Shown here: positions 1-64,000 of the stretch, piece by piece
Layout of the letters: each line of letters starts with the position of its first letter
Position numbering within the stretch: the first letter of the stretch is position 1
Assembly: GCF_001278705.1 (NCBI RefSeq)
Contig: NZ_CP012600.1
Coordinates: 4,437,864-4,501,863, forward strand
Source of the DNA: Bacillus gobiensis
GTDB taxonomy: Bacteria; Bacillota; Bacilli; Bacillales; Bacillaceae
Direction: 5' to 3'
DNA: 64,000 nucleotides
Position numbers and translations under genes: made by a program
The notes under the pieces: model-generated
Told to the model about the DNA's origin: nothing
Seen by the model: only the letters and a program-made list of their open reading frames with translations
Databases searched by the model: none

Positions 1-9
1 GGGATTGGC

Positions 10-657
10 ATGAGCAAAGTATTCATTATCGGGGCTAATGGTAAAGTTGGTAAGAACTTAGTCAATGTCTTAAATGAGTCAAAAGAGCATGATGTAACAG
101 TCGGATTAAGAAAAGAAGAACAATTCTCCTTCTTTGAGGAAAAAGGCGTAAAACCTGCTTATCTAAATTTAGAAGACGATGCAGACACAATTGCTGACAC
201 CATAAAAGGATCGGAAGTGATTGTATTTACGGCAGGGTCCGGGGGACATACTGGCCCGGACAAGACGATCATGATTGATTTAGATGGGGCAGCTAAATCA
301 GTGGCAGCTGCTGAGAAGATCGGAGCGAAACAATTTATCATGGTGAGCTCAATTCATGCAGATGAGCCGGAATACTGGACAGAAGAAGGTATAAAGCCTT
401 ACTTCATTGCAAAACATTATGCGGATAGGATTATTAAAGAAAGCAATCTAAATTATACAATTCTTAGACCTGGGGTTCTCTCTGACGAAGAAGGTACGGG
501 AAAAGTAACAACTGATCCGTCAGGTTACAAAACATCACGAATTCCTAGAGAAGATGTTGCTCGTGTTATTAACGCTGCTATAGGTAAAGAAACAGCATAC
601 AAAAAGGTAGTAACCCTACTAGAAGGAAACGCTCCAATAGGTGACCTTTTTAAATAA
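10..657 (+). CDS. yhfK: NAD(P)-binding SDR/NmrA-like protein (YhfK type)
   Basis: This 215-residue protein is a small cytoplasmic atypical short-chain dehydrogenase. A Rossmann glycine motif (GANGKVG) lies at residues 8-14 and a conserved FTAGSGG segment near residue 74. The AKHYAD stretch near residue 136 supplies the Tyr/Lys-like positions of the NmrA/YhfK/YwnB group. Its length matches that family. Only nine bases lie upstream in the window, so the ribosome-binding site cannot be judged fully. The gene ends before a good hairpin terminator and looks monocistronic. The substrate is unknown; the family assignment is firm and the yhfK name is by recalled similarity to B. subtilis YhfK. Confidence 0.8.
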   Translation: MSKVFIIGANGKVGKNLVNVLNESKEHDVTVGLRKEEQFSFFEEKGVKPAYLNLEDDADTIADTIKGSEVIVFTAGSGGHTGPDKTIMIDLDGAAKSVAAAEKIGAKQFIMVSSIHADEPEYWTEEGIKPYFIAKHYADRIIKESNLNYTILRPGVLSDEEGTGKVTTDPSGYKTSRIPREDVARVINAAIGKETAYKKVVTLLEGNAPIGDLFK

Positions 658-686
658 GGATGTTGAGTTTATCAGATTACGAAAAA

Positions 687-718
687 AACTAGATCAGTTC
701 GCTGAGCTAGTTTTTTTC
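687..718 (+). terminator. Rho-independent terminator
   Basis: An 11-bp stem with one mismatch and a TTCG loop is followed by seven T. It ends the transcript of the yhfK-like gene. Confidence 0.8.
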
Positions 719-764
719 TTTAAACATTAGCTGCAGCCGAATTACTTTTTTAAGGGGGGGACAG

Positions 765-1244
765 TCATTCCCACGTCTTATCCAAATTATCCGAGTAAAA
801 ACGAATCGCCCGGCGATAGGAAAGAATGGCTTCATCTTTCGTCGTTTCAGCAAGCAGCTTTAATAATTCCTGTACAGCTTCCTTATGAGAACCGAGGTTA
901 TACAATGTCATTGTATAAAACACCTTTAATTCATTTGCTTCGGGGAATTCTTTCACTCCGCGTTTTAGAATTTCCGCTGACTTCTCATATTTCCCCAGCG
1001 TGCGATACGTGCTGCCCAAGCCTAAAAATGCTCCAATTCTTTCATTTCCACTGATCCCGTTTTCTAATGATTTTAAATAGAAAGGAACCGCCTCCTGTTC
1101 ATAACCGAGTTTGTCATGGATAGCGGCACAGCAATAAGCGGTAAGAGGGTCATCAGGATTCCGGCTAAATGCAAAAAGAAGCTTTTCTTTCCCCGTTTCA
1201 TTCACTTCATTTTGTAAAATACTCTGGAGATCATTTGCCTTCAC
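765..1244 (-). CDS. Tetratricopeptide repeat protein
   Basis: This 159-residue soluble protein is built of helical TPR units. Typical repeat signatures are visible around residues 56-90 (ERIGAFLGLGSTYRTLGKYE) and 92-125 (ELKVFYTMTLYNLGSHKEA). TPR proteins of this size act as protein-protein adaptors; no partner can be read from context. The start is GTG at 1242-1244, supported by a GGGGA ribosome-binding site about eight bases upstream; an ATG one base earlier is out of frame. It is transcribed divergently from pcrB. No signal peptide or membrane segment is present. The specific role is unknown. Confidence 0.75.
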   Translation of the reverse strand: MKANDLQSILQNEVNETGKEKLLFAFSRNPDDPLTAYCCAAIHDKLGYEQEAVPFYLKSLENGISGNERIGAFLGLGSTYRTLGKYEKSAEILKRGVKEFPEANELKVFYTMTLYNLGSHKEAVQELLKLLAETTKDEAILSYRRAIRFYSDNLDKTWE

Positions 1245-1355
1245 ATTTATTCCCCATTTCAGATTTTCTTATATCGGGATCTTTGGGACAACTTCGAAAA
1301 AGAGTCCGATCATTAACCAGTTATTTTAGCATATAATGAATCTTTTAGGTTTCTC

Positions 1356-1384
1356 TTTTTTTGAATGAAGGCGGTTGATATAAT
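1356..1384 (+). promoter_or_regulatory. Candidate sigma-A promoter of pcrB
   Basis: An extended -10 (TGATATAAT, with TATAAT at 1379-1384) is preceded 17 bp upstream only by a T-rich, weak -35. The ribosome-binding site of pcrB starts about 20 bp downstream. Confidence 0.45.
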
Positions 1385-1419
1385 ATGATAATGGCATCAC
1401 GAAATGGAGGAGCTTTTTG

Positions 1420-2112
1420 ATGTATGAAGTAAACGGGTGGAAGCATGTTTTTAAACTCGATCCCGATAAAACGATATCAGATACTGAACTGGACAAGCTA
1501 TGTGAATCGGGAACAGATGCAATCATTATCGGCGGCAGCGACAATGTAAGCGAAGAAAATGTCTTGAACTTAATGTCCAGAGTCAGACGTTTTCTTGTGC
1601 CTTGTATTCTCGAGGTTTCAACTATAGAATCTGTTGTGCCGGGTTTTGACCTGTATTTCATTCCGACGGTTTTAAACAGCAATAATCCGCAATGGATCGT
1701 TGGTCTCCATAAAGAGGCTATGAAGGAGTACGGTGAAATAATGTCTGCTGAAGAAATTGTTGTCGAAGGCTATTGCATCGTAAATCCGGATTGCAAGGCA
1801 GCAGCACTTACTGAAGCAAAAACTGGTCTAGATCTGGAGGATGTCAAAGCCTACGCTAGAGTTGCAGACAGCTTGCTGAAGCTGCCCATTTTTTATTTGG
1901 AGTACAGTGGAATGTATGGTGATCCCTCTTGGGTGAAAGAGGTTAAAAAAACATTGCAGAATACAACACTGTTTTACGGCGGCGGTATAACGAACAGCAG
2001 CCAAGCAGGAGAAATGTCAGAGCATGCTGATGTAATCGTGGTTGGCAATGCCATTTATGAAAATTTTGAAGAAGCATTGAAAACAGTTCAGGCTGTAAAA
2101 AATGATAGATAA
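1420..2112 (+). CDS. pcrB: Heptaprenylglyceryl phosphate synthase PcrB
   Basis: PcrB is a TIM-barrel enzyme that joins heptaprenyl diphosphate to sn-glycerol-1-phosphate, an archaeal-type ether lipid step kept in Bacillales. The 230-residue protein shows family marks: the LDPDK near the N-terminus, the IIIGGSDN phosphate-binding loop, the YLEYSGMYGDP motif and the FYGGGIT...VVGNAIY C-terminal barrel end. I place the start at ATG 1420 rather than the in-frame TTG just before it, because GGAGG lies nine bases upstream of the ATG. It precedes pcrA by 56 bases, the conserved Bacillus arrangement. Confidence 0.93.
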   Translation: MYEVNGWKHVFKLDPDKTISDTELDKLCESGTDAIIIGGSDNVSEENVLNLMSRVRRFLVPCILEVSTIESVVPGFDLYFIPTVLNSNNPQWIVGLHKEAMKEYGEIMSAEEIVVEGYCIVNPDCKAAALTEAKTGLDLEDVKAYARVADSLLKLPIFYLEYSGMYGDPSWVKEVKKTLQNTTLFYGGGITNSSQAGEMSEHADVIVVGNAIYENFEEALKTVQAVKNDR

Positions 2113-2123
2113 TCAGCAGGAAA

Positions 2124-2132
2124 TGATATAAT
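2124..2132 (+). promoter_or_regulatory. Candidate extended -10 promoter of pcrA
   Basis: TGATATAAT between pcrB and pcrA repeats the extended -10 seen before pcrB. No good -35 is present, so pcrA may have its own weak start as well as read-through from pcrB. Confidence 0.3.
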
Positions 2133-2168
2133 ATAGAACATATGTTTGGTAAGGACGGTGAATGCCTG

Positions 2169-4385
2169 ATGAAAATCAGCCACTTTTTACTGGACGGATT
2201 GAACCCTGTCCAACAGCAAGCAGTGAAGAAAACGGACGGACCATTGCTTTTAATGGCAGGCGCAGGAAGCGGAAAAACACGGGTGCTTACTCATCGTATT
2301 GCTTATTTAATGGCAGAGAAATATGTAGCTCCGTGGAATATTCTCGCGATTACCTTTACAAATAAAGCAGCGCGGGAGATGAAAGAGCGTGTAGAAAATA
2401 TTCTCGGCCCTGGGTCAGAGGATATTTGGATTTCGACGTTTCATAGCATGTGCGTGAGAATTCTTCGGAGAGATATCGACAGAATCGGGATCAACCGCAA
2501 TTTTTCAATACTCGATACGTCTGATCAGCTTTCTGTCATTAAAGGAATTTTAAAAGAACGCAATATTGATTCGAAAAAATTTGATCCAAGGAGCTTTCTA
2601 GGGTCGATCAGCAGTGCGAAGAACGAACTGATAACCGCCGAGGAATACAGCAAAACGGCGGGAGATCACTTCAGCCAAATGGTCAGTGATGTGTACAGCG
2701 ATTACCAAAAAAAGCTGTTGAAAAATCAATCGCTTGATTTCGATGATTTAATCATGACAACCATTACTTTATTCAAGCGTGTACCTGAGATTTTGGAATT
2801 CTACCAGCGGAAATTTCAATACATTCATGTTGATGAGTACCAGGATACGAACAGAGCACAATATTTGCTCGTAAAAATGCTCGCGCAGCGCTTTCAAAAT
2901 ATTTGTGTTGTTGGTGATTCGGATCAATCAATCTACCGTTGGCGGGGAGCGGACATTGCCAATATACTCTCCTTTGAGAAGGACTATAAGACCGCAGAGG
3001 TGATTCTTCTTGAGCAAAACTACCGCTCGACGAAACGGATTTTATCCGCAGCCAATGAGGTCATTAAAAATAATGCAAACCGCAAACCGAAAAACCTTTG
3101 GACGGAAAATGATGAAGGGATAAAAATCAGCTACTACAGCGGAGACAATGAGTTTGGTGAAGGGCAGTTTGTCGCCGGAAAGATCAACGAACTTGTAAGA
3201 AGCGGGAAGCGCAAGTTAAAGGATATCGCCATTCTTTACCGGACAAATGCCCAATCCCGTGTCATTGAAGAAACGCTTATGAAGTCCAATATTAACTACA
3301 ACATCGTGGGCGGAACCAAGTTCTATGACAGGAAGGAAATTAAAGATATCCTGGCCTATTTGCGCCTTATTGCCAATCCGGATGATGACATTAGCTTTGT
3401 AAGGGTCGTGAATGTACCGAAACGTGGTGTGGGAGCTACTTCCTTAGAGAAAGTTCAAGCATATGCTGCTGCAAACGATTTATCGCTTTACGAAGCGGCT
3501 GCCGAAGTTGATTTTATTGGGGTAAGCAAAAAAGCAGCGAATGCTATCGATCAATTCAGGCAGCTTATCGGAAATTTGTCCAATATGCAAGAATACTTAT
3601 CTGTAACTGAGCTTACGGAAGAAATCCTGGAAAAAGCTGAGTACAGAGAAATGCTGAAAGCCGAAAAGTCTCTTGAAGCGCAGAGCCGCCTTGAAAATAT
3701 TGATGAATTTTTATCTGTCACGAAAAACTTTGAGAAACAAAATGAGGATAAAAGCCTTGTCAACTTTTTAACCGATCTTGCTCTCATCGCAGATATCGAC
3801 CAAGTAGACAATGACGAAGAGACCGGCGGGAACGACGATTCGGTCATTTTAATGACGCTTCATGCCGCAAAAGGGCTTGAATTTCCGGTCGTTTTTTTAA
3901 TGGGTCTTGAAGAAGGGGTATTCCCTCATTCACGTTCCCTTATGGAAGAAGCAGAAATGGAGGAGGAGCGCAGGCTTGCTTATGTTGGGATTACCAGAGC
4001 TGAGGAAGAGCTTTATTTAACCAACGCGAAAATGCGTACCCTTTTTGGACGGACAAACTTTAATTCCGAATCGAGATTTGTTTCGGAAATACCGCAGGAG
4101 TTATTGGATAACCTAAATGAGAAAAAATCCGCAAGCTTTCCTGTATCTGGACAGCGAAAAGAACGGCGTGCCCCTGTTTCACGTCCTGCGACGATTCCTG
4201 AAAAGACGGGCGGAGACGGTATCCTATGGGCTGTAGGGGATAAAGCTGCCCATAAAAAATGGGGAGTTGGTACGGTTGTCAGCGTAAAAGGCGAGGGCGA
4301 AAGCAAGGAGCTGGATATCGCGTTTCCAAAGCCGATTGGCATAAAACGATTGCTGGCTACCTTTGCACCAATTGAAAAACAATAA
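2169..4385 (+). CDS. pcrA: ATP-dependent DNA helicase PcrA (UvrD/Rep family)
   Basis: PcrA is the essential superfamily 1A 3'-5' helicase of Gram-positive bacteria, acting in repair, rolling-circle replication and clearing of RecA or RNA polymerase. The 738-residue protein has the Walker A GAGSGKT at residues 31-37, the Walker B DEYQDTN, the QNYRST motif, LHAAKGLEF and [12 protein letters not shown]-terminal region ending [13 protein letters not shown]...FAPIEKQ is the tudor-like RNA polymerase-binding module. The chosen ATG gives a normal N-terminus and has AAGGA/GGTGA before it; an upstream in-frame ATG at 2142 lacks one. It is followed at 30 bases by ligA. Confidence 0.97.
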
Positions 4386-4391
4386 TCCTAG

Positions 4392-6428
<2,037 letters not shown>

Positions 6429-6442
6429 GAGGAGTGTTTTGA

Positions 6443-7609
6443 TTGAAAAAAGCATGGATGTTGGCTGCTGCAATGGTTTTGCTGCTTTCTGCTTGTGCGC
6501 CGAATTTTGGAAATCAGGATGAGGAGCTTGTGCAGCAGGAAACGGATGAAACAAATAAAAAGGTGACGATACCCACTTATAACATTTCAGACTCGTATTA
6601 TAAAATGGTGCTTCCATTTAAAGCAGGGGCTGCCAGAGGACTAACGGCAGAAAATTTAAACACCCGCCTCGACATTGATGAATTTGAAACGGGGCTGATG
6701 AGGATTGCCCAGGACTCGTTCTCAACGGACGATTATTTGTTTCAAGAAGGCCAATACTTTGATGAAGATACGGTCAGAAGCATGCTGGGACGTAAGCTGG
6801 AAGGAAAAGATTTAGAAGAAGCTAAAAAAAAGGATAATAATTTTCAAAATGCCGGACTGAACCCGGTGAAAAAGGGCTCTCCGGAAAGCAGCCCGAATTA
6901 TTTGGCTACGATGCTTGAGCACAATTATCTTATTAAGAAAAACGATAAATCGGTGGAACTGGGCGGTGTTGTCATCGGCCTTGCATTAAACTCGGTATAC
7001 TATTACCGCGAGAATATTGGAGACCCGCAAAAAGAAGTATCGATTGATGATAAGAAGATTGAGGAAGAAGGCAAAAAGATCGCAGCTGAGGTTATTAAGA
7101 GAGTCAGAAGCAAGGAAGAATTAAAAAATGTTCCCGTCACGATTGCACTCTATCAGCAAGCCCCTAAAACTTCGATCGTATCAGGTGATTTTATTGCGAA
7201 ATCGGAAGTTAAAGCAGGCTCCACAGAGCTTGGAAGCTGGAGAGGGTTAAACGAAGAACATGCGTTTTTCCCAAATTCAGCCAACGAAAAAAAGCATCCG
7301 GATGAAGCGGAGATCTTTAACCGCTTTAAAAATAACGTGGACAATTATTTCCCTAACTATACAGGTGTTGTTGGCAAAGCGTTTTATAAGGATGACCAGC
7401 TTCGAGAGATGAAGATTGAAATTCCTATGCAGTTTTATGGAAAAACAGAGGTTATCGCTTTTACGCAATTCTTAACGGGACAAATCATGGATTATTACTC
7501 GGCCAATCATTTGCGAGTCGAGGTGGAAATTACCTCCTCTGAAGGTGAGGAAGCTGTCATTGTTAAAGAAGAAGGAGCAAATGAGCCTACCGTTCATATC
7601 TACGACTAA
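6443..7609 (+). CDS. camS: CamS-family lipoprotein (sex pheromone precursor family, YerH type)
   Basis: This is a 388-residue exported lipoprotein. The signal peptide ends in a lipobox LLLSAC, so Cys18 would be lipidated and the protein anchored on the outer face of the membrane. The rest matches the CamS family ([16 protein letters not shown], the LGRKLEGK region, a [14 protein letters not shown] core). In staphylococci and enterococci, peptides cut from the signal sequence act as pheromones; the physiological role in Bacillus is unclear. The start is TTG with AAGAGGAG seven bases upstream. It is 14 bases from ligA and ends at a terminator, so it closes the pcrB-pcrA-ligA operon. Confidence 0.88.
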
Positions 7610-7612
7610 TAG

Positions 7613-7655
7613 AAGCCGGCCCGATGCCTTATAAGGCAAACAGGCTGGCTTTCTA
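7613..7655 (+). terminator. Terminator of the pcrBA-ligA-camS operon
   Basis: A 9-bp GC-rich stem with one G-U pair encloses a second perfect 14-base palindrome at 7625-7638. The T tract is weak but the position directly after camS is right. Confidence 0.6.
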
Positions 7656-7789
7656 TTGATTTTAACGTTATATTTTTCTATTACTATTGGCAAACTATAT
7701 ATTCTAACAGGTGTTCTATTACAGTAAACAATATTATATAATAGAAAGATTAACAAAAATGTAGCAGCAATTACAAAAAGGATGAGTAC

Positions 7790-8482
7790 ATGATGATTGA
7801 AATATCACTTTTATCTACACTTTTGAAACTATCCCTTGCATCGATATTTGGTATCGTGATTGGCCTGGATAGAGAATTGAAGGGAAAGCCTCTTGGCTTG
7901 AAAACGTGTTTAATTGTATCCGTAGCTGCTTGTCTATTAACTGTAGTTTCCTACGAATCAGCATTTATTTATTCTAAGGAGTACTCGAGGCCTATGGATC
8001 CGGGAAGGCTGCCTTCGTATGTCATCAGCGGCATCGGGTTTTTAGGAGCTGGCGTGATTTTAAGAAGATCAAATGAATCAATCTCAGGTTTAACTACAGC
8101 TTCGTTAGTTTTAGCATCAGCCGGTATTGGGATTGCGATTGGCGCGGGATTTTATCTCGAAGCGATAATGGGCGTTGCGTTTATATTTATTGGCATTCGG
8201 ATTATCCCGTATTTATTTGGAAAGCTTGGTCCCAAAAAGCTGACGGAAAAAGAGATTAGAGTAAGATTATATCTTGAAAAGTCTACGGAGCTAACGAAAC
8301 TGATGAAGCAGATTAAAGGAAAAGAACTGGGGATTAAACGCTTGAAGCTAAAAGAAGAAAAAAATGATATTGTTCTTAGCAGCATTGTGACAACAAATAA
8401 AAAAATCTATACCACTGATGTTTATTATGTGTTGAAATCTCTCCCAGGGGTTATTCAAGTGGAAGTTGAAAATTTGGAGTAA
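7790..8482 (+). CDS. sapB: MgtC/SapB family membrane protein
   Basis: This 230-residue protein carries the MgtC/SapB domain: about five membrane helices in residues 1-145, including the conserved RE-LKGKPLGLKT loop (residues 29-41) and the GIGFLGAGVI helix. A soluble ACT-like C-terminal domain spans residues 150-230. MgtC proteins are linked to Mg2+ homeostasis and stress, and B. subtilis sapB to alkaline phosphatase suppression; the biochemical activity is not settled. An AAGGATG site precedes two tandem ATGs. A weak TATAAT lies at 7737-7742. It faces opuE across a shared terminator. Confidence 0.88.
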   Translation: MMIEISLLSTLLKLSLASIFGIVIGLDRELKGKPLGLKTCLIVSVAACLLTVVSYESAFIYSKEYSRPMDPGRLPSYVISGIGFLGAGVILRRSNESISGLTTASLVLASAGIGIAIGAGFYLEAIMGVAFIFIGIRIIPYLFGKLGPKKLTEKEIRVRLYLEKSTELTKLMKQIKGKELGIKRLKLKEEKNDIVLSSIVTTNKKIYTTDVYYVLKSLPGVIQVEVENLE

Positions 8483-8486
8483 TAAC

Positions 8487-8519
8487 AAAAACGTCCGGTT
8501 TGCTGCCGGACGTTTTTTT
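8487..8519. terminator. Bidirectional terminator between sapB and opuE
   Basis: A 9-bp perfect GC-rich stem has A runs on one side and T runs on the other, so it can serve both convergent genes. Confidence 0.88.
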
Positions 8520-8525
8520 AATATA

Positions 8526-10007
8526 TTATTGTTTGTGTGATTTTAAGATGCTTTCCATCTCTTTAAACATGTTTACTGTTTCGTCGTCAGGTTTTTTCGT
8601 TATATTAGTAACTACTACAATAGCTAATAAGCTTAAAATAAAGCCTGGAATGATTTCATACATACCTGTTGATTTGCTTAAACCGGTAGAGATCCATATA
8701 AGGACGGTAGCAGCTCCTACGATGATACCTGCTAGTGCTCCCAAATGGTTCATTCGCTTCCAGAATAGACTTAGCAATACTGCCGGTCCGAATGCGGCGC
8801 CAAAGCCTGCCCATGCATTTCCGACAAGACCGAGTATCGTGTCATTAGGAGTTAATGAAAGCAGAATTGCAACTGCAGCAACAATAAGGACACATATTCT
8901 TCCTACTGTTACAAGTTCTTTATTAGAAGCTTCTTTTCGCAAGAACGTTCTGTAAAAATCATCAGTCATCGCACTCGACGTTACGAGAAGCTGAGAAGAA
9001 ATTGTACTCATAATCGCAGCAAGTATCGCTGAAATAAGGAAGCCGGTAATTAACGGGTGAAACAGAACGTTTGAGAATAAAATGAAAATAGTCTCGGGAT
9101 CATCAAGTGAAAGCGAATTTTGTGACACATAAGCTCTTCCCACTAATCCTGTCAGCATTGCACCTGCTACGGCAATAATCATCCACCCCATACCGATGCG
9201 GCGAGCCGGCTTAATCTCTTTAACAGAAGTAATTGCCATAAAACGCACGATAATATGAGGCTGGCCAAAATATCCAAGTCCCCATGCTAGATAGGAAATA
9301 ATGCCAATGACGGTCGTTCCTCTAAAGATGTCCATTAACGCTGGATCAATTTGTTTAATTGTATCAAAGGCAGGACTAACTCCTCCCATTTGAGTAAAGG
9401 CAACGATCGGCACGAGCACTAATGCTACGAACATAATAATACCTTGGACAAAGTCAGTCAGGCTGACAGCCAAAAATCCGCCGAAGAGTGTATACGCAAT
9501 AACAACTGCGGCGATAACAAATAATCCAATTCGGTAATCGAGTCCAAATGCTGATTCAAACAATGTTCCGCCGGAAACGATACCCGCTGATGTGTACAGT
9601 GTGAAAAATATTAAGATGACAAGAGCCGAAATAAACTTTAAAATTCTTGTCTTATCGCCAAATCGAGTTTCGAAAAAATCAGGGATCGTAATCGCGTCAT
9701 TAGCAACCTCTGTATAGGTACGAAGCCTGGGTGCGATAACTAAATAATTAACATATGCACCAGCTGTCAACCCTATAGCAAGCCAAGCGCTGGCGAGACC
9801 AGTAGCATACATAGCTCCCGGAAGCCCCATCAGCATCCATCCACTCATATCAGACGCGCCGGCAGACAGAGCGGTAACAGCAGGGCCAAGGCCTCTTCCG
9901 CCTAGCATATAATCATTTAAATCTGAAGTCTTTCGATAGGCGTACCAGCCTATTAAAAGCATGGCAATAAAATAAATTGCCAAGGAAATAAAAACCCAAA
10001 TATCCAC
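8526..10007 (-). CDS. opuE: Sodium/proline symporter OpuE (PutP family)
   Basis: OpuE takes up proline with sodium, mainly for osmoprotection, and sits in the membrane with about 13 helices. The 493-residue protein shows SSS-family features: [25 protein letters not shown] near residue 33, the DAITIPDFF loop, and [16 protein letters not shown]. Near-identity to remembered OpuE segments and the conserved position between sapB and gatC support the ortholog over the catabolic PutP. The start is GTG with AAGAGGAG eight bases upstream. The long upstream region holds a candidate sigma-B promoter, as expected for a stress-induced transporter. Confidence 0.9.
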
Positions 10008-10092
10008 GTAATAATCTCTCCTCTTATATTATTTCTACGTATTGCAAGTATTTTCTGCAAAATACACGTAGGTAACTTAAACTAACAAATAT

Positions 10093-10118
10093 ATCCCCGC
10101 CAATCAACAGTATGAAAC
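10093..10118 (-). promoter_or_regulatory. Candidate sigma-B promoter of opuE
   Basis: On the minus strand GTTTCA is followed after 14 bp by GGGGAT, each one base from the sigma-B consensus. B. subtilis opuE is known to have sigma-A and sigma-B promoters. I could not settle a sigma-A promoter here. Confidence 0.4.
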
Positions 10119-10301
10119 ATAACCGCAGTAAAGTCCAAATAGCAGTAATTGGTTTAACAGCAATGATGAAAGCGTTTTCTTAAATAACAAAAAGTAAAAC
10201 TATTCTGAATATTACCCTATGTCTATTTTCTAATCAATTTCATGTAAAATAGAAAAGAGCCAGACAAGTGGTACAGCTAATTTCCGAAAGTCGCCCCTTT
10301 G

Positions 10302-10331
10302 TTGATTTAGAGGGTTGAATTTTGATATGAT
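10302..10331 (+). promoter_or_regulatory. Candidate sigma-A promoter of gatCAB
   Basis: TTGATT (10302-10307), an 18-bp spacer and the extended -10 TGATATGAT lie 45 bases before the gatC start. A second, weaker TTGAAT/TATATG pair overlaps it. Confidence 0.5.
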
Positions 10332-10375
10332 CTATATTATATGGCTACAGATAGAATAGGCGGAGGTGGATTATA

Positions 10376-10666
10376 ATGTCTAGAATTTCAATAGAAGAAG
10401 TTAAGCATGTTGCTCATTTGGCAAGGCTTTCGATAACAGAAGAGGAAGCGGAGATGTTTACTGAGCAGTTAGACAGCATTATTTCGTTTGCAGAAGAGCT
10501 GAACGAAGTAGATACAGAGCACGTCGAACCGACGACTCACGTTTTAAAAATGAAAAATATCATGAGAGAAGATAAACCGGATAAAGGGCTTTCGTTTGAA
10601 GAAGTTGCGAAAAACGCTCCTGATCAAAAAGACGGCTATATTCGTGTACCTTCGATTTTGGAATAA
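10376..10666 (+). CDS. gatC: Asp-tRNA(Asn)/Glu-tRNA(Gln) amidotransferase subunit C
   Basis: GatC is the small 96-residue subunit that wraps around GatA and GatB. It shows the family pattern [16 protein letters not shown] at the N-terminus and VEPTTHVL in the middle. GGCGGAGGTGG lies at normal spacing before the ATG. It is the first gene of gatCAB, whose enzyme corrects Glu-tRNA(Gln) to Gln-tRNA(Gln) in bacteria lacking GlnRS. Confidence 0.95.
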
Positions 10667-10681
10667 AGGAGGGAAACCTAA

Positions 10682-12139
10682 GTGGATTTATTTGACCACA
10701 AGATTTCTGAATTAAAAGAGCTATTACATAAAAAAGAAATAAAGGTTTCTGATTTAGTAGACGAATCCTATAAACGAATAGAAAAAGTTGAGTCAAGCGT
10801 ACAAGCTTTCCTCGAATTGAATGAAGAACAGGCGCGCGCTATGGCGAAAGAGCTGGACGAAGCCATTGATTCCCGCAGCGAGCGGGGGTTGTTGTTTGGG
10901 ATGCCGATTGGTGTAAAAGACAACATCGTAACGAAGGATCTTCGAACAACCTGCGCGAGTAAAATTCTAGAAAACTTTGACCCGATATACGATGCAACTG
11001 TAGTAGAGCATCTGAAAAAAGCGGAAGCCGTTACGATTGGGAAATTGAATATGGATGAATTCGCCATGGGCTCTTCCACAGAGAATTCAGGTGTGAAGGT
11101 GACGAAAAACCCATGGAACCTTGAGACGGTTCCCGGAGGTTCTAGCGGCGGTTCAGCAGCCGCAGTAGCTGCTGGCGAAGTTCCATTCGCGTTAGGCTCA
11201 GACACAGGCGGTTCGATTCGCCAGCCCGCATCGTTTTGCGGAGTGGTCGGTTTAAAACCAACTTATGGAAGAGTGTCAAGGTACGGATTGGTTGCATTTG
11301 CTTCTTCCCTAGATCAAATCGGACCAATTACCCGAAATGTAGAAGATAACGCTTTTCTTCTTCAATCCATTTCCGGTGTTGACCAAATGGATTCCACCAG
11401 TGCTAATGTAGAAGTCCCTGATTTTCTTTCTTCAATTACTGGTGATGTAAAAGGGTTAAAAATAGCTGTTCCGAAAGAATATCTTGGAGAAGGTGTAGGG
11501 GAAGAAGCAAAACAAGCGGTTTTAGAAGCTTTACGTGTATTGGAAGGCCTTGGAGCCACGTGGGAAGAAGTATCTCTTCCGCACAGTAAATATGCTTTGG
11601 CGACCTATTATCTGCTTTCTTCTTCAGAAGCATCTGCCAATCTTGCCCGTTTTGACGGAATCCGGTACGGCTACCGTTCTGATAATGCGGACAACCTTAT
11701 CGAACTTTATAAGCAAACCCGCTCCGAAGGCTTTGGCGAAGAAGTGAAACGGAGAATTATGCTTGGAACCTTTGCGCTTAGCTCTGGTTACTACGACGCT
11801 TACTATAAAAAAGCGCAAAAAGTGCGGACATTGATTAAAAAGGATTTTGAGGACGTTTTTGAAAATTATGACGTAATCATTGGCCCGACAACGCCTACTC
11901 CAGCCTTCAAAATTGGAGAGAAAACAAGTGATCCGCTAACGATGTACGCAAATGATATATTAACGATCCCAGTGAATTTGGCAGGTGTCCCTGGAATCAG
12001 TGTGCCTTGCGGATTTACAAACGGCTTGCCGCTTGGGCTGCAAATCATCGGTAAGCACTTTGATGAGAAAACAGTATACCGAGTAGCACATGCCTTTGAA
12101 CAAGCAACTGACCATCATAAAGCAAAGCCTGAATTGTAA
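10682..12139 (+). CDS. gatA: Glutamyl-tRNA(Gln) amidotransferase subunit A
   Basis: GatA is the amidase subunit that releases ammonia from glutamine and channels it to GatB. The 485-residue protein has the amidase signature with the catalytic triad Lys79, Ser154 and Ser178 in place ([21 protein letters not shown]). The start is GTG at 10682, preceded by AAAGGAGG. It begins 15 bases after gatC and ends 11 bases before gatB, in one operon. Confidence 0.97.
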
Positions 12140-12150
12140 GGGGTGAAATC

Positions 12151-13581
12151 ATGAATTTTGAAACGGTTATCGGACTTGAAGTCCACGTAGAATTAAAAAC
12201 AAAATCAAAAATTTTCTCAAGCGCACCAACAGCTTTTGGTGCAGAACCAAATTCGCAAACAAGCGTAATCGACCTTGGTTATCCTGGCGTACTTCCCGTT
12301 TTGAACAAAGAAGCAGTAGATTTTGCAATGAAGGCTGCCATGGCTTTGAATTGCGAGATTGCCACAGATACAAAGTTTGATCGCAAAAACTACTTTTATC
12401 CGGATAATCCGAAGGCATATCAAATCTCCCAATTTGACAAGCCGATCGGCGAAAATGGATGGATTGAAATCGAAGTGGACGGCAAAACGAAGCGAATTGG
12501 AATTACCCGCCTTCATTTAGAGGAGGATGCCGGCAAGCTGACTCACACTGGTGACGGATACTCTTTAGTTGATTTCAACCGCCAAGGAACACCTCTTGTA
12601 GAGATCGTATCTGAGCCTGATATCCGTACGCCGGAAGAAGCGTATAAATATCTGGAAAAATTAAAATCCATCATTCAATATACAGGAGTTTCTGACTGTA
12701 AGATGGAAGAAGGCTCACTCCGCTGTGACGCCAACATTTCCTTGCGCCCGATCGGTCAAGAGAAATTCGGAACAAAGACGGAATTGAAAAACTTAAACTC
12801 CTTCAACTTTGTTCAAAAAGGCCTTGAGTTCGAAGAAAAGAGACAAGCTGAGGTACTTCTTTCCGGCGGGGTCATTCTGCAGGAAACAAGGCGTTATGAT
12901 GAGTCTACGAAAAAAACAATTCTCATGAGGGTTAAAGAAGGCTCTGATGATTATCGCTATTTCCCTGAACCGGATTTAGTCGAGCTTTATATTGACGAGG
13001 AATGGAAAGAAAGAGTTAGAAACAGCATTCCGGAGCTGCCTGATGAAAGACAGAAACGTTACATTGATGAGCTTGGATTGCCTGCATATGACGCAATGGT
13101 TCTTACTCTCACAAAAGAAATGTCGGACTTCTTCGAGGAGACAGTACAGAAGGGCGCTGAAGCCAAGCAAGCATCAAACTGGCTTATGGGTGAAGTATCT
13201 GCGTATCTGAATGCTAACCAGAAGGAACTCGAGGATGTGAAGCTCACGCCTGAGGGCTTGGCCGGGATGATTCAGTTGATAGAAAAAGGAACGATCTCTT
13301 CGAAAATTGCGAAAAAAGTGTTTAAAGAATTAATAGAAAATGGCGGAAATCCTGAAACGATTGTAAAAGAGAAAGGACTTGTCCAAATCTCTGATGAGGG
13401 CGAGTTAAGAAAGTTTGTTACGGACGCGCTTGACAACAACCCTCAATCGATTGAAGACTTCAAAAACGGGAAAGACCGTGCGATTGGTTATCTCGTCGGA
13501 CAAATTATGAAAGCTTCAAAAGGGCAAGCAAACCCGCCAATGGTTAACAAATTGCTTTTAGAGGAAATAAAGAAAAGATAG
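12151..13581 (+). CDS. gatB: Aspartyl/glutamyl-tRNA amidotransferase subunit B
   Basis: GatB phosphorylates the misacylated Glu-tRNA(Gln) (or Asp-tRNA(Asn)) and accepts ammonia from GatA. The 476-residue protein shows [18 protein letters not shown] at the N-terminus, the [18 protein letters not shown] catalytic segment, the DVNRQGTPL-like [18 protein letters not shown], and the C-terminal YqeY-like tail domain. It follows AAGGGGTGA with an ATG start and is followed by a strong terminator that ends the operon. Confidence 0.97.
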
Positions 13582-13587
13582 GATACG

Positions 13588-13634
13588 AAAAAGCGGTTCG
13601 CGAAGAGTGTTATCTTCGTGAACCGCTTTTTTTG
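13588..13634. terminator. Terminator of gatCAB (shared with yerO)
   Basis: An 18-bp nearly perfect stem runs into seven T. A-rich bases on the other side make it usable for the convergent yerO. Confidence 0.9.
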
Positions 13635-13655
13635 GATGGAAAAGCTGCTTCTTAA

Positions 13656-14504
13656 TTATTCTAATTTATAGACATCCTTGATTAATTGTACCAATGAATC
13701 AAATTCCTCGTCTCCTTGGATATTTGCCAGCATTCCTTGCAAGACCGGTTTCCTTGGCTCATCCTTTTTCATTTCTTCTTCGAGCACCTGCAGGGTGATC
13801 AAGTGGTCCTCTATGATGTTTTCCGCGCTTGAAAGCCTTTTGATTTCTTTAAGAATATGATCCTGCGAAGATGCCGGGAAGAAAAGTCCGTCAAATACAG
13901 CTTGTTCTGTCAAAACAGGGGCTTTATTTGATCGTGTAAGACCCTCAACAATATCATCCATGCGCTCGAGAATAAATTCAGCAAGCTTTGTAAAATCAAG
14001 CGTAATGTTGCTGAATAGAAAAAGATTTTTATAGGAAGTGATCATACCTTGCACAATCATGTTCAAATCATATTTAAAAACGTCTATTTTTGACCGATAA
14101 ATATCAGACAAGGCATTTAAATAAAATTCATTGCTAAACTTTGTTGCTCTTTGAAAAAAGTCTGACATAGATCTCCGAGTCGGAATTGTATGCTCACGGA
14201 TCATCATGACAATAAAGTCTCTATGGTCAAAAATTTCTTTAAATTGATAAGCGGTTTGTTCTATAAATGCCTCTCGAGGATCATCGTGCTTCAGCCTGAT
14301 TTTATTTAAATTTTCCATGCTGAAGTTTAAATAATACTCAAAAGTCGATAAAAGCAAAGCTTCCTTTGATTTGAAATGCAAATAAAATGAACCCTTGCTA
14401 ATACCGCACTCTTCAGCAATTTCTTGGATTGTGGTTGAAGAAAATCCCTTTTTTGCAAAGAGCTTTATCCCCGCTTCTATGATGATAATTTCCTTCTCTT
14501 TCAA
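13656..14504 (-). CDS. yerO: TetR/AcrR family repressor (YerO type)
   Basis: This 282-residue protein starts with a TetR helix-turn-helix (TTIQEIAEECGISKGSFYLHF, residues about 24-44) and continues with a helical ligand domain. The C-terminal 90 residues form an extra helical extension, as in YerO. It is divergent from swrC, so it is very likely the local repressor that responds to an exporter substrate. The start is TTG with GAGGTGA upstream. The 135-bp intergenic region holds the swrC promoter and a TGAC...GTCA dyad as a likely operator. The inducing ligand is unknown. Confidence 0.82.
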   Translation of the reverse strand: MKEKEIIIIEAGIKLFAKKGFSSTTIQEIAEECGISKGSFYLHFKSKEALLLSTFEYYLNFSMENLNKIRLKHDDPREAFIEQTAYQFKEIFDHRDFIVMMIREHTIPTRRSMSDFFQRATKFSNEFYLNALSDIYRSKIDVFKYDLNMIVQGMITSYKNLFLFSNITLDFTKLAEFILERMDDIVEGLTRSNKAPVLTEQAVFDGLFFPASSQDHILKEIKRLSSAENIIEDHLITLQVLEEEMKKDEPRKPVLQGMLANIQGDEEFDSLVQLIKDVYKLE

Positions 14505-14561
14505 GTGCTCACCTCAGAGTTTAAATTTAGTTTAAATTATTATTATTTTCCCATATATTTG

Positions 14562-14590
14562 TTGACGAGAAAAGTAGATATGATTATTAT
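14562..14590 (+). promoter_or_regulatory. Sigma-A promoter of swrC
   Basis: TTGACG, a 17-bp spacer and TATTAT form a good sigma-A promoter upstream of swrC. Confidence 0.7.
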
Positions 14591-14600
14591 TAGTGAGAAA

Positions 14601-14614
14601 TGACCAGTCAGTCA
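14601..14614. promoter_or_regulatory. Candidate YerO (TetR-type) operator
   Basis: TGACCAGTCAGTCA is an imperfect dyad with TGAC/GTCA ends, of the type bound by AcrR-like repressors. It lies immediately downstream of the swrC -10, where a bound repressor would block initiation. Confidence 0.45.
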
Positions 14615-14639
14615 ATACTAAATTTTTTAGGAGGAGAAA

Positions 14640-17600
14640 ATGAATTCGATTATTAATTTTGTATTGAAGAATAAATTTGCCGTATTGTTAATGACTATTA
14701 TCGTCACGGCAGCCGGGTTATATGCGGGATCAAACATGAAACAAGAAATGATTCCAAGCATCACTTCCCCTGTCATTACAGTTACGACAATTAATCCTGG
14801 TGCAACTCCAGATGATAATGCGGAAAATGTATCTGAACCGATTGAAAATGCATTGAAAAATTTAAACGGTGTTGAAAAAGTTACTTCAACCTCTATGCAA
14901 AATGCGTCCAACGTTCAGATTCAGTATGACTTTGACAAGGATATGAACGAAGCGCAGGACGAAGCGTCAGATGCAATTGCCAATGTAGAGTTGCCTGATA
15001 CAGCAGAAGAGCCTTCAATTTCAAAAATGAGCTTTAATGCTTTTCCTATTCTTGCGTTGAGCATCTCAAGCGAAAAGGAGTCTCTTGAGGATCTTACTAA
15101 CCGAATGGAAGATGAGATCGTTCCTGCAATTGAAGGGCTGGACGGTGTTTCTTCCGTGCAAATTTCAGGCCAGCAGGTGAAAGAAGTAAAGCTCACCTAT
15201 GACCAAGAAGCTTTAGAAGAAAACGGACTGACTGAAGATACAGTCAAAAATGTTATCCAAGGCTCAAACGTTAGCATGCCGCTCGGACTTTTCACGTTCG
15301 GCAACAGCGAAGAGTCTGTTGTTGTTGACGGAAATGTCATGAGCCTTGAAGATTTTAAAAACATCGAAATTCCAATTACCCCTAGTACTCAAGGACAGGG
15401 CGCAGCTGGACAGCAAGGGCAAGGTGCAGCCGGACAAGGACAAGGCGCAGGTGCACAAGGAGGAGCCCAGTCAGGTGCCGGTGCGCAAAACGCCGAGCTT
15501 CCAACCGTTAAGCTATCTGAACTTGCTGAAATTGAATTAGTTGGAGAAGCAGAATCAATTTCAAGAACCAATGGCAAGGAAAGCATCGGGGTTCAAGTAA
15601 TCAAATCTTCTGATGCGAATACGGTTCAAGTCGCAGAAGCAGTAAAAAAAGAATTGAACAATTTTCAAGATGATATTGATGGATTAAAGGTAGACACAAC
15701 GTTTGACCAAGCATTGCCGATTGAAGATTCTGTAAGTACAATGCTTAGTAAAGCTGCTTTCGGCGCATTGTTTGCAGTGATTATTATCTTGCTTTTCTTA
15801 CGAAACATAAAATCTACGTTAATATCTATTGTTTCTATTCCATTATCCCTGTTGATTGCGTTGTTAGTACTCAATCAAATGGATATCAGCTTAAACATCA
15901 TGACGCTTGGCGCAATGACGGTCGCGATTGGCCGTGTTGTTGATGATTCCATCGTCGTTATTGAAAATATTTATCGAAGAATGGCATTAAAGGGAGAGAA
16001 ACTGAGAGGCAAAGAGCTTGTAAAAGAGGCAACAAAAGAAATGTTTATGCCGATCTTATCCTCAACCATTGTTACGATTGCGGTATTCCTTCCGCTAGGC
16101 TTAGTCAGAGGACAAATTGGCGAATTATTTATGCCGTTTGCGCTAACCATCGTATTTGCTTTGCTAGCATCATTGTTGATTGCAATTACAATCGTACCTT
16201 CAATGGCTCATAGGCTTTTTAAGAAAAATTTAGCTGGCCAAACTCAAATGAAGGAGCATAAACCTAGCAAACTGGCAGGCTTCTATCGGAATATCTTAAA
16301 CTGGTCGCTTAACCATAAATGGATCGTTTCTGGTATTGTCATTCTTATGCTAGTGGGAAGCCTGTTTCTTACACCTTTCATTGGCGTGAGCTTCTTGCCG
16401 GCAGAAGAAGAAAAAACCGCTATGATCACCTATAAGCCGGAGCCGGGTGAAACTAGAGAGCAAGCGGAAAGTGAAGCAACAAAAGCAGAAGGCTTCTTAA
16501 TGGATCGCGAACACGTAAATCAGGTTCAATACTCTCTCGGATCAGAAAATCCAATGAATCCAGGAGATACGAACAGTGCATTGTTTTTCGTAGAATACGA
16601 TAAAGATACTCCTGAATTTGAAAAAGAAAAAGAAAACGTCATTAATGAGCTTCAAGAGGATACAGAGAGCGGAACGTGGGCAATGCAGGATATGTCCGGT
16701 TGAGGCACAAGCAACGCGTTGACCTACTATGTTTACGGAGACAGCGTGGATGAAATTAGAGGCACTGTATCTGAGATTGAAAAGATTATGAATGATCGTT
16801 CGGACCTGACTAACATTGATAGCAGTCTGGCTGAAACCTATAAAGAGTATACGTTCGCTGCAAACCAAGAAGAATTGAGCAAGCTAGGCCTTACCGCGAG
16901 CCAAATCGCAATGGCTATAATGCCTGAACGCAGCCAGGATGCTCTGACAGAAGTAGAAAGTGACGGCAATACGTATGATGTGAAGGTTCAAACTGATACA
17001 GAGAGCTTTGACAACGTTCAAGATTTAGAAGACAAGACGATTCAGAGTCCTACTGGCCAAGAGGTGAGAATCGGTGATGTTGCCAAGGTAAACGAAGGTA
17101 CGACGTCAGATACAGTATCCAGACAAGATGGAAAACTTTACGCACAGGTGAGCGGCGAGCTTACTGTTGATGATGTTGCTACTACGTCACAAGAAGTACA
17201 AAAAGAGGTAGATAAGCTGGACGTACCATCAAATGTCAGTGTGGAAACAGCAGGTGTTTCTGCAGATATTAACGAATCATTCTCGCAGCTTGGCATTGCG
17301 ATGCTTGCCGCGATTGCAATCGTCTACCTTGTTCTTGTTATTACCTTTGGCGGCGGACGTGCACCATTTGCGATTCTGTTCTCTCTTCCATTTACAGTCA
17401 TCGGCGCGTTAGTCGCTCTATTGATTGCAGGAGAGACGATCAGCTTGAACACAATGATCGGTATGCTGATGCTGATCGGAATTGTAGTAACTAACGCAAT
17501 TGTGTTGATCGACCGTGTAATTCATAAGGAAAAAGAAGGGCTCACAACAAGAGAAGCACTGCTCGAAGCAGGAACAACCCGTTTGCGCCCAATCTTGATG

Positions 17601-17813
17601 ACCGCTATTGCAACAATTGGCGCGTTACTCCCACTTGCTTTCGGATTTGAAAGCAGCGGATTTATCTCAAAAGGCCTTGGAGTCACAGTTATCGGCGGAT
17701 TAACGAGTTCGACACTTTTAACCTTGATTGTCGTGCCTATTGTATATGAAATTTTAACTAAGCCAAGAAGAAGAAAGAAAAAAACAGCGGTTGAAGCAGT
17801 TAAAGAAGCTTAA
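14640..17813 (+). pseudogene. swrC: RND (AcrB/HAE1) exporter SwrC interrupted by an in-frame TGA
   Basis: The reading frame encodes an RND transporter that in B. subtilis exports surfactin and supports swarming. An in-frame TGA at 16701-16703 splits it into 687 and about 369 codons; both halves share one frame and the sum (1057 residues) is the normal length. The first half has TM1 (residues 10-28), two porter subdomains, and TM2-TM6 with the GAMTVAIGRVVDDSIVVIENI helix. The second half completes the second porter lobe and TM8-TM12. The TGA replaces a position in a glycine-rich loop (SG-stop-GTS), where a GGA-to-TGA change would explain it. A Gly/Gln/Ala-rich linker occupies residues 248-284. 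The start ATG follows AGGAGGAG. It could be a real null allele, a read-through case or a base error. Confidence 0.85.
15384..15489 (+). repeat. Gly/Gln/Ala-coding tandem repeat inside swrC
   Basis: About three degenerate 21-24-base units encode QGQGAAGQ-like segments, followed by a Gly/Ala-rich stretch. It lies in the first periplasm-equivalent porter lobe and is likely a flexible surface loop. Confidence 0.6.
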
Positions 17814-17823
17814 TAATGTTGTA

Positions 17824-17860
17824 GTGGGTGGTTCAGAATTTCTGAGCCGCTCTTTTTTTT
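17824..17860 (+). terminator. Terminator of swrC
   Basis: The stem GGTTCAGA/TCTGAGCC with extra flanking pairs is followed by eight T. Confidence 0.8.
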
Positions 17861-17869
17861 CGATAAATT

Positions 17870-17969
17870 GAAGAGGCACATAAATGATGGGAGAGGCACA
17901 TAAAAAGCGGAAGAAGCACATAAGTAGTGGAAGAAGCACATAAGTAGCCAGAACAGGCGCATAAACCCA
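17870..17969. repeat. Five tandem 20-bp GAAGAGGCACATAAR-like repeats
   Basis: Units start at 17870, 17890, 17910, 17930 and 17950 with a shared core GARGMRSCRCATAA; the last is offset by one base. They lie between two terminators with no gene. Function is unknown; similar short degenerate arrays occur between genes in Bacillaceae. Confidence 0.75.
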
Positions 17970-18026
17970 AAAAAGCAGCACGAAATGTATGAATTTACGA
18001 TATACATATCATCTTCACAATAAATA

Positions 18027-18060
18027 AAAGCCTGTTCCAAAATAAATTGGACAGGCTTTA
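18027..18060 (-). terminator. Terminator of the SDR gene at 18092
   Basis: A 13-bp stem (AAAGCCTGTCCAA type, one bulge) is followed on the minus strand by a T-rich run. Confidence 0.75.
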
Positions 18061-18091
18061 ACTTATGAAGAAGTTCCGGTTACCAACAATT

Positions 18092-18973
18092 TTAGTTAAA
18101 ATCGTGTGCTTGTTTCGGGTTGGAAACCTTTGTTAATCCGAGCGAGCTCATTAAAAGCCTGTCGCGCAGCCGATCAGGTAAATGGCTTATTGTGACAACA
18201 AGCCGGGCGCCTCTTCCGACAGCATAACGGGTTTTCGGCGTCTTAGCGGATAGTGATTCAGTTACGGCTTTTACAACAACATCCGTAGGAGAAACAGGCT
18301 GTTTGGCTATTGTTGAATGGTATGCTGCCAGGGCTGATTCATACAGAGCAAGCTTTTCGGATGGGACTTGCTGAAGGGACCGATCTGAAGTAGCATTGGC
18401 TTTTTCAAAAATAGACGTATCGATTGCAGCCGGCTGGATCATTGTGACGTGGATATTCCAAGGCTTTAATTCGACCCGAAGTGCATCTGTTAGTGCCTCC
18501 ATCGCATGCTTGGAGGCTGACAGAGCGCCAATGAATGGCATAGCAGTTTTTCCAGTCACTGCTCCAATGTTGATTACCCTGCCGCTATTTTTGCGAAGAA
18601 AAGGAAGAAGTGCCTGCGTGACGGCAATTTGACCGAACACATTGACGTCAAACTGATATTTAATTTCATCCAACGAAAGCAGCTCCAAAGGTCCTTGTAT
18701 AATACAGCCTGCATTATTAATTAACCCGTCAATTCCATTGTTCCCGAGAAACTTGCCGACTTCAAGCGAAGCTGTTTCAACCGATGAGGGAACCGTTATA
18801 TCCATTTCAATCGGAACAATATTTGGCGAAATTTCTTTTTTTAGCCGTTTGCCCTGCTCCTTGCTTCTAACCCCGGCTAATACGGTGTAACCTAGTTCCG
18901 TTAATTTTTTTACAATGGCTGAACCGATTCCACCGGTCGCACCTGTAATAAAGACATATCCTTTGTTTGCCAA
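18092..18973 (-). CDS. Short-chain dehydrogenase/reductase lacking the usual catalytic Tyr
   Basis: This classical SDR of about 293 residues has a TGATGGIGSA dinucleotide motif, an NNAG motif and INIGAV around the catalytic Ser. At the YxxxK motif the sequence reads GALSASKHAMEA: the Lys is present but the Tyr position is Leu. This would impair the ordinary reaction unless a neighbouring residue substitutes. I choose TTG at 18971-18973 as the start, since GGAG sits about nine bases before it; an upstream in-frame GTG at 18982 is too close to that site. It follows another SDR gene on the same strand and is likely co-transcribed. The substrate is unknown. Confidence 0.78.
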   Translation of the reverse strand: MANKGYVFITGATGGIGSAIVKKLTELGYTVLAGVRSKEQGKRLKKEISPNIVPIEMDITVPSSVETASLEVGKFLGNNGIDGLINNAGCIIQGPLELLSLDEIKYQFDVNVFGQIAVTQALLPFLRKNSGRVINIGAVTGKTAMPFIGALSASKHAMEALTDALRVELKPWNIHVTMIQPAAIDTSIFEKANATSDRSLQQVPSEKLALYESALAAYHSTIAKQPVSPTDVVVKAVTESLSAKTPKTRYAVGRGARLVVTISHLPDRLRDRLLMSSLGLTKVSNPKQAHDFN

Positions 18974-19003
18974 AATAATCACACTCCAAAAAAATTTATA
19001 CCT

Positions 19004-19843
19004 CTAGCTGGGGGAATAAGTTTCCGTGAGCTCTTCGCTAATGTGCCATAATTTTTTGCGCGCTTCGTTGTTATAAGCTTGAGGATCGACCTGAGACTCA
19101 CTTTTTTTATCAAAATATCGGCCGGTCACTTTGTCGAGAGTTTCCGACACGGCTAAATGGACAACGTTATCTGCTCCGGATTTTGCACTGCCAAAACCTA
19201 TGGGGATACTTTCGCGAACCATTTTGGTATTTAATAATGACCCTGGGTGAATACAATTGACGGTTATCCTTTCAGGATCCAGTTGATTCGCAAGTTCAAA
19301 TGTAAGCATAATAAGTGCCAGCTTGCTTTGTTTATACGCATCGAAAGGATCATAGCCCCGCTCCAGCATTAGGTTGTTAAAATCGATTGGTCTCTGCCCG
19401 ATAGAAGCCACGTTGACAATTTTTGCAGGAGCAGAAGTATGCAAAAGCGGAAGAAGCAAATTTGTCAGCATAAATGGCGCCAAGTAATTCACCGCAAATC
19501 GGAGTTCATGTCCATCTTCACTTAGCGGCCTTCGCTTATCGCTAAGTTTGCCGGATCCTATGCCCGCATTGTTAATTAATACATCAAGCTGTCCCTCTCT
19601 ATCGTTAACCTCTTCTGCTAAATGGCGAACGTCGGAGAGGGATGTGAAATCAGCCACATAATAATGCAGCTTTTCGTTGCCCGTGCGCTTAGAAATTTGC
19701 TCCATCACGGTTACGCATTTATCAGGATTTCTGCCATGCAAAAGAACTGTAGCTCCCATATTTGCGAGAGAAAGTGCCGTATGTTTTCCGATGCCGTCAG
19801 TCGAACCTGTCACAAGAAAGACTTTATCTTCAGTTTTTTTCAT
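19004..19843 (-). CDS. SDR family oxidoreductase (retinol dehydrogenase/WW-domain oxidoreductase-like)
   Basis: This 279-residue NAD(P)-dependent short-chain dehydrogenase shows TGSTDGIGKHTA at residues 12-23, HGRN for the cofactor phosphate, NNAGIGSGK and an intact YKQSK catalytic motif. The body resembles the RDH11-14-like bacterial SDRs that act on hydrophobic carbonyls. The ATG start has AAGGAGG rather far upstream (about 15 bases), so the initiation signal is not ideal. It is divergent from the XRE/MmyB-type regulator, a pairing often seen for these SDRs and their repressors. Confidence 0.8.
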   Translation of the reverse strand: MKKTEDKVFLVTGSTDGIGKHTALSLANMGATVLLHGRNPDKCVTVMEQISKRTGNEKLHYYVADFTSLSDVRHLAEEVNDREGQLDVLINNAGIGSGKLSDKRRPLSEDGHELRFAVNYLAPFMLTNLLLPLLHTSAPAKIVNVASIGQRPIDFNNLMLERGYDPFDAYKQSKLALIMLTFELANQLDPERITVNCIHPGSLLNTKMVRESIPIGFGSAKSGADNVVHLAVSETLDKVTGRYFDKKSESQVDPQAYNNEARKKLWHISEELTETYSPS

Positions 19844-19902
19844 AGTTATTGGGCTGTGCCTCCTTTTACGCTTGGAATATGTTTATCTTATATGTTTTTT
19901 TG

Positions 19903-19972
19903 TATAATAGTGAGGAGCGAGTTTATCGTACGAATACGTATCATACTAGTTTTTATCGTAGGATATATCCTA
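19903..19972. promoter_or_regulatory. Divergent promoter/operator region for SDR and XRE regulator
   Basis: TATAAT at 19903-19908 points toward the regulator. Downstream are a 9-base direct repeat TTTATCGTA (19922-19930 and 19952-19960) and a perfect 14-base palindrome TAGGATATATCCTA (19959-19972). They are likely binding sites for the adjacent regulator. Confidence 0.45.
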
Positions 19973-19998
19973 GTAATAGGAAGGGGCTGGATTTTTCT

Positions 19999-20851
19999 AT
20001 GCAAGATTCAAGTAAGCATAAAGAGCTTGGAGATTTCTTGCGGACTAGGAGAATGCGGATTTCTCCTGAAGAAGCGCCGTTTGAAAAATGACTCGACGCG
20101 AAGGCGCACCCCTGGTTTACGCAGGGAAGAGGTTGCTGCACTGTCCGGCATTTCATTAGCCTGGTATACCAACTTGGAGCAAGGCCGTCCCATTCGTGTC
20201 TCTGAACAAGTGTTGGAAAGCTTGTCGCGGACACTGAAACTGGATAAAGACGAAAAAAGTTATTTGTTTTTATTAGCTAACCAATGGCTTCCTTCCGATT
20301 CTGTGTTAGAGCAAAAGGAAAATGGAGATACTATATCATCAGCGCTACAGCTCATTCTCGACGAACTGCACCCTTGTCCTGCTTATATTATTGGAAACCG
20401 TTGGAATATAGCGGCGTGGAATGAAATGGCAGCCGAGGTATTTGGATATTCCTACGATATGAATGAATTTGAAAGAAATATAATTTGGAGAATGTTTACC
20501 CGTGATGATTATCGGAAATTATTTGTGAATTGGGAGTATATGGCCAGCGGGTTGCTTGGACAATTCAGAAGCTTTTACGCAAAATATACAGATGACCCGT
20601 GGTACAACGAATTGGTGACACAGCTCCTTGCAACAAGCAGCGAGTTTCAGGAATGGTGGCCAAGACATGAAGTGTTCAGCATCCCTGAAGGGAACAAAGA
20701 AATGAACCATCCGAAGCTGGGAAATCTAAAAATGGATTATACCAACTTGCTGCTGGCAGAGGAAAAAAATATGTTTTTAACCATTTTCACACCGCAGCCG
20801 AATACCGGGACGAAAGAAAGGCTTACGCTGTTTTCCAATAAAGTCACGTGA
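19999..20851 (+). pseudogene. XRE/MmyB-like transcriptional regulator with +1 frameshift
   Basis: The N-terminus (from ATG 19999: SSKHKELGDFLRTRRMRISPEEA) and the downstream body (RRRTPGLRREEVAALSGIS...YLEQGR-type HTH, then the MmyB ligand-binding domain NRWNIAAWNEMA) are in different frames. One extra A in the AAAAA run at 20084-20088 explains this: deletion of one base restores continuous coding of about 283 residues. Intact relatives pair an N-terminal helix-turn-helix with a PAS-like ligand domain and repress a neighbouring SDR. AAGGGG upstream of ATG serves as ribosome-binding site. As written, translation stops at 20091 after 30 residues. Confidence 0.8.
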
Positions 20852-20857
20852 CTTAGC

Positions 20858-20890
20858 ACCCTCCTATTTTTTCAAGGAGGGTTATTCATT
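20858..20890 (+). terminator. Terminator after the XRE regulator
   Basis: The 8-bp ACCCTCCT/AGGAGGGT stem is followed by a T-containing tail. Confidence 0.6.
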
Positions 20891-20913
20891 TCCATGAAAT
20901 GAATGTTCCATAT

Positions 20914-20941
20914 TTGCGTATTTTGCAACTCATAGTATAAT
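20914..20941 (+). promoter_or_regulatory. Candidate sigma-A promoter of dgkB
   Basis: TTGCGT, a 16-bp spacer and TATAAT lie about 45 bases upstream of the dgkB start. Confidence 0.5.
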
Positions 20942-20986
20942 TAAAGGTTGTTACGGAGAACGGACTTTGTGTATAGGATGATGAGA

Positions 20987-21898
20987 ATGAAACGTGCACG
21001 TATAATATATAACCCAACCTCAGGGCGGGAGATGTTTAAAAGGCAATTGGCGGACGTTCTGATAAAGTTTGAACAGGCGGGCTATGAAACCTCCACTCAC
21101 GCGACTACATGTGCAGGCGATGCAACACAAGCTGCAAGGGACGCCGCTTTACGTGAATATGACCTGATTGTTGCTGCAGGTGGAGACGGAACGATTAATG
21201 AAGTTGTCAATGGGATTGCTCCATTGGAACATCGTCCGACACTTGGGATTATTCCTGTAGGCACGACAAATGATTTTGCCAGGGCACTCGGCATTCCGAG
21301 AGAGGATATTTTAAAGGCTGCGGATACGGTGCTAAACGGAGAAACACGAGCTATTGATATCGGGCTTGTCAATGAACAATATTTTATTAATATCGCAGGC
21401 GGCGGCCGGCTGACTGAGTTAACCTATGAAGTGCCAAGCAAGCTGAAAACGAGGCTTGGGCACCTTGCATATTATTTAAAGGGGATTGAAATGCTCCCTT
21501 CCATCAGGCCGACAAAGGTAGAAATCGAATATGATGGAAAGCTTTTTCAAGGAGAAATCATGCTTTTCTTAGTGACGCTGACGAATTCAGTCGGTGGCTT
21601 TGAAAAGCTCGCGCCAGATTCCAGCTTAAATGACGGCATGTTTGATTTGATGATCCTAAAAAAGACAAATTTGCCCGAATTTATCCGTGTCGCAAGCATG
21701 GTGCTTCGCGGAGAGCATATTAATGACCAGCAAGTCATATACACGAAGGCGAATCGTGTAAAGGTTTTCGTGGAAGATAAAATGCAGCTTAATCTAGACG
21801 GCGAGTATGGCGGGCTTTTACCAGGCGAATTCGAAAACCTGTATCGCCATATTCGTGTGATCATGCCAAAGGAAAAAGCAGAACAGCTAGACGATTAA
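20987..21898 (+). CDS. dgkB: Diacylglycerol kinase DgkB
   Basis: DgkB phosphorylates diacylglycerol released during lipoteichoic acid synthesis, returning it to phospholipid metabolism at the membrane. The 303-residue protein shows the DAGK catalytic features: IIYNPTSGRE at residues 5-14, AAGGDGTINEV near residue 63 and GTTNDFARALGIPRE. The GLVNEQYFINIAGGG and GGFEKLAPDSSLNDG segments are nearly identical to remembered DgkB. I start at the third of three close ATGs, which matches the family N-terminus MKRARIIYN and has AGGATG about seven bases upstream. It precedes rlmCD by 18 bases and is likely co-transcribed. Confidence 0.95.
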   Translation: MKRARIIYNPTSGREMFKRQLADVLIKFEQAGYETSTHATTCAGDATQAARDAALREYDLIVAAGGDGTINEVVNGIAPLEHRPTLGIIPVGTTNDFARALGIPREDILKAADTVLNGETRAIDIGLVNEQYFINIAGGGRLTELTYEVPSKLKTRLGHLAYYLKGIEMLPSIRPTKVEIEYDGKLFQGEIMLFLVTLTNSVGGFEKLAPDSSLNDGMFDLMILKKTNLPEFIRVASMVLRGEHINDQQVIYTKANRVKVFVEDKMQLNLDGEYGGLLPGEFENLYRHIRVIMPKEKAEQLDD

Positions 21899-21916
21899 AA
21901 ATTGGACGTGAATGCA

Positions 21917-23296
21917 ATGAAAACAAATCCCCCGGTTGAGAAAAATGAATATATGGACGTGCAATTTGTGGATTTGACTCATGAAGGGGCGGGGGTTGCG
22001 AAAATAGACGGCTTCCCTATTTTCGTACCAAATGCTCTTCCAGACGAAAAAGCACAAATTAAAATCACGCGTGTAAAAAAAGGCTATGCCTTCGGAAGGC
22101 TGATGGAGATAAAGGAAAAAAGCCTTCATCGGCAAGAAGCGCCTTGCCCAGTCTACAAGCAATGCGGCGGCTGCCAGCTCCAGCATTTGACTTACGCCGG
22201 CCAGTTAGCCTTTAAAGAAAAGCAGGTTAGAGATGTTTTAGAACGAATCGGCAAGCTTGATATGAGCCGTGTCACTGTCCATCCAACGCTTGGGATGGAC
22301 GAGCCGTGGCGATACCGCAATAAGGCCCAGGTCCCGCTAGGTGAAAGAGAAGGCGCGCTAATCGCCGGCTTTTATCAGCAGCGTACTCACGAAATCATTA
22401 ACATGGACGCCTGCTTGATCCAGCACGAGAAAAACGATCAAGCGGTACAAGCCATCAAGGACATCTGTAATCAATTTGGACTAAGGGCATACGAAGAAGC
22501 GCGGCATAAGGGCTGGTTCCGCCACATTATGGTCCGTTACGGCGTAAACACCGGAGAAATGATGATCGTCTTTATTACAAAAACAAATGATTTTCCTCAT
22601 AAGAAAGCTATTTTAGAAAAAATCATTGAACGATTCCCTGCAGTAAAATCGATCGTCCAAAATGTAAACCCGAAACGTACGAACGTCATATTCGGCGACG
22701 AAACCAACGTGCTTTGGGGAGAAGAATATATTTATGACACGATAGGCGACATCAGGTTTGCGATCTCTGCCAGGTCCTTCTATCAGGTCAATCCGGAACA
22801 AACAAAGGTTCTTTACGACAAAGCTCTGGAATACGCCGAGCTAACGGGAAAAGAAACCGTAATTGACGCATACTGCGGAATCGGCACGATTTCTTTATTT
22901 CTCGCCAAAAAAGCGGAAAAAGTCTATGGCGTTGAAATCGTACCGGAAGCGATAGAAGACGCCAAACGAAACGCCGAGCTGAACAACATCACAAATGCTG
23001 AATTTGCAGCGGGCGAAGCAGAGGCTGTCATCCCAAACTGGTACGAACAAGGAATCAAGGCAGACACCATTGTTGTTGATCCCCCGCGTAAAGGCTGTGA
23101 CGAAGCCTTGCTCAGAACGATTCTGGACATGAAGCCGAAACGCGTCGTCTACGTATCATGCAACCCAGGAACCCTAGCAAGAGACTTGAGAGTGCTGGAA
23201 GACGGTGGGTATGAGACTCAAGAGGTTCAGCCTGTGGATATGTTTCCACATACGATGCATGTGGAGTGTGTAGCGAGATTAACCCTTAAATCATAG
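21917..23296 (+). CDS. rlmCD: 23S rRNA (uracil-5-)-methyltransferase RlmCD
   Basis: RlmCD (B. subtilis YefA) methylates two uridines of 23S rRNA (U747 and U1939 in E. coli numbering) using S-adenosylmethionine. The 459-residue protein has an N-terminal TRAM domain, a 4Fe-4S cluster site (Cys77, Cys83, Cys86 and the Cys in MDACLIQH), the SAM motif [20 protein letters not shown] and the catalytic Cys415 in [12 protein letters not shown] start at ATG 21917, which gives the family length; a TTG at 21902 is weaker. The last codons form the left copy of a 55-bp repeat that marks an integration site, so the gene's 3' end may have been rebuilt by integration. Confidence 0.95.
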
Positions 23297-23302
23297 GGTT
23301 TT
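23248..23302. other. Left attachment site (rlmCD 3' end)
   Basis: These 55 bases cover the end of rlmCD and its stop and recur at 36732-36786 with three mismatches. The integrase gene begins just inside. Two TTGACCACA repeats at 23322-23330 and 23333-23341 are likely integrase arm sites; one recurs at 36809. Confidence 0.8.
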
Positions 23303-23373
23303 TAACGGTCAAAATGATGAATTGACCACATTTTGACCACATTCGGGGGAAATTAAGTGATTTTTAGAGTTTT

Positions 23374-24519
23374 TTAACTTTTCTCTTCTAAATAATCGCT
23401 AAACGCTTGGCTGCTTTTTTCCTGCATAACAGGTGTAACGTGAGCATAAATGTCACCTGTCATTTGAATGCTTGTATGACCAAGTCTTTCTTGTACATCT
23501 TTTAGGCTTGCGCCAGCTTCTAACATTAGAGTAGCATGAGTGTGCCTAATATCGTGAACACGGATTTTTGGCACATTTGCTTCTTTAATTATTCGATTAA
23601 AGATAGTAGTGAAAGTTCGGAAATAGATTGGCGGTCCATCTTTCCGAGCAAAAATTAAATTTTGATCGTCATACTCCGATCGTATTGCTATCTTTAATTC
23701 CGATTGCTTCGCTTTATAAGAACGCAATTCCTCCATAACTTTTTTATCTACTTTTACGCTACGTTCAGACTTTTCCGTTTTCACAGGACCGAAACGAAAT
23801 CCTTGTTTGTCGTATATTAGTGATCTGGATACGTTTATTCTATTTTCCGAGAAATCTACATCAGACCATTTAAGCCCTAATAATTCCCCGCGTCTTAATC
23901 CAGTGTAGGCATCCAATTTAAAAGCCATATAGTAGGTAATATCACCAAATTTAGCATGACCCAGGAATCGATTTAATTCTTCACGTGACCATGTAATTGT
24001 TTTTCTTCTTCTACCTCGGGGAATATCGACTTTCTTTAATGGGTTTTTTATAATTAGCTCCCAATCAACTGCTTTTTCAAGAGCACCATAAAGTACCGTG
24101 TAAATGTATTCGATGTATCGATCGGATAACCCATCTTGTAATAATGAATTAATGAATTGTTCGTAATGAGTACTTTTTAGTTCGCTTAATTGAAAATGGC
24201 CAAGAACCGGAATGACTCGATAATCAATTGCTCTCTTATAATTGGTAAACGTCGTATCTCTTACTTTTCGTTTTGCGGCTAAATCTAACCATTTGTTAAG
24301 GTATTCCTTAAGAGTCATTTTGCTGTCAACAATATAAGTATCCTTGTTGATTTGGTTTTCAATTTCATTGGCTACTTTCTCTGCTTCTCTTTTTGTTGCG
24401 AATCCTCTTCTGGTGATTTGTTTTCTTTTCTTTGTGATTGGATCTCTACCGAGTTCAATGGTAAATGAGTAAGTATATCCTTTTTTATTTTTTGCTGGGA
24501 TCTTACGGTAATATGCCAT
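23374..24519 (-). CDS. Tyrosine site-specific integrase
   Basis: This 381-residue phage-type integrase has an AP2-like arm-binding domain at the N-terminus (residues 1-60, YTYSFTIELGRDP), a SAM-like core-binding domain (about 65-165) and a catalytic domain. The catalytic residues are present: Arg209 in TGLRRGELLG, a Lys near 247, His322 and Arg325 in HDIRHTHAT, His348 in LGHTS and the nucleophile Tyr358 in DIYAHV. The gene ends 70 bases from the left attachment repeat, as expected for an integrase that uses the rlmCD 3' end. The ribosome-binding site (AAAGAAG) is weak. A short relative of its C-terminus survives at 36845. Confidence 0.93.
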   Translation of the reverse strand: MAYYRKIPAKNKKGYTYSFTIELGRDPITKKRKQITRRGFATKREAEKVANEIENQINKDTYIVDSKMTLKEYLNKWLDLAAKRKVRDTTFTNYKRAIDYRVIPVLGHFQLSELKSTHYEQFINSLLQDGLSDRYIEYIYTVLYGALEKAVDWELIIKNPLKKVDIPRGRRRKTITWSREELNRFLGHAKFGDITYYMAFKLDAYTGLRRGELLGLKWSDVDFSENRINVSRSLIYDKQGFRFGPVKTEKSERSVKVDKKVMEELRSYKAKQSELKIAIRSEYDDQNLIFARKDGPPIYFRTFTTIFNRIIKEANVPKIRVHDIRHTHATLMLEAGASLKDVQERLGHTSIQMTGDIYAHVTPVMQEKSSQAFSDYLEEKS

Positions 24520-24556
24520 TCTTCTTTAATAAACCCTTTCCAAGCGGAAAGGATTT

Positions 24557-24737
24557 TTATTTTTTCCGTACATCCACAATATCTATAAATTTGACCAGAT
24601 TTGTATCCCCCTTGTTATCCACAACATGAAGCTGTTTTGTTCGCCCGCTTATGTATTCCACAAGCCCTGTAACATCACGAAAATGTCCATCATCATACAC
24701 AATAAACTGTAACGGAAAAACAAGTTCCATTGAATTA
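24557..24737 (-). pseudogene. YolD-like protein, C-terminal remnant
   Basis: About 59 codons on the minus strand (YDDGHFRDVTGLVEYISG...DIVDVRKK, stop) parallel the C-terminal half of the intact YolD-like gene at 25137. The N-terminal half and its promoter are missing. Confidence 0.8.
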
Positions 24738-24942
24738 CCCTTCCGATTGGAGGGGGGTTCAAAATGTACACAACATACCCCTGGCGCCGATTCTTGTAGT
24801 TTTATGCCTTTTTATAATACTTAGCGAATATGCACAAGCACTTGGACCTTACTCAGAATATGATTATTAATATGTTTGAAAAAAAGGAAAAATATATTTT
24901 TTGAGTAAATAAAAAAGTTGAGAAATTGGAGTGATAAAAACC

Positions 24943-25086
24943 ATGAGCGAACATTATGAAGAAGATAGATCCCCTACCTCTTCAACTGAAAAAGAATCTT
25001 CAACTGAAAACAAATCCTCAAATAAAAATGAATCTTCAACTGAAATTAAACCAACGTTAATGGAACAAAAATGGGTCAAACACTAA
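24943..25086 (+). CDS. Small Ser/Thr/Glu/Lys-rich hypothetical protein (47 aa)
   Basis: A 47-codon frame starts at ATG with GGAGTGA about nine bases upstream. The product is highly polar, with repeated SSTE(N/K)(K/E)S units in residues 10-36, and has no membrane segment. It resembles no family I know; it may be a disordered linker peptide or a decayed coding end. The good ribosome-binding site is the main support. Confidence 0.4.
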   Translation: MSEHYEEDRSPTSSTEKESSTENKSSNKNESSTEIKPTLMEQKWVKH

Positions 25087-25136
25087 ACCTATTATTTTGC
25101 TGTCATTATGGAGAGATTAATTCTCTCCGGTACATA

Positions 25137-25484
25137 CTAATTCTTTTTTAAATCCACAATATCCTCAAACCTAATAAAATTCGTATCATCTTTACTATCC
25201 ACAACATGCAGATGTTTTGTTCGTTCGTTTATGTATTCCACAAGCCCTGCGACTTCACGAAAATGTCCATCATCATACACTTTAAACAGTAACGGAAAAA
25301 CAAACTCCATTGATTCAGAGATTAGGGTCTCCATATTCTCAATCTGTTGCTCATCCAGCTCCGGCTTTTCGACCTTCATTTGTTCCTTTTTACGGGCCAG
25401 CAGCGCTTCACGGTGTTCTGGCAGCATCATTCTTGAAGACTCCCACCTCATGTTAGATCCCGGCGTTAACATATTTGATTTCAT
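25137..25484 (-). CDS. YolD-like family protein under a LexA box
   Basis: This 115-residue protein has the YolD-like domain: MLTPGSNMRWESSRMMLPEH at the N-terminus and a C-terminal YDDGHFREVAGLVEYINER. In Bacillus, YolD-like genes are usually SOS-induced and sit before a Y-family polymerase such as UvrX or YqjW; that polymerase gene is absent here. AAAAGGAGG lies before the ATG, and a LexA-type box lies 33 bases upstream of the start. It is one of three YolD sequences in this island and the only complete one. Confidence 0.85.
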   Translation of the reverse strand: MKSNMLTPGSNMRWESSRMMLPEHREALLARKKEQMKVEKPELDEQQIENMETLISESMEFVFPLLFKVYDDGHFREVAGLVEYINERTKHLHVVDSKDDTNFIRFEDIVDLKKN

Positions 25485-25515
25485 TGTAATTCCTCCTTTT
25501 AAGGGTAATTATATA

Positions 25516-25529
25516 GGAACGTGTGTTCT
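25516..25529. promoter_or_regulatory. LexA (DinR) box of yolD
   Basis: GGAACGTGTGTTCT matches the Bacillus SOS consensus GAAC-N4-GTTC. It sits directly upstream of the intact YolD-like gene. Confidence 0.8.
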
Positions 25530-25857
25530 ATATTCAATAAGAAAAAACACCCGCTAGTTAGGCAGGTATAACCTTCGAGATATGTATGATCTTAGAGGGG
25601 CTTTTCCTTCCATAACTTATCTCATCAAATTAATTGGGTAGAGATCAAAAATTACTTACAAATATAGTAAGTGAAGTGATTTTAAGTTTGATGGAATACG
25701 TAGAGCTTTCAAAGACAGTGGAAAAATTGTGATATTTGCCCGGCACAACAATGAAGTAACAAAAAAGTTTCCTTACTCTCTAAAATTCTTCTCTATTTTT
25801 TGATATTATGTATGTAAATAACTTTTTTTATTGGATCAATAATTTAGGAGTGAAACT
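25530..25857. other. Intergenic stretch without recognised genes
   Basis: Apart from the promoter-side sequence of yolD I see only AT-rich sequence without convincing coding or RNA structure. Confidence 0.5.
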
Positions 25858-26040
25858 TTGAAAAAAATCAACATACTTTTATCACTTATTTTAATAATTA
25901 ATTTAGTAATGCTAGTAGTAATTTATCAACAAAACAAACAACTAAATAAATATGAGCTTTTATTTACAAACATAGAAGGGAAATTAGAAGATATAGATGA
26001 TGCTATAGACGACCAAATAATACCTAATTTAAAAAAATAA
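25858..26040 (+). CDS. Small single-pass membrane protein (60 aa)
   Basis: The frame starts with TTG after TAGGAGTGA at good spacing and is followed by a strong terminator, so it is probably real. Residues 5-25 form one hydrophobic helix (INILLSLILIINLVMLVVIY), followed by a polar, acidic, possibly coiled tail (ELLFTNIEGKLEDIDDAIDDQ). No family is recognised. It could be a small membrane regulator or a phage-type accessory peptide. Confidence 0.6.
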   Translation: MKKINILLSLILIINLVMLVVIYQQNKQLNKYELLFTNIEGKLEDIDDAIDDQIIPNLKK

Positions 26041-26041
26041 T

Positions 26042-26080
26042 AAAAAATGGTCCATTATACAAAATGGGCCATTTTTTATT
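26042..26080 (+). terminator. Terminator of the small membrane protein gene
   Basis: An 11-bp stem with one G-U pair and a T run. It also faces the convergent secreted-protein gene. Confidence 0.8.
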
Positions 26081-26082
26081 TA

Positions 26083-26985
26083 CTAGTAAGTCCAATCAAC
26101 ATGAGTATCTGTTGCATTCGATGCTGCACTTCCTGATAGAGAAATAGCACCAAGAGAAAGTGAAACAGAGTAATAAGGTGATGTTAAAGCATGAGCATAG
26201 TGACCATATAAATCAGCCGTATTATCACTAGTTTTATCTCTATTAAATTCAAAGTAAAAATATCCTTGATGATCATAAGGTGGATGATTAGTACCCACTT
26301 TTTTAAGGTCAAACTTGTCTGCATACCCATAATAATTCTTTGTGTCAGCACTATAATCAGCTGGTAAATAATGAGTCCCTATACCATCTTTATACCAATG
26401 TCTTGCATATTCTGAACCAGCAATTTTATCTACATTGTCTCCATGTGTGATTGCTATAGTATCAGAAAATCCAATATCAGGATTAGATAACCACTTATAG
26501 GATGTTTTTGCGAGATATGTAGAACCAATATCAGATACAGTTGTAGTTTGTGTAATCCACCCGTCATTTTCAGTATCTGAGGCCGCACTAGCATTGTTAA
26601 AATTTATTAAACCATGTTTATTTTCTTTCTGTTTTTTTAATTTTTCAACTTCTTTAAGTGCTTCATCTTTTGTTGACTTTATCATTTTTTTTTGCTGTTT
26701 TCCGTTTTCATCGATGTAGTTATCAACTTTAAAATACTCTTCTTGTTTTGCAATGATTTTCCCTTTTTTTCCTTTGAATCGTTTAGAAGTATGTTCTAAA
26801 TCTTCTTTAGACATATTTACAATTTCGTCCGAGGTAAAACCTAATCCTTCTAACCATTTCTGTTCGTCATTGCTAATGTCTGCCTTTAACTTGTTTTCAC
26901 TAGCTGCCTTTGTAGATTGAGGAAACTCAATATTAATAGAAAGAGTTAAACAAGCTACAATCCCAGCAACAAAAAGTTTCTTCAA
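26083..26985 (-). CDS. Secreted protein of unknown function (300 aa)
   Basis: A Sec signal peptide is clear (KKLFVAGIVACLTLSI, with cleavage likely after STKA near residue 27). Residues 30-75 (WLEGLGFTSDEIVNMSKEDL) are helical and acidic; a Lys/Glu-rich linker follows to about 130. The C-terminal half is Gly/Tyr/His-rich with DGWITQTTTVSDIGSTYLA, EYARHWYKDGIGTHYLP and a Ser/Gly-rich end, suggesting a beta-rich extracellular domain. I start at TTG 26985 because GGAGGG lies just upstream of it; an in-frame ATG at 27000 overlaps that site. No family is recognised. Confidence 0.7.
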   Translation of the reverse strand: MKKLFVAGIVACLTLSINIEFPQSTKAASENKLKADISNDEQKWLEGLGFTSDEIVNMSKEDLEHTSKRFKGKKGKIIAKQEEYFKVDNYIDENGKQQKKMIKSTKDEALKEVEKLKKQKENKHGLINFNNASAASDTENDGWITQTTTVSDIGSTYLAKTSYKWLSNPDIGFSDTIAITHGDNVDKIAGSEYARHWYKDGIGTHYLPADYSADTKNYYGYADKFDLKKVGTNHPPYDHQGYFYFEFNRDKTSDNTADLYGHYAHALTSPYYSVSLSLGAISLSGSAASNATDTHVDWTY

Positions 26986-27358
26986 AATTAAACCCTCCAA
27001 ATTCTATTCTCACATTTACCAAAGTAACATACTAGTAACATTTTTTCCACTCATTTCCCAAATTGACATTACTTTTTTATCATTGTTTAGCATATTTTTA
27101 TAGAATTTTGATAGCATATCCATTGAAAACAATTCAACAGCAACCCACAAAAGGGAATTGATTATTATAATTTTCTTTATGATGTAAAACAAACAATTCT
27201 TTGCTAACATTAATCTTTTTATCTATCTTTTCAAGCATTATAGAATGGGAAGTCACATTGAAGGAATTTTCAGATTTTTGACAACTTAAAGCACGGTATT
27301 TTTTAGAAAACTCATATGCTAACTGAGCTCTAAAGGTTATTTCTACATATTCAACGGT
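26986..27358. other. Intergenic stretch, no convincing gene
   Basis: AT-rich sequence. A 64-codon minus-strand frame at 27016-27210 has no ribosome-binding site or recognisable domain, so I do not call it. Confidence 0.5.
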
Positions 27359-27484
27359 TCATCTATTTCTCTTTTTTATCTCATATTTCTTAAAGAATTC
27401 CTTGATTTCATCCGGCTTGATTCCTATTTCCAATGCGTGCAAGACCAACAATCTCCATTCGAGATCTAATTTTTTATAATCCAT
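27359..27484 (-). CDS. SinI-like anti-repressor (41 aa)
   Basis: The 41-residue product (DLEWRLLVLHALEIGIKPDE, then IKEFFKKYEIKK) has the SinI dimerisation fold pattern: D-EW--L---A---GI---EI--F. SinI peptides bind SinR-type repressors and free biofilm and motility genes from control. AAAGGTGTGG precedes the ATG. No sinR-like gene is next to it, so if active it would act on the host SinR or on another island's repressor. A decayed second SinI-like stretch lies at 32345. Confidence 0.72.
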   Translation of the reverse strand: MDYKKLDLEWRLLVLHALEIGIKPDEIKEFFKKYEIKKRNR

Positions 27485-27518
27485 TTTTCCACACCTTTTA
27501 AATAGTAGGTATGGTAAC

Positions 27519-27552
27519 CGACCAAACTGACTAAACAACTGACCAAACTGAC
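27519..27552. repeat. Direct GACCAAACTGAC repeats
   Basis: Two GACCAAACTGAC copies plus a half copy lie close to the tRNA-Thr fragment. They resemble the TTGACCA arm-type repeats near the attachment sites and may be recombinase or excisionase sites. Confidence 0.35.
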
Positions 27553-27657
27553 CAGAAATTGATTTTAAGTGTCATGAAGTAGCCTAATGGCAATCTGTAA
27601 AACATTGATATATAAGGGTTTGTCATAAAGTCGAATATTGCTGCCTTGTACCATTAT

Positions 27658-27703
27658 CTCCATGGTAAGGAAGAGGTCAGCGGTTCGAGCCCGCTTGGAA
27701 GCT
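27658..27703 (+). pseudogene. tRNA-Thr(GGU) 3' fragment
   Basis: Anticodon loop ATGGTAA with a GGAAG stem, the variable AGGTC, a perfect 5-bp T-arm (AGCGG/CCGCT around TTCGAGC) and the acceptor end TTGGAAGCT are all present. The acceptor 5' strand and D-arm are missing. This is the typical footprint of an integration into a tRNA gene. Confidence 0.75.
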
Positions 27704-27762
27704 TATACATAAACGTTGATATGACAAGGTTTCTCCTATATCGGAGGAACCTTTTTTAATAT

Positions 27763-28321
27763 GTGTGGAAAGAACTTCTGCTCGATTTGAAAGACCGTGG
27801 TGTAGAAGAAATCCTGCTCTTTATTTCGGACGGCTTAAAAGGTATTACAGATAGTATTTTTAGTGTGTATCCAGATGCCAATTATCAAACGTGCTGTGTT
27901 CATTTAGCCCGTAATATTGCCCATAAGGTACGTGTAAATGACCGTCCGAAAATTTGTTATGACTTCAAATCAATTTATCGTGCTGAAAGTGCAGAAGCAG
28001 GACGAGAAGCATTGAAAGAATTCTGTACCAAATGGCAATCAGCGTATCCAAAAGTGACGAAGTCACTCAGTGAAAATCATTATATCTTCACGTTCTACAG
28101 CTTTCCTAAATCTATTTGGAAAAGCATTTATTCAACGAATTTAATTGAGTCGTTTAATAAACAGATCAAGAAATATACAAAACGGAAAGAACAATTCCCT
28201 AATGAAGAAGCAATGGAACGATTCCTGGTGTCACAGTTTGATGATTACAACCACACGTTGTCATATTGGTTTTGATCAAGCTCGTGCTGAGCTCGCAGCT
28301 ATGTTCAAATCGAAAGAATAA
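27763..28321 (+). pseudogene. IS256-type (Mutator) transposase, C-terminal fragment
   Basis: The fragment begins mid-gene (ELLLDLKDRGVEEILLFISDGL) and shows the IS256 family block CCVHLARNIAHKV...YSTNLIESFNKQIKKYTKRKEQFPNEE. The N-terminal half is absent. Near 28255 the frame is lost: the expected end GFDQARAELAAMFKSKE is in another frame and ends at 28321. The downstream tail TTTACACAAAATTATTGA up to about 28380 looks like the IS right end. The element cannot move by itself. Confidence 0.85.
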
Positions 28322-28605
28322 CCAGCTATCTATTAAGAAACGGATTTCTGGTATTTACACAAAATTATTGATGGTCCCTCATGTATTAAAAATCCTTTAA
28401 TATTACAAGCAAAATTTTATGTTATATCGTTGAAACGGTTCTTTTAATAAATGGTATGCATGAGAAGTAAAAAAGAATCTCTAATAAGTATAGAGCAATC
28501 TAATTTCAAAATAGACAAGGATTTATATATCTGTACATAAATATCACATATTCATTTTTCAAAGTGAATATAAATTAAACGGTTAAAAATTAAAGGGGTG
28601 GGAAT

Positions 28606-29418
28606 ATGACTAATTCATTTGTATCGCGATCTTTGGATGAGATACGTTTTTGGTCAAGGATCATGAAGGAACATGCTTTATTTTTAAGCTTAGGATTTAA
28701 TTACGATGATGAACAACTTATTCAAGAAGCAAAGCAATTTATTCCTTTATTTGAAAGAATTGAAGAGCAACTTAGTAGATTTTCTATAAACTCTGATCCT
28801 CAGCAAATTGTTCAATTTAATAACCAGGTTTACCAAGCCGCTGTATCTATTTATGCCTATAAACGAAAAGTACTTGGACTCACTTTGCAATGTAAAGTTA
28901 GATCTAATAACTATGCGTTATTAATTGACCATACTAGCCGCGAAGCAGCGTATTTTGCGAATCGATTAAAAGAATTAAATGAGGGTAAACTAGTGCCTTT
29001 ACCAACAGCAATCATTAAAGAAAATGTATTCTTTTTAAAAATTATGGCAGACCATGCCAAATTTATCGGTCATCTTCTAGATCCTTCTGAAAGAAAATTA
29101 GTCGAACAAGCTAGGGACTTTAGTCATGACTTTGACCAACTTCTTTATCAAGCAATTGATTTAGATTCCATGCGTCCTCAATCAGAAACTGCGCCAATTT
29201 TAGACCAATTCCTTGACCAGAATCGTGTATCAGTTGTGTCTTTGCGTAATTTTAAGAAAACAGCAAGAGATTTGATTGAAGCATGCAGAATTAAAAGTAA
29301 TATCCATCCATTGCTCGCTGATCACGTTTTCCGTGAAGCCGAACGATTCCTATTTATTATAGATATGTTTGAAGCAAGTTTGACCGGTAAAGCATCCTCT
29401 AATGTACGAGTTGAATAA
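28606..29418 (+). CDS. DUF2935 domain protein
   Basis: This 270-residue soluble helical protein contains two copies of the DUF2935 ferritin-like domain: residues 1-125 (RSLDEIRFWSRIMKEHALFL ... ALLIDHTSREAAYF) and 130-265 (ENVFFLKIMADHAKFIGHLL ... PLLADHVFREAERF). Regular EH/DH positions in the helices suggest a metal-binding four-helix bundle. These proteins are common in Bacilli and Clostridia, with no assigned function. AAAGGGGTGGG precedes the ATG. A second, broken member follows 270 bases downstream. Confidence 0.85.
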   Translation: MTNSFVSRSLDEIRFWSRIMKEHALFLSLGFNYDDEQLIQEAKQFIPLFERIEEQLSRFSINSDPQQIVQFNNQVYQAAVSIYAYKRKVLGLTLQCKVRSNNYALLIDHTSREAAYFANRLKELNEGKLVPLPTAIIKENVFFLKIMADHAKFIGHLLDPSERKLVEQARDFSHDFDQLLYQAIDLDSMRPQSETAPILDQFLDQNRVSVVSLRNFKKTARDLIEACRIKSNIHPLLADHVFREAERFLFIIDMFEASLTGKASSNVRVE

Positions 29419-29689
29419 TCAATCATGTATGGGTATAACACAAAAAAGGGTATATCTTTTATAAAGGTTTTCTATCTGTTCTTATTTAATAATCCTTGAA
29501 CCCAACGATTAGATTTAGTTATTCAAAATTATACGTTCGACAGGCCGATTCCATCTCCTACATGGCAATAGGTCTTAGCATTAAGTATTTAATGCATACC
29601 AAGAATGAAACTCTACAGGATGGCTATCAATAAACCATAAATAGAATTTGGTATTAAATAGTATGGGGATTTTCATAAGGAGGCAGTGC

Positions 29690-30470
29690 ATGAATGATGT
29701 TTTTGACATGAAAGCAAGATTTGAACATCGTTTTTGGCTTCAAATATTAGGCGATCATTCTAGATTTATTCATGAATCTTTATCACCAGTTCAAAAAGAA
29801 GAGATAGAAACGGCTTCAACATTTATTCGAGTATTTGATACACTTCTGGATCAAGCAAAAACTGAAGATCCTATACAATTATCAGCCAAAGCTGAAGCAG
29901 AGGTTTTTAAATTTCGAGAATTAAAGCTAGAATTACTAAGAAAACACCTTATCGGAAAAATAAAAATTCACCTTTCACCTACTTTTATTAATCATATGGT
30001 AAATGAATTAGAAGAGTATTTAAGAATTTTAAAACATTTAAAAACTGGGCAAGTTCCTCCTGTTTATCATGAACTACATTTTAGATGCTTCTGGTCATTC
30101 AGAAGCGATTTCCTCAAAATTAGACAGTGTTGAAAAAAGATTAAGGGAGAAAAGTGATTCATTTACGAAGCATTTTGAAGATTTTTACTTGAAAGCAGTA
30201 GAAATGGCAGGATATTTCAGAACCAATTTAACTACGTTTCCTGCTTTGATGAAAATGAATTCAGACACCCAGTTGGAAATCAAATTATTTCAGAACTTTT
30301 TACAAGAAATAGAAGAACTTGAGCTAAGTTACCAAGCATTAGGCACATTCGCCCCTTTAATAGCAGATCATATGATTCGTGAAGAATGTTATTATCTAAT
30401 GAAGTTAGCTGAGTCATCGAATCTTAATATGCCAAACTGTGATCCCACTAAACCACGAATTAAAGAATAA
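29690..30470 (+). pseudogene. Second DUF2935 protein, frameshifted
   Basis: The first part starts at ATG 29690 after AAGGAGG (FEHRFWLQILGDHSRFIHESL...PPVYHELHF) and the second part continues in another frame (LDASGHSEAISSKLDSVEKR ... APLIADHMIREECYYLM) to 30470. The break is near 30085, between HELHF and LDASGHS, a point where relatives are continuous, so bases were lost there. Together they give a normal two-domain DUF2935 protein of about 255 residues. Confidence 0.82.
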
Positions 30471-30811
30471 AAGAATTTCATAGTAAAAAATTTCTTTCTA
30501 TATTAGTAACTCAACTTAACTAGAAAGCCGAATTTTCTCAGGAATCCGGTTTTTACCTAATTGGCAGCAAGAGTATGTTATGTGTGTGTTTAATATAAAC
30601 AACGTATAATGGCTTTATGTTTTAAGGACATAAAAAATGGACAATATATTTTATCTTTTCTATATCTTTTCTAAGAGTAGAATAATGAAAGGAAATATCC
30701 TTGAGTTCCCTGTCATAACGCCGATATTTTGGTGATTTTTCTTTTATTAATGTTAAGAAAACCAAGGTAATTAGGTTATTACAGTTACATAAAATATAAG
30801 GAGGAACTTCG
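30471..30811. other. Intergenic stretch with weak hairpin
   Basis: A terminator-like hairpin (AGCCGAATT/GAATCCGGTT) with T5 lies at about 30521-30557. I see nothing else that is convincing. Confidence 0.4.
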
Positions 30812-31153
30812 ATGAAGCAAAATGTAGGGAAAGATGATTTTGTTAAAGGATTTGTCCCCCAACATACACATGGGTCTGTTGACTACACCTCAATTGAAGG
30901 CGGACACGTTCATCAATGTTTAGATGTTACGTATCCCCCTACAATCACTGAAGAAGGAAATCATATTCATTATACAGAAGGATATGTGTTATTTGAGGAT
31001 GGGCACACCCATCATTATCGTGCTTGGTCTGGTCCAGCTATCTCAGTAGGAAATGGAATGCATGTTCATTATTATGATTTCTATACTTCTGTTGATGATG
31101 GACATAGGCATCGAATAAAGGGAGTAGACCAACCGGCTCCTGGAAACAAATAA
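30812..31153 (+). CDS. YmaF family protein
   Basis: This 113-residue protein belongs to the YmaF family: it is rich in histidines arranged as repeated HxH pairs (HTHG, GHVHQ, NHIHYTEG, GHTHHY, MHVHYYDF, DGHRHR). The repeats suggest a beta-rich protein with metal-binding potential; the function is unknown. AAGGAGG sits at good spacing before the ATG and a terminator follows. It is next to the DUF2935 genes on the same strand but in a separate unit. Confidence 0.85.
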   Translation: MKQNVGKDDFVKGFVPQHTHGSVDYTSIEGGHVHQCLDVTYPPTITEEGNHIHYTEGYVLFEDGHTHHYRAWSGPAISVGNGMHVHYYDFYTSVDDGHRHRIKGVDQPAPGNK

Positions 31154-31298
31154 AAGAATTTTCGACCGTTTCCTATTACCATTTATAGCCCCATTCATAC
31201 ATACGAACAAAGATGAATACGGTACGTTTATACGTAATTTAATTGATTTTTTGTGTTGTTGTTCTATAGTTGATGAGAAAATTACGAAAGCAATAAAG

Positions 31299-31330
31299 AA
31301 GATGTTGGGGTGTATTCCAACATCTTTTTT
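31299..31330 (+). terminator. Terminator after ymaF-like gene
   Basis: The perfect 10-bp stem AAGATGTTGG/CCAACATCTT is followed by a T run. Confidence 0.8.
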
Positions 31331-31355
31331 CAAAAAACGTCAAACGGATCTTTTT

Positions 31356-31400
31356 TTATTTTTTTCTTACATCCACAAACCTAATAAAATTCGTATCCTT
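31356..31400 (-). pseudogene. YolD-like C-terminal scrap
   Basis: The last 14 codons (DTNFIRFVDVRKK and stop) match the ends of the YolD copies at 24557 and 25137. It is the third YolD trace in the island. Confidence 0.6.
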
Positions 31401-31410
31401 CACAAACTAG

Positions 31411-31623
31411 TCAAACAATAAATCCATCCTCCATGTACACAATCCATTTATTCTTTTCTTTGTCCCATTTAATCCTGTTTTGAGCGATAAGGCTTTTTAT
31501 GATCTGCCGCAGCTCTTTTTCATTCCGGCCAGTTTTGATTTTAAGTTGCTTCAGTGTTACGGGCTGATGAGAAATTGTGTTATTGAATATAATTCGAAAG
31601 ACTTTTCGTTCAATGTCGTTCAT
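31411..31623 (-). CDS. Small winged-helix-like protein under a LexA box (70 aa)
   Basis: The 70-residue product starts at ATG 31623 with AAAGGAG nine bases upstream; longer in-frame starts read through the LexA box and are unlikely. The sequence NDIERKVFRIIFN...PVTLKQLKIKTGRNEKELRQ reads as a winged helix-turn-helix, with a basic recognition helix (residues 24-44) and a wing ending in WKDKEKNKWIVY-like strands. It sits behind a perfect SOS box, so it is likely DNA-damage induced. The target is unknown. Confidence 0.7.
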   Translation of the reverse strand: MNDIERKVFRIIFNNTISHQPVTLKQLKIKTGRNEKELRQIIKSLIAQNRIKWDKEKNKWIVYMEDGFIV

Positions 31624-31655
31624 TTCATAAAGCTCCTTTTTGAACTTATTATATG

Positions 31656-31669
31656 GGAACGTACGTTCT
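31656..31669. promoter_or_regulatory. LexA (DinR) box
   Basis: GGAACGTACGTTCT is a perfect GAAC-N4-GTTC palindrome upstream of the winged-helix gene at 31411. The flanking bases resemble those around the yolD box at 25516. Confidence 0.82.
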
Positions 31670-31764
31670 TTATACAACAAGAAAAAATACCCACCATCAG
31701 GTGGGCACAATATTAGAAATATGAATATCTTCTGTTCTGAACTTTATCTAGTTCTGCCGATCGC

Positions 31765-32172
31765 TTATGCTCTCAAAACTTTAAATGCTTCTCTTACTTT
31801 CCTAGCAAAATCCAATGGCGGTTCAACTGATTCAAAGTGCATATACATAGCCCGTGGTTCTTCGAATAACCAATGGTTATGAACTGCTGTTACAATAATA
31901 TCTCGTTTTCTAAGTTCAGTTAATAAGGGATTGACTTCTTCTTGTAATAGCACTGTTTCACCTAAATTCAAAGCTCTTCCTCTACTATCGACATCTTCAA
32001 AAGTAAAAAATTGCGGAATGACCAATGGAGATTTCGTTGGGCGTCCAAGAATTGTAAAATCTATGTTTCTGAACTTTTGCACAAGACAAACATCATTTTC
32101 ATCTACACTACCCATTCCCCCAAGAATCCTGGCAAATTCCTGACAGAGGTTTTTGCGTTTTTCCCACTTCAT
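31765..32172 (-). CDS. DUF1259 (LppY/LpqO-like) domain protein, short form
   Basis: This 135-residue protein matches the DUF1259 family: QKFRNIDFTILGRPTKSPLV, then LLQEEVNPLLTELRKRDIIV and the hallmark HNHWLFEEPRAMYMHFES. It has no signal peptide and only one DUF1259 copy, whereas lipoprotein members elsewhere carry two. The HNHWLFE-HFE pattern suggests a metal or small-molecule site, but the role is unknown. GAGGTAA precedes the ATG. It is transcribed alone on the minus strand. Confidence 0.8.
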   Translation of the reverse strand: MKWEKRKNLCQEFARILGGMGSVDENDVCLVQKFRNIDFTILGRPTKSPLVIPQFFTFEDVDSRGRALNLGETVLLQEEVNPLLTELRKRDIIVTAVHNHWLFEEPRAMYMHFESVEPPLDFARKVREAFKVLRA

Positions 32173-32344
32173 AGGTTTACCTCATTTCTATAATAATTTT
32201 GAAGGAGTTTCATTTTAAATAAACGAATTTCCTTCACTATTAATAGTATGATTCGTCCTATGAATTCGAAATGTACAAGGGTATAGGGTGAAAGTGGAAA
32301 ATATTCATAAAGTAGTAATGAAATAAAACGGCAAAAAAGATAGA

Positions 32345-32430
32345 TAAGATGTTTAAAATAAATCACGTTTATCATTGGGTGAAATCCCTACCGCTAATGC
32401 TTCTAAAATCAATTTCCACTCTTCATATAA
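32345..32430 (-). pseudogene. Decayed SinI-like coding stretch
   Basis: On the minus strand a frame reads LYEEWKLILEALAVGISPND then KRDLF and stop, which fits the SinI pattern (EW--L--A---GIS---). An upstream in-frame stop and no start codon mean it is a relic. Confidence 0.45.
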
Positions 32431-32465
32431 TTAATCGGGTTTCAATTTACTCAGGCTTTTTATAT

Positions 32466-32479
32466 AGAGCGTACGTTCT
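32466..32479. promoter_or_regulatory. Degenerate LexA box
   Basis: GAGCGTACGTTC differs by one base from the SOS core and is followed by the same TTTATTCAACAAGAAAAAAT tract seen next to the other two boxes. Confidence 0.6.
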
Positions 32480-32699
32480 TTATTCAACAAGAAAAAATAT
32501 CCATCGTTATGGGGAACAACCTTTGAAAAGTATAGTGCGTGTTTTTTGGCAGATAAACAGAAGAGATAAAGTGCATGAAGATCTCACCCCTCTTCTCTCC
32601 AGAGTCATGAAGGGTGAGTCGACCGCCCTTGAAATGCCGATTTTATTGCTATGAGCCAACCAGACCAAGGACCAGGTCTTTTTTTCATTCAGTTGTTAA

Positions 32700-33098
32700 T
32701 TAATCATAAAAGATTAAATGCATATCACTGCTAGTCCTTGATTTCGCAAAAAATTCCGCTTCATTTCCTCCATCAACAAAGTTACCAATACCCCAGAAAT
32801 ACCCACATTCGCCTGGTTTTAGATATCTTGTTCCTACATAGTCATTATAACTTGTAGGATCGTACTCCCATAATTCAACTTTTAAATCACTATCTGGACC
32901 CACGTATCTATCCCGACAAATCTTATAATCTCCGCCAGTAGAGGCATACACATGACTTTCAGCACCATAAGAATAAAGGGTTTCTTCTCCTAAGTAATCC
33001 CATCCGGAACTCAATGGTTCTATGCTGCTTGCAAATGTAGAAGAAGGGACCAACAACGCAGCTACCAATGCAACGACAATCATTTTCAAATTTTTCAT
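32700..33098 (-). CDS. Small secreted protein (132 aa)
   Basis: The signal peptide is clear (KNLKMIVVALVAALLVPSSTFA, cleavage after about residue 23). The mature part of about 109 residues is rich in Tyr, Gly and acidic residues (SGWDYLGEETLYSYGAES, KICRDRYVGPDSDLKVELWE) with two cysteines (in KICRDR and GECGYF) that may pair, consistent with a beta-sandwich. I choose the second in-frame ATG (33098), which is seven bases after AGGAGG; the first overlaps it. No family is recognised. Confidence 0.7.
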   Translation of the reverse strand: MKNLKMIVVALVAALLVPSSTFASSIEPLSSGWDYLGEETLYSYGAESHVYASTGGDYKICRDRYVGPDSDLKVELWEYDPTSYNDYVGTRYLKPGECGYFWGIGNFVDGGNEAEFFAKSRTSSDMHLIFYD

Positions 33099-33481
33099 AC
33101 TCATTCCTCCTCTCCCGTTTTGACTTGAAAAATCTTATTCGGCATATAATCCCAAAATCCTCCTGTTTTCTCCAAAAAAACGTTTTGTTATTATGCAACG
33201 GTTTTTGGAGTATCAAGTCCCTATAAGATGATTGATTCAACTATATCTATTGGGATCGCCCGAAGGGTCTGCTCATAGTCTGTAAGGCAGTAGGTTCGGT
33301 GAAAGAAGTTAAAAATGACATTTTGTGCTAACAAAATTGATGTTTCATGATCAATGTTCTTCGAAAAATTGTTTTCAGATTAGAGGGCAACCTGTTTTCT
33401 GACCTTGCTTGAAAAAATTTCCATGAATAGGTAGGAAATACTAGGAAAATAGTGGTGTATTATCTTAGAGGAGGAGAATCT
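33099..33481. other. Intergenic stretch, nothing recognised
   Basis: This region separates the divergent secreted-protein and metallo-beta-lactamase genes. I see no RNA, repeat or clear promoter. Confidence 0.4.
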
Positions 33482-34313
33482 ATGAAAAAATTAAAAATTT
33501 TTCTTTTGTCTTTAGTTAGCAACTCATGTTTCTGCAGCAAGCAAAAATCTTGTCGTCCATTACATCGATATTGGACAAGGTGATGCAATATATATCAAAA
33601 CACCAAAAGGTAACGACATCATAATCGATGCTGGCAACAAAGCAAAAGGAGACGATGTTGTTAAGTATCTCAAAAAGCAAAAAGTAGACGACATTGAGGT
33701 GATGATTGCAACCCATCCAGATGCTGATCATGTTGGTGGTTTAGACGAGGTTCTTGCTGCCTATCGAGTAGAAAATATTTATGCTCCAAAAGTATCTCAT
33801 ACCACACAAGCATACAAGGACTTTTTACAAGCAGTTAAAAGAGAAAAGAAAACCATTAAAACTGCAAAAAACGGTGCTACTTTGGGCTTAAAGGACAAGT
33901 CTATTAAAGCCGAATTTATTGGCCCTGTGAAAAACTATTCAAAAAGTGATCTAAATAACTGGAGTGCAGTCGTACATATTCAGTACAACAAAAACTCTTT
34001 CTTATTTACTGGTGATGCAGAGTTAAAATCTGAGAAAGACATGCTTTCCAAAAAATTATTATCAAAAGTTGATGTTTTAAAAGTGGGGCATCATGGGTCC
34101 AAGGATTCTTCATCTAAGGATTTCTTAAACAAAGTTAAACCCACATATGCAGTTATTAGTGTAGGTAAAGGAAACCGTTATAAGCATCCTACAAGTGAGA
34201 CGTTGAATCGACTAAAGACGGTTAAATCGAAAGTGTATAGAACCGATAAAAATAGCACAGTTAAAATCACTAGCAGTGGAACTAAAATTTCTGTGAGTCC
34301 AGCAAAGAAATGA
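33482..34313 (+). pseudogene. ComEC/Rec2-like metallo-beta-lactamase fold protein, frameshifted
   Basis: ATG 33482 after GAGGAGGAG opens a signal-peptide-like start (KKLKIFLLSLV), but the frame is lost near 33525. In a second frame the mature protein is continuous: ATHVSAASKNLVVHYIDIGQ, GDAIYIKTPKGNDIIIDAGN, then ATHPDADHVGG with the HxxxDH zinc motif, FTGDAELKSE and KVGHHGSKDSS. This is the stand-alone exported MBL domain related to the C-terminus of ComEC. The second frame has no start codon until GTG 33699, which would lose the first strand. A DUF3006 gene overlaps its end. Confidence 0.8.
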
Positions 34314-34534
34314 GTAAAGTTTTAAAAGGAATAATTGATCGTTTCGAAGGTGAAATAGTTGTTGTTGAGGTTGAAGGAGTAACCAAAGACTTTGATAAAG
34401 CCATTTTCCCAAAAGAAGCAACTGTTGGTGATGTTGTTGAAATTGAGGGGAATAAAGTAAGAGTTTTAAAAAACGAGACTGAAAAGCGTAGAAAAGAAGT
34501 AGAAAATTTAATGAATGATGTTTGGGAAGATTAA
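34310..34534 (+). CDS. DUF3006 family protein
   Basis: This 74-residue protein (KGIIDRFEGEIVVVEVEGVT, then KDFDKAIFPKEATVGDVVEI) matches DUF3006, a small beta-barrel-like family that is regularly encoded directly after ComEC-like metallo-beta-lactamases. Its ATG overlaps the MBL stop (ATGA), so the pair is translationally coupled. The C-terminal tail is charged and helical. With the MBL gene broken upstream, its expression depends on reinitiation. The function is unknown. Confidence 0.85.
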   Translation: MSKVLKGIIDRFEGEIVVVEVEGVTKDFDKAIFPKEATVGDVVEIEGNKVRVLKNETEKRRKEVENLMNDVWED

Positions 34535-34561
34535 AAGAAAAAAGCTTTTTGGTTGATATGA

Positions 34562-34622
34562 TCCCCATATTGTAGACAGAGATAAGAACGTTTATTATCT
34601 GTTTACAATAGGGGACTTTTTA
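34562..34622 (+). terminator. Terminator of the MBL-DUF3006 unit
   Basis: A long hairpin with CCCC...GGGG ends and a TATTGTA/TACAATA-like stem is followed by a T run. Confidence 0.75.
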
Positions 34623-34745
34623 ATGTAACTAGGACGTAAAAACGGCGAAATTGGAAATATTAGAAGACAAAAAAACTTAAAGTGACATTCTTCTATAAGA
34701 AATCCTCAATCATTTAGGGTTTGTTTAAGATTGTTGTTGATTTTG

Positions 34746-34778
34746 TTGTTAAACTAACGGGGCAGATTAGTTTAACAA
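34746..34778. repeat. Stem-loop repeat, copy 1
   Basis: Perfect 12-bp arms TTGTTAAACTAA/TTAGTTTAACAA surround the loop CGGGGCAGA. Related copies lie at 35330, 35379 and 35977. Confidence 0.8.
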
Positions 34779-34839
34779 GGAGTTTGTAGTTTTTTAAGGA
34801 AAATATTATATTAAAACATTAACTATTAAGGGGGACGAG

Positions 34840-35310
34840 TTGGTGGATGTAGTTTTTCAAACGGAAAAAGCAGTTTTTAATTATCATGTAGCAGGAATTT
34901 TGATTAAAAATGGATACGTTCTTTTACATAAGGATGTTAATGATAAAAATTGGGCACTTCCTGGAGGAAGAGTTGAAATCACGGAAGAATCACAATCAAG
35001 TATCAAAAGGGAATTTCGGGAAGAATTAGGAATAGATATAAAGGTAGTTAGACTGCTTTGGGTAGTAGAAAATTTCTTTGAATATGATGGCAGAAGTTTT
35101 CACGAGATAGGTTTTTATTACAATATTTTATCAGATGAAAATTCCCTGTTAGTTGATAAAGAATCTTTTTATGGAGTGGAAGGAGAACGGTTGATTTTCA
35201 AGTGGATGCCGATAGAGAAGCTTGAAGAAGTAGCGTTATACCCAGAGTTTTTAAGAACGGCTCTAAATAATTTGCCAAAGAACCCAGAGCATTTCGTTGA
35301 AAAAAAGTAG
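34840..35310 (+). CDS. NUDIX hydrolase
   Basis: This 156-residue protein has a complete Nudix box near residues 43-65: GRVEITEESQSSIKREFREE followed by LGI, with all Glu residues for Mg2+ present. Such enzymes cleave nucleoside diphosphates linked to another group; the substrate cannot be predicted. The start is TTG at 34840 after AAGGGGGA, or the adjacent GTG at 34843. The gene lies between two copies of the stem-loop repeat family and has no operon partner. Confidence 0.85.
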   Translation: MVDVVFQTEKAVFNYHVAGILIKNGYVLLHKDVNDKNWALPGGRVEITEESQSSIKREFREELGIDIKVVRLLWVVENFFEYDGRSFHEIGFYYNILSDENSLLVDKESFYGVEGERLIFKWMPIEKLEEVALYPEFLRTALNNLPKNPEHFVEKK

Positions 35311-35329
35311 GTAGTTGTCTTATGTTTTC

Positions 35330-35361
35330 TTGTTGAACTAACGGGTGCTTTACTTTAATAA
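35330..35361. repeat. Stem-loop repeat, copy 2
   Basis: TTGTTGAACTAA/TTACTTTAATAA arms with several mismatches surround the loop CGGGTGCT. It lies just after the Nudix gene. Confidence 0.7.
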
Positions 35362-35378
35362 AGAGTAAAGTATTTTTT

Positions 35379-35412
35379 CTTATTCAAGTAACGAGGCAGT
35401 TAGTACAATAAG
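35379..35412. repeat. Stem-loop repeat, copy 3
   Basis: CTTATTCAAGTAA/TTAGTACAATAAG arms, imperfect, surround the loop CGAGGCAG. It precedes the GNAT gene. Confidence 0.65.
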
Positions 35413-35459
35413 AACATTATGACTATCTTATATATAAGAAATGGAGAGGATTCAAAGGA

Positions 35460-35966
35460 ATGATTATTTTAGAAACTGAAAGGTTGTTTTTAAGACAGTA
35501 TAAAGAAGAGGATATGTCTTCTCTTTATTCTATTTTTTCAGATTCTGAAACAATGAAATATTACCCATCTCCATTTAGCTTTGAACAAACTCAAAATTGG
35601 ATTAAAAGAAATCAAGAAAGATACCAAGAAGATGGCTATGGATTATGGGGAATTTGTTTAAAAGAAAATAACGAATTAATAGGTGATTGCGGTCTGGTTA
35701 AACAAAAAGTGGATGGCAGAACGGAAGTTGAAATTGGTTACCATATCGATAAGATGTACTGGTCAAAGGGATTTGCATCGGAAGCAGCTAAAGGTTGCAA
35801 GGAATATGGATTTTATCAATTAGGCTTAAATAAGTTGATAAGCATCATTAATCCAAGAAATATTCCATCAATTCGTGTGGCAGAGAAAATTGGTTTTACT
35901 AAAGAAAAAGAATCCTTTATTTTTAATAAAAGCCATTATATATATTCGGGGTCTAAAGATACATAA
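35460..35966 (+). CDS. GNAT family N-acetyltransferase (RimJ/RimL-like)
   Basis: This 168-residue protein shows the RimJ/RimL-type GNAT fold: ETERLFLRQYKEEDMSSLYS at the N-terminus, an IGDCGLV strand, EIGYHIDKMYWSKGFASEAA for acetyl-CoA binding, and NIPSIRVAEKIGF at the end. It would acetylate an amine of a small molecule or protein N-terminus; the substrate is unknown. The ATG follows GGAGAGGA at about ten bases. It lies between copies 3 and 4 of the stem-loop repeat. Confidence 0.88.
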   Translation: MIILETERLFLRQYKEEDMSSLYSIFSDSETMKYYPSPFSFEQTQNWIKRNQERYQEDGYGLWGICLKENNELIGDCGLVKQKVDGRTEVEIGYHIDKMYWSKGFASEAAKGCKEYGFYQLGLNKLISIINPRNIPSIRVAEKIGFTKEKESFIFNKSHYIYSGSKDT

Positions 35967-35976
35967 GCTACCTACG

Positions 35977-36010
35977 CTTATTAAGCTAACTGGTGCTTTA
36001 GTGTAATAAG
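35977..36010. repeat. Stem-loop repeat, copy 4
   Basis: CTTATTAAGCTAA/TTAGTGTAATAAG arms surround the loop CTGGTGCT. It lies just after the GNAT gene. Confidence 0.7.
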
Positions 36011-36134
36011 AGTTCAAAAAAGGACTACAATCAAGTCCTTTTTTGTTTTTCTAAATTTATCAACATTTATTGAAATGTTAAGAAGAGCATAAATAAAGAC
36101 CTCGAAAAAAGAGGTAACTATAAAATATCTCATT

Positions 36135-36284
36135 TTAATTTTTGTGATTCTTATATTTTTTTAATTTGTCTAGATTCTCAAACTTTATTGATAACACCTC
36201 CCCATAATCCAAGCAAACAGTATAAGTTTTTTCAAACTCTGGTACTTGTATAAGTGAATTTTTGCCACAATTTGTGCAATCCAT
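36135..36284 (-). CDS. Small zinc-ribbon-like protein (49 aa)
   Basis: A 49-codon frame follows GGGAGGTGG at ideal spacing. The product begins MDCTNCGKNSL with a CxxC pair and has a further Cys in YTVCLDYGEV; the C-terminus is basic and helical (LDKLKKYKNHKN). It may bind zinc. No family is recognised, but the strong ribosome-binding site supports a real gene. Confidence 0.55.
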   Translation of the reverse strand: MDCTNCGKNSLIQVPEFEKTYTVCLDYGEVLSIKFENLDKLKKYKNHKN

Positions 36285-36412
36285 TAATTCCACCTCCCAA
36301 CATCTATAATATATTGAAATTTGTTAAGTTTGAAATAATAATGAGTAAATTGCTTTAATTTAATCCTTTTCTTTGTTATCAGCATTTATCAAACCTCTGC
36401 AAAAAGATCACC

Positions 36413-36455
36413 GACCTTCTAAGCCGTCGATCGTGAGTTCGAATCTCTCTTGGGA
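36413..36455 (+). pseudogene. tRNA-Arg(UCU) 3' fragment
   Basis: The anticodon loop CTTCTAA (anticodon TCT at 36418-36420), variable region and a T-arm with TTCGAAT are recognisable, with one T-stem mismatch and a degraded anticodon stem. D-arm and 5' acceptor strand are absent. It is a second tRNA footprint in the island. Confidence 0.55.
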
Positions 36456-36731
36456 TTCATAACTTCTTTATTCTCGAAAAGGATGGACAGCACCGGAATA
36501 CCATAAGCCCACCGATAGGGTAGGCTCCTTTTATTTAAGTTCAATAACTTTCAACGACCATTCCGACTCCTATATATTGATTCAAAACAACTTGACCACA
36601 TGACCACCAAATTGACCACTTTTTATCCATATTGGGTCATATTCCACCCTATAATGAATATTCCCCCAATACTAAAATCTCGATCAAAATTGGGCATTCA
36701 TATCGAAATATATCCGCATAACATCGATTGT

Positions 36732-36786
36732 ACATACGATGCACGTGGAGTGTGTAGCGAGTTTATCCCTTAAATCATAGGGTTTT
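36732..36786. other. Right attachment repeat (second rlmCD 3' end)
   Basis: It matches 23248-23302 at 52 of 55 bases and encodes [15 protein letters not shown] with stop, so it preserves the rlmCD frame. It is followed by TTGACCACATTCGGG, also present beside the left copy. Confidence 0.82.
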
Positions 36787-36844
36787 ATTTAACTGTCGAA
36801 AAGGTGAATTGACCACATTCGGGAAATCAGGGGTTTTTGTGATT

Positions 36845-36922
36845 TTACTTACTGTTTCCTTCTAGATAATCGCTAAATGCTTGGATGCTTTTTTCCTTCA
36901 TAACTGGAGTAACATGAATATA
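36845..36922 (-). pseudogene. Second tyrosine integrase, C-terminal remnant
   Basis: About 25 codons (IYIHVTPVMKEKSIQAFSDY then LEGNSK and stop) parallel the end of the integrase at 23374 but differ at several residues. They include the position of the catalytic Tyr. Orientation and distance from the attachment repeat are the same as on the left, so a second related element once integrated here. Confidence 0.78.
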
Positions 36923-36928
36923 TATATA

Positions 36929-36965
36929 AAAGGCAGCTTTCGGTAAGAAATTGAAAGCTGCCTTT
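36929..36965. terminator. Terminator of MFS gene
   Basis: The perfect 13-bp stem AAAGGCAGCTTTC/GAAAGCTGCCTTT lies between the integrase remnant and the MFS gene, with T-rich flanks. Confidence 0.75.
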
Positions 36966-37059
36966 ATTCATTAGAATTTAATTGTATCCTGCTAGATCAA
37001 CTTATACATTACCAGTCTAACTAATCAAAAGGAGATGAATTAGAATGATTTTATATTAG

Positions 37060-38370
37060 CTATTTGGTCTGACTCTTACGAGACCAAACAACTACAGGAA
37101 TAAGCAATAGTGACAGAACCGCTCCAGAAATTGATAGTGCTGCATAACTAGAATGAGCGACTACCATTCCTGATAACGCCCCGCCGGAAGCCCCTGATAA
37201 AGCAACCAAGACATCAACCGACCCTTGAGTTTTTGCACGAATAGATGGATGTGTTGCATCTATAATGAGAGCTGTTCCACTTATTAGGCCAAAGTTCCAG
37301 CCCATACCAAGTAGTACTAACGCCAAGATAAGCAGTATCATTGAGTCTGCTGGTGCAAAAGCTGCCACTATACCAGAAGCCAGAAGTGTAGCACCAGAGA
37401 CAATAGCCATCGCCATACGACCAATTTTATCTACTAGAATGCCGGTTACAAGAGAAGGTAAATACATAGCGCCTATATGAAACCCTATGACCAATCCTAC
37501 TTCTTTCAGTCCATGGCCATGGTGTTCCATGTGTATTGGTGTCATGGTCATGATGGCTACCATAACGAGTTGAGTCAAAACCATAATTGTAGCCCCTACG
37601 ACTGTTCCTCTTTTGTTTATAGTGGAACTTCCTTGATGTGATTCTATATCGACAGCATCTGTATCATAATTCTTTTGAGCATTTGCTAAAGCTGTAGACA
37701 CCACTAAAGGATCTGGACGAAGAAAAATTAAAAGAACCAATCCGGCTAAGATAAAAGCAGTTCCTGATAAAATAAAGGGACCAGCCAAAGTCGGGACTCC
37801 AATAGAATCCGCAAATTCTCCCATCACATTGACCAAATTAGGACCTGCTACAGCACCAAAGGTCGTAGACACCATGGCCGTACTGGCAGCTGTTGCTCGC
37901 TGTTTAGTTGTTGCCAGATCTGTACCTGCATATCGTGCTTGTAAATTGGATGCAGTACCTGATCCATAAATAAGAAGAGAAATAAATAAAAGTGTGATGC
38001 TATTGATTAAGGTAGCCATGATAATGCCGATTGCTCCCAGCCCGCCTGCAAGAAAACCGCCTGCCAGTCCTGCTCTTCGACCAAAACGCTGAGAAGACCG
38101 ACCTATGAGCCAAGCAGCTCCTGCAGATCCTAAAGTGAGTAAAGCAGTAGGAATCCCTGATACACTGTCTGTTCCAAGCATATCTTGGGCAATTAGTGCG
38201 CCTACCGTTATACCGGCTGCCAGCCCTGCTCCTCCCAAAATTTGCGAAAAAACCACGACTCTCAATGTTTTTTTATAGAGCTGCTTTTGTTTGTTTGGTG
38301 AATCTATATAGTCTTGCAACCAAATCGGTTGCTGTTTTGATTGAAAGCTATCTCTTGCTTTAATGGTCAT
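37060..38370 (-). CDS. MFS transporter
   Basis: This 436-residue major facilitator has 12 predicted helices and the loop 2-3 motif as GRSSQRFGRRAG. An N-terminal soluble tail of about 35 residues precedes TM1, and a His-rich loop (PIHMEHHGHGLKE) lies in the second half. It is probably an efflux or small-metabolite transporter; the substrate is unknown. I start at ATG 38370 because AGGAGG sits eight bases upstream, while the GTG at 38379 overlaps that site. It is alone in its unit. Confidence 0.85.
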   Translation of the reverse strand: MTIKARDSFQSKQQPIWLQDYIDSPNKQKQLYKKTLRVVVFSQILGGAGLAAGITVGALIAQDMLGTDSVSGIPTALLTLGSAGAAWLIGRSSQRFGRRAGLAGGFLAGGLGAIGIIMATLINSITLLFISLLIYGSGTASNLQARYAGTDLATTKQRATAASTAMVSTTFGAVAGPNLVNVMGEFADSIGVPTLAGPFILSGTAFILAGLVLLIFLRPDPLVVSTALANAQKNYDTDAVDIESHQGSSTINKRGTVVGATIMVLTQLVMVAIMTMTPIHMEHHGHGLKEVGLVIGFHIGAMYLPSLVTGILVDKIGRMAMAIVSGATLLASGIVAAFAPADSMILLILALVLLGMGWNFGLISGTALIIDATHPSIRAKTQGSVDVLVALSGASGGALSGMVVAHSSYAALSISGAVLSLLLIPVVVWSRKSQTK

Positions 38371-38807
38371 AAACGGCACCTCCTAATAAAGTAATTTTTT
38401 AGCTTCTCGTGCTTGCCTTGCAGAAGGTTATCGATTTATGATTCCATTTCACCGCATCCACCCAATCATTCTTAGTAGAAACAGGACATGAAGGTGTTTT
38501 ATCTAACATTCTGAAATTAAGACAAGTACGACAAACCATTAGCTATTTTCTTGTATCCTATTATCCTTCCATTTAGGATTCTGATATATTCATATTCAAC
38601 TATCTTTCTCATCAGAAGAGGCTGAACTTCATGATTGCTTGATAAATAAGTTTAAGCAAATTGCAAAGTGGTCTTTTATCAATTGCTTCAGTCAATAATG
38701 AATCCAATCATTAAGAAGAAGCTCATGATTATTCACGACATAATCATAAGCTTCTTTCCTTTGCTCTTCTTAACATTTATACTACTCTTTTGGACCGTTT
38801 TTTTACC
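38371..38807. other. Intergenic region with a terminator
   Basis: No gene is recognised. A 17-bp imperfect hairpin at 38716-38756 (AAGAAGCT...AGCTTCTT) probably terminates the metallo-beta-lactamase gene on the minus strand. Confidence 0.5.
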
Positions 38808-39569
38808 TTAAAATGTGTAGGATTCGCCATCATCTGGAACTAAAATATGAGAAGACATTCTTTTTTCATGAATAAATGTTTTCAGCTCTTCTCTTGATAG
38901 TCCCCAATGGTTCACAGCTTCCATATGGACTGAAATAATTTTGGCATTAGGAGCCGCCTTATACACTTCATAGATATCATCTTTTCCCATAATCAGAGAA
39001 CCGAATTCTATTAATTGATTATCTCCACCATTGACCACAATGATGTCAGGTTTATGTTTATCAATCTCGTCCTGAACAGTATCATACCATACCGTATCTC
39101 CTGCTACATATAACGTTTTCTCATTTTGATGCTTGAAGACAACACCACACACTTCACCCATAGCTTTTAAAGTTTCTTCTCCTCTTCCGTGTTCACCTTT
39201 GGTTTTCACTAATTGGATACCTTTAAAGACCGTATCTTCTTGTAACACTTCTACATTTTGAAAACCAACGTTTCTCAGTTCTTTAGCATCTTCTTTGTTT
39301 TGTACAAACATTTTAATATCTTTTGGCAATATTCTTTGGGCCTCCTCATCAAAGTGGTCTAAATGTAGATGAGTGACAATGACAGCATCTACATTAATAA
39401 TATTGTCAATTGATGTGGGTAAGCTCACTAAAGGGTTATATTGATCTTGTCTTATTGAATTTGAGAAAGGTGGATACGTACCTTTCTCAGCTAACATTGG
39501 ATCTATTAAAAACTTTTTGTCTGCATATTTAACAACGATTGTGGCATTTCGAATTTGTTGAATGTTCAT
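38808..39569 (-). CDS. Metallo-beta-lactamase fold hydrolase (UlaG-like)
   Basis: This 253-residue soluble protein has the zinc motif THLHLDHFD near residue 65, the strand LYVAGDTVWYD and a late HMEAVNHWGLS. These fit the UlaG/L-ascorbate-6-phosphate lactonase-like MBL branch. The substrate is not known. I start at ATG 39569, nine bases after AAGGAG; the TTG at 39578 is adjacent to that site. It is divergent from an Lrp/AsnC-type regulator 118 bases away, which probably controls it. Confidence 0.85.
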   Translation of the reverse strand: MNIQQIRNATIVVKYADKKFLIDPMLAEKGTYPPFSNSIRQDQYNPLVSLPTSIDNIINVDAVIVTHLHLDHFDEEAQRILPKDIKMFVQNKEDAKELRNVGFQNVEVLQEDTVFKGIQLVKTKGEHGRGEETLKAMGEVCGVVFKHQNEKTLYVAGDTVWYDTVQDEIDKHKPDIIVVNGGDNQLIEFGSLIMGKDDIYEVYKAAPNAKIISVHMEAVNHWGLSREELKTFIHEKRMSSHILVPDDGESYTF

Positions 39570-39636
39570 AAAAGACAACTCCTTTTCTTTAATCTACGTA
39601 TAGCTTATACTATGTCCAGTGCCTCAATACATAGAT

Positions 39637-39670
39637 AAAATCAAGTCTTTTATCCGTTTGACTTGATTTT
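39637..39670. promoter_or_regulatory. Inverted repeat upstream of the Lrp-type gene
   Basis: Perfect 11-bp arms AAAATCAAGTC/GACTTGATTTT are separated by 12 bases and end three bases before the ribosome-binding site. It is either the regulator's operator or a leader hairpin controlling its translation. Confidence 0.5.
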
Positions 39671-39687
39671 TGAAAGGATTTGAAAAT

Positions 39688-40101
39688 ATGTTAGATCATA
39701 CGGATATGAGTATCTTACATGAGCTATCTAAAAACAGTCGTATCAAGATGAAAGAATTGGGTGAGAAGGTCCATTTAACTGGCCAAGCAGCTGCGACTAG
39801 AGTAGCGAAATTAGAAGATAGTGGTGTAATTGAGGGATATACAATTAAAGTTAACAATTCTAAATTAGGGTATTTGATACATGCGTGGATTACGATTTAT
39901 ACCAAAAGTACGTATCATCAGCCTTATCTCTCTTTTGTAGAAACACAAGAAAACTATGTGTTAAATAATTATAAAATTAGTGGGGATGGTTGTTATCTTC
40001 TTGAATGTAAATTTCCCTCTAATGAAATATTAGATCAATTCTTGATAGACTTAAACAAGCATGTGAACTATAAATTATCAATTGTAATTAATAAATTGTA
40101 G
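39688..40101 (+). CDS. Lrp/AsnC family transcriptional regulator
   Basis: This 137-residue protein has an N-terminal AsnC-type helix-turn-helix (LSKNSRIKMKELGEKVHLTG, then QAAATRVAKLEDSGVIEGY) and a C-terminal RAM-like effector domain (residues 60-137). AAAGGA lies about eight bases before ATG 39688; a TTG at 39670 lies inside the upstream hairpin. The divergent MBL gene is the likely target. The effector, probably an amino acid, is unknown. Confidence 0.85.
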   Translation: MLDHTDMSILHELSKNSRIKMKELGEKVHLTGQAAATRVAKLEDSGVIEGYTIKVNNSKLGYLIHAWITIYTKSTYHQPYLSFVETQENYVLNNYKISGDGCYLLECKFPSNEILDQFLIDLNKHVNYKLSIVINKL

Positions 40102-40174
40102 TGAATACATTAGAAATGGTCACCACATAATTAGTTTTTCTCATAAATTGAACACTGATCTACAGAAGCGTGTA

Positions 40175-40221
40175 AATTAAAAGGCAAGTACAGAATAATC
40201 GTCTCTACTTGCCTTTTAATT
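40175..40221. terminator. Terminator after the Lrp-type gene
   Basis: Perfect 16-bp arms AATTAAAAGGCAAGTA/TACTTGCCTTTTAATT. Confidence 0.8.
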
Positions 40222-40470
40222 GAACTCTATTGTTAATTTGTCTATATTAATGATTGCTTTTATTTGCTGCAAAAAATCCAGTCCAATAATACCATCTAAT
40301 TCAAAACCATAATTCATTGCCCCAATTTCTAACAAAAATCTTTTGTCTCTGCTTGTCCGATTTTCTGTCTAGGGATTGCCCCTTCATCATAATCACTTGA
40401 CACTTCAATCCAGCTTTCCCTCAAAATTAAGTAATCTTCTACTTTCAGGAATGGAAGTTCGAAATAGATA
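40216..40470 (-). pseudogene. Retropepsin-like aspartyl protease, decayed
   Basis: The minus strand encodes RFLLEIGAMNYGFELDGIIG and LDFLQQIKAIINIDKLTIEF with stop, the C-terminal part of a retropepsin-like protease family found in Bacilli. Upstream the frame breaks around 40370. No start or active-site DTG is left. Confidence 0.55.
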
Positions 40471-40527
40471 GTCTAAGGTAAACACTGCTACATCAATATT
40501 AATCTACAATTACTATTAGAGTCATGT

Positions 40528-40550
40528 GGAGTGCTGTTCACTGCTTGTAA
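40528..40550. repeat. Direct repeat copy A (23 bp)
   Basis: GGAGTGCTGTTCACTGCTTG plus TAA recurs at 41646-41668 with two mismatches. The two copies flank the lipase gene at about 1.1 kb distance. Confidence 0.65.
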
Positions 40551-40586
40551 AGAAAGAATTAGATGAAAGAAAAGATGTAACAGAAG

Positions 40587-40619
40587 GAAAAGAGCCTTTC
40601 CTGAGTGGAAGGCTCTTTT
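40587..40619. terminator. Terminator of the lipase gene
   Basis: The stem AAAAGAGCCTTTC/GGAAGGCTCTTTT with a short loop lies just downstream of the minus-strand lipase. Confidence 0.75.
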
Positions 40620-40681
40620 GTTATAGATGTATTTCAGTTTGTAATTGTTAAAATAACTAAGCTCAAGATAAGAATCTTTTG

Positions 40682-41320
40682 TTAATTTGTATTTTCCCCT
40701 TTGCCATTCAATCCATCTTTAATTAGTTCGTTGACTTCACTGTTCATGAGCAATCCCAAGTGGCTTGCACCGCTGATTTGAACGTTTTTCGCTCCATCAA
40801 GGGGTGAAAGACGATTGTTCACGACAAAGTCGTTGGTGCTGTAAATCGAAGTATAAAGAATTTTATCGTTAGGATCGGTACCCACTGGAGCTTTCGATGT
40901 TACCATTTTGTTTGGAGAGCCAAATGTGACGACATCGTTCACCTTGCTTCCTCCATCGTTGAGAATATAAGTCAGGGCATTAGGACCTCCCATGCTGTGT
41001 CCAACTATATCAACCTTGCTCTTTCCTGTTTTCTTTAACACTTCATCTACATAAGAAGCCAGCTGTTTTGCATTATTTTCATTATTACCAGATTTATCAC
41101 TCATTTCAATAGCATACAGTTCATCATCGGACCAGCCTTGTTTTTTCAGATAATTTTCAATGCCGTAAAAGCTTGCGCCAATACCGCCAGCACCGTGAAT
41201 GAAGATAACTGGATCATGGTCATTTGTTTGTGCTTTGGAAACAGAAGGCTGAATAGTAGCAGCAGACAAAATAATGGTCATGCATGCAATTAGTGAAAGT
41301 AGTAATCTCTTATTCTTCAT
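40682..41320 (-). CDS. lipA: Extracellular lipase/esterase of the LipA (subfamily I.4) type
   Basis: This 212-residue secreted alpha/beta-hydrolase is close to the small lipases LipA/LipB of B. subtilis. A Sec signal peptide ends after SVSKA (about residue 30), leaving a mature enzyme of about 180 residues. The catalytic triad is Ser109 in GHSMGG, Asp164 in YSTNDF and His187 in GASHLG. B. subtilis LipA has AHSMGG; here the first Ala is Gly. The oxyanion region is IHGAGGIG. AGGAGGG precedes the ATG. The product hydrolyses short- to medium-chain esters outside the cell. A terminator follows. Confidence 0.9.
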   Translation of the reverse strand: MKNKRLLLSLIACMTIILSAATIQPSVSKAQTNDHDPVIFIHGAGGIGASFYGIENYLKKQGWSDDELYAIEMSDKSGNNENNAKQLASYVDEVLKKTGKSKVDIVGHSMGGPNALTYILNDGGSKVNDVVTFGSPNKMVTSKAPVGTDPNDKILYTSIYSTNDFVVNNRLSPLDGAKNVQISGASHLGLLMNSEVNELIKDGLNGKGENTN

Positions 41321-41794
41321 AATACCCTCCTAAGTGTTTGACTGAATGCTTGCACTTTAATTGTTAAACATTTTGGAGGGAGGGACAACCAGTAATTTAT
41401 ACTAACGCTGGTAGATTAATGGTTTATAACAGGGAATAAGATGTAAATTTCCCTTAAGAAGTCAAGAAACAAGAAAACTAATAAAACTAGATTCTTTTTA
41501 TCTGTTATTCACATTTCCAGATACATCCGTGATTCTTCAATCGATACTACTATTTATGCCAGGTCGGCCGTAGTTTGTCTAAGGATCTACCTGAGATGTA
41601 GCCGAGAGGAGAAAACTTGCCCCATACTTCAATATAATGAAGCCCGGAGTGCTGTTCACTACCTGTAAGAAAAGAAAACAGTAAGTAAAGAGATTTTCCA
41701 AAAAAAGAAGAGGCTCTTAATCATGATGAGATTTTATTATCAAAGTGAACTTTCTTCTGTAGAACTACACTCCTTTGAAATATGTTTAAACTTT
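41321..41794. other. Intergenic stretch
   Basis: It contains direct repeat copy B (41646-41668) and no recognised gene. Confidence 0.5.
41646..41668. repeat. Direct repeat copy B (23 bp)
   Basis: It matches 40528-40550 at 21 of 23 bases, and the next 30 bases remain loosely similar. Confidence 0.65.
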
Positions 41795-43197
41795 TCACAC
41801 ACCATCAATAAGAACAACCGGCACAAATAGATCATCAAGCTGCCGCGCAAAGGTAAGGACCATGTCATCTCCTTCTCGTTCTAACTTTACCTGACTGCCA
41901 TCAGCTAGCAGGCAAGCCTCACCATCTATGGATACTTGCTTTACTTTTATTTTTGACCCGCTATGATTACCCAGTAACATCAGGTAAAGCTTTTTGTCTT
42001 TTTTAGTAAAGCGGATAGCCTCTCCGGTCTCTGTGATTGCTTCTGCCTGTGTCCATGGCCTAGTGCCATAGACAGCATCCCCATTTTGATTCAGCCATTC
42101 CCCGAATTTTGACAATCTGCTAAGTTGTTTATCCGGTATTTGTGCATCTTCACCGCGAGGGCCTGCATTTAGAAGTAAATTCCCGTTCTTGGACACAGCA
42201 TCGATAAAATCTAAAAATAATGTCTCAAAGGAGGTGTAGTCATCATCGCTCTCATTGCGGTTATAGCCGAATGAATTTCCGATTCTACGTGTCATCTCCC
42301 ATTTTTTTGCTTGTATGATCGGTGAATTTAGTGTATTCCGGTGTCGTAAAATCACTATGGGGAATAACAGGTTGGGAAAAGGCAGAGTGAATATCGGGAT
42401 TTTTCTTGATCATTTGCTTCACCATTAAATCCATCAATGCTCGTACAGGTTTCAGTCCCAACAGCTTGTTGACCGGGCTTGCAGCTTTCCATCGATCATT
42501 TACCACACCGTCTGGAACAACATCATAATAATAGGCAAACAATCGGAATAGTCGTTCCTCGTTAGTTGGCCAGCTGATGTCATTCCATAAAATGTCTGGG
42601 TGGTACCTGTCTATTAGCTCACGGATTTGGGTATCGGCGTAGTCCAGATAATTACCACTAGGTGTAGAAAACGAATAATCAATAAACGTCTTTGAAACCC
42701 TGCGCTGAAACGTCCAGTCAATTCCACCTGAATAGTAGATGCCAAAACGCATTCCTTCCTTTCGAACTGCTTGAGCTAACTCACCTATAATGTCACGCTT
42801 GCTAAACCAATTTTCCTCGTGGGGATTTTTTACTTCAGTCGGCCATAAGCAAAAACCATCATGGTGTTTTGAAACGATTACTACGTATTTTGCTCCGGCG
42901 TCGCTAAAGGTTTTTACCCAAGCAGAAGGATCCCAATTTACCAGTCCATCCATAAAGATCTCTTTAAATTCCTGATAAGGCATCTTTCCATAATTAGCTT
43001 TGTGATATTGAGCGGATGGTGTATCAGGATCTTTGATTGCATTCCAATAGCCTTCAGAATATGGGTAGACCAGCATTGCCCGGTCATAATCTGTCTTTAA
43101 AGTTTCTGCAAAACTACCCAGGGGTGCAAATCCAGGGACAGAATAGGGCCCCCAGTGGATAAACACGCCAAACTTAGCATCTTCAAACCATTGATTT
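41795..43197 (-). pseudogene. Alpha-L-fucosidase (GH29), frameshifted and 5' truncated
   Basis: The 5' part encodes FIHWGPYSVPGFAPLGSFAE, KYVVIVSKHHDGFCLWPT and DILWNDISWPTNEE, where the Asp after LWN is the expected GH29 nucleophile. At a run of seven A on the coding strand (42302-42308) the frame is lost; the rest (KKWEMTRRIGNSFGYNRNES ... GNLLLNAGPRGEDAQIP) continues in another frame to 41795. The N-terminal NQWFEDAKFG is preceded by an in-frame stop and has no start codon. The product would be a cytosolic fucosidase; here it is probably inactive. Confidence 0.85.
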
Positions 43198-44040
43198 CAT
43201 AGAGGGTTTTGATATACCAAGTATTTTATTACATTACGTAACGTCATTAGCAAGAGGAATATTTGTTAAAAAATGAATGGTTAATGTGTAATATTACAAG
43301 AAACAGGGAATTCTATTGGGAAAAATTAAAGATTTTTTGGGAGGGAAAAAATACGAGAGATTAATTGAAGAAGTTTGAGAAGCAGAAGCATCGCTTACTT
43401 TACAAATGATTAGAATGATAAATATATCCAGCTTACAAAAGGTTGTTGTTCCCAGACAATTAGACTCTATTTCTTCTCCATGTTAGGCCATTGCTACCGA
43501 AGGCAGAGTGTCCGGCTAATATATAATCCTTTATATATTTTCCAAACATGCCTTTTTATAGAAATAAAGTAATAGTAAAATTACTATTTATTACATATTT
43601 GGATAAGTAGAAAGCAACTTTTAAAAATTATGTTAGATAACCTTCCCGAAATACTTACAAGCATTTCTTACTACTGTATGTTTGAAGTATCAAAGCTAAA
43701 GGGGTTGTCAAAATGAAAAAAAATGATATTGGATTTCTTACATTTTTAGTTTTATCAGTGAAAGTTGCATTTACTTACTGATATGGAAAAACTTTAACCC
43801 TCTACAATCAATCTTTAGATCCGTTGATTGGATTAAAACCTCAATTTCAAGGCTGTATACATCATACAATTCCATCTTAAAAAAACAACTATGAATCAAT
43901 CCTTTATCATCAAAGGGTTGATTCATAGTTGTTTTTGTGTCAGTGAGAAACCTTTTCATACCATTGATTTATCAAATAATTGAAAAACTAATAATATAAT
44001 ATTACCACATAAAAATTTCCGAAAAGAAATAAATTTCTAA
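43198..44040. other. Long gene-free stretch
   Basis: AT-rich, with a 22-codon frame at 43712 and a strong hairpin at 43882-43938; no gene is recognised. It separates the broken fucosidase from the biotin locus. Confidence 0.5.
43882..43938. terminator. Strong bidirectional hairpin terminator
   Basis: About 20 bp of nearly perfect stem (AAAAACAACTATGAATCAA type) with a 12-base loop, A-rich at one end and T-rich at the other. Confidence 0.75.
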
Positions 44041-44044
44041 TTAA

Positions 44045-44083
44045 AAATTTGTTAACCTATTGACACAAAAGGTTAACAAATTT
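44045..44083. promoter_or_regulatory. BirA (biotin) operator 1
   Basis: Perfect 13-bp arms AAATTTGTTAACC/GGTTAACAAATTT are 13 bases apart, the Bacillus BirA box. It overlaps the TTGACA -35 and spacer of the bio promoter. Confidence 0.88.
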
Positions 44084-44088
44084 ATTGT
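44060..44088 (+). promoter_or_regulatory. Sigma-A promoter of the bio operon
   Basis: TTGACA, a 17-bp spacer and TATTGT. The spacer lies within BirA operator 1, so biotinyl-AMP-bound BirA would block RNA polymerase. Confidence 0.7.
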
Positions 44089-44090
44089 TT

Positions 44091-44125
44091 AATTGTCAAC
44101 TTACTATATATTTAAGTTAACAATT
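44091..44125. promoter_or_regulatory. BirA (biotin) operator 2
   Basis: AATTGTCAAC/GTTAACAATT with a 15-base spacer, one mismatch from a perfect dyad. It lies 7 bases downstream of operator 1. Confidence 0.75.
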
Positions 44126-44240
44126 GAAAAGTGAAAATTTATTGGATCGCTTAGTATATGAACAATAGGATAGTCTATTTAAAACTTTTTTACTTTTCAT
44201 GGTGTTCAAAATCAGTTGGCAAGGTTGGTGGATAAGAAGT

Positions 44241-45023
44241 ATGGAAGAGCAAAAGTATTATAGTGTCAGGATGAGAGCTGCCAAGAATGGATCTCATGAA
44301 GAGGGTGGAAAACATATATCTGGTGGAGAACTCATTTCAACCTATAGCAATATGAAACATGCTGTAAATGCTTTATTGGAAAAGGGCTTAAGTCATTCAA
44401 GAGGAAATCCGGATTTTATGCAGATTCAGTTTGAATCAATTGATCAGCCTATAAAACGAATCAAGCCATTACAAATAAAGACACATGAAGTGGAATCAGC
44501 AGGTATGGGACTTGAGGTGTCTTGGTGGCTTATAGAAAAATCTGGTATCGAAAGGAATGTCATTGAAAAAGCATATAAACATATGACTGAATATTCGGGA
44601 ATTAATGGAGCGATATTGATTGATAGTCATTCAGGTGAACGAATTGATGACAGGGACAAAAAAGGTGTACGCGTTTCCAGAATGGACTGGTTGAAAGCCA
44701 ATTTTGAAAGATGGGCTGACTACTATAAAATGCCTAAGAATTCCAGAGTGAAGGAGGCACTTACGCTTGCAACAAAGGTTTGTGAGCATCCAGCTACTGT
44801 CGCAGAATTATGCTGGTCAGATGATCCGGAATACATAACTGGTTATGTTGCAAGTAAAAAGCTGGGGTATCAACGCATTACGAAGCTGAAAGAATATGGA
44901 GAAGAAAGAGGTTGCCGAATCTTCTTTATTGATTTATCAAAAGAATTGAATTCATATATACACTATTTAGAAAAACAGCCGGTTTTTATTCAATGGGAGG
45001 AAGAGAAGAACACAAAAAATTAA
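44241..45023 (+). CDS. bioW: 6-carboxyhexanoate-CoA ligase (pimeloyl-CoA synthetase) BioW
   Basis: BioW activates pimelate to pimeloyl-CoA, the first committed biotin precursor in Bacillus. The 260-residue protein matches recalled BioW closely: YYSVRMRAAKNGSHEEGGKH, LLEKGLSHSRGNPDFMQIQF, KKGVRVSRMDW and ELCWSDDPEYITGYVASKKL. The start is ATG 44241 after GGTGG; longer in-frame starts lack a signal. It is first in the operon behind two BirA operators. Confidence 0.95.
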   Translation: MEEQKYYSVRMRAAKNGSHEEGGKHISGGELISTYSNMKHAVNALLEKGLSHSRGNPDFMQIQFESIDQPIKRIKPLQIKTHEVESAGMGLEVSWWLIEKSGIERNVIEKAYKHMTEYSGINGAILIDSHSGERIDDRDKKGVRVSRMDWLKANFERWADYYKMPKNSRVKEALTLATKVCEHPATVAELCWSDDPEYITGYVASKKLGYQRITKLKEYGEERGCRIFFIDLSKELNSYIHYLEKQPVFIQWEEEKNTKN

Positions 45024-45207
45024 TTGAAAGAAGGAACCCAGCTGCCTTATTCGCCAATGAAGGCAAAAAGAGCCCTTTCTTGCTAGATTATCAGGTTACT
45101 TAAAAATGAGAGAGTTTGATATGCAAACGAGATCGAAAGGTAATGTTTTTATGCTTCCGCTGATCAGTACACGAGTAACAAACGAGGTGACGAATGTTGA
45201 AGTTTGA
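45024..45207 (+). pseudogene. bioA: bioA remnant (C-terminal scrap)
   Basis: Between bioW and bioF a short frame reads KEPFLARLSGYLKMREFDMQ, then TRSKGNVFMLPLIS, ending over the bioF start. It resembles the C-terminus of BioA-type aminotransferases (EPF..., GNV-L-PPLS). Upstream it meets a stop, so most of bioA is gone. Confidence 0.5.
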
Positions 45208-46366
45208 TGGGTGGTTAAGTCATCGATTAGATAAAACAAAAGAGGAAGGTTTATATCGGCAATTACCATCAATAAATACTTCTCGAAGTCCGGAGGTTTT
45301 TAGTGTTGGAAAAAGACAAATTGTCTTCTCATCCAATAATTATTTAGGGCTGAAGGATGATTTACGTTTGGTATATGCAGCTGAAACGGTTTTACATGAA
45401 TTCGGGGTAGGCAGCAGCGGCTCAAGATTAACGACTGGTCATACAAAATGGCATCATAAACTTGAAGAAAGAATCGCGAACTTTAAGCAAACGGAAGCAG
45501 CCCTCCTGTTTTCAAGTGGTTATTTAGCTAATGTCGGTGTGTTGTCATCTTTACCTGAAAAAGGAGACGTACTTCTAAGCGATCGATTAAATCACGCGAG
45601 CATTATCGACGGTTGTCGTTTATCAAAGGCTGACACGATGATTTATAACCATCTTGATATGGATGATCTTGAAAAAAAATTGAAAGAATCAGAATCTTAT
45701 CAGCGACGTTTTATTGTAACAGATGGAGTATTCAGCATGGATGGTACGATCGCGCCGCTTGATAAAATAATGTCACTTGCTAAACACTATCATTCATTCG
45801 TAATCGTTGATGATGCACACGCAACGGGTTGTTTAGGTGAGAACGGAAGAGGTACAAGCGAATATTTCGGTGTATCTCCAGATGTGGTTATTGGTACTCT
45901 TAGTAAAGCAATTGGTACAGAAGGCGGGTTCGTAGCGGGATCGAAAGTGTTAATTGACTATTTGCTAAACCATGCCAGAACATTTATCTTTCAAACTTCG
46001 ATTTCGCCGTCAATTTGTGCTGCTTCATACGTAGCCCTGGAGATTATTGAACATAAAAAGAAACACCATCAATTGCTTTCAAAAGTAATCCAGATTAAAA
46101 AAGGCTTAGTTGAAATGGGTTATACCGTAAAGGGTGGCAATACGCCGATTATTCCTGTCATCATTGGAGAAGCCAGGAAGGCTTTGATATTTGCGGAAAG
46201 ACTGCAGGAAGAAGGAATATTCGCACCAGCGATTCGTCCGCCAACTGTAGCATATGGAGAAAGCCGTATTCGATTAACGGTCACAACTGACCACAGTTCA
46301 AAAGAAATAGATTACTTGTTAAAGACTTTTGATGCAATAGGAAAAGAGCTGAACATAATTAAATAA
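45194..46366 (+). CDS. bioF: 8-amino-7-oxononanoate synthase BioF
   Basis: BioF condenses pimeloyl-CoA with L-alanine to form 8-amino-7-oxononanoate. The 390-residue protein is an alpha-oxoamine synthase with PLP sites: FSSNNYLGL, FGVGSSGSRLTTGH, SGYLANVG, DDAHATG (Asp/His for PLP) and the Schiff-base Lys238 in GTLSKAIG. GAGGTGA lies before the ATG. It follows bioW with only a bioA scrap in between, and bioI lies 76 bases after. Confidence 0.95.
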   Translation: MLKFDGWLSHRLDKTKEEGLYRQLPSINTSRSPEVFSVGKRQIVFSSNNYLGLKDDLRLVYAAETVLHEFGVGSSGSRLTTGHTKWHHKLEERIANFKQTEAALLFSSGYLANVGVLSSLPEKGDVLLSDRLNHASIIDGCRLSKADTMIYNHLDMDDLEKKLKESESYQRRFIVTDGVFSMDGTIAPLDKIMSLAKHYHSFVIVDDAHATGCLGENGRGTSEYFGVSPDVVIGTLSKAIGTEGGFVAGSKVLIDYLLNHARTFIFQTSISPSICAASYVALEIIEHKKKHHQLLSKVIQIKKGLVEMGYTVKGGNTPIIPVIIGEARKALIFAERLQEEGIFAPAIRPPTVAYGESRIRLTVTTDHSSKEIDYLLKTFDAIGKELNIIK

Positions 46367-46442
46367 ACGGATATTTTTAACAGGAACGGATACTGAGTTG
46401 AGAGAAAATCTATATCAAGTGAAGTTGGATTGGAGGCATAGA

Positions 46443-47657
46443 ATGACAAATGATTTAAATCAAAAGCTAGAAGCACCATTTTCACTTTCTTCTCATGAGT
46501 TTTTAACAAATCCTTATCTTATTTACGACAAGCTGCGTTCTAAACATCCTATTTTTAAGGAGCATTCATTTAAATATCCAGGTTGGTATGTAACGGGGTA
46601 TGAGGAGGCAGTTGCGGTTCTTAAAGATACCAGATTTAAAAATCGTATACCTCTGACTCAAACATCAAAAAAATATGAACATCTTAAAAATATCCAGAAT
46701 GATATGATGCTTTTTAAGAATCAACACGATCATAAACGTTTACGTATGATGGTTAGTAAAGTATTTACCCCAAATGTTGTCGAAGGATATCGTCCTTTTA
46801 TTGAAGAAACTGTAAATGATCTGCTTAATCAGGTACAGAATAAGAAAAGCATGGACGTTGTTTCAGATTTTGCGTTTCCTTTAGCAAGTCTTATTATAGC
46901 AAAAATTTTAGGAGTTCCAGCAGAAGAGCGCTATCAATTTAGAGAATGGACTGTAAGCTTAATCCAAACGATTGACTTTACCCGGTCAAGAAAGACATTA
47001 GCAAATGGAAACCATACAACCAAGATGTTAATCGCTTATTTTAAACAGTTAATAAATAAGCGAAAACATATTCCTCAGAATGACCTCATCAGCATGTTAA
47101 TACTAGAGGAAGAGCAAGGTGAGAAGCTTACAGATGAAGAATTACTCGCTACATGTATTTTACTTGTGATCGCCGGACATGAGACAACGGTAAATCTCAT
47201 TAGCAATTCGGTTCTGGCTTTATTGAACCACCCCGAGCAATTAATGAAGTTAAAGGAAAATCCATCCCTTATTAAAATGGCCGTCGAGGAATTTTTACGT
47301 TATGAGAGCCCGACACAGATGACAGCGCGCATTGCATCGGAAGATACCGAAATGAATGGAATCACCATAAAAAAAAGCGAGCAAGTCTACATTCTGCTTG
47401 GGGCAGCCAATCGTGATCCCAAAAAATTTATTGATCCTAATGTGCTTGATATCACGAGGAATCCGAATCCTCATCTTGCATTTGGATATGGAATTCACTT
47501 TTGTTTAGGTTCATCATTAGCACGCCTTGAAGCACAAATTGCTATTGTAACTCTCTTGCAGCGAATGGATAATCTCCAATTGGTTACACCAGACCTACAC
47601 TGGAGAAACCTAATGGGTTTTAGATCATTACAAGAATTGCAAATAACCTTTAACTGA
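46443..47657 (+). CDS. bioI: Cytochrome P450 BioI (CYP107H)
   Basis: BioI oxidatively cleaves acyl chains carried on ACP to supply pimelate units. The 404-residue P450 has the I-helix AGHETT, the ExxR motif EEFLRYESP and the heme-binding loop FGYGIHFCLG with Cys354. Segments SLIQTIDFTRSRK, AGHETTVNLISNSVL and YESPTQMTARIASED match recalled B. subtilis BioI. The start is ATG 46443 after TGGAGGC; the preceding in-frame TTG has no such site. In B. subtilis bioD and bioB lie between bioF and bioI; here they are absent. Confidence 0.93.
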   Translation: MTNDLNQKLEAPFSLSSHEFLTNPYLIYDKLRSKHPIFKEHSFKYPGWYVTGYEEAVAVLKDTRFKNRIPLTQTSKKYEHLKNIQNDMMLFKNQHDHKRLRMMVSKVFTPNVVEGYRPFIEETVNDLLNQVQNKKSMDVVSDFAFPLASLIIAKILGVPAEERYQFREWTVSLIQTIDFTRSRKTLANGNHTTKMLIAYFKQLINKRKHIPQNDLISMLILEEEQGEKLTDEELLATCILLVIAGHETTVNLISNSVLALLNHPEQLMKLKENPSLIKMAVEEFLRYESPTQMTARIASEDTEMNGITIKKSEQVYILLGAANRDPKKFIDPNVLDITRNPNPHLAFGYGIHFCLGSSLARLEAQIAIVTLLQRMDNLQLVTPDLHWRNLMGFRSLQELQITFN

Positions 47658-47753
47658 AGTAGTAGCATACACAAGTCAAAATTTAATAGATTATAGATCA
47701 GAAGCAATTAGGGATTATATGTAAATGCTAATATAGGAAAAATATAGTTTTGG

Positions 47754-47803
47754 AGTGATCACCTCTTAGAACACGATGGTCTTAATAGGTGATTCTCTTT
47801 TTA
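47754..47803 (+). terminator. Terminator after bioI
   Basis: The hairpin with GATCACCT/AGGTGATT arms and a T5 tail resembles the one at 51661. Confidence 0.6.
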
Positions 47804-47910
47804 AAATGTGATAATAAATGAGGCTTTCCGCAGAGAATACAGTAGCGAATGATGTGATATGGATTAAAGATGGTTTTGAGGGAAATTAAGCACTGAGTGC
47901 ATTCAGAATC

Positions 47911-49413
47911 TTATAAGGATAATATCTTCCGTTTTTCATGCAAAAATTCCTCTTCAGTAAGGAAGCCTTGTTCTTTTAATCTTGCTAGTTTTTCTAGCTG
48001 CTCAACTGAATTGTCACTTTGTTTTCTATAAAACTGCGAAACGAGAACCAAGATTTGATTTTGACTAATACGTTTCAGTACTCTGTAACCGTGATTTGAA
48101 GCTGTTGCGATACCGTAAGCGTTTGGTTTGCAGTAATAATTTTCTTGGGATGTGCCATCATCCCGGACAAGAAGCTGCCCCATTAAACCAACTGCCACCC
48201 ATTCAGGTCTTTTGGAACGTGGAATATATTCCTTCGAAGAATCCCAATTAGGGTTAAGTACTGGTTTTCGTTCTGTTCGCTCGGGCAAGATCATATTACC
48301 CTCGTCGTCAAATATCGAAGGAATTGTGCTATCTTCGTACAAAATTTCTCCCCATTCGGAAGTCAGGTATTTGTCTTTCCATCGAAGTTCCCAGCCGCCC
48401 GCCAAGAAAGCCGGCTTTGCGCTTATGATACCCAGTATAAAATCATCTTTGTCATTTGCGATGCGTACTTTATTCTTTTCTAACGTGACGAAATAACCAA
48501 AATCGATCGGATTTCCATCTGCCGTTTCGAACATTTCCGCATAATCTGCTGCAGGAGTTGTAACAGCCCCATCAATTTTGACGTTGCCGTTGCTTAATAT
48601 TTTTGCAGCCAACCCCGGTGTTGAGGCATCCGTACCATTTGCAAGATACCATGAATACGGTAGCTCGTTTGCCGCACCGAATCTTCCCATGACATGAACA
48701 CCTTCTAAAAGGTTTGCATTCGTCGATTGTCCTTCTGTGTGGGAAAAGGTTCCGGATGCCACTGTGTTTACACCCTCCGCGTGCGAAGTAAAACCGCTGG
48801 CAATGTTAAGTGCTCCTTCAGCATGTGCGTTTTGGCCGAGCGCCTGCGTCTGGTTTCCCTCAGCATGGGAAAGATCGCCGGAAGCGACTGAACGCTGGCC
48901 CTCTGCATGGGCAAAAATTCCGTCAGCAGTTGTTAAGTTTCCTTCTGCATGAGATGCCCTCCCATTGGCTTCCGTATTATCGCCTTCAGCATGTGAAGAT
49001 TCTCCTTGAGCTATTGTCCCTTGTCCTTCTGCATGAGAAACGAGTCCGCTGGCGACCGTATTTTCGCCCTCGGAATGAGACGCAATGCCAGACGCGGTAG
49101 TCAGATTTCCCTCGGCATGGGAATGTGCTCCACTAGCAACTGTAAAATGCCCTTCCGCATGGGAGGTAAATCCGCTAGCTGTGGTAGAGGTTCCTTCTGC
49201 GTGTGCAGTATCGGCTGTCGTTTGCGTACGGAATCCTTCTGCATGTGACGCTGAGCCTCCTGCTGTGGTCATGCTTCCCTCGGCATGGGCAGAACCAGCA
49301 TTTGTAATTGTTTGAAATCCCTCGGCGTGGGATGCAGCCCCATTTGCTGTCGTATTTAATCCTTCCGCTTCCGAACAGAATCCTATTGGATTTCGATTAC
49401 ATCCATTTGTCAT
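47911..49413 (-). CDS. YadA-head repeat protein with Peptidase_G2 and SHOCT domains
   Basis: This 500-residue protein has three parts. Residues 10-240 are about 16 tandem 14-16-residue repeats of the form SHAEG-x-T-x-A-x-G, the Hep/Hag beta-roll of trimeric YadA-type heads. From about 285 to 460 comes a Peptidase_G2-like intramolecular chaperone autoprocessing domain (AADYAEMFETADGNPIDFG, FVTLEKNKVRIANDKDDFIL). Residues 472-500 (LEKLARLKEQGFLTEEEFLH) match a SHOCT oligomerisation motif. No signal peptide is visible. Peptidase_G2 domains occur on phage tail spikes. It may be a phage-derived or spore-surface protein. AAAGGAGAGG precedes the ATG. Confidence 0.82.
   Translation of the reverse strand: MTNGCNRNPIGFCSEAEGLNTTANGAASHAEGFQTITNAGSAHAEGSMTTAGGSASHAEGFRTQTTADTAHAEGTSTTASGFTSHAEGHFTVASGAHSHAEGNLTTASGIASHSEGENTVASGLVSHAEGQGTIAQGESSHAEGDNTEANGRASHAEGNLTTADGIFAHAEGQRSVASGDLSHAEGNQTQALGQNAHAEGALNIASGFTSHAEGVNTVASGTFSHTEGQSTNANLLEGVHVMGRFGAANELPYSWYLANGTDASTPGLAAKILSNGNVKIDGAVTTPAADYAEMFETADGNPIDFGYFVTLEKNKVRIANDKDDFILGIISAKPAFLAGGWELRWKDKYLTSEWGEILYEDSTIPSIFDDEGNMILPERTERKPVLNPNWDSSKEYIPRSKRPEWVAVGLMGQLLVRDDGTSQENYYCKPNAYGIATASNHGYRVLKRISQNQILVLVSQFYRKQSDNSVEQLEKLARLKEQGFLTEEEFLHEKRKILSL
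48730..49370 (-). repeat. Coding tandem repeats of the SHAEG type
   Basis: About 16 degenerate 42-48-base units encode the YadA-head region. Unit lengths and sequences vary, so the array is old rather than a recent slippage. Confidence 0.75.
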
Positions 49414-49782
49414 AAGTATACCTCTCCTTTTATTATTAGAAAAAAGAATTTCTCTATTAATCTGTGTCCAAGAATATTAGATTAGGTGAATGGTATAAAT
49501 GAAGTTAGATTATTAAATACAACTATTATTCATATTTTATGTTACAGCAAACATTGGTATAGATAATTGGTCCAATTGAAGAGGAATTTCCACGCTAGTC
49601 CCACTGTGAAGAAAAGCTATGGAGATAGCTTCTATTAAATTTCCGTATTTAAAAAGACATATTCTATCTTAGGTGGTTCACCCGAAAAATCTGAACCAAC
49701 AAATTGTAATTTTATGTTAAAATAAACAGATAGATAGTTCTGAGAAAGTTTATACAAAATTAAAAGTAAATGGTGATGAGAA
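49414..49782. other. Intergenic stretch
   Basis: No recognised gene; it separates the divergent surface-protein and GH25 genes. Confidence 0.4.
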
Positions 49783-50535
49783 GTGAGTTTGAAAAATAAG
49801 AAACAAAAATTATTTATTTCCCTCATAATTCTTTTGCTAGCCGCGGTAGTCTTGACATTTGTATTATGGCATCGAGGTATCTTTATTCCTAATGCTTCCA
49901 ATGTCAAAAAATATTCAGTGAAAGGCGTGGATGTGTCAGCTTATCAGGGTGAAATAAGTTGGCCAAAAATTCAGGAACAGAATATACGATTTGCCTTTAT
50001 CAAAGCTACTGAAGGGAGCACTTTTGTTGATAAGCAATTTTCTGACAACTGGAAAAATGCAAAAAGTACAAACTTGCGAATAGGAGCCTATCACTTTTTT
50101 AGTTATGACAGTGAAGGCAAGAGGCAAGCCGAGAACTATATAAAAAATGTACCCATAGACGAACAAGCATTGCCTCCAGTAATTGATGTTGAATTTTATG
50201 GGGACAAAGAAAAAAATCCTCCTAATCGCATGGAAGTAGAAAAAGAGCTCAAAGAAATGGTGAAAATGCTAGAAGACCATTACGGTAAACGAGTTATTCT
50301 TTACACTACACAAAAAGCCTATAATTTGTACATACAGGGCAGTTATGACCAATGTGATATATGGATAAGAGATGTTTTTACGAAACCTTCTTTGTCAGAT
50401 AAAAGGGCTTGGACATTTTGGCAGTACACAGACCGAGGGCTTTTGGAAGGGTATAATGGAAGTGAAAAAGAAAAGTTCATTGACCTGAATGTTTTTTATG
50501 GCAGCGAGAATGAATTTTTAAAATATGGAGATTAG
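49783..50535 (+). CDS. GH25 lysozyme, membrane-anchored
   Basis: This 250-residue protein has a single N-terminal hydrophobic helix (LFISLIILLLAAVVLTFVLW, residues 10-29) and an extracellular GH25 muramidase domain. The catalytic acidic residues are visible: Asp50 in GVDVSAYQGE and the Asp/Glu pair in PPVIDVEFYG, plus the WTFWQYTD strand. It cleaves peptidoglycan between MurNAc and GlcNAc. The start is GTG after GGTGATGAG. It is transcribed alone. Confidence 0.88.
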   Translation: MSLKNKKQKLFISLIILLLAAVVLTFVLWHRGIFIPNASNVKKYSVKGVDVSAYQGEISWPKIQEQNIRFAFIKATEGSTFVDKQFSDNWKNAKSTNLRIGAYHFFSYDSEGKRQAENYIKNVPIDEQALPPVIDVEFYGDKEKNPPNRMEVEKELKEMVKMLEDHYGKRVILYTTQKAYNLYIQGSYDQCDIWIRDVFTKPSLSDKRAWTFWQYTDRGLLEGYNGSEKEKFIDLNVFYGSENEFLKYGD

Positions 50536-50668
50536 AAAATTAGAGGGAAATAGTTCAGGGGTGCTCCGAGAAATTCCAAAAATGGAAATTCTAAATTTTA
50601 CAAAGTAGTAATAATAATCAAACACTATATTAATAAATGGTTGATACACAAAATATTTAAACAGCAAT

Positions 50669-51625
50669 ATGCCGATTGTTCCAGCTCAGAAATTTATAGA
50701 TGAAGAGAATACCGATATGTCTGATTTTTTCCCGAACATGCTTGATTTAGGCAAGAGTGAAGAAGGAAAACAGAATGCCCTTCCTTTTGCGGTAAGTACG
50801 CCAGTCGTTTACTACAATAAAGATTTGTTTAAAAAGGCTGGATTAGATCCTGAAAATCCTCCGAAAACAATTGACGAAGTCCGCGAAGCTGCCAAGAAAC
50901 TAACAACCGGCGGCCAGCAGGGTATTTTCTATGATTATACAATGACAGGAGCCTGGATCTTCCAAGCAATGGTTGAAACAATGGGCGGTCAAATGGTTTC
51001 TGATGACGGCAAATCGGTTGGATTCGATCAAGAGCCGAGCGTAAAAGCCCTTCAGCATTGGACAGATCTTGTGAATAAAGATAAGTCAATGCCGAAAGTA
51101 GAAGCGGCACAAGCGCTTCAATCGTTTACTTCTGGAAAATTGGGAATGTATATTACTACGACTGCTTCTTTAGGTTCCATTCGATCATCGAGTAAATTTA
51201 ATTTAGGAGTTGCTCCTTTCCCGACGGATGGAGAACATGAACGAAAAGTTCCTGCCGGAGGCAACAATCTTTTCATCATGAAATCGACAAGCGAGAGGGA
51301 AAAAGGCGCTTGGGAATTAGTGAAATATCTTACTTCTCCTGAAAGCACTGCAAGTGTAGCAAAAACAGTCGGTTATATGGCAACGCGTAAAAGTGCGGTT
51401 GAAAAGGAAGAATTGTTGGGTGGATATTTAAAAGAAAACCCGTTGGCTGCCGTAACCTATACACAAACTTCGAATATGGTTCCATGGAATAACTATTCCG
51501 GAAAAAGCGGTACACGTATTTATAAAGTTATACAAGATAATCTTGAAGCTGCGCTTTCTAATCAAAAAACACCTGAGGAAGCGATGAAGGATGCTGCAAA
51601 TGAAGGGAACAAGTTACTAGATTAA
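50669..51625 (+). pseudogene. ABC transporter solute-binding protein (family 1), 5' truncated
   Basis: The 318-residue product is the C-terminal three quarters of a carbohydrate-type binding protein: PFAVSTPVVYYNKDLFKKAG, NLFIMKSTSEREKGAWELVK and GYMATRKSAVE are typical. The first 100 or so residues, including the lipobox signal, are missing and no ribosome-binding site precedes the ATG. No permease or ATPase genes flank it. A UgpB-like substrate (glycerol phosphate) is possible but unproven. It ends at a terminator. Confidence 0.78.
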
Positions 51626-51660
51626 GATTAAAGCATATGATATATACAAAAGAACAGTCA

Positions 51661-51707
51661 AAATCACCTCTTAGGATATGAATATCGTAAGAGGTGATTT
51701 TCTTTTT
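51661..51707 (+). terminator. Terminator after the binding-protein fragment
   Basis: Perfect 13-bp arms AAATCACCTCTTA/TAAGAGGTGATTT and a T run. Confidence 0.85.
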
Positions 51708-51777
51708 GGGCTAGATGATAATAACCTTCAAAAAGAATCCTTTTCCTGCTGTAGTTTTTGGTGCTTCCACAGGATAC

Positions 51778-51903
51778 TTAACCTACACCAATCATTATCA
51801 CCCCGATAACAATCATTGCAATAATCGCCTGCGGAATAAGGGGAATCCAGTAGTTAATCTTCTTATTCAGTTTAAACAGAAGAGTATAGAATGTTTGGCG
51901 CAT
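51778..51903 (-). other. 41-codon membrane-peptide frame, doubtful
   Basis: The minus strand encodes RQTFYTLLFKLNKKINYWIP followed by a hydrophobic helix rich in Ile. There is no ribosome-binding site, so it may be a fragment of a lost membrane protein. Confidence 0.25.
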
Positions 51904-51941
51904 GTTAAGCTGAAGTTTGCTCTAGCTTTCAGCAATTATAA

Positions 51942-52370
51942 TCAGACAGAAGGATAATTACTTTTCTTCGTTTGAATCGAAAAGGAAGCAAAAGCAGCAA
52001 TCATTCCCACGATTACCAAACATCCGCCCACCAATGGCGTGTTTGTTACAGTCCCTGTCGAGTTCACGATAAGACCGCCTAATCCTGCGCCAAAAGCAAT
52101 GCCAAACTGTAAGACTGACGTATTTAAACTTAACGCCAAATCGGGGGATTACGGTGTTTGCTAAATAAAATAAGTTTGCAGTGTTGGTGACGTCATCCAT
52201 GCAGAACCAATCCATAACGCCACCAAAATGGCAGCTGTCATTCCTGTAGCTGTTAGAATTGATAAGAAAATTAAGACAAGAGCATGAATACTCATGCTGA
52301 AGAATACTGTTTTTGGTATTCCCCATCGATATCGATCGGCACCATATCCTCCCAAGGAAGATCTGGTCAT
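51942..52370 (-). pseudogene. MFS transporter, C-terminal remnant with two in-frame stops
   Basis: In one frame the minus strand reads LGGYGADRYRWGIPKTVFFS, ALWIGSAWMTSPTLQTYFI, stop, QTP, stop, SPDLALSLNTSVLQFGIAFG. It is the last third of a DHA1-type exporter. Both stops (TAG near 52161 and TAA near 52149) fall in a hydrophilic loop. The N-terminal two thirds are missing. A MerR-type gene just upstream probably controlled it. Confidence 0.8.
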
Positions 52371-52381
52371 TGCAAGTCTTC

Positions 52382-52750
52382 TTATTTATTCTTAACCAGC
52401 ATATCGCTGTAAATATTAATTTTTTGATTAATCATACCTTGATAAGCTACTAGTTGATCTACTCGTGATTTTAAGTTTTCTTTTTGTTTTTCAAGCATGA
52501 TGATACGTTGGTCAATTGTTTCGTTTCCCTGTATGATCAAACGTACAAATTCCTTTAAATCGGAAATTGCCATACCTGTAGCGCGGAGACAACAGACAAA
52601 TTTAAGCAATTCAATGTCTTTCGTTTCATACATGCGAATGCCGTTATCATTACGGTTAACGAATGGAATAATGCCTTCTTTTTCGTAATATCGCAAAGTG
52701 TGGATTGATAAACCTGTTTGATCTGATACTTGACCAATCGAATAGTTCAT
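52382..52750 (-). CDS. MerR family transcriptional regulator
   Basis: This 122-residue protein has an N-terminal MerR winged helix (YSIGQVSDQTGLSIHTLRYY, then EKEGIIPFVNR) and a coiled-coil dimerisation helix (residues 75-115). No Cys pair or clear metal ligand exists in the C-terminus, so it is more likely a multidrug or stress type. GGAGG precedes the ATG. It is just upstream of and co-directional with the decayed MFS gene. Confidence 0.85.
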   Translation of the reverse strand: MNYSIGQVSDQTGLSIHTLRYYEKEGIIPFVNRNDNGIRMYETKDIELLKFVCCLRATGMAISDLKEFVRLIIQGNETIDQRIIMLEKQKENLKSRVDQLVAYQGMINQKINIYSDMLVKNK

Positions 52751-53074
52751 ACTTTATTCCTCCAGTATTAATTATTAATTAGAAATACCATCAGATAAAA
52801 AAGGGGTCTGCCATTCAATTTTTGACGATTGTATAAATATCATTTACGTGATTCTATTAAGCATGTATTTTCATATTCTCAAATAATTTGGAATCAATCA
52901 ATTTCATTTTACTTAAAATAAATACCCACCTGCAAAAAAGGTGAGCAGATGTTTATTTTACTAAGATAGCAGATGCTGTTACGACTAGAAATACTGGCCA
53001 TACAAGTGGTATTTTTATTGTACATATGTCATGGATGGCAGCTTATTAGACTGAACTTCAATAGAGGTGATATA
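52751..53074. other. Intergenic stretch with hairpin
   Basis: A hairpin with CACCT/AGGTG core and A/T-rich outer arms lies at 52915-52962; no gene is recognised. Confidence 0.4.
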
Positions 53075-53230
53075 ATGCAAACTTCGATTCTATTAGTGGT
53101 ACTTATCATTTACCTATTAATTTTTAGGGGAGTCAAAAACGGCAAAATGACTTTCACTGTCAAAAAATTTATCTTCGGCTTGGTTGTAACTATTGTAATA
53201 ATTAATGCGATAATGTTTTTGATTATGTAA
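53075..53230 (+). CDS. Small two-helix membrane protein (51 aa)
   Basis: ATG 53075 follows GAGGTGA at good spacing; a longer in-frame TTG start at 52973 lacks a signal. The product has two hydrophobic helices (residues 4-16 and about 32-50) around a basic loop (RGVKNGKMTFTVKK). Function is unknown and no family is recognised. Confidence 0.55.
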   Translation: MQTSILLVVLIIYLLIFRGVKNGKMTFTVKKFIFGLVVTIVIINAIMFLIM

Positions 53231-53282
53231 ATATAAAGAAAGATAAGGGACTTTTCAGACAGCCCCATGAAATATTTTTTTC

Positions 53283-54023
53283 TCAAATTTCTTGTTTTGT
53301 TGGTCTCACAATCATTTCATTGACCGCCGTATACTCAGGTTGAGAGATTGCAAATAGAATGGAATGAGCCATGGATTCTGCAGGTATGGCAATTTTTTTA
53401 ACCTCATCTAAACTGTGTAGGACTTCTTCATTCGTAATCGTATGAAACAACTCTGTTCCCACTGTTCCAGGTGAAAGAATTGTAATGCGAATGTTATTCT
53501 CAGCTTCTTCTTGCCGCAAGCCATCAGAAATCGCTCGTATTGCATATTTTGTTCCTGAATAGACAGAAAATGTCTTTCTGACTAAGTGTCCTGCAACGGA
53601 CGACACGTTAATAATATGTCCTTGCTTTCGTTCCCGCATATGCGGAAGAACCGCGGCAATCCCATAAAGCACACCTTTAATATTGACATCAATCATTTGG
53701 TCCCATTCACTTACCTTCTTTTCATGTAAATAAGATAGCGGCATGAGACCAGCATTGTTAATTAGAACATCAATTTGTCCATAGGTTTCGAGAGTAAAAC
53801 GGGCAAGCTCTTCCATATCCTCTTCTGAAGCAACATCAGTCACTTTAAATACTGCTGTTCCTCCTTGTTTTTCAATGTCTGACTTAAGTTCCTTCAAGCG
53901 TTCTTCACGCCTGGCAGCAAGTACAACCTTAGCTCCATTATTAGCAAGCACTTTCGCAGCAGCTTCACCGTTTCCGCTTGAAGCTCCGGTAATAATAACG
54001 ACTTTACCTTCAACATTTCTCAA
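53283..54023 (-). CDS. SDR family oxidoreductase (YdfG-like)
   Basis: This 246-residue classical SDR has TGASSGNGEA at residues 13-22 (the usual Ile of GIG is Asn), NNAG, INVSSVAG with the catalytic Ser, and an intact YSGTK motif. It probably reduces a carbonyl with NADPH; family members act on 3-hydroxy acids and related substrates. The start is TTG after AAGGATGG. It is alone in its unit and convergent with the small membrane protein gene. Confidence 0.85.
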   Translation of the reverse strand: MRNVEGKVVIITGASSGNGEAAAKVLANNGAKVVLAARREERLKELKSDIEKQGGTAVFKVTDVASEEDMEELARFTLETYGQIDVLINNAGLMPLSYLHEKKVSEWDQMIDVNIKGVLYGIAAVLPHMRERKQGHIINVSSVAGHLVRKTFSVYSGTKYAIRAISDGLRQEEAENNIRITILSPGTVGTELFHTITNEEVLHSLDEVKKIAIPAESMAHSILFAISQPEYTAVNEMIVRPTKQEI

Positions 54024-54268
54024 TTCAAACCATCCTTACTAAGATCAAGGTTTTTTAAGTATAGAACCTGGAGTGTACTCTAGGTCAACGTTTATGTGAG
54101 AAAATTATGTGAATTTTGTGTGAATTAAGTTCAATTGTTTGATTGTGTATTAAATATCGTCTTACTATGAAATTATTAAATGAAGATGGGATGAGATCGC
54201 TTGCATCCACCATTACAGGCCAAGTTAGAAAGTAATATGAGAAAAATACAATCGGGGGAGTTAGAACA

Positions 54269-55048
54269 GTGAAAGACATGAATCAATTATTTCGTAAAAG
54301 GATCGATATTCCCGAAACCGAACAAATCAAATTTGAGTCGTTGGGAAAGGTTCTTGAAAAAATGGCAAAAACATTTCCTTTTGAAAATTTACGTATGATT
54401 GAAAACAAAACACGTGACATTACCAAAGAGAATTTGATAGATAAACTGCTGGTGAAAAAAGAAGGCGGGCTTTGCTACGAATTAAATTCATGCCTTTATT
54501 TTTTCTTAGTGGATAATGGCTTTGATGCAGCCTTAGTTCGTGGAGTTACATACAATGATGAGACACAAAAATGGTATCAACTTGGAAGAACCCATGTCAC
54601 AATCTTATTAAAACACGAAGAACAAACATATCTTGTTGATACTGGTTTTGGAGCTAATTTGCCACTTAGACCTGTTCCTATAAATGGAGAACCTGTATCG
54701 TCTCCTAACGGTGAATTTCGGATCAAAAAGGCTGATCATGACTTCGGAGATTATATTCTTGAGATGAAGCGGAAATATAAAGATACAAATTGGAAAATAG
54801 GTTATATTTTTGATACAAAACGCCCTGTAAGCGATGTCGCAGAATTTAATCAGATCCAAAAAATTCTTAGCGAAAATGAAGAGTCTACGTTTAATAAACA
54901 GCGATTAATCACCCAGCTTACAAACGCAGGAAATGTAACGTTAACCGATACTTCCTTTACACAATGGGTTGATGGAAAACTGATCAAAGAAAAGATTGAA
55001 AAAAATAAATTTCTAGAGTTAGCAAAACAACACTTTGGAATTGAATAA
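54269..55048 (+). CDS. Arylamine N-acetyltransferase
   Basis: This 259-residue NAT transfers acetyl from acetyl-CoA to aromatic amines and hydrazines. The catalytic triad is complete: Cys69 in GGLCYELN, His109 in RTHVTIL and Asp124 in VDTGFG. The length fits Bacillus NATs. The start GTG 54269 is about eight bases after GGGGGAG; an ATG three codons later is further away. A terminator follows. Confidence 0.9.
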   Translation: MKDMNQLFRKRIDIPETEQIKFESLGKVLEKMAKTFPFENLRMIENKTRDITKENLIDKLLVKKEGGLCYELNSCLYFFLVDNGFDAALVRGVTYNDETQKWYQLGRTHVTILLKHEEQTYLVDTGFGANLPLRPVPINGEPVSSPNGEFRIKKADHDFGDYILEMKRKYKDTNWKIGYIFDTKRPVSDVAEFNQIQKILSENEESTFNKQRLITQLTNAGNVTLTDTSFTQWVDGKLIKEKIEKNKFLELAKQHFGIE

Positions 55049-55060
55049 TCACAGATTGAT

Positions 55061-55090
55061 TGGGCGTTTCTGTATGACGCCCATTTTTAT
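55061..55090 (+). terminator. Terminator of the NAT gene
   Basis: TGGGCG/CGCCCA stem and a T5 tail. Confidence 0.65.
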
Positions 55091-55264
55091 TTAAATACGG
55101 ATCTTTTGCAGCTTGGACTTAAAGTCGGTCTCAGTACACTAGAATTAAGTATTTATCTTTTGACTATCGGTGTCTTCTTAGCGTAAATATCTGGTGACAA
55201 CCATAAATCCTAAAAAATTCATGCAAAACTTGGAGAAGCATTTGCAAAAAAAACGACCTCCTTC

Positions 55265-55322
55265 AAAAAGTACCCTATAGACTAGACACTTTAAAAAAAG
55301 GTCTATCTTAGGGTGCTTTTTT
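55265..55322. terminator. Hairpin terminator
   Basis: AAAAAGTACCCTA.../...TAGGGTGCTTTTT arms with interrupted inner pairing. Confidence 0.5.
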
Positions 55323-55517
55323 GTATAATTAAGAAAAAATAGGCTGGGGAAAGATTGTGTCAAGAAAGTCTGTGTAAGGGAAAACTATTCAAAATCGTAC
55401 TCTCTGATCTGAGCCGGCTTTTATTTTGTTTGATGTTGGAGGAGGGAGGCTAACTTTCCTCCTCCAACATATTTATTCTCCGTTATGATATCTTTTATTG
55501 AGCATTATCATGTTTAG

Positions 55518-55846
55518 TCATTGTTCTTGCTTTTTGATCATCAACGATTGGTGTAAATCTTTGTCAACAACTTTTCCATTTTGTAATGATTTAACGTTTG
55601 CTTTGTCACTACTAATATTTGTTATAATAGCTTCAACATATTGAAGCGCTTTCTTACGTTTGTCATAAAAAAACAGAAAATCCATGTATTGTGTTTTTCA
55701 ATATGATCAGACTTTTTAAAGCTCCCTAATAATCGGCTATGTAGTTGGCCGTCTTTTCGCAACTTGTCATATACTTCTGCACTGGTTGAATCGATGCGTT
55801 ACAGCTCAATCTTTAAATTTATTAGTAACTCCTCATTTGATTTCAT
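55518..55846 (-). pseudogene. Decayed gene of unknown family
   Basis: Starting at ATG 55846 the frame reads KSNEELLINLKIEL, stop, RIDSTSAEVYDKLRKDGQLH then SRLLGSFKKSD. After a frameshift it continues DFLFFYDKRKKALQYVEAII then TNISSDKANVKSLQNGKVVD. One CAA-to-TAA change and one base shift would restore about 110 residues. The helical, charged sequence is not recognised. Confidence 0.45.
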
Positions 55847-55968
55847 ATTATTATTCTATTCATTAGATATCAGCCAATCAAACGAGAAGCGTTAAATAAA
55901 AACAAAAAATAAAGCGCTTAAATTTGCATCGTTCGATGAGTAATATTACATCAAAGGGGGACTAAAAT

Positions 55969-57186
55969 TTGTATACACGGTTTAAAAAACTGTTTACTAT
56001 TAAAGGATATAGCTTATTCGTCATTTGTTTACTGCTGATTGGAATCGGTTCTTCTATTACAAACCCGTATTTACCTCTATATTTAACTGAAGATTTTGGA
56101 ATGAGTACGGGAGCTTTTGGCATTTTCATGGCGGTGATTTTGTTAAGCGGCGTGATCGTGAACTCTCTCATTGCAAAACATTCAGATAGAGGGGTAGACA
56201 GAAAGTGGATTATTATTGTAGCCACAATTTCATCTGCTTTGGGGTTTGCTTCCTATTTAGTATTTCATAATTTCTTTATTCTGCTGATTGTTGTCTGCCT
56301 TTTTAACGCATTTGGGGCTCCAGCCATACCGCAAATCTATGCTTCCGCACAGGAATCGGCAAACGCAAGTAACTCCGACGATAATACTTTTGCGATGTCT
56401 ACATTACGGTCCCTTATATCTCTAGGATTCCTAATAGGTCCATTAGGCGGGACAGTCATTTTGGGATCTCTTGGATACAAGGGTCTCTTTCTAGGAACAG
56501 CCGCCATTTTTCTCATCACTGCATCTCTTGTATACCTGTTTTTGCAAAGACAAAAAGCGGTTCAAAAGAATACCAAGAAGAAAAAAAGTTCAGATACCTA
56601 TTCACTCAAAAGCAAGGAAATCAATCAGCCGCTTATTGCTTTTATCTTTCTGTTTGTGGTCAATACCATTAGTATGATCATCACACCGTTATTTATTGTG
56701 AATGAGCTTCAGGGGACACATATGGATGTCGGATTAGTAGTCAGTATTTGTGCTGGTTTGGAAATTCCGATTATGCTTGTGCTGGGTGCTTTGGGTAAAA
56801 AGATTTCAAACCATTCCCTAATGATTTACGGCTGCTTGATCGCTGTTATTTATTACACCATTTTAAGTGTGTCGACCCATACCTGGCAGCTGATCGCAGC
56901 GCAGCTCCTACAGGCAACGTTTGTGGCTATTATCATGGGTAATGGATTAAGCTATTTCAATGATCTGCTTCCTAATTCACCAGGAATTACCACAACCATC
57001 TATATGAACGGAGCCACCATTGGAAGGTTAATAGGAAGTCTTGGTGGCGGTTTCATTGCTCAGTTTGTTGGGTACCGTAATGTTTTTTGGGTGTGTCTGG
57101 TACTTGTCATATTCTCGTTCTTTATCTTATGGAGAGTAAGACAACTTGGAAAACCTACTGGAGTTACGAGCGAAGTGGATGCATGA
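55969..57186 (+). CDS. MFS sugar efflux transporter (SetA-like)
   Basis: This 405-residue, 12-helix MFS protein resembles the SetA sugar-efflux group: YLPLYLTEDFGMSTGAFGIF after TM1, AKHSDRGVDRKWII in loop 2-3, and a charged central loop (KNTKKKKSSDTYSLKSKE). Paired features such as GFLIGPLGGTVIL in TM5 and GATIGRLIGSLGGG in TM11 fit the family. The substrate is unknown. The start is TTG after AAAGGGGGA. It is transcribed alone. Confidence 0.82.
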   Translation: MYTRFKKLFTIKGYSLFVICLLLIGIGSSITNPYLPLYLTEDFGMSTGAFGIFMAVILLSGVIVNSLIAKHSDRGVDRKWIIIVATISSALGFASYLVFHNFFILLIVVCLFNAFGAPAIPQIYASAQESANASNSDDNTFAMSTLRSLISLGFLIGPLGGTVILGSLGYKGLFLGTAAIFLITASLVYLFLQRQKAVQKNTKKKKSSDTYSLKSKEINQPLIAFIFLFVVNTISMIITPLFIVNELQGTHMDVGLVVSICAGLEIPIMLVLGALGKKISNHSLMIYGCLIAVIYYTILSVSTHTWQLIAAQLLQATFVAIIMGNGLSYFNDLLPNSPGITTTIYMNGATIGRLIGSLGGGFIAQFVGYRNVFWVCLVLVIFSFFILWRVRQLGKPTGVTSEVDA

Positions 57187-57189
57187 CCA

Positions 57190-57328
57190 AGCCCAATTGG
57201 AAATCCTTTGTTCTATGGGTGCCTAGTCGATTTCTTTGTTCATGCATTTTACGATACAAAATCATTCGAGAAATATCAGCGTTCTTAGCAGCATCTACTC
57301 GATTAAAAAGATATAAAGCATACTGACA
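57190..57328 (-). pseudogene. Fis-type helix-turn-helix remnant
   Basis: A minus-strand frame reads QYALYLFNRVDAAKNADISR then MILYRKMHEQRNR, the pattern of a C-terminal Fis-type HTH as in sigma-54 activators. It has no start and the rest of the gene is missing. Confidence 0.35.
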
Positions 57329-57544
57329 TGACTAGATCCGTAATATTGTGCCAGATAGATTAATAGACTCTAGAAAGAATCTGGTGGAAAGAAATTGATA
57401 AAAAAGGGAGTTTTCGATTACAGCAAAATTTAGTTAGCCAACATTATCGAATTATTGACGACCAGCAGTATCGATGGTTTAGTTCGTTTGATAAACAAGA
57501 AGCAAACACACGGTTAAATGAGTAATTCAGGGGAGAGTGAGGTT

Positions 57545-57946
57545 TTGAAAAAGAAGAAAAGGACTATTATATTATCATTTTTCATCTTAGCTTTACTAGG
57601 AATATTTTTAGCCGTTTATACAGCAATAAATGGAAATCCTATTAGTGACTATCTGATGAAGAGGGAAACAAAAGCATATCTTTTAGAACAAGGATATACG
57701 GAGAAAGAAATTTCTAATATTGAAGCTACATATAATCTAAAACATAATACTGGGCGCATCAAAGGAACCATTGCATACGTTATATTTAAAGATGATCCGA
57801 AAGAAAGATATTTATATATTCAATGGAGAGAGACTAAGCAAATTCAGCAGCATTGTGAATATTATGATGAACAAACGAAAGCGTGGAAAATAGACTATAC
57901 AGAAAAAAGAAAACATATGGATAAAAAATGCACTGTTAAAAACTAA
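57545..57946 (+). CDS. DUF3139 domain protein
   Basis: This 133-residue protein has an N-terminal membrane helix (TIILSFFILALLGIFLAVYT) and an extracellular DUF3139-like part: YLLEQGYTEKEISNIEATYN and YIQWRETKQIQQHCEYYDE. Members are common in Bacilli and have no known function. I choose TTG 57545, preceded by GGGGAGAGTGAGG; the upstream in-frame ATG 57518 has no ribosome-binding site. Confidence 0.75.
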   Translation: MKKKKRTIILSFFILALLGIFLAVYTAINGNPISDYLMKRETKAYLLEQGYTEKEISNIEATYNLKHNTGRIKGTIAYVIFKDDPKERYLYIQWRETKQIQQHCEYYDEQTKAWKIDYTEKRKHMDKKCTVKN

Positions 57947-58009
57947 TTTTATGTTGAAAGACTATTTTTAAATTAACGGGACTTTAGTGGAAAACTAATA
58001 ACACGAGCG

Positions 58010-58255
58010 TTGTGTTATATTTGCCAACATTGGTATTTAGGACATTATTTACAAGAACGGACTTCAAATCAAGCAGTATTTCTTCTTGAAAAAAATATCA
58101 TACATACATATGTACCTTATTTACTTTTACCGTACGGTAAATCTATTCAAGTTATTGAGCCAATAAGTCTTAAGAATAGACTTATTGAAGTTCTGTCGGA
58201 ATCTTCAAGTAATATAACTTCCCTGACGTTAGCTGTCAGGGAAGTTATATTATAA
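58010..58255 (+). pseudogene. Possible WYL-domain regulator remnant
   Basis: The frame (QHWYLGHYLQERTSNQAVFL ... LLPYGKSIQVIEPISLKNRL) resembles the end of a WYL-domain regulator such as YafY, but the N-terminal HTH is missing and there is no ribosome-binding site. The last codons run into the hairpin at 58211. Confidence 0.4.
58211..58251. terminator. Perfect 17-bp inverted repeat
   Basis: AATATAACTTCCCTGAC and its exact complement are separated by seven bases, upstream of the DJ-1/PfpI gene. It lacks a T run, so it may be a terminator, a leader hairpin or an operator. Confidence 0.55.
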
Positions 58256-58290
58256 TAGGCTATATCAATTGTGATTTGGAGTGTCATTGG

Positions 58291-58923
58291 ATGCAAACAA
58301 AAAAAGTTTATCTTTATGTATTTAATACAATGTCAGACTGGGAATATGGATATTTAATTGCTGAACTAAACTCAGGAAGATATTTCAAAAAAGATTTAGC
58401 ACCTTTAAAAGTAGTTACAGTAGGAGCTAATAAAGAAATTATTACTACGATGGGAGGACTGAGCATAAAACCAGATATTTCCCTTGATGAATGTACTCTT
58501 GAGAGTAAAGATCTTTTAGTTTTACCTGGAGGGAATACTTGGAGAGAAGATATTCATCAACCTATCTTGAAAAAAATTGGCGAAGCTTTAAAGCTTGGCA
58601 CTATTGTTGCTGCAATTTGTGGTGCAACTGAGGGCCTCGCGAATATTGGATACCTGGATTCTAGAAAGCATACAAGCAATAACCTAGAGTATATTAAAAT
58701 GGTCTGCCCTAATTATAGAGGAGAAAAATTTTATGAGATGGGACCTGCGGTATCTGGTGAGAATTTGGTTACTGCATCAGGAGTAGCTCCTTTGGAATTT
58801 GCGATGGAAGTACTGAAAAAATTAGATGTATTTGCACCAGATACATTACATTCATGGTATAACCTAAATAAGACTCATCAACCTGAATATTTCTTTCAGT
58901 TAATGAATTCAATAAATAGATGA
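58291..58923 (+). CDS. DJ-1/PfpI family glutamine amidotransferase-like protein
   Basis: This 210-residue protein has the DJ-1/PfpI fold: YLYVFNTMSDWEYGYLIAEL at the N-terminus, DLLVLPGGNTW, and the nucleophile elbow AAICGATEGLA with the conserved Cys. The late His/Glu positions typical for hydrolases are less clear. The biological role (glyoxalase, chaperone or regulator) cannot be read. I start at ATG 58291, ten bases after TTGGAG; the TTG at 58276 overlaps that site. Confidence 0.85.
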   Translation: MQTKKVYLYVFNTMSDWEYGYLIAELNSGRYFKKDLAPLKVVTVGANKEIITTMGGLSIKPDISLDECTLESKDLLVLPGGNTWREDIHQPILKKIGEALKLGTIVAAICGATEGLANIGYLDSRKHTSNNLEYIKMVCPNYRGEKFYEMGPAVSGENLVTASGVAPLEFAMEVLKKLDVFAPDTLHSWYNLNKTHQPEYFFQLMNSINR

Positions 58924-59456
58924 GCTAAAAAAAATCAACTTAGCAGTTTTATATTTGTTTAAATAATTACCATGCTTTAGACAATGTCAAAGCATGTTTT
59001 TTGTATATAACTTAAAAATTTTTATGGAAGTAAAAAACTTACAAAGCACTCCTGAAGTTGTTATAAATAGAACTGGTAACTTAATCTCTTTTTAATCTTA
59101 TTGAAAACAGCGGTGGGCTTTTTTTCTTTGGTAATAATGATGGCGCGATTTTCAAGAATCGGGCCGATTGTGAAACAAAGTAAACGGGATGATACATATT
59201 AGTCATGTATAATATGTATCACATCTTATTTTTTATGACTTCTTACGATTTAGGTCTTAATAACGGACACTAAGCAAATTTCGATATGAAAAAAGCCGAT
59301 TTTTCCTACGTTAAGGAAGCATCGACTTTCATTCATTGTTTAAGAGGTCTAAGTGAATCTTAGATGTAAAGAAACCCTGATTTCATTTGCAAAAAAATAG
59401 GTGACCCTTATAAGAATGGTTTTTTCTCCTACGGGTCGGCCCTTCTATTGGAATAC
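58924..59456. other. Intergenic stretch with terminators
   Basis: A hairpin with CATGCTTT arms at 58971-59003 ends the DJ-1 gene and a second, looser hairpin at about 59290-59330 faces the AhpD-like gene. No gene is recognised. Confidence 0.5.
58971..59003 (+). terminator. Terminator of the DJ-1/PfpI gene
   Basis: CATGCTTT/AAAGCATG arms with T6. Confidence 0.7.
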
Positions 59457-59915
59457 CTATACAGTGGCAGGCTTATAGCTTCCAGGAATATTATTAACTG
59501 AAATCGACAAACGGTTCCATCCATTGATCGTCATGATGAGGAACACGAGATCGACGTATTGTTTTTCATCAAAATGCTCGCGAACTCGCTCATACAGCTC
59601 ATCAGGCACACCGTTTACCGAGATGTTCGTTACGGCTTCTGTTAATTCTAACGCAGCACGTTCTGATTCACTATAGAAAGGCGACTCTCGCCACGCATTC
59701 AAGCAGTAAATTCTTTGCTCCGTTTCCCCGATGGCCCGGGCATCCTTAGTATGCATATCCAAGCAATAGGCGCATCCATTGATTTGCGAAGTGCGGATTT
59801 TAATCAGTTCGATTAATTTTTTGTCAAACCCGGTTGTATTCTTGTACTCCTCTAACTGCAGCATTAATTTGATAGCTTCAGGATTTACCTGCATGTGATT
59901 TATACGCTGTTTCAA
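59457..59915 (-). CDS. Carboxymuconolactone decarboxylase/AhpD-like protein (ECF41 target)
   Basis: This 152-residue protein has the AhpD-like redox motif CAYCLDMH (Cys48, Cys51, His55) in the all-helical CMD fold. Such proteins act as alkylhydroperoxidases. It lies behind an ECF41-type promoter and just downstream of an ECF41 sigma gene, the standard ECF41 target arrangement. I place the start at TTG 59915, seven bases after GGAGGA; the in-frame ATG at 59930 overlaps it. Confidence 0.87.
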   Translation of the reverse strand: MKQRINHMQVNPEAIKLMLQLEEYKNTTGFDKKLIELIKIRTSQINGCAYCLDMHTKDARAIGETEQRIYCLNAWRESPFYSESERAALELTEAVTNISVNGVPDELYERVREHFDEKQYVDLVFLIMTINGWNRLSISVNNIPGSYKPATV

Positions 59916-59960
59916 AATGATCTCCTCCATTAATATAAGTTTTTGTCTTTCACTAATTAA

Positions 59961-59987
59961 GACAAAATAGAGGATTGATTTGTGACA
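59961..59987 (-). promoter_or_regulatory. ECF41-type promoter of the AhpD-like gene
   Basis: On the minus strand TGTCACA, a 16-bp spacer and TGTC match the ECF41 consensus as I recall it (TGTCACA-N16-CGTC) with one mismatch. It lies between the sigma gene and the AhpD-like gene. Confidence 0.7.
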
Positions 59988-60002
59988 ACAAAATATAAAA
60001 TC

Positions 60003-60875
60003 TTAAGGCAGCTGAATATGTTTTAGTTTATCAGGGTTTGAAACGATAAAGATTCTCTGAATGTTTTTTTGGGTCGAATCCATCCCAAAGCAAATCACTC
60101 TGATGAGACGGTCTTCTTTTACTTGCACGATTCCTCTCTGACTGTTGACGATTACAGGGTAAAGCTCGCCTGAGAAGCTTCCTTTAGAAGAAATTCCATT
60201 AATAAATGCCGTAACGCGCTGTTTTGTTACAATTGGGTTCAAGGCAGATCTTACTTTTCCGCCACCGTCTGTAATGAGTACAACGTCTTCTGTCAGAATA
60301 TTAATAAATCCCTCAAAGTTTCCGGTTTTCGAAGCATGAATGAATGTTTTTGCAAGGTCATTTACCCGTTCAGTATTTTCCGGATGGACCGGCGTATCAT
60401 TCTCTAATTTTCTCTTAGCGCGGCTGTAAATCTTCCGGCAATTCACCTCGGTTTTGTCTATCATTCTGGCAATCTCATTGTAATCATACTCAAATGATTC
60501 TCGCAAAACGAATACAGTTCTTTCTATAGGTGACAGCAATTCTAACAAAACGAGAAAGGCATAAGAAACTGTTTCTTCGGCTTCAGCCCGTTCTGCCGGC
60601 TGATTCAATTGGTTTATCTGTGGTTCAGGCAGCCAGGGCCCTGTGTAAATTTCTCTTCTTTTGCGGGCAGATTTTAAAAAGGTTAAACAACGGTTTGCCG
60701 TCATTTTTGTCAGGTACGCCTTTATGTCGTTTATTTTCTCAGTGTCAAGCTGTTCGGCACGCAGGAATAAATCTTGCACGATATCCTCCGCATCGGAAAC
60801 GGATCCAAGCATGCGGTATGCAATGGAAAAAAGCAGCGGTTGATATGTCTTATATAACGTTTCTAATTCCATCAT
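60003..60875 (-). CDS. ECF41-group RNA polymerase sigma factor (SigJ-like)
   Basis: This sigma factor of about 290 residues has sigma2 (LFSIAYRMLGSVSDAEDIVQ, residues about 14-33) and sigma4 (ELLSPIERTVFVLRESFEYD, then YNEIARMIDKTEVNCRKI). A fused C-terminal SnoaL-like domain of about 100 residues follows. The ECF41 hallmarks are visible: WLPEP in the linker, DGGGK in the extension and the terminal NPDKL. In ECF41 the extension regulates activity, replacing an anti-sigma factor. The start is ATG 60875 or the next ATG after AGGTGA; a GTG nine bases earlier overlaps the signal. Confidence 0.9.
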   Translation of the reverse strand: MMELETLYKTYQPLLFSIAYRMLGSVSDAEDIVQDLFLRAEQLDTEKINDIKAYLTKMTANRCLTFLKSARKRREIYTGPWLPEPQINQLNQPAERAEAEETVSYAFLVLLELLSPIERTVFVLRESFEYDYNEIARMIDKTEVNCRKIYSRAKRKLENDTPVHPENTERVNDLAKTFIHASKTGNFEGFINILTEDVVLITDGGGKVRSALNPIVTKQRVTAFINGISSKGSFSGELYPVIVNSQRGIVQVKEDRLIRVICFGMDSTQKNIQRIFIVSNPDKLKHIQLP

Positions 60876-60990
60876 TATCTTCACCTATTTTCATGGGTTT
60901 GTGATTCTTGACGAACGTACATCTGAAAAAACGAGAAGGAGATATTTGCTAACTACAGAATAAATGATTGATAAGGAGGAATCTACAAAA

Positions 60991-62067
60991 ATGTGGAATG
61001 ACAATCTAGTTACACAAAGATTGAAAATTGAGTACCCGATCATACAGGCTGGTATGGCAGGAGGGATTACAACTCCTGATTTAGTCGCTGCCGTTTCAAA
61101 TTCTGGCGGGCTGGGAACCTTAGGTGCAGGTTATATGAGCTCAGATGAAGTAGCTGTGAACATTCAGAAAATCAAACAACTCACGTCCAACTCATTTGGT
61201 GTGAATGTATTTATACCGGAATATCCAGAAGTGAAAAAAGAAGAGATCGAAGAAGCGAACAAGCTGTTAGAACCTTTTCGGAAAGAATTGCAGATTAGAA
61301 CAAAAAATATTCCAGAACAGTCTGAGTCTCTTTTTGAAAAACAAATGGAAGTGATTCTAGAACAAAGAGTTCCTGTATGCAGCTTTACCTTTGGAATATC
61401 TTCAAAAGAGCTCATTCAGGATTTAAAGAAAGAAAATATTACGGTGATTGGCACTGCAACAACTGTTGAGGAAGCGATGATCAATGAGGAAATAGGAGTT
61501 GACCTCATCGTTGTCCAAGGAAGTGAAGCGGGCGGGCACAGAGGTACTTTTTCTGTCCCATTTGAGAACGCTATGATAGGGACAATGGCTTTGATTCCGC
61601 AAGCAGCAGACCATATTCATACACCGATAATTGCAGCCGGCGGTATTATGGACGGAAGAGGTGTTCTCGCATCACAAGTTTTGGGAGCTCAAGGTGTCCA
61701 AATGGGAACAGCTTTCGTTACATGTTTAGAAAGCGGTGCCAAAAAACAACATAAAGAAGCGATATTAAATACATCAGAAGAGAAAGCAGTAATGACCTCA
61801 GCTTTTAGCGGCAAGCCTGCCAGAGGTATCGATAATCAATTTATTCAAGCTATGAAAGGACATGAAGATAAACTGCTGGCTTATCCTGCCCAAAACACCT
61901 TAACCAATGATATTAGAAAAGAAGCAGCGAAACAGAATAGGCCGGAATGGATGTCAATGTGGTCCGGACAAGCACCTAGATTAAGCAAAAACAAATCAGC
62001 CAGAGACATTATGAGCGAAATTGTTAGTCAAGTTGATCACATGATAAAAGAGAAGAGCTTTTGTTAA
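60991..62067 (+). CDS. Nitronate monooxygenase (NMO/2-nitropropane dioxygenase family)
   Basis: This 358-residue FMN enzyme oxidises propionate-3-nitronate and related alkyl nitronates. It shows PIIQAGMAGGITTPDLVAAV at the N-terminus, SNSGGLGTLGAGYMS, QGSEAGGHRGTF with the catalytic His, and IAAGGIMDGRGV plus GAQGVQMGTAF for FMN phosphate binding. I start at ATG 60991, 11 bases after AAGGAGGA; the ATG at 60964 lacks a signal. It is divergent from the ECF41 sigma gene. Confidence 0.9.
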   Translation: MWNDNLVTQRLKIEYPIIQAGMAGGITTPDLVAAVSNSGGLGTLGAGYMSSDEVAVNIQKIKQLTSNSFGVNVFIPEYPEVKKEEIEEANKLLEPFRKELQIRTKNIPEQSESLFEKQMEVILEQRVPVCSFTFGISSKELIQDLKKENITVIGTATTVEEAMINEEIGVDLIVVQGSEAGGHRGTFSVPFENAMIGTMALIPQAADHIHTPIIAAGGIMDGRGVLASQVLGAQGVQMGTAFVTCLESGAKKQHKEAILNTSEEKAVMTSAFSGKPARGIDNQFIQAMKGHEDKLLAYPAQNTLTNDIRKEAAKQNRPEWMSMWSGQAPRLSKNKSARDIMSEIVSQVDHMIKEKSFC

Positions 62068-62142
62068 CTTTGACTGAGGGTAGGATATGCACTTACGATA
62101 AATTGGGAAATGATAATAATGCCTATCTCAGGAGGAATGATG

Positions 62143-62592
62143 ATGCCAGAGTCAAAATCGAATGAAATCAAAGCGATCTATCAGCAGTTGATAGAAGCGT
62201 GGAATGATCGCAATGCTCGTGGAATGGCGGATCTGTTTGCCGAGGATGGTGAAAGTATCGGATTTGACGGGAGTCATTCGATCGGACCGGAAGAGATATT
62301 TTCCCACCTTAAGCCGATTTTTAAGGATCACCCGACTGCCCGGTTTGTAAGCAAAGTGAAGGAGCTGCGTTTTTTAGGTACAAATGCAGCCATTTTACGT
62401 GCGATAGCAGGGATGGTGCCTCGCGGAGAATCAGACCTCAATCCTGAAGTTAACACACACCAGACTCTAGTTGTCGAAAATATCGATGGAAAATGGCGTA
62501 TCCAGCTGTTTCAGAATACTCTTGCCCAGTTTCATGGCATGCCCGAATTAGTCGATCAAATGACTGAAGAATTGCGAGAGCAGATTACGTGA
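62143..62592 (+). CDS. SgcJ/EcaC-type SnoaL-like protein
   Basis: This 150-residue protein has the NTF2/SnoaL-like cone fold of the SgcJ/EcaC group: AIYQQLIEAWNDRNARGMAD, LFAEDGESIGFDGS, and THQTLVVENIDGKWRIQLFQ with NTLAQFHGMPE. Members are annotated as oxidoreductases but no reaction is established. Three ATGs lie in a row; the third (62143) is at ideal spacing from GGAGG. It follows the nitronate monooxygenase on the same strand. Confidence 0.8.
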   Translation: MPESKSNEIKAIYQQLIEAWNDRNARGMADLFAEDGESIGFDGSHSIGPEEIFSHLKPIFKDHPTARFVSKVKELRFLGTNAAILRAIAGMVPRGESDLNPEVNTHQTLVVENIDGKWRIQLFQNTLAQFHGMPELVDQMTEELREQIT

Positions 62593-62610
62593 GTTACCAA
62601 TTACATCAAG

Positions 62611-62655
62611 CTCTCCCATCTGGACTTTTTACACTTCTAGGTGGGAGACTTTTTA
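62611..62655 (+). terminator. Terminator after the SnoaL-like gene
   Basis: CTCTCCCATCTGGA/TTCTAGGTGGGAGA arms with G-U pairs and a T5 tail. Confidence 0.75.
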
Positions 62656-62745
62656 TTATCATTTTTTTTCTAAGAGGGGAATTACGAGAACTGTTGAAAT
62701 TAATTAAGGGATGAAAAATATCTATACTGGAGGTATTTACTTTAC

Positions 62746-63495
62746 ATGCTGAAAAAATTTCTGAGTTCTGTTGGCATTGGTTCTGCCAGAGTTGAAACTA
62801 AATTATTAAAAACTGAATTTGAACCTGGTGAAGAAGTGGAAGGTACAGTGGAAGTTCAAGGAGGGAGTACGGAACAAAACATTGATGACATCTATCTTTC
62901 CGTATTTAGTACTTATACCCGGGAGTCAAACGATAAAAAGTATGAAGATACGATTGAATTATTCCGCCATAAGCTGCTTGACCCTTTTGTGATTTCTCCT
63001 AATGAAACCAAAAATGTTTCTTTCCGATTTGTATTGCCTTACGATGTTCCGATAACGAAAGGCAAAACGAAGGTCTGGATTCAAACTGGGCTGGACATTA
63101 AAAACGCGATCGACCCGAAAGATCGTGACTACATTCAAATTCTGCCTCATCCGTTAGTAAATGCTTTTCTGCAATCTGCTCAAACGTTAGGATTCCGCAT
63201 ACATAAAGTAGATTGCGAGGAAGCGCCGCGTTATTTAAGGCAGAGAACGCCTTTCGTCCAAGAGTTTGAATTTACGCCGGCAAGCGGAAGGTATAGAGGC
63301 CGGTTAGATGAACTGGAAGCGATATTCTTCGTTTCTCAATATCAAGTAGAAGTTATCCTTCAGGTTGATCGGAAGGGCGGATTTCTGTTTGAAGCCCTCG
63401 AAATGGACGAAAACATTGTTCGTTTCACGTATGGTCCAAATGATGTATCAACGTTAACTGATAAACTATCCGATGTCATCGACAGATACTCCTAA
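62746..63495 (+). CDS. spo0M: Sporulation-control protein Spo0M
   Basis: Spo0M is an arrestin-like protein that modulates early sporulation (Spo0A level and septum events) in Bacillus. The 249-residue sequence shows the SpoGP family pattern: LKKFLSSVGIGSARVETKLL, FEPGEEVEGTVEVQGG, LPYDVPITKGKTKVWIQTGL and GGFLFEALEMDEN. The N-terminal beta-sandwich and the C-terminal half are complete. GGAGG lies about 12 bases before the ATG, slightly far. A hairpin follows and is shared with the convergent MOSC gene. Confidence 0.92.
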   Translation: MLKKFLSSVGIGSARVETKLLKTEFEPGEEVEGTVEVQGGSTEQNIDDIYLSVFSTYTRESNDKKYEDTIELFRHKLLDPFVISPNETKNVSFRFVLPYDVPITKGKTKVWIQTGLDIKNAIDPKDRDYIQILPHPLVNAFLQSAQTLGFRIHKVDCEEAPRYLRQRTPFVQEFEFTPASGRYRGRLDELEAIFFVSQYQVEVILQVDRKGGFLFEALEMDENIVRFTYGPNDVSTLTDKLSDVIDRYS

Positions 63496-63535
63496 AAGAG
63501 AAGCAGGGCCATAAACAGGTTCTGCTTCTCTCTTA
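63495..63535. terminator. Bidirectional terminator between spo0M and MOSC gene
   Basis: AAGAGAAGCAG/CTGCTTCTCT arms with T on the spo0M side. Confidence 0.7.
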
Positions 63536-64000
63536 GTTTTTGACTAACTGCGGATCCAATTTTAATTTAGGCGGCTGATAGGAAATGATTTCGATTTGAT
63601 CATCTTCTTTGATTTTGCCTGGACACTCTACGACACATACAATTCCTCTTCTGCCATAAGCAGCCTTTACGAATTTTGCAGCCAGCTTTGGTTCATCTTT
63701 ATAAGCCTGTTGGATGATTTCTCCTGGCTGAACACAAGGGTGGTTTTCTCCTTCGCACACTAAGCCGGCACCGCTCGGGAATACAATTCTGCTTCCTTCA
63801 GGGAGCTGCGTAAAATGACTGAAACCGCTGATGGCGATATTTGCTCCAAGCCATTCAGGAAGGATTTTTTCTACTCCCAATATGTCTGCAATCTCAGCAC
63901 ATTCCTCTACGGAAACAATGGAAATTTGCCGGCGGTTAAAAATCTTTGTTTTTCTGGGATACATCGGTTCTCTTGCACCTGCGAGTTTCGTAAGGCCGAA
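63533..64000 (-). CDS. MOSC domain protein (partial, runs off the window)
   Basis: The minus-strand frame stays open to the window end (FGLTKLAGAREP before the internal ATG at 63964), so the start lies beyond 64000. The visible 155 residues include MYPRKTKIFNRRQISIVSVE, WLGANIAISGF, LPEGSRIVFPSGAGLVCEGE, NHPCVQPGEI and GRRGIVCVVECPGKI. MOSC domains bind the molybdenum cofactor sulfur and occur in sulfurases and metal-sulfur carriers. The conserved Cys of NHPC is present. Confidence 0.88.
   Translation of the reverse strand, partial: FGLTKLAGAREPMYPRKTKIFNRRQISIVSVEECAEIADILGVEKILPEWLGANIAISGFSHFTQLPEGSRIVFPSGAGLVCEGENHPCVQPGEIIQQAYKDEPKLAAKFVKAAYGRRGIVCVVECPGKIKEDDQIEIISYQPPKLKLDPQLVKN

Follow-up and report, generated by a model that had tools for sequence, protein, structure and literature searches.

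An integrated element at the 3' end of rlmCD in Bacillus gobiensis, beside the probable stub of an older relative

The rlmCD gene end, its repeats and the integrases

The window analysed here, the whole stretch of 64,000 nucleotides from Bacillus gobiensis, carries rlmCD (21902..23296, + strand), predicted to encode a 23S rRNA uracil-C5 methyltransferase of 464 amino acids with the Pfam domains tRNA_U5-meth_tr and TRAM. The protein matches the solved S. pneumoniae SP_1029/RlmCD (5xj1) with an E value of 1e-121, and its HVE motif pairs with HVE of the 5xj1 chain, in which the E is residue 443. The final residues and stop codon of the gene lie within a 55-bp direct repeat, the left copy of which occupies 23248..23302 (+) and the right copy 36732..36786 (+), with 95% identity and with starts 13,484 bp apart. 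The claim of the first-pass annotation that a 55-bp repeat of the rlmCD end bounds a 13.5-kb island was thereby confirmed. Similarity continues collinearly at 88% between 23301-23332 and 36788-36819 and at 78% between 23347-23451 and 36821-36925, yielding an E value of 5e-44 for the whole block in a search space of a 42-kb stretch. No rlmCD body is attached to the right copy.

The two copies can be read as attachment cores, the left as attL of an element designated element 1 and the right as both attR of element 1 and the core of the former attL of a second element, element 2. A probable arm site, TTGACCAC, has eight copies in the window where 1.39 would be expected, and none of 100 shuffles reached eight; five of the eight copies (at 23322, 23333, 36592, 36612 and 36809) are held by the island ends. 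Two of them, 11 bp apart, form the putative P' arm at 23322..23340 (+), with GACCAC 66 and 77 nt from the core start, and two form the putative P arm of element 1 at 36592..36619 (+), 150 and 130 nt before the start of the right core. The fifth (36809..36816, +) would be all that remains of the P' arm of element 2, which lacks one repeat unit by comparison with the left copy. Both attL and attR of element 1 are thus flanked by arm sites towards the element, as in an element mobilised by a tyrosine integrase.

An open reading frame at 23374..24519 (-) encodes the 381-aa integrase of element 1, with PF00589, PF14657 and PF14659 above cut-off. Residues R209, K247, H322, R325, H348 and Y358 were invariant in a 12-row alignment, and we take these to be the catalytic residues of tyrosine recombinases. 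Beyond the right core, at 36845..36925 (-), lies the 3' stub of the element 2 integrase, comprising 25 codons that are 80% identical to the C-terminus of the element 1 integrase; the similarity between the tails ends after these codons, and neither the body nor the far end of element 2 was found. An integrase at the left edge of the island and the tail of a second, diverged integrase after the right repeat had both been recognised in the first pass, and both hold. Three further B. gobiensis integrase proteins are 97% identical to that of the window. Among 3170 matching phage records none was 60% or more identical, and the top-ranked, the integrase of Bacillus phage SPbetaL5, is related over nearly its whole length (34% identity, 99% of the query).

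The crossover region is most likely CATGTGGAG, at 23258-23266 in the left core, and four simple insertions in other genomes narrowed the common stretch around it to 15-29 bp. Crossover would then take place in the codons of the catalytic HVE motif of rlmCD, and an insertion would in consequence swap the final residues and stop codon of RlmCD. Fusion of both cores in silico restored a 464-aa RlmCD with the end HVECVASLSLKS, which differs from the present end in the window, in agreement with the earlier claim that both repeats restore the rlmCD frame with different C-terminal codons.

Gene content of the island

Upstream of a YolD-like gene (25137..25484, -; PF08863, E = 7e-27) lies a palindrome, GAACGTGTGTTC (25517-25528), which we liken to a LexA/SOS box; the pattern is weakly above chance, with three occurrences against 0.77 expected and 4 of 100 shuffles reaching three. 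A 305-aa protein with a signal-peptide-like start, as judged by eye (26083..27000, -), matched no Pfam family over the cut-off. The C-terminal fragment of a mutator-type (IS256-like) transposase at 27763..28275 (+) covers positions 210-372 only of the 379 of PF00872. Further to the right are a DUF2935 protein (28606..29418, +), a second DUF2935 gene that is split over two overlapping frames and is probably a pseudogene (29648..30470, +), a YmaF-family protein (30812..31153, +) and two small genes, one matching phrog_3502 (unknown function) and one DUF1259 (31411..32172, -). These are followed by a metallo-beta-lactamase-fold protein whose match to PF00753 begins at profile position 48, the first part of the domain being absent, and a DUF3006 protein (PF11213), at 33699..34534 (+), and by NUDIX and GNAT-family proteins (34840..35966, +). 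One island protein matches a PHROG termed 'tail protein', the match falling across the metallo-beta-lactamase part.

No terminase, portal, capsid or tail genes were found among the island ORFs compared with Pfam (16 ORFs) and PHROGs (10 ORFs), and neither the 16 ORFs nor tblastn from related regions revealed relaxase or type IV secretion genes. Besides the integrase and the transposase fragment, no mobile-element genes were recognised among the 16 scanned ORFs. When proteins of at least 90 aa from eight related regions were compared with the island by tblastn, the integrase and YolD matched and nothing else. Near-identity searches with the island brought up small matches in six plasmid records and none in a phage record. 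As the scanned ORFs include no hallmark genes, we do not regard element 1 as a recognisable prophage or ICE. The integrase and att sites look intact, and the element looks dead apart from these.

It is unlikely that the island consists mostly of native chromosomal DNA caught between two att remnants and not of cargo. Such an origin would suit the ordinary character of the genes (DUF2935, YmaF, NUDIX, GNAT), the failure to recognise transfer genes and the low G+C content that persists to the right of 38 kb, but G+C drops around the left core from 0.46 (22-23 kb) to 0.32-0.36 (24-37 kb) and proper-looking att sites lie at both island ends. With an intact integrase on its left and arm sites within each end, the stretch from 23.26 to 36.74 kb is, as judged from its sequence, an integrated element of about 13.5 kb, namely element 1.

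Same-site elements and scars in other genomes

Relatives were sought in 44 genomes of the genus and in overlapping sets of 80 family-level and 397 order-level genomes. Besides the window's own, full integrase homologues were present in two of the 44 genus genomes (G012, 65% identity; G019, 64%), both directly at rlmCD, and G012 has an additional partial copy (66%) that represents its stub. The remaining genus matches were at most 39% identical and, by coordinates compared by eye, lay more than 50 kb from rlmCD and its paralog or on other contigs. The family and order genomes yielded at least 10 full-length integrases scoring at least 375 bits; nine of these ten top-scoring integrases adjoin rlmCD, and the contig carrying the tenth (G188) stops 208 bp past the gene. 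Islands at the rlmCD site in other genomes, for which the first-pass annotation had proposed a search, were thus found.

Nine integrases listed in the order search at no more than 324 bits had no rlmCD within 1.5 kb. The proposition that all relatives of the element 1 integrase use rlmCD was rejected, as none of 29 class-level loci examined, three of which are genes already among these nine, matched rlmCD within up to 1.5 kb on each side. These loci are 35-42% identical, except for a broken integrase fragment in G550 (53%), which lies away from rlmCD. Integrase counts at order and class level are minimum values, since no more than four candidates were scored per genome. In the sampled order, two lineages of phage-type tyrosine integrases appear to use the rlmCD site, that of element 1 being one of them; a single origin of rlmCD targeting is unsupported, as the tree needs two changes. 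A paralog of rlmCD, about 45% identical, also serves as a target.

The elements among the relatives include prophages and one conjugative element; the related element of G246 encodes a T4SS coupling protein (PF02534). In G073, G246, G415 and G164, four simple insertions, attL and attR were both found; the rlmCD tails at their far ends are displaced, longer or different, as integration predicts. G012, G331 and G288 each have, at rlmCD, an element accompanied by the stub of a predecessor. The G012 stub retains most of an integrase, a gene that looks ImmA-like by eye, and a holin-like gene nearly identical to one in the neighbouring prophage. Motifs resembling the P arm precede the right core in G331, G288 and G246, with one in G415, and the 120-130 nt that lead up to the right core of G012, G073 and G164 showed no P-arm site. 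The suggestion of tandem or sequential integration into a protein-coding gene is supported by the same-site lineage, the four displaced tails and these element-plus-stub arrays.

An exact core-plus-arm pattern matched 8 of the 397 genomes and a reversed-pattern control matched none, although the pattern misses known variant sites in G246, G415 and G164. A scan with two short patterns found one close relative (B. pumilus 36R_ATNSAL) and two distant ones. In relatives without the integrase the 3' end of rlmCD is variable, and on a draft contig of G834 the rlmCD preceding the core is short by about 45 residues, with the core out of frame. In none of 16 relatives inspected does the MFS gene to the right of the stub follow rlmCD, and coordinates place it elsewhere in the 20 relatives that have it, which indicates that the right flank of the window has been rearranged.

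An intact integrase is missing at 10 of the 22 core-and-arm sites examined. The spacing of the P' arm is equal in all 12 sites with an intact integrase, a viral contig being counted by hand. Two arm sites were present at 9/9 intact and 3/9 degenerate sites (Fisher p = 0.009, with related rows treated as independent), and at 12/12 against 3/10 once the sample was widened by three genomes and the viral contig. A tentative and somewhat doubtful explanation is that each insertion supplies a new gene end, that this end survives the death of the element and stays with the host as the working 3' terminus of rlmCD or of the paralog, and that serial grafting of this kind shapes the RlmCD tail of Bacillales. 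The graft would comprise the C-terminal codons, the stop codon and, in a number of lineages, a hairpin that resembles a terminator and has the arm sites in its loop. As sites without a functional integrase often keep one arm repeat and not two, it would be retained for the host gene and not for recombination. If this were so, the tail of a conserved rRNA methylase would have been moulded across Bacillales by successive element-borne C-termini. A universal terminator at attL was rejected: the stem predicted at the window attL is followed by no T run, a hairpin-terminator scan with loops of 3-8 listed none there, and G012, G019, G415 and G164 have no comparable hairpin.

Proposed history and comparison with known systems

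Taken together, these data suggest, with a probability of about 0.88, that a tyrosine integrase recombined element 1 into the 3' end of rlmCD, where the stub of an older, related element 2 already lay. Element 2 would have arrived first and element 1 would then have inserted between it and rlmCD, an order suggested by the composite right-hand junction; at this junction the core would be preceded by the P arm of element 1 and followed by the P' arm and the integrase tail of element 2. Recombination at the HVE codons would have left the left half of the rlmCD end chromosomal and supplied the final residues, stop codon and P' arm from element 1, with its integrase gene placed just inside and convergent to rlmCD. 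A deletion probably took most of element 2, and the transfer genes of element 1 may have been lost or never present. The maintenance of rlmCD in frame would explain why adjoining stubs persist while the rest disappears. Speaking against this history are the rearranged right flank, the failure to find the rest of element 2, the lack of recognised mobile-element genes beyond the integrase and the transposase fragment among the 16 scanned ORFs, the G550 fragment away from rlmCD, the shortened rlmCD of G834 and the missing P-arm sites of G012, G073 and G164 in the stretch given above.

It is very improbable that there was one ancient element, with the right stub a partner attL produced by internal rearrangement or by exchange between its tandem copies. 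The stub is indeed closer to the window integrase than to the other integrases matched (56-62% over 21-25 codons), but the 22% nucleotide divergence of the integrase tails and the differing C-terminal codons fit two lineages better, and element 1 has a normal attL/attR pair. Still less credible is a local segmental duplication of the rlmCD end and integrase tail of a single element: although the right copy holds just the integrase-side region, duplication was discounted on account of the divergence of the copies, which includes indels, the P-arm sites that precede the right copy as expected of attR, and the recurrence of a similar geometry in the three other arrays, among which the G012 stub still has most of an integrase and the two further genes named above.

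In site-specific accretion, for example among streptococcal ICEs, CIMEs and IMEs, a second element enters the flanking att site of a resident and a composite array results. The central att junction of the window is likewise common to two elements, whereas its distal partner is a stub only.

The target site itself is already known, from the same codons of streptococcal rum. In two papers (PMC4288039, PMC4701971), the 3' end of rum/rumA is termed an integration hotspot, used by phage phi-m46.1 and the rumA ICEs, so that target gene and position are the same as in the window, and the published 18-bp attB (S. agalactiae: ACATCATGTGGAGTGTGT) aligns with the window core. Insertion of the rumA ICEs is described there as exchanging the C-terminal codons of the methyltransferase, an exchange also seen in four relatives of the window element. 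For these ICEs, PMC4701971 describes a single serine integrase whose gene contains the att site, and an altered reading frame. Element 1 does not have a serine integrase with an internal att site, its integrase being of PF00589; here, unlike in the rumA ICEs, there are a tyrosine integrase, arm sites, an att site outside the integrase gene, a frame that is usually kept and a paralog as second target. Newly recognised are the lineages of tyrosine integrases, the use of the paralog as a target, and the scars. A family of dusA-specific integrases (PMC4482086) is also tied to one RNA-modification gene and common to prophages and islands, but entry there is at the 5' end of the gene and here at the 3' end, in the codons of a catalytic motif.

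A target rule comprising integrase lineage, core and two arm sites of fixed spacing is testable; it could be used to find prophages, ICEs and scars in the order and to assess these integrases for use as site-specific tools. Two unrelated integrase classes, serine in the rumA ICEs and tyrosine here, converge on the same few codons of an rRNA methylase, likely because the HVE motif near the gene end offers a conserved DNA target with expendable codons downstream. The rlmCD end may be regarded as the protein-gene analogue of the tRNA 3' ends that serve as att sites.

Repeat of the rlmCD end and the enclosed island

Comparison of the window with itself showed that the 3' end of rlmCD is repeated, 23248-23302 matching 36732-36786 with 95% identity at a spacing of 13,484 bp. 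Past this repeat (the core) the two copies stay alike across the integrase arm region and into the integrase 3' end. The element 1 integrase (23374-24519, minus strand) has an open frame of 381 amino acids with all three expected domains, and its three closest named relatives, each 97% identical, are all from Bacillus gobiensis. The stub beside the right core retains 25 integrase codons at 80% identity, after which the match ends. The first-pass annotation had described both an island bounded by the repeat with an integrase at its left edge and a diverged second integrase tail after the right repeat; both descriptions stand, and its interpretation was right in substance. The motif TTGACCAC, probably the integrase arm site, has eight copies in the window where 1.39 would be expected. 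Five of these are at the island ends: each end has two on its inner side, and the fifth is in the stub. G+C content falls from 0.45-0.46 over 21-23 kb to 0.32-0.36 over 24-37 kb.

No phage terminase or portal genes and no conjugation genes were found among the 16 island ORFs scanned. Within the island the transposase is only a fragment, a DUF2935 gene is split and the metallo-hydrolase is truncated, so that it is a decayed example of an rlmCD-end element. Three related copies of a minus-strand module (25493-25552, 31633-31692 and 32443-32502; similarity 78% and 60%) carry palindromes resembling LexA/SOS boxes (GAACGTGTGTTC and GAACGTACGTTC), the third copy being degenerate. A hairpin and T run lie ahead of copies one and two, and one copy sits upstream of the YolD gene, a second, partial copy of which (81%) lies at 24558-24733. 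The modules are perhaps leftovers of separate SOS-regulated operons. To the right of the island, consecutive genes for BioW, an aminotransferase of class I/II and a cytochrome P450 (44199-47657) are perhaps a biotin-precursor cluster of bioW-bioF-bioI type.

Occupation of the site in other genomes

The first-pass annotation had proposed a search for islands at this site in other Bacillaceae, and same-site integrases were found in the genus and beyond. An RlmCD-type match was present in 44 of 44 genus genomes. Apart from the window's own genome, two of these encode a full homolog of the integrase, 65% identical in one and 64% in the other, and in each it directly adjoins the rlmCD 3' end. The genus rlmCD ends inspected that lack the integrase are conserved until about CATGTGGAGTGTGTGGC and vary freely beyond it; the 28 ends aligned were selected by that motif. 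Outside the genus, ten full-length integrases scored at least 375 bits; nine lie at rlmCD and the contig of the tenth ends. A viral contig with a 48% integrase also terminates in rlmCD, and a second such contig stops at the integrase. No rlmCD lay within about 1.5 kb of the next nine order-search integrases (≤324 bits) or of 29 class-level loci, three of which are genes already among those nine. One class-level locus (genome G550) is a broken integrase fragment (53%), adjoining by eye an IS3-type transposase-like gene. In a tree of 30 integrases the rlmCD users form two groups, requiring two target changes.

Pfam identified phage terminase or portal genes in the elements of genomes G012, G073, G164 and G415 and a T4SS coupling protein, indicative of conjugation, in that of G246; the integrase-att module is therefore not confined to phages but serves at least one conjugative element too. 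Gene orders in G331, G288 and G849 are phage-like, as judged by eye and cross-matches only. The G246 element (L128-L130) is ~40 kb long, lies at rlmCD, belongs to the same integrase lineage and holds a YolD-like gene and, by eye, a relaxase-like gene.

The region 3' of rlmCD differs strongly among 16 genus genomes inspected (L068-L083), for which reason this flank looks like a general hotspot; by eye, some genes there resemble restriction or methylase genes. In genome G037 (C26:961-1608) the closer rlmCD match (73%) spans residues 3-218 only, though ~960 contig bases remain, and the gene is possibly disrupted.

Tail exchange and arm-site arrangement

In G073, G246, G415 and G164, 15-29 bp of the core recur at the far end of the element, followed by a different rlmCD tail, presumably the native one that was displaced. 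In that order, the translated attL tails are HIENVALLTLI, HVECVTYLTPKV, HVESVTLLTL and HVESVTQLTLKQ, and the attR tails HVECVSQMILKEDAHS, HVECVTWLEKTDK, HVECVALLTKI and HVECVVLMSRVDK; thus 7-9 element-encoded residues replace 8-13 native ones after HVE. Crossover would occur in the HVE codons, swapping the native rlmCD end for an element-encoded one. The glutamate of this catalytic motif corresponds to E443 in S. pneumoniae RlmCD (PMC5614603). The first-pass annotation had both repeats restoring the rlmCD frame; such restoration is not universal, since rlmCD of G834 is damaged ahead of the core (L195/L203), with ~45 residues missing and the frame lost at the core. Possible causes are a deletion, an off-target insertion inside rlmCD or an assembly error.

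Measured from the start of the core, the first arm site begins at 66 nt and the second at 77 nt wherever the integrase is intact (12 sites: nine first-set sites, G834, G849 and the viral contig, the last counted by hand); the lone arm site of the window stub starts at 69 nt. All 12 of these sites have two arm sites, versus three of the ten sites without an intact integrase, the other seven having one. This contrast counts related genomes repeatedly and in our judgement represents about three independent losses. One of the three is the G012 stub, where both arm sites are mutated. The arm region folds into a strong hairpin in G331, G238, G136, G248, G428, G105, G246, G073 and the G288 stub. In most of these a T run comes next, and the structure looks like a terminator. 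No such hairpin with T run was seen at the window attL, G012, G019, G415, G164 or the G288 attL.

Persistent scars and comparison with known systems

Element-type codons and P' arm sequence come after the right core in the window, G012, G331 and G288, and all of these except G331 have integrase remains there as well. A search for the core-plus-arm pattern matched 8 of 397 order genomes and missed known variant sites. It gave sites without an integrase (G136, G238), with an internally deleted integrase (G105), and with an absent or broken one at a second rlmCD-like gene, the ~45% identical paralog (G248, G428); G428 has a perfect 27-bp second core copy 2.8 kb away. Family searches, which matched four genomes out of 24 and five out of 41, added G834 (integrase intact), G836 (broken, at the paralog) and G849 (intact, at the paralog). 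The G849 element (L200-L202) is prophage-like, ~51 kb long and at the paralog 3' end, with a second core (40 bp, 92.5%) 51 kb away whose tail, HVECVVKLTLKL, also looks element-type by eye.

The 3' end of streptococcal rum is a described integration hotspot (PMC4288039 and PMC4701971). The 18-bp attB of streptococcal phage phi-m46.1 matches the core found here (PMC4288039). Streptococcal rumA ICEs also exchange C-terminal codons, but through a serine integrase (PMC4701971), whereas the enzymes here are tyrosine integrases. A limited literature search found no earlier description of tyrosine integrases at rlmCD in Bacillales, which is weak evidence of absence. The part worth keeping is the wider pattern of two tyrosine-integrase lineages, fixed arm spacing, use of the paralog and persistent scars.
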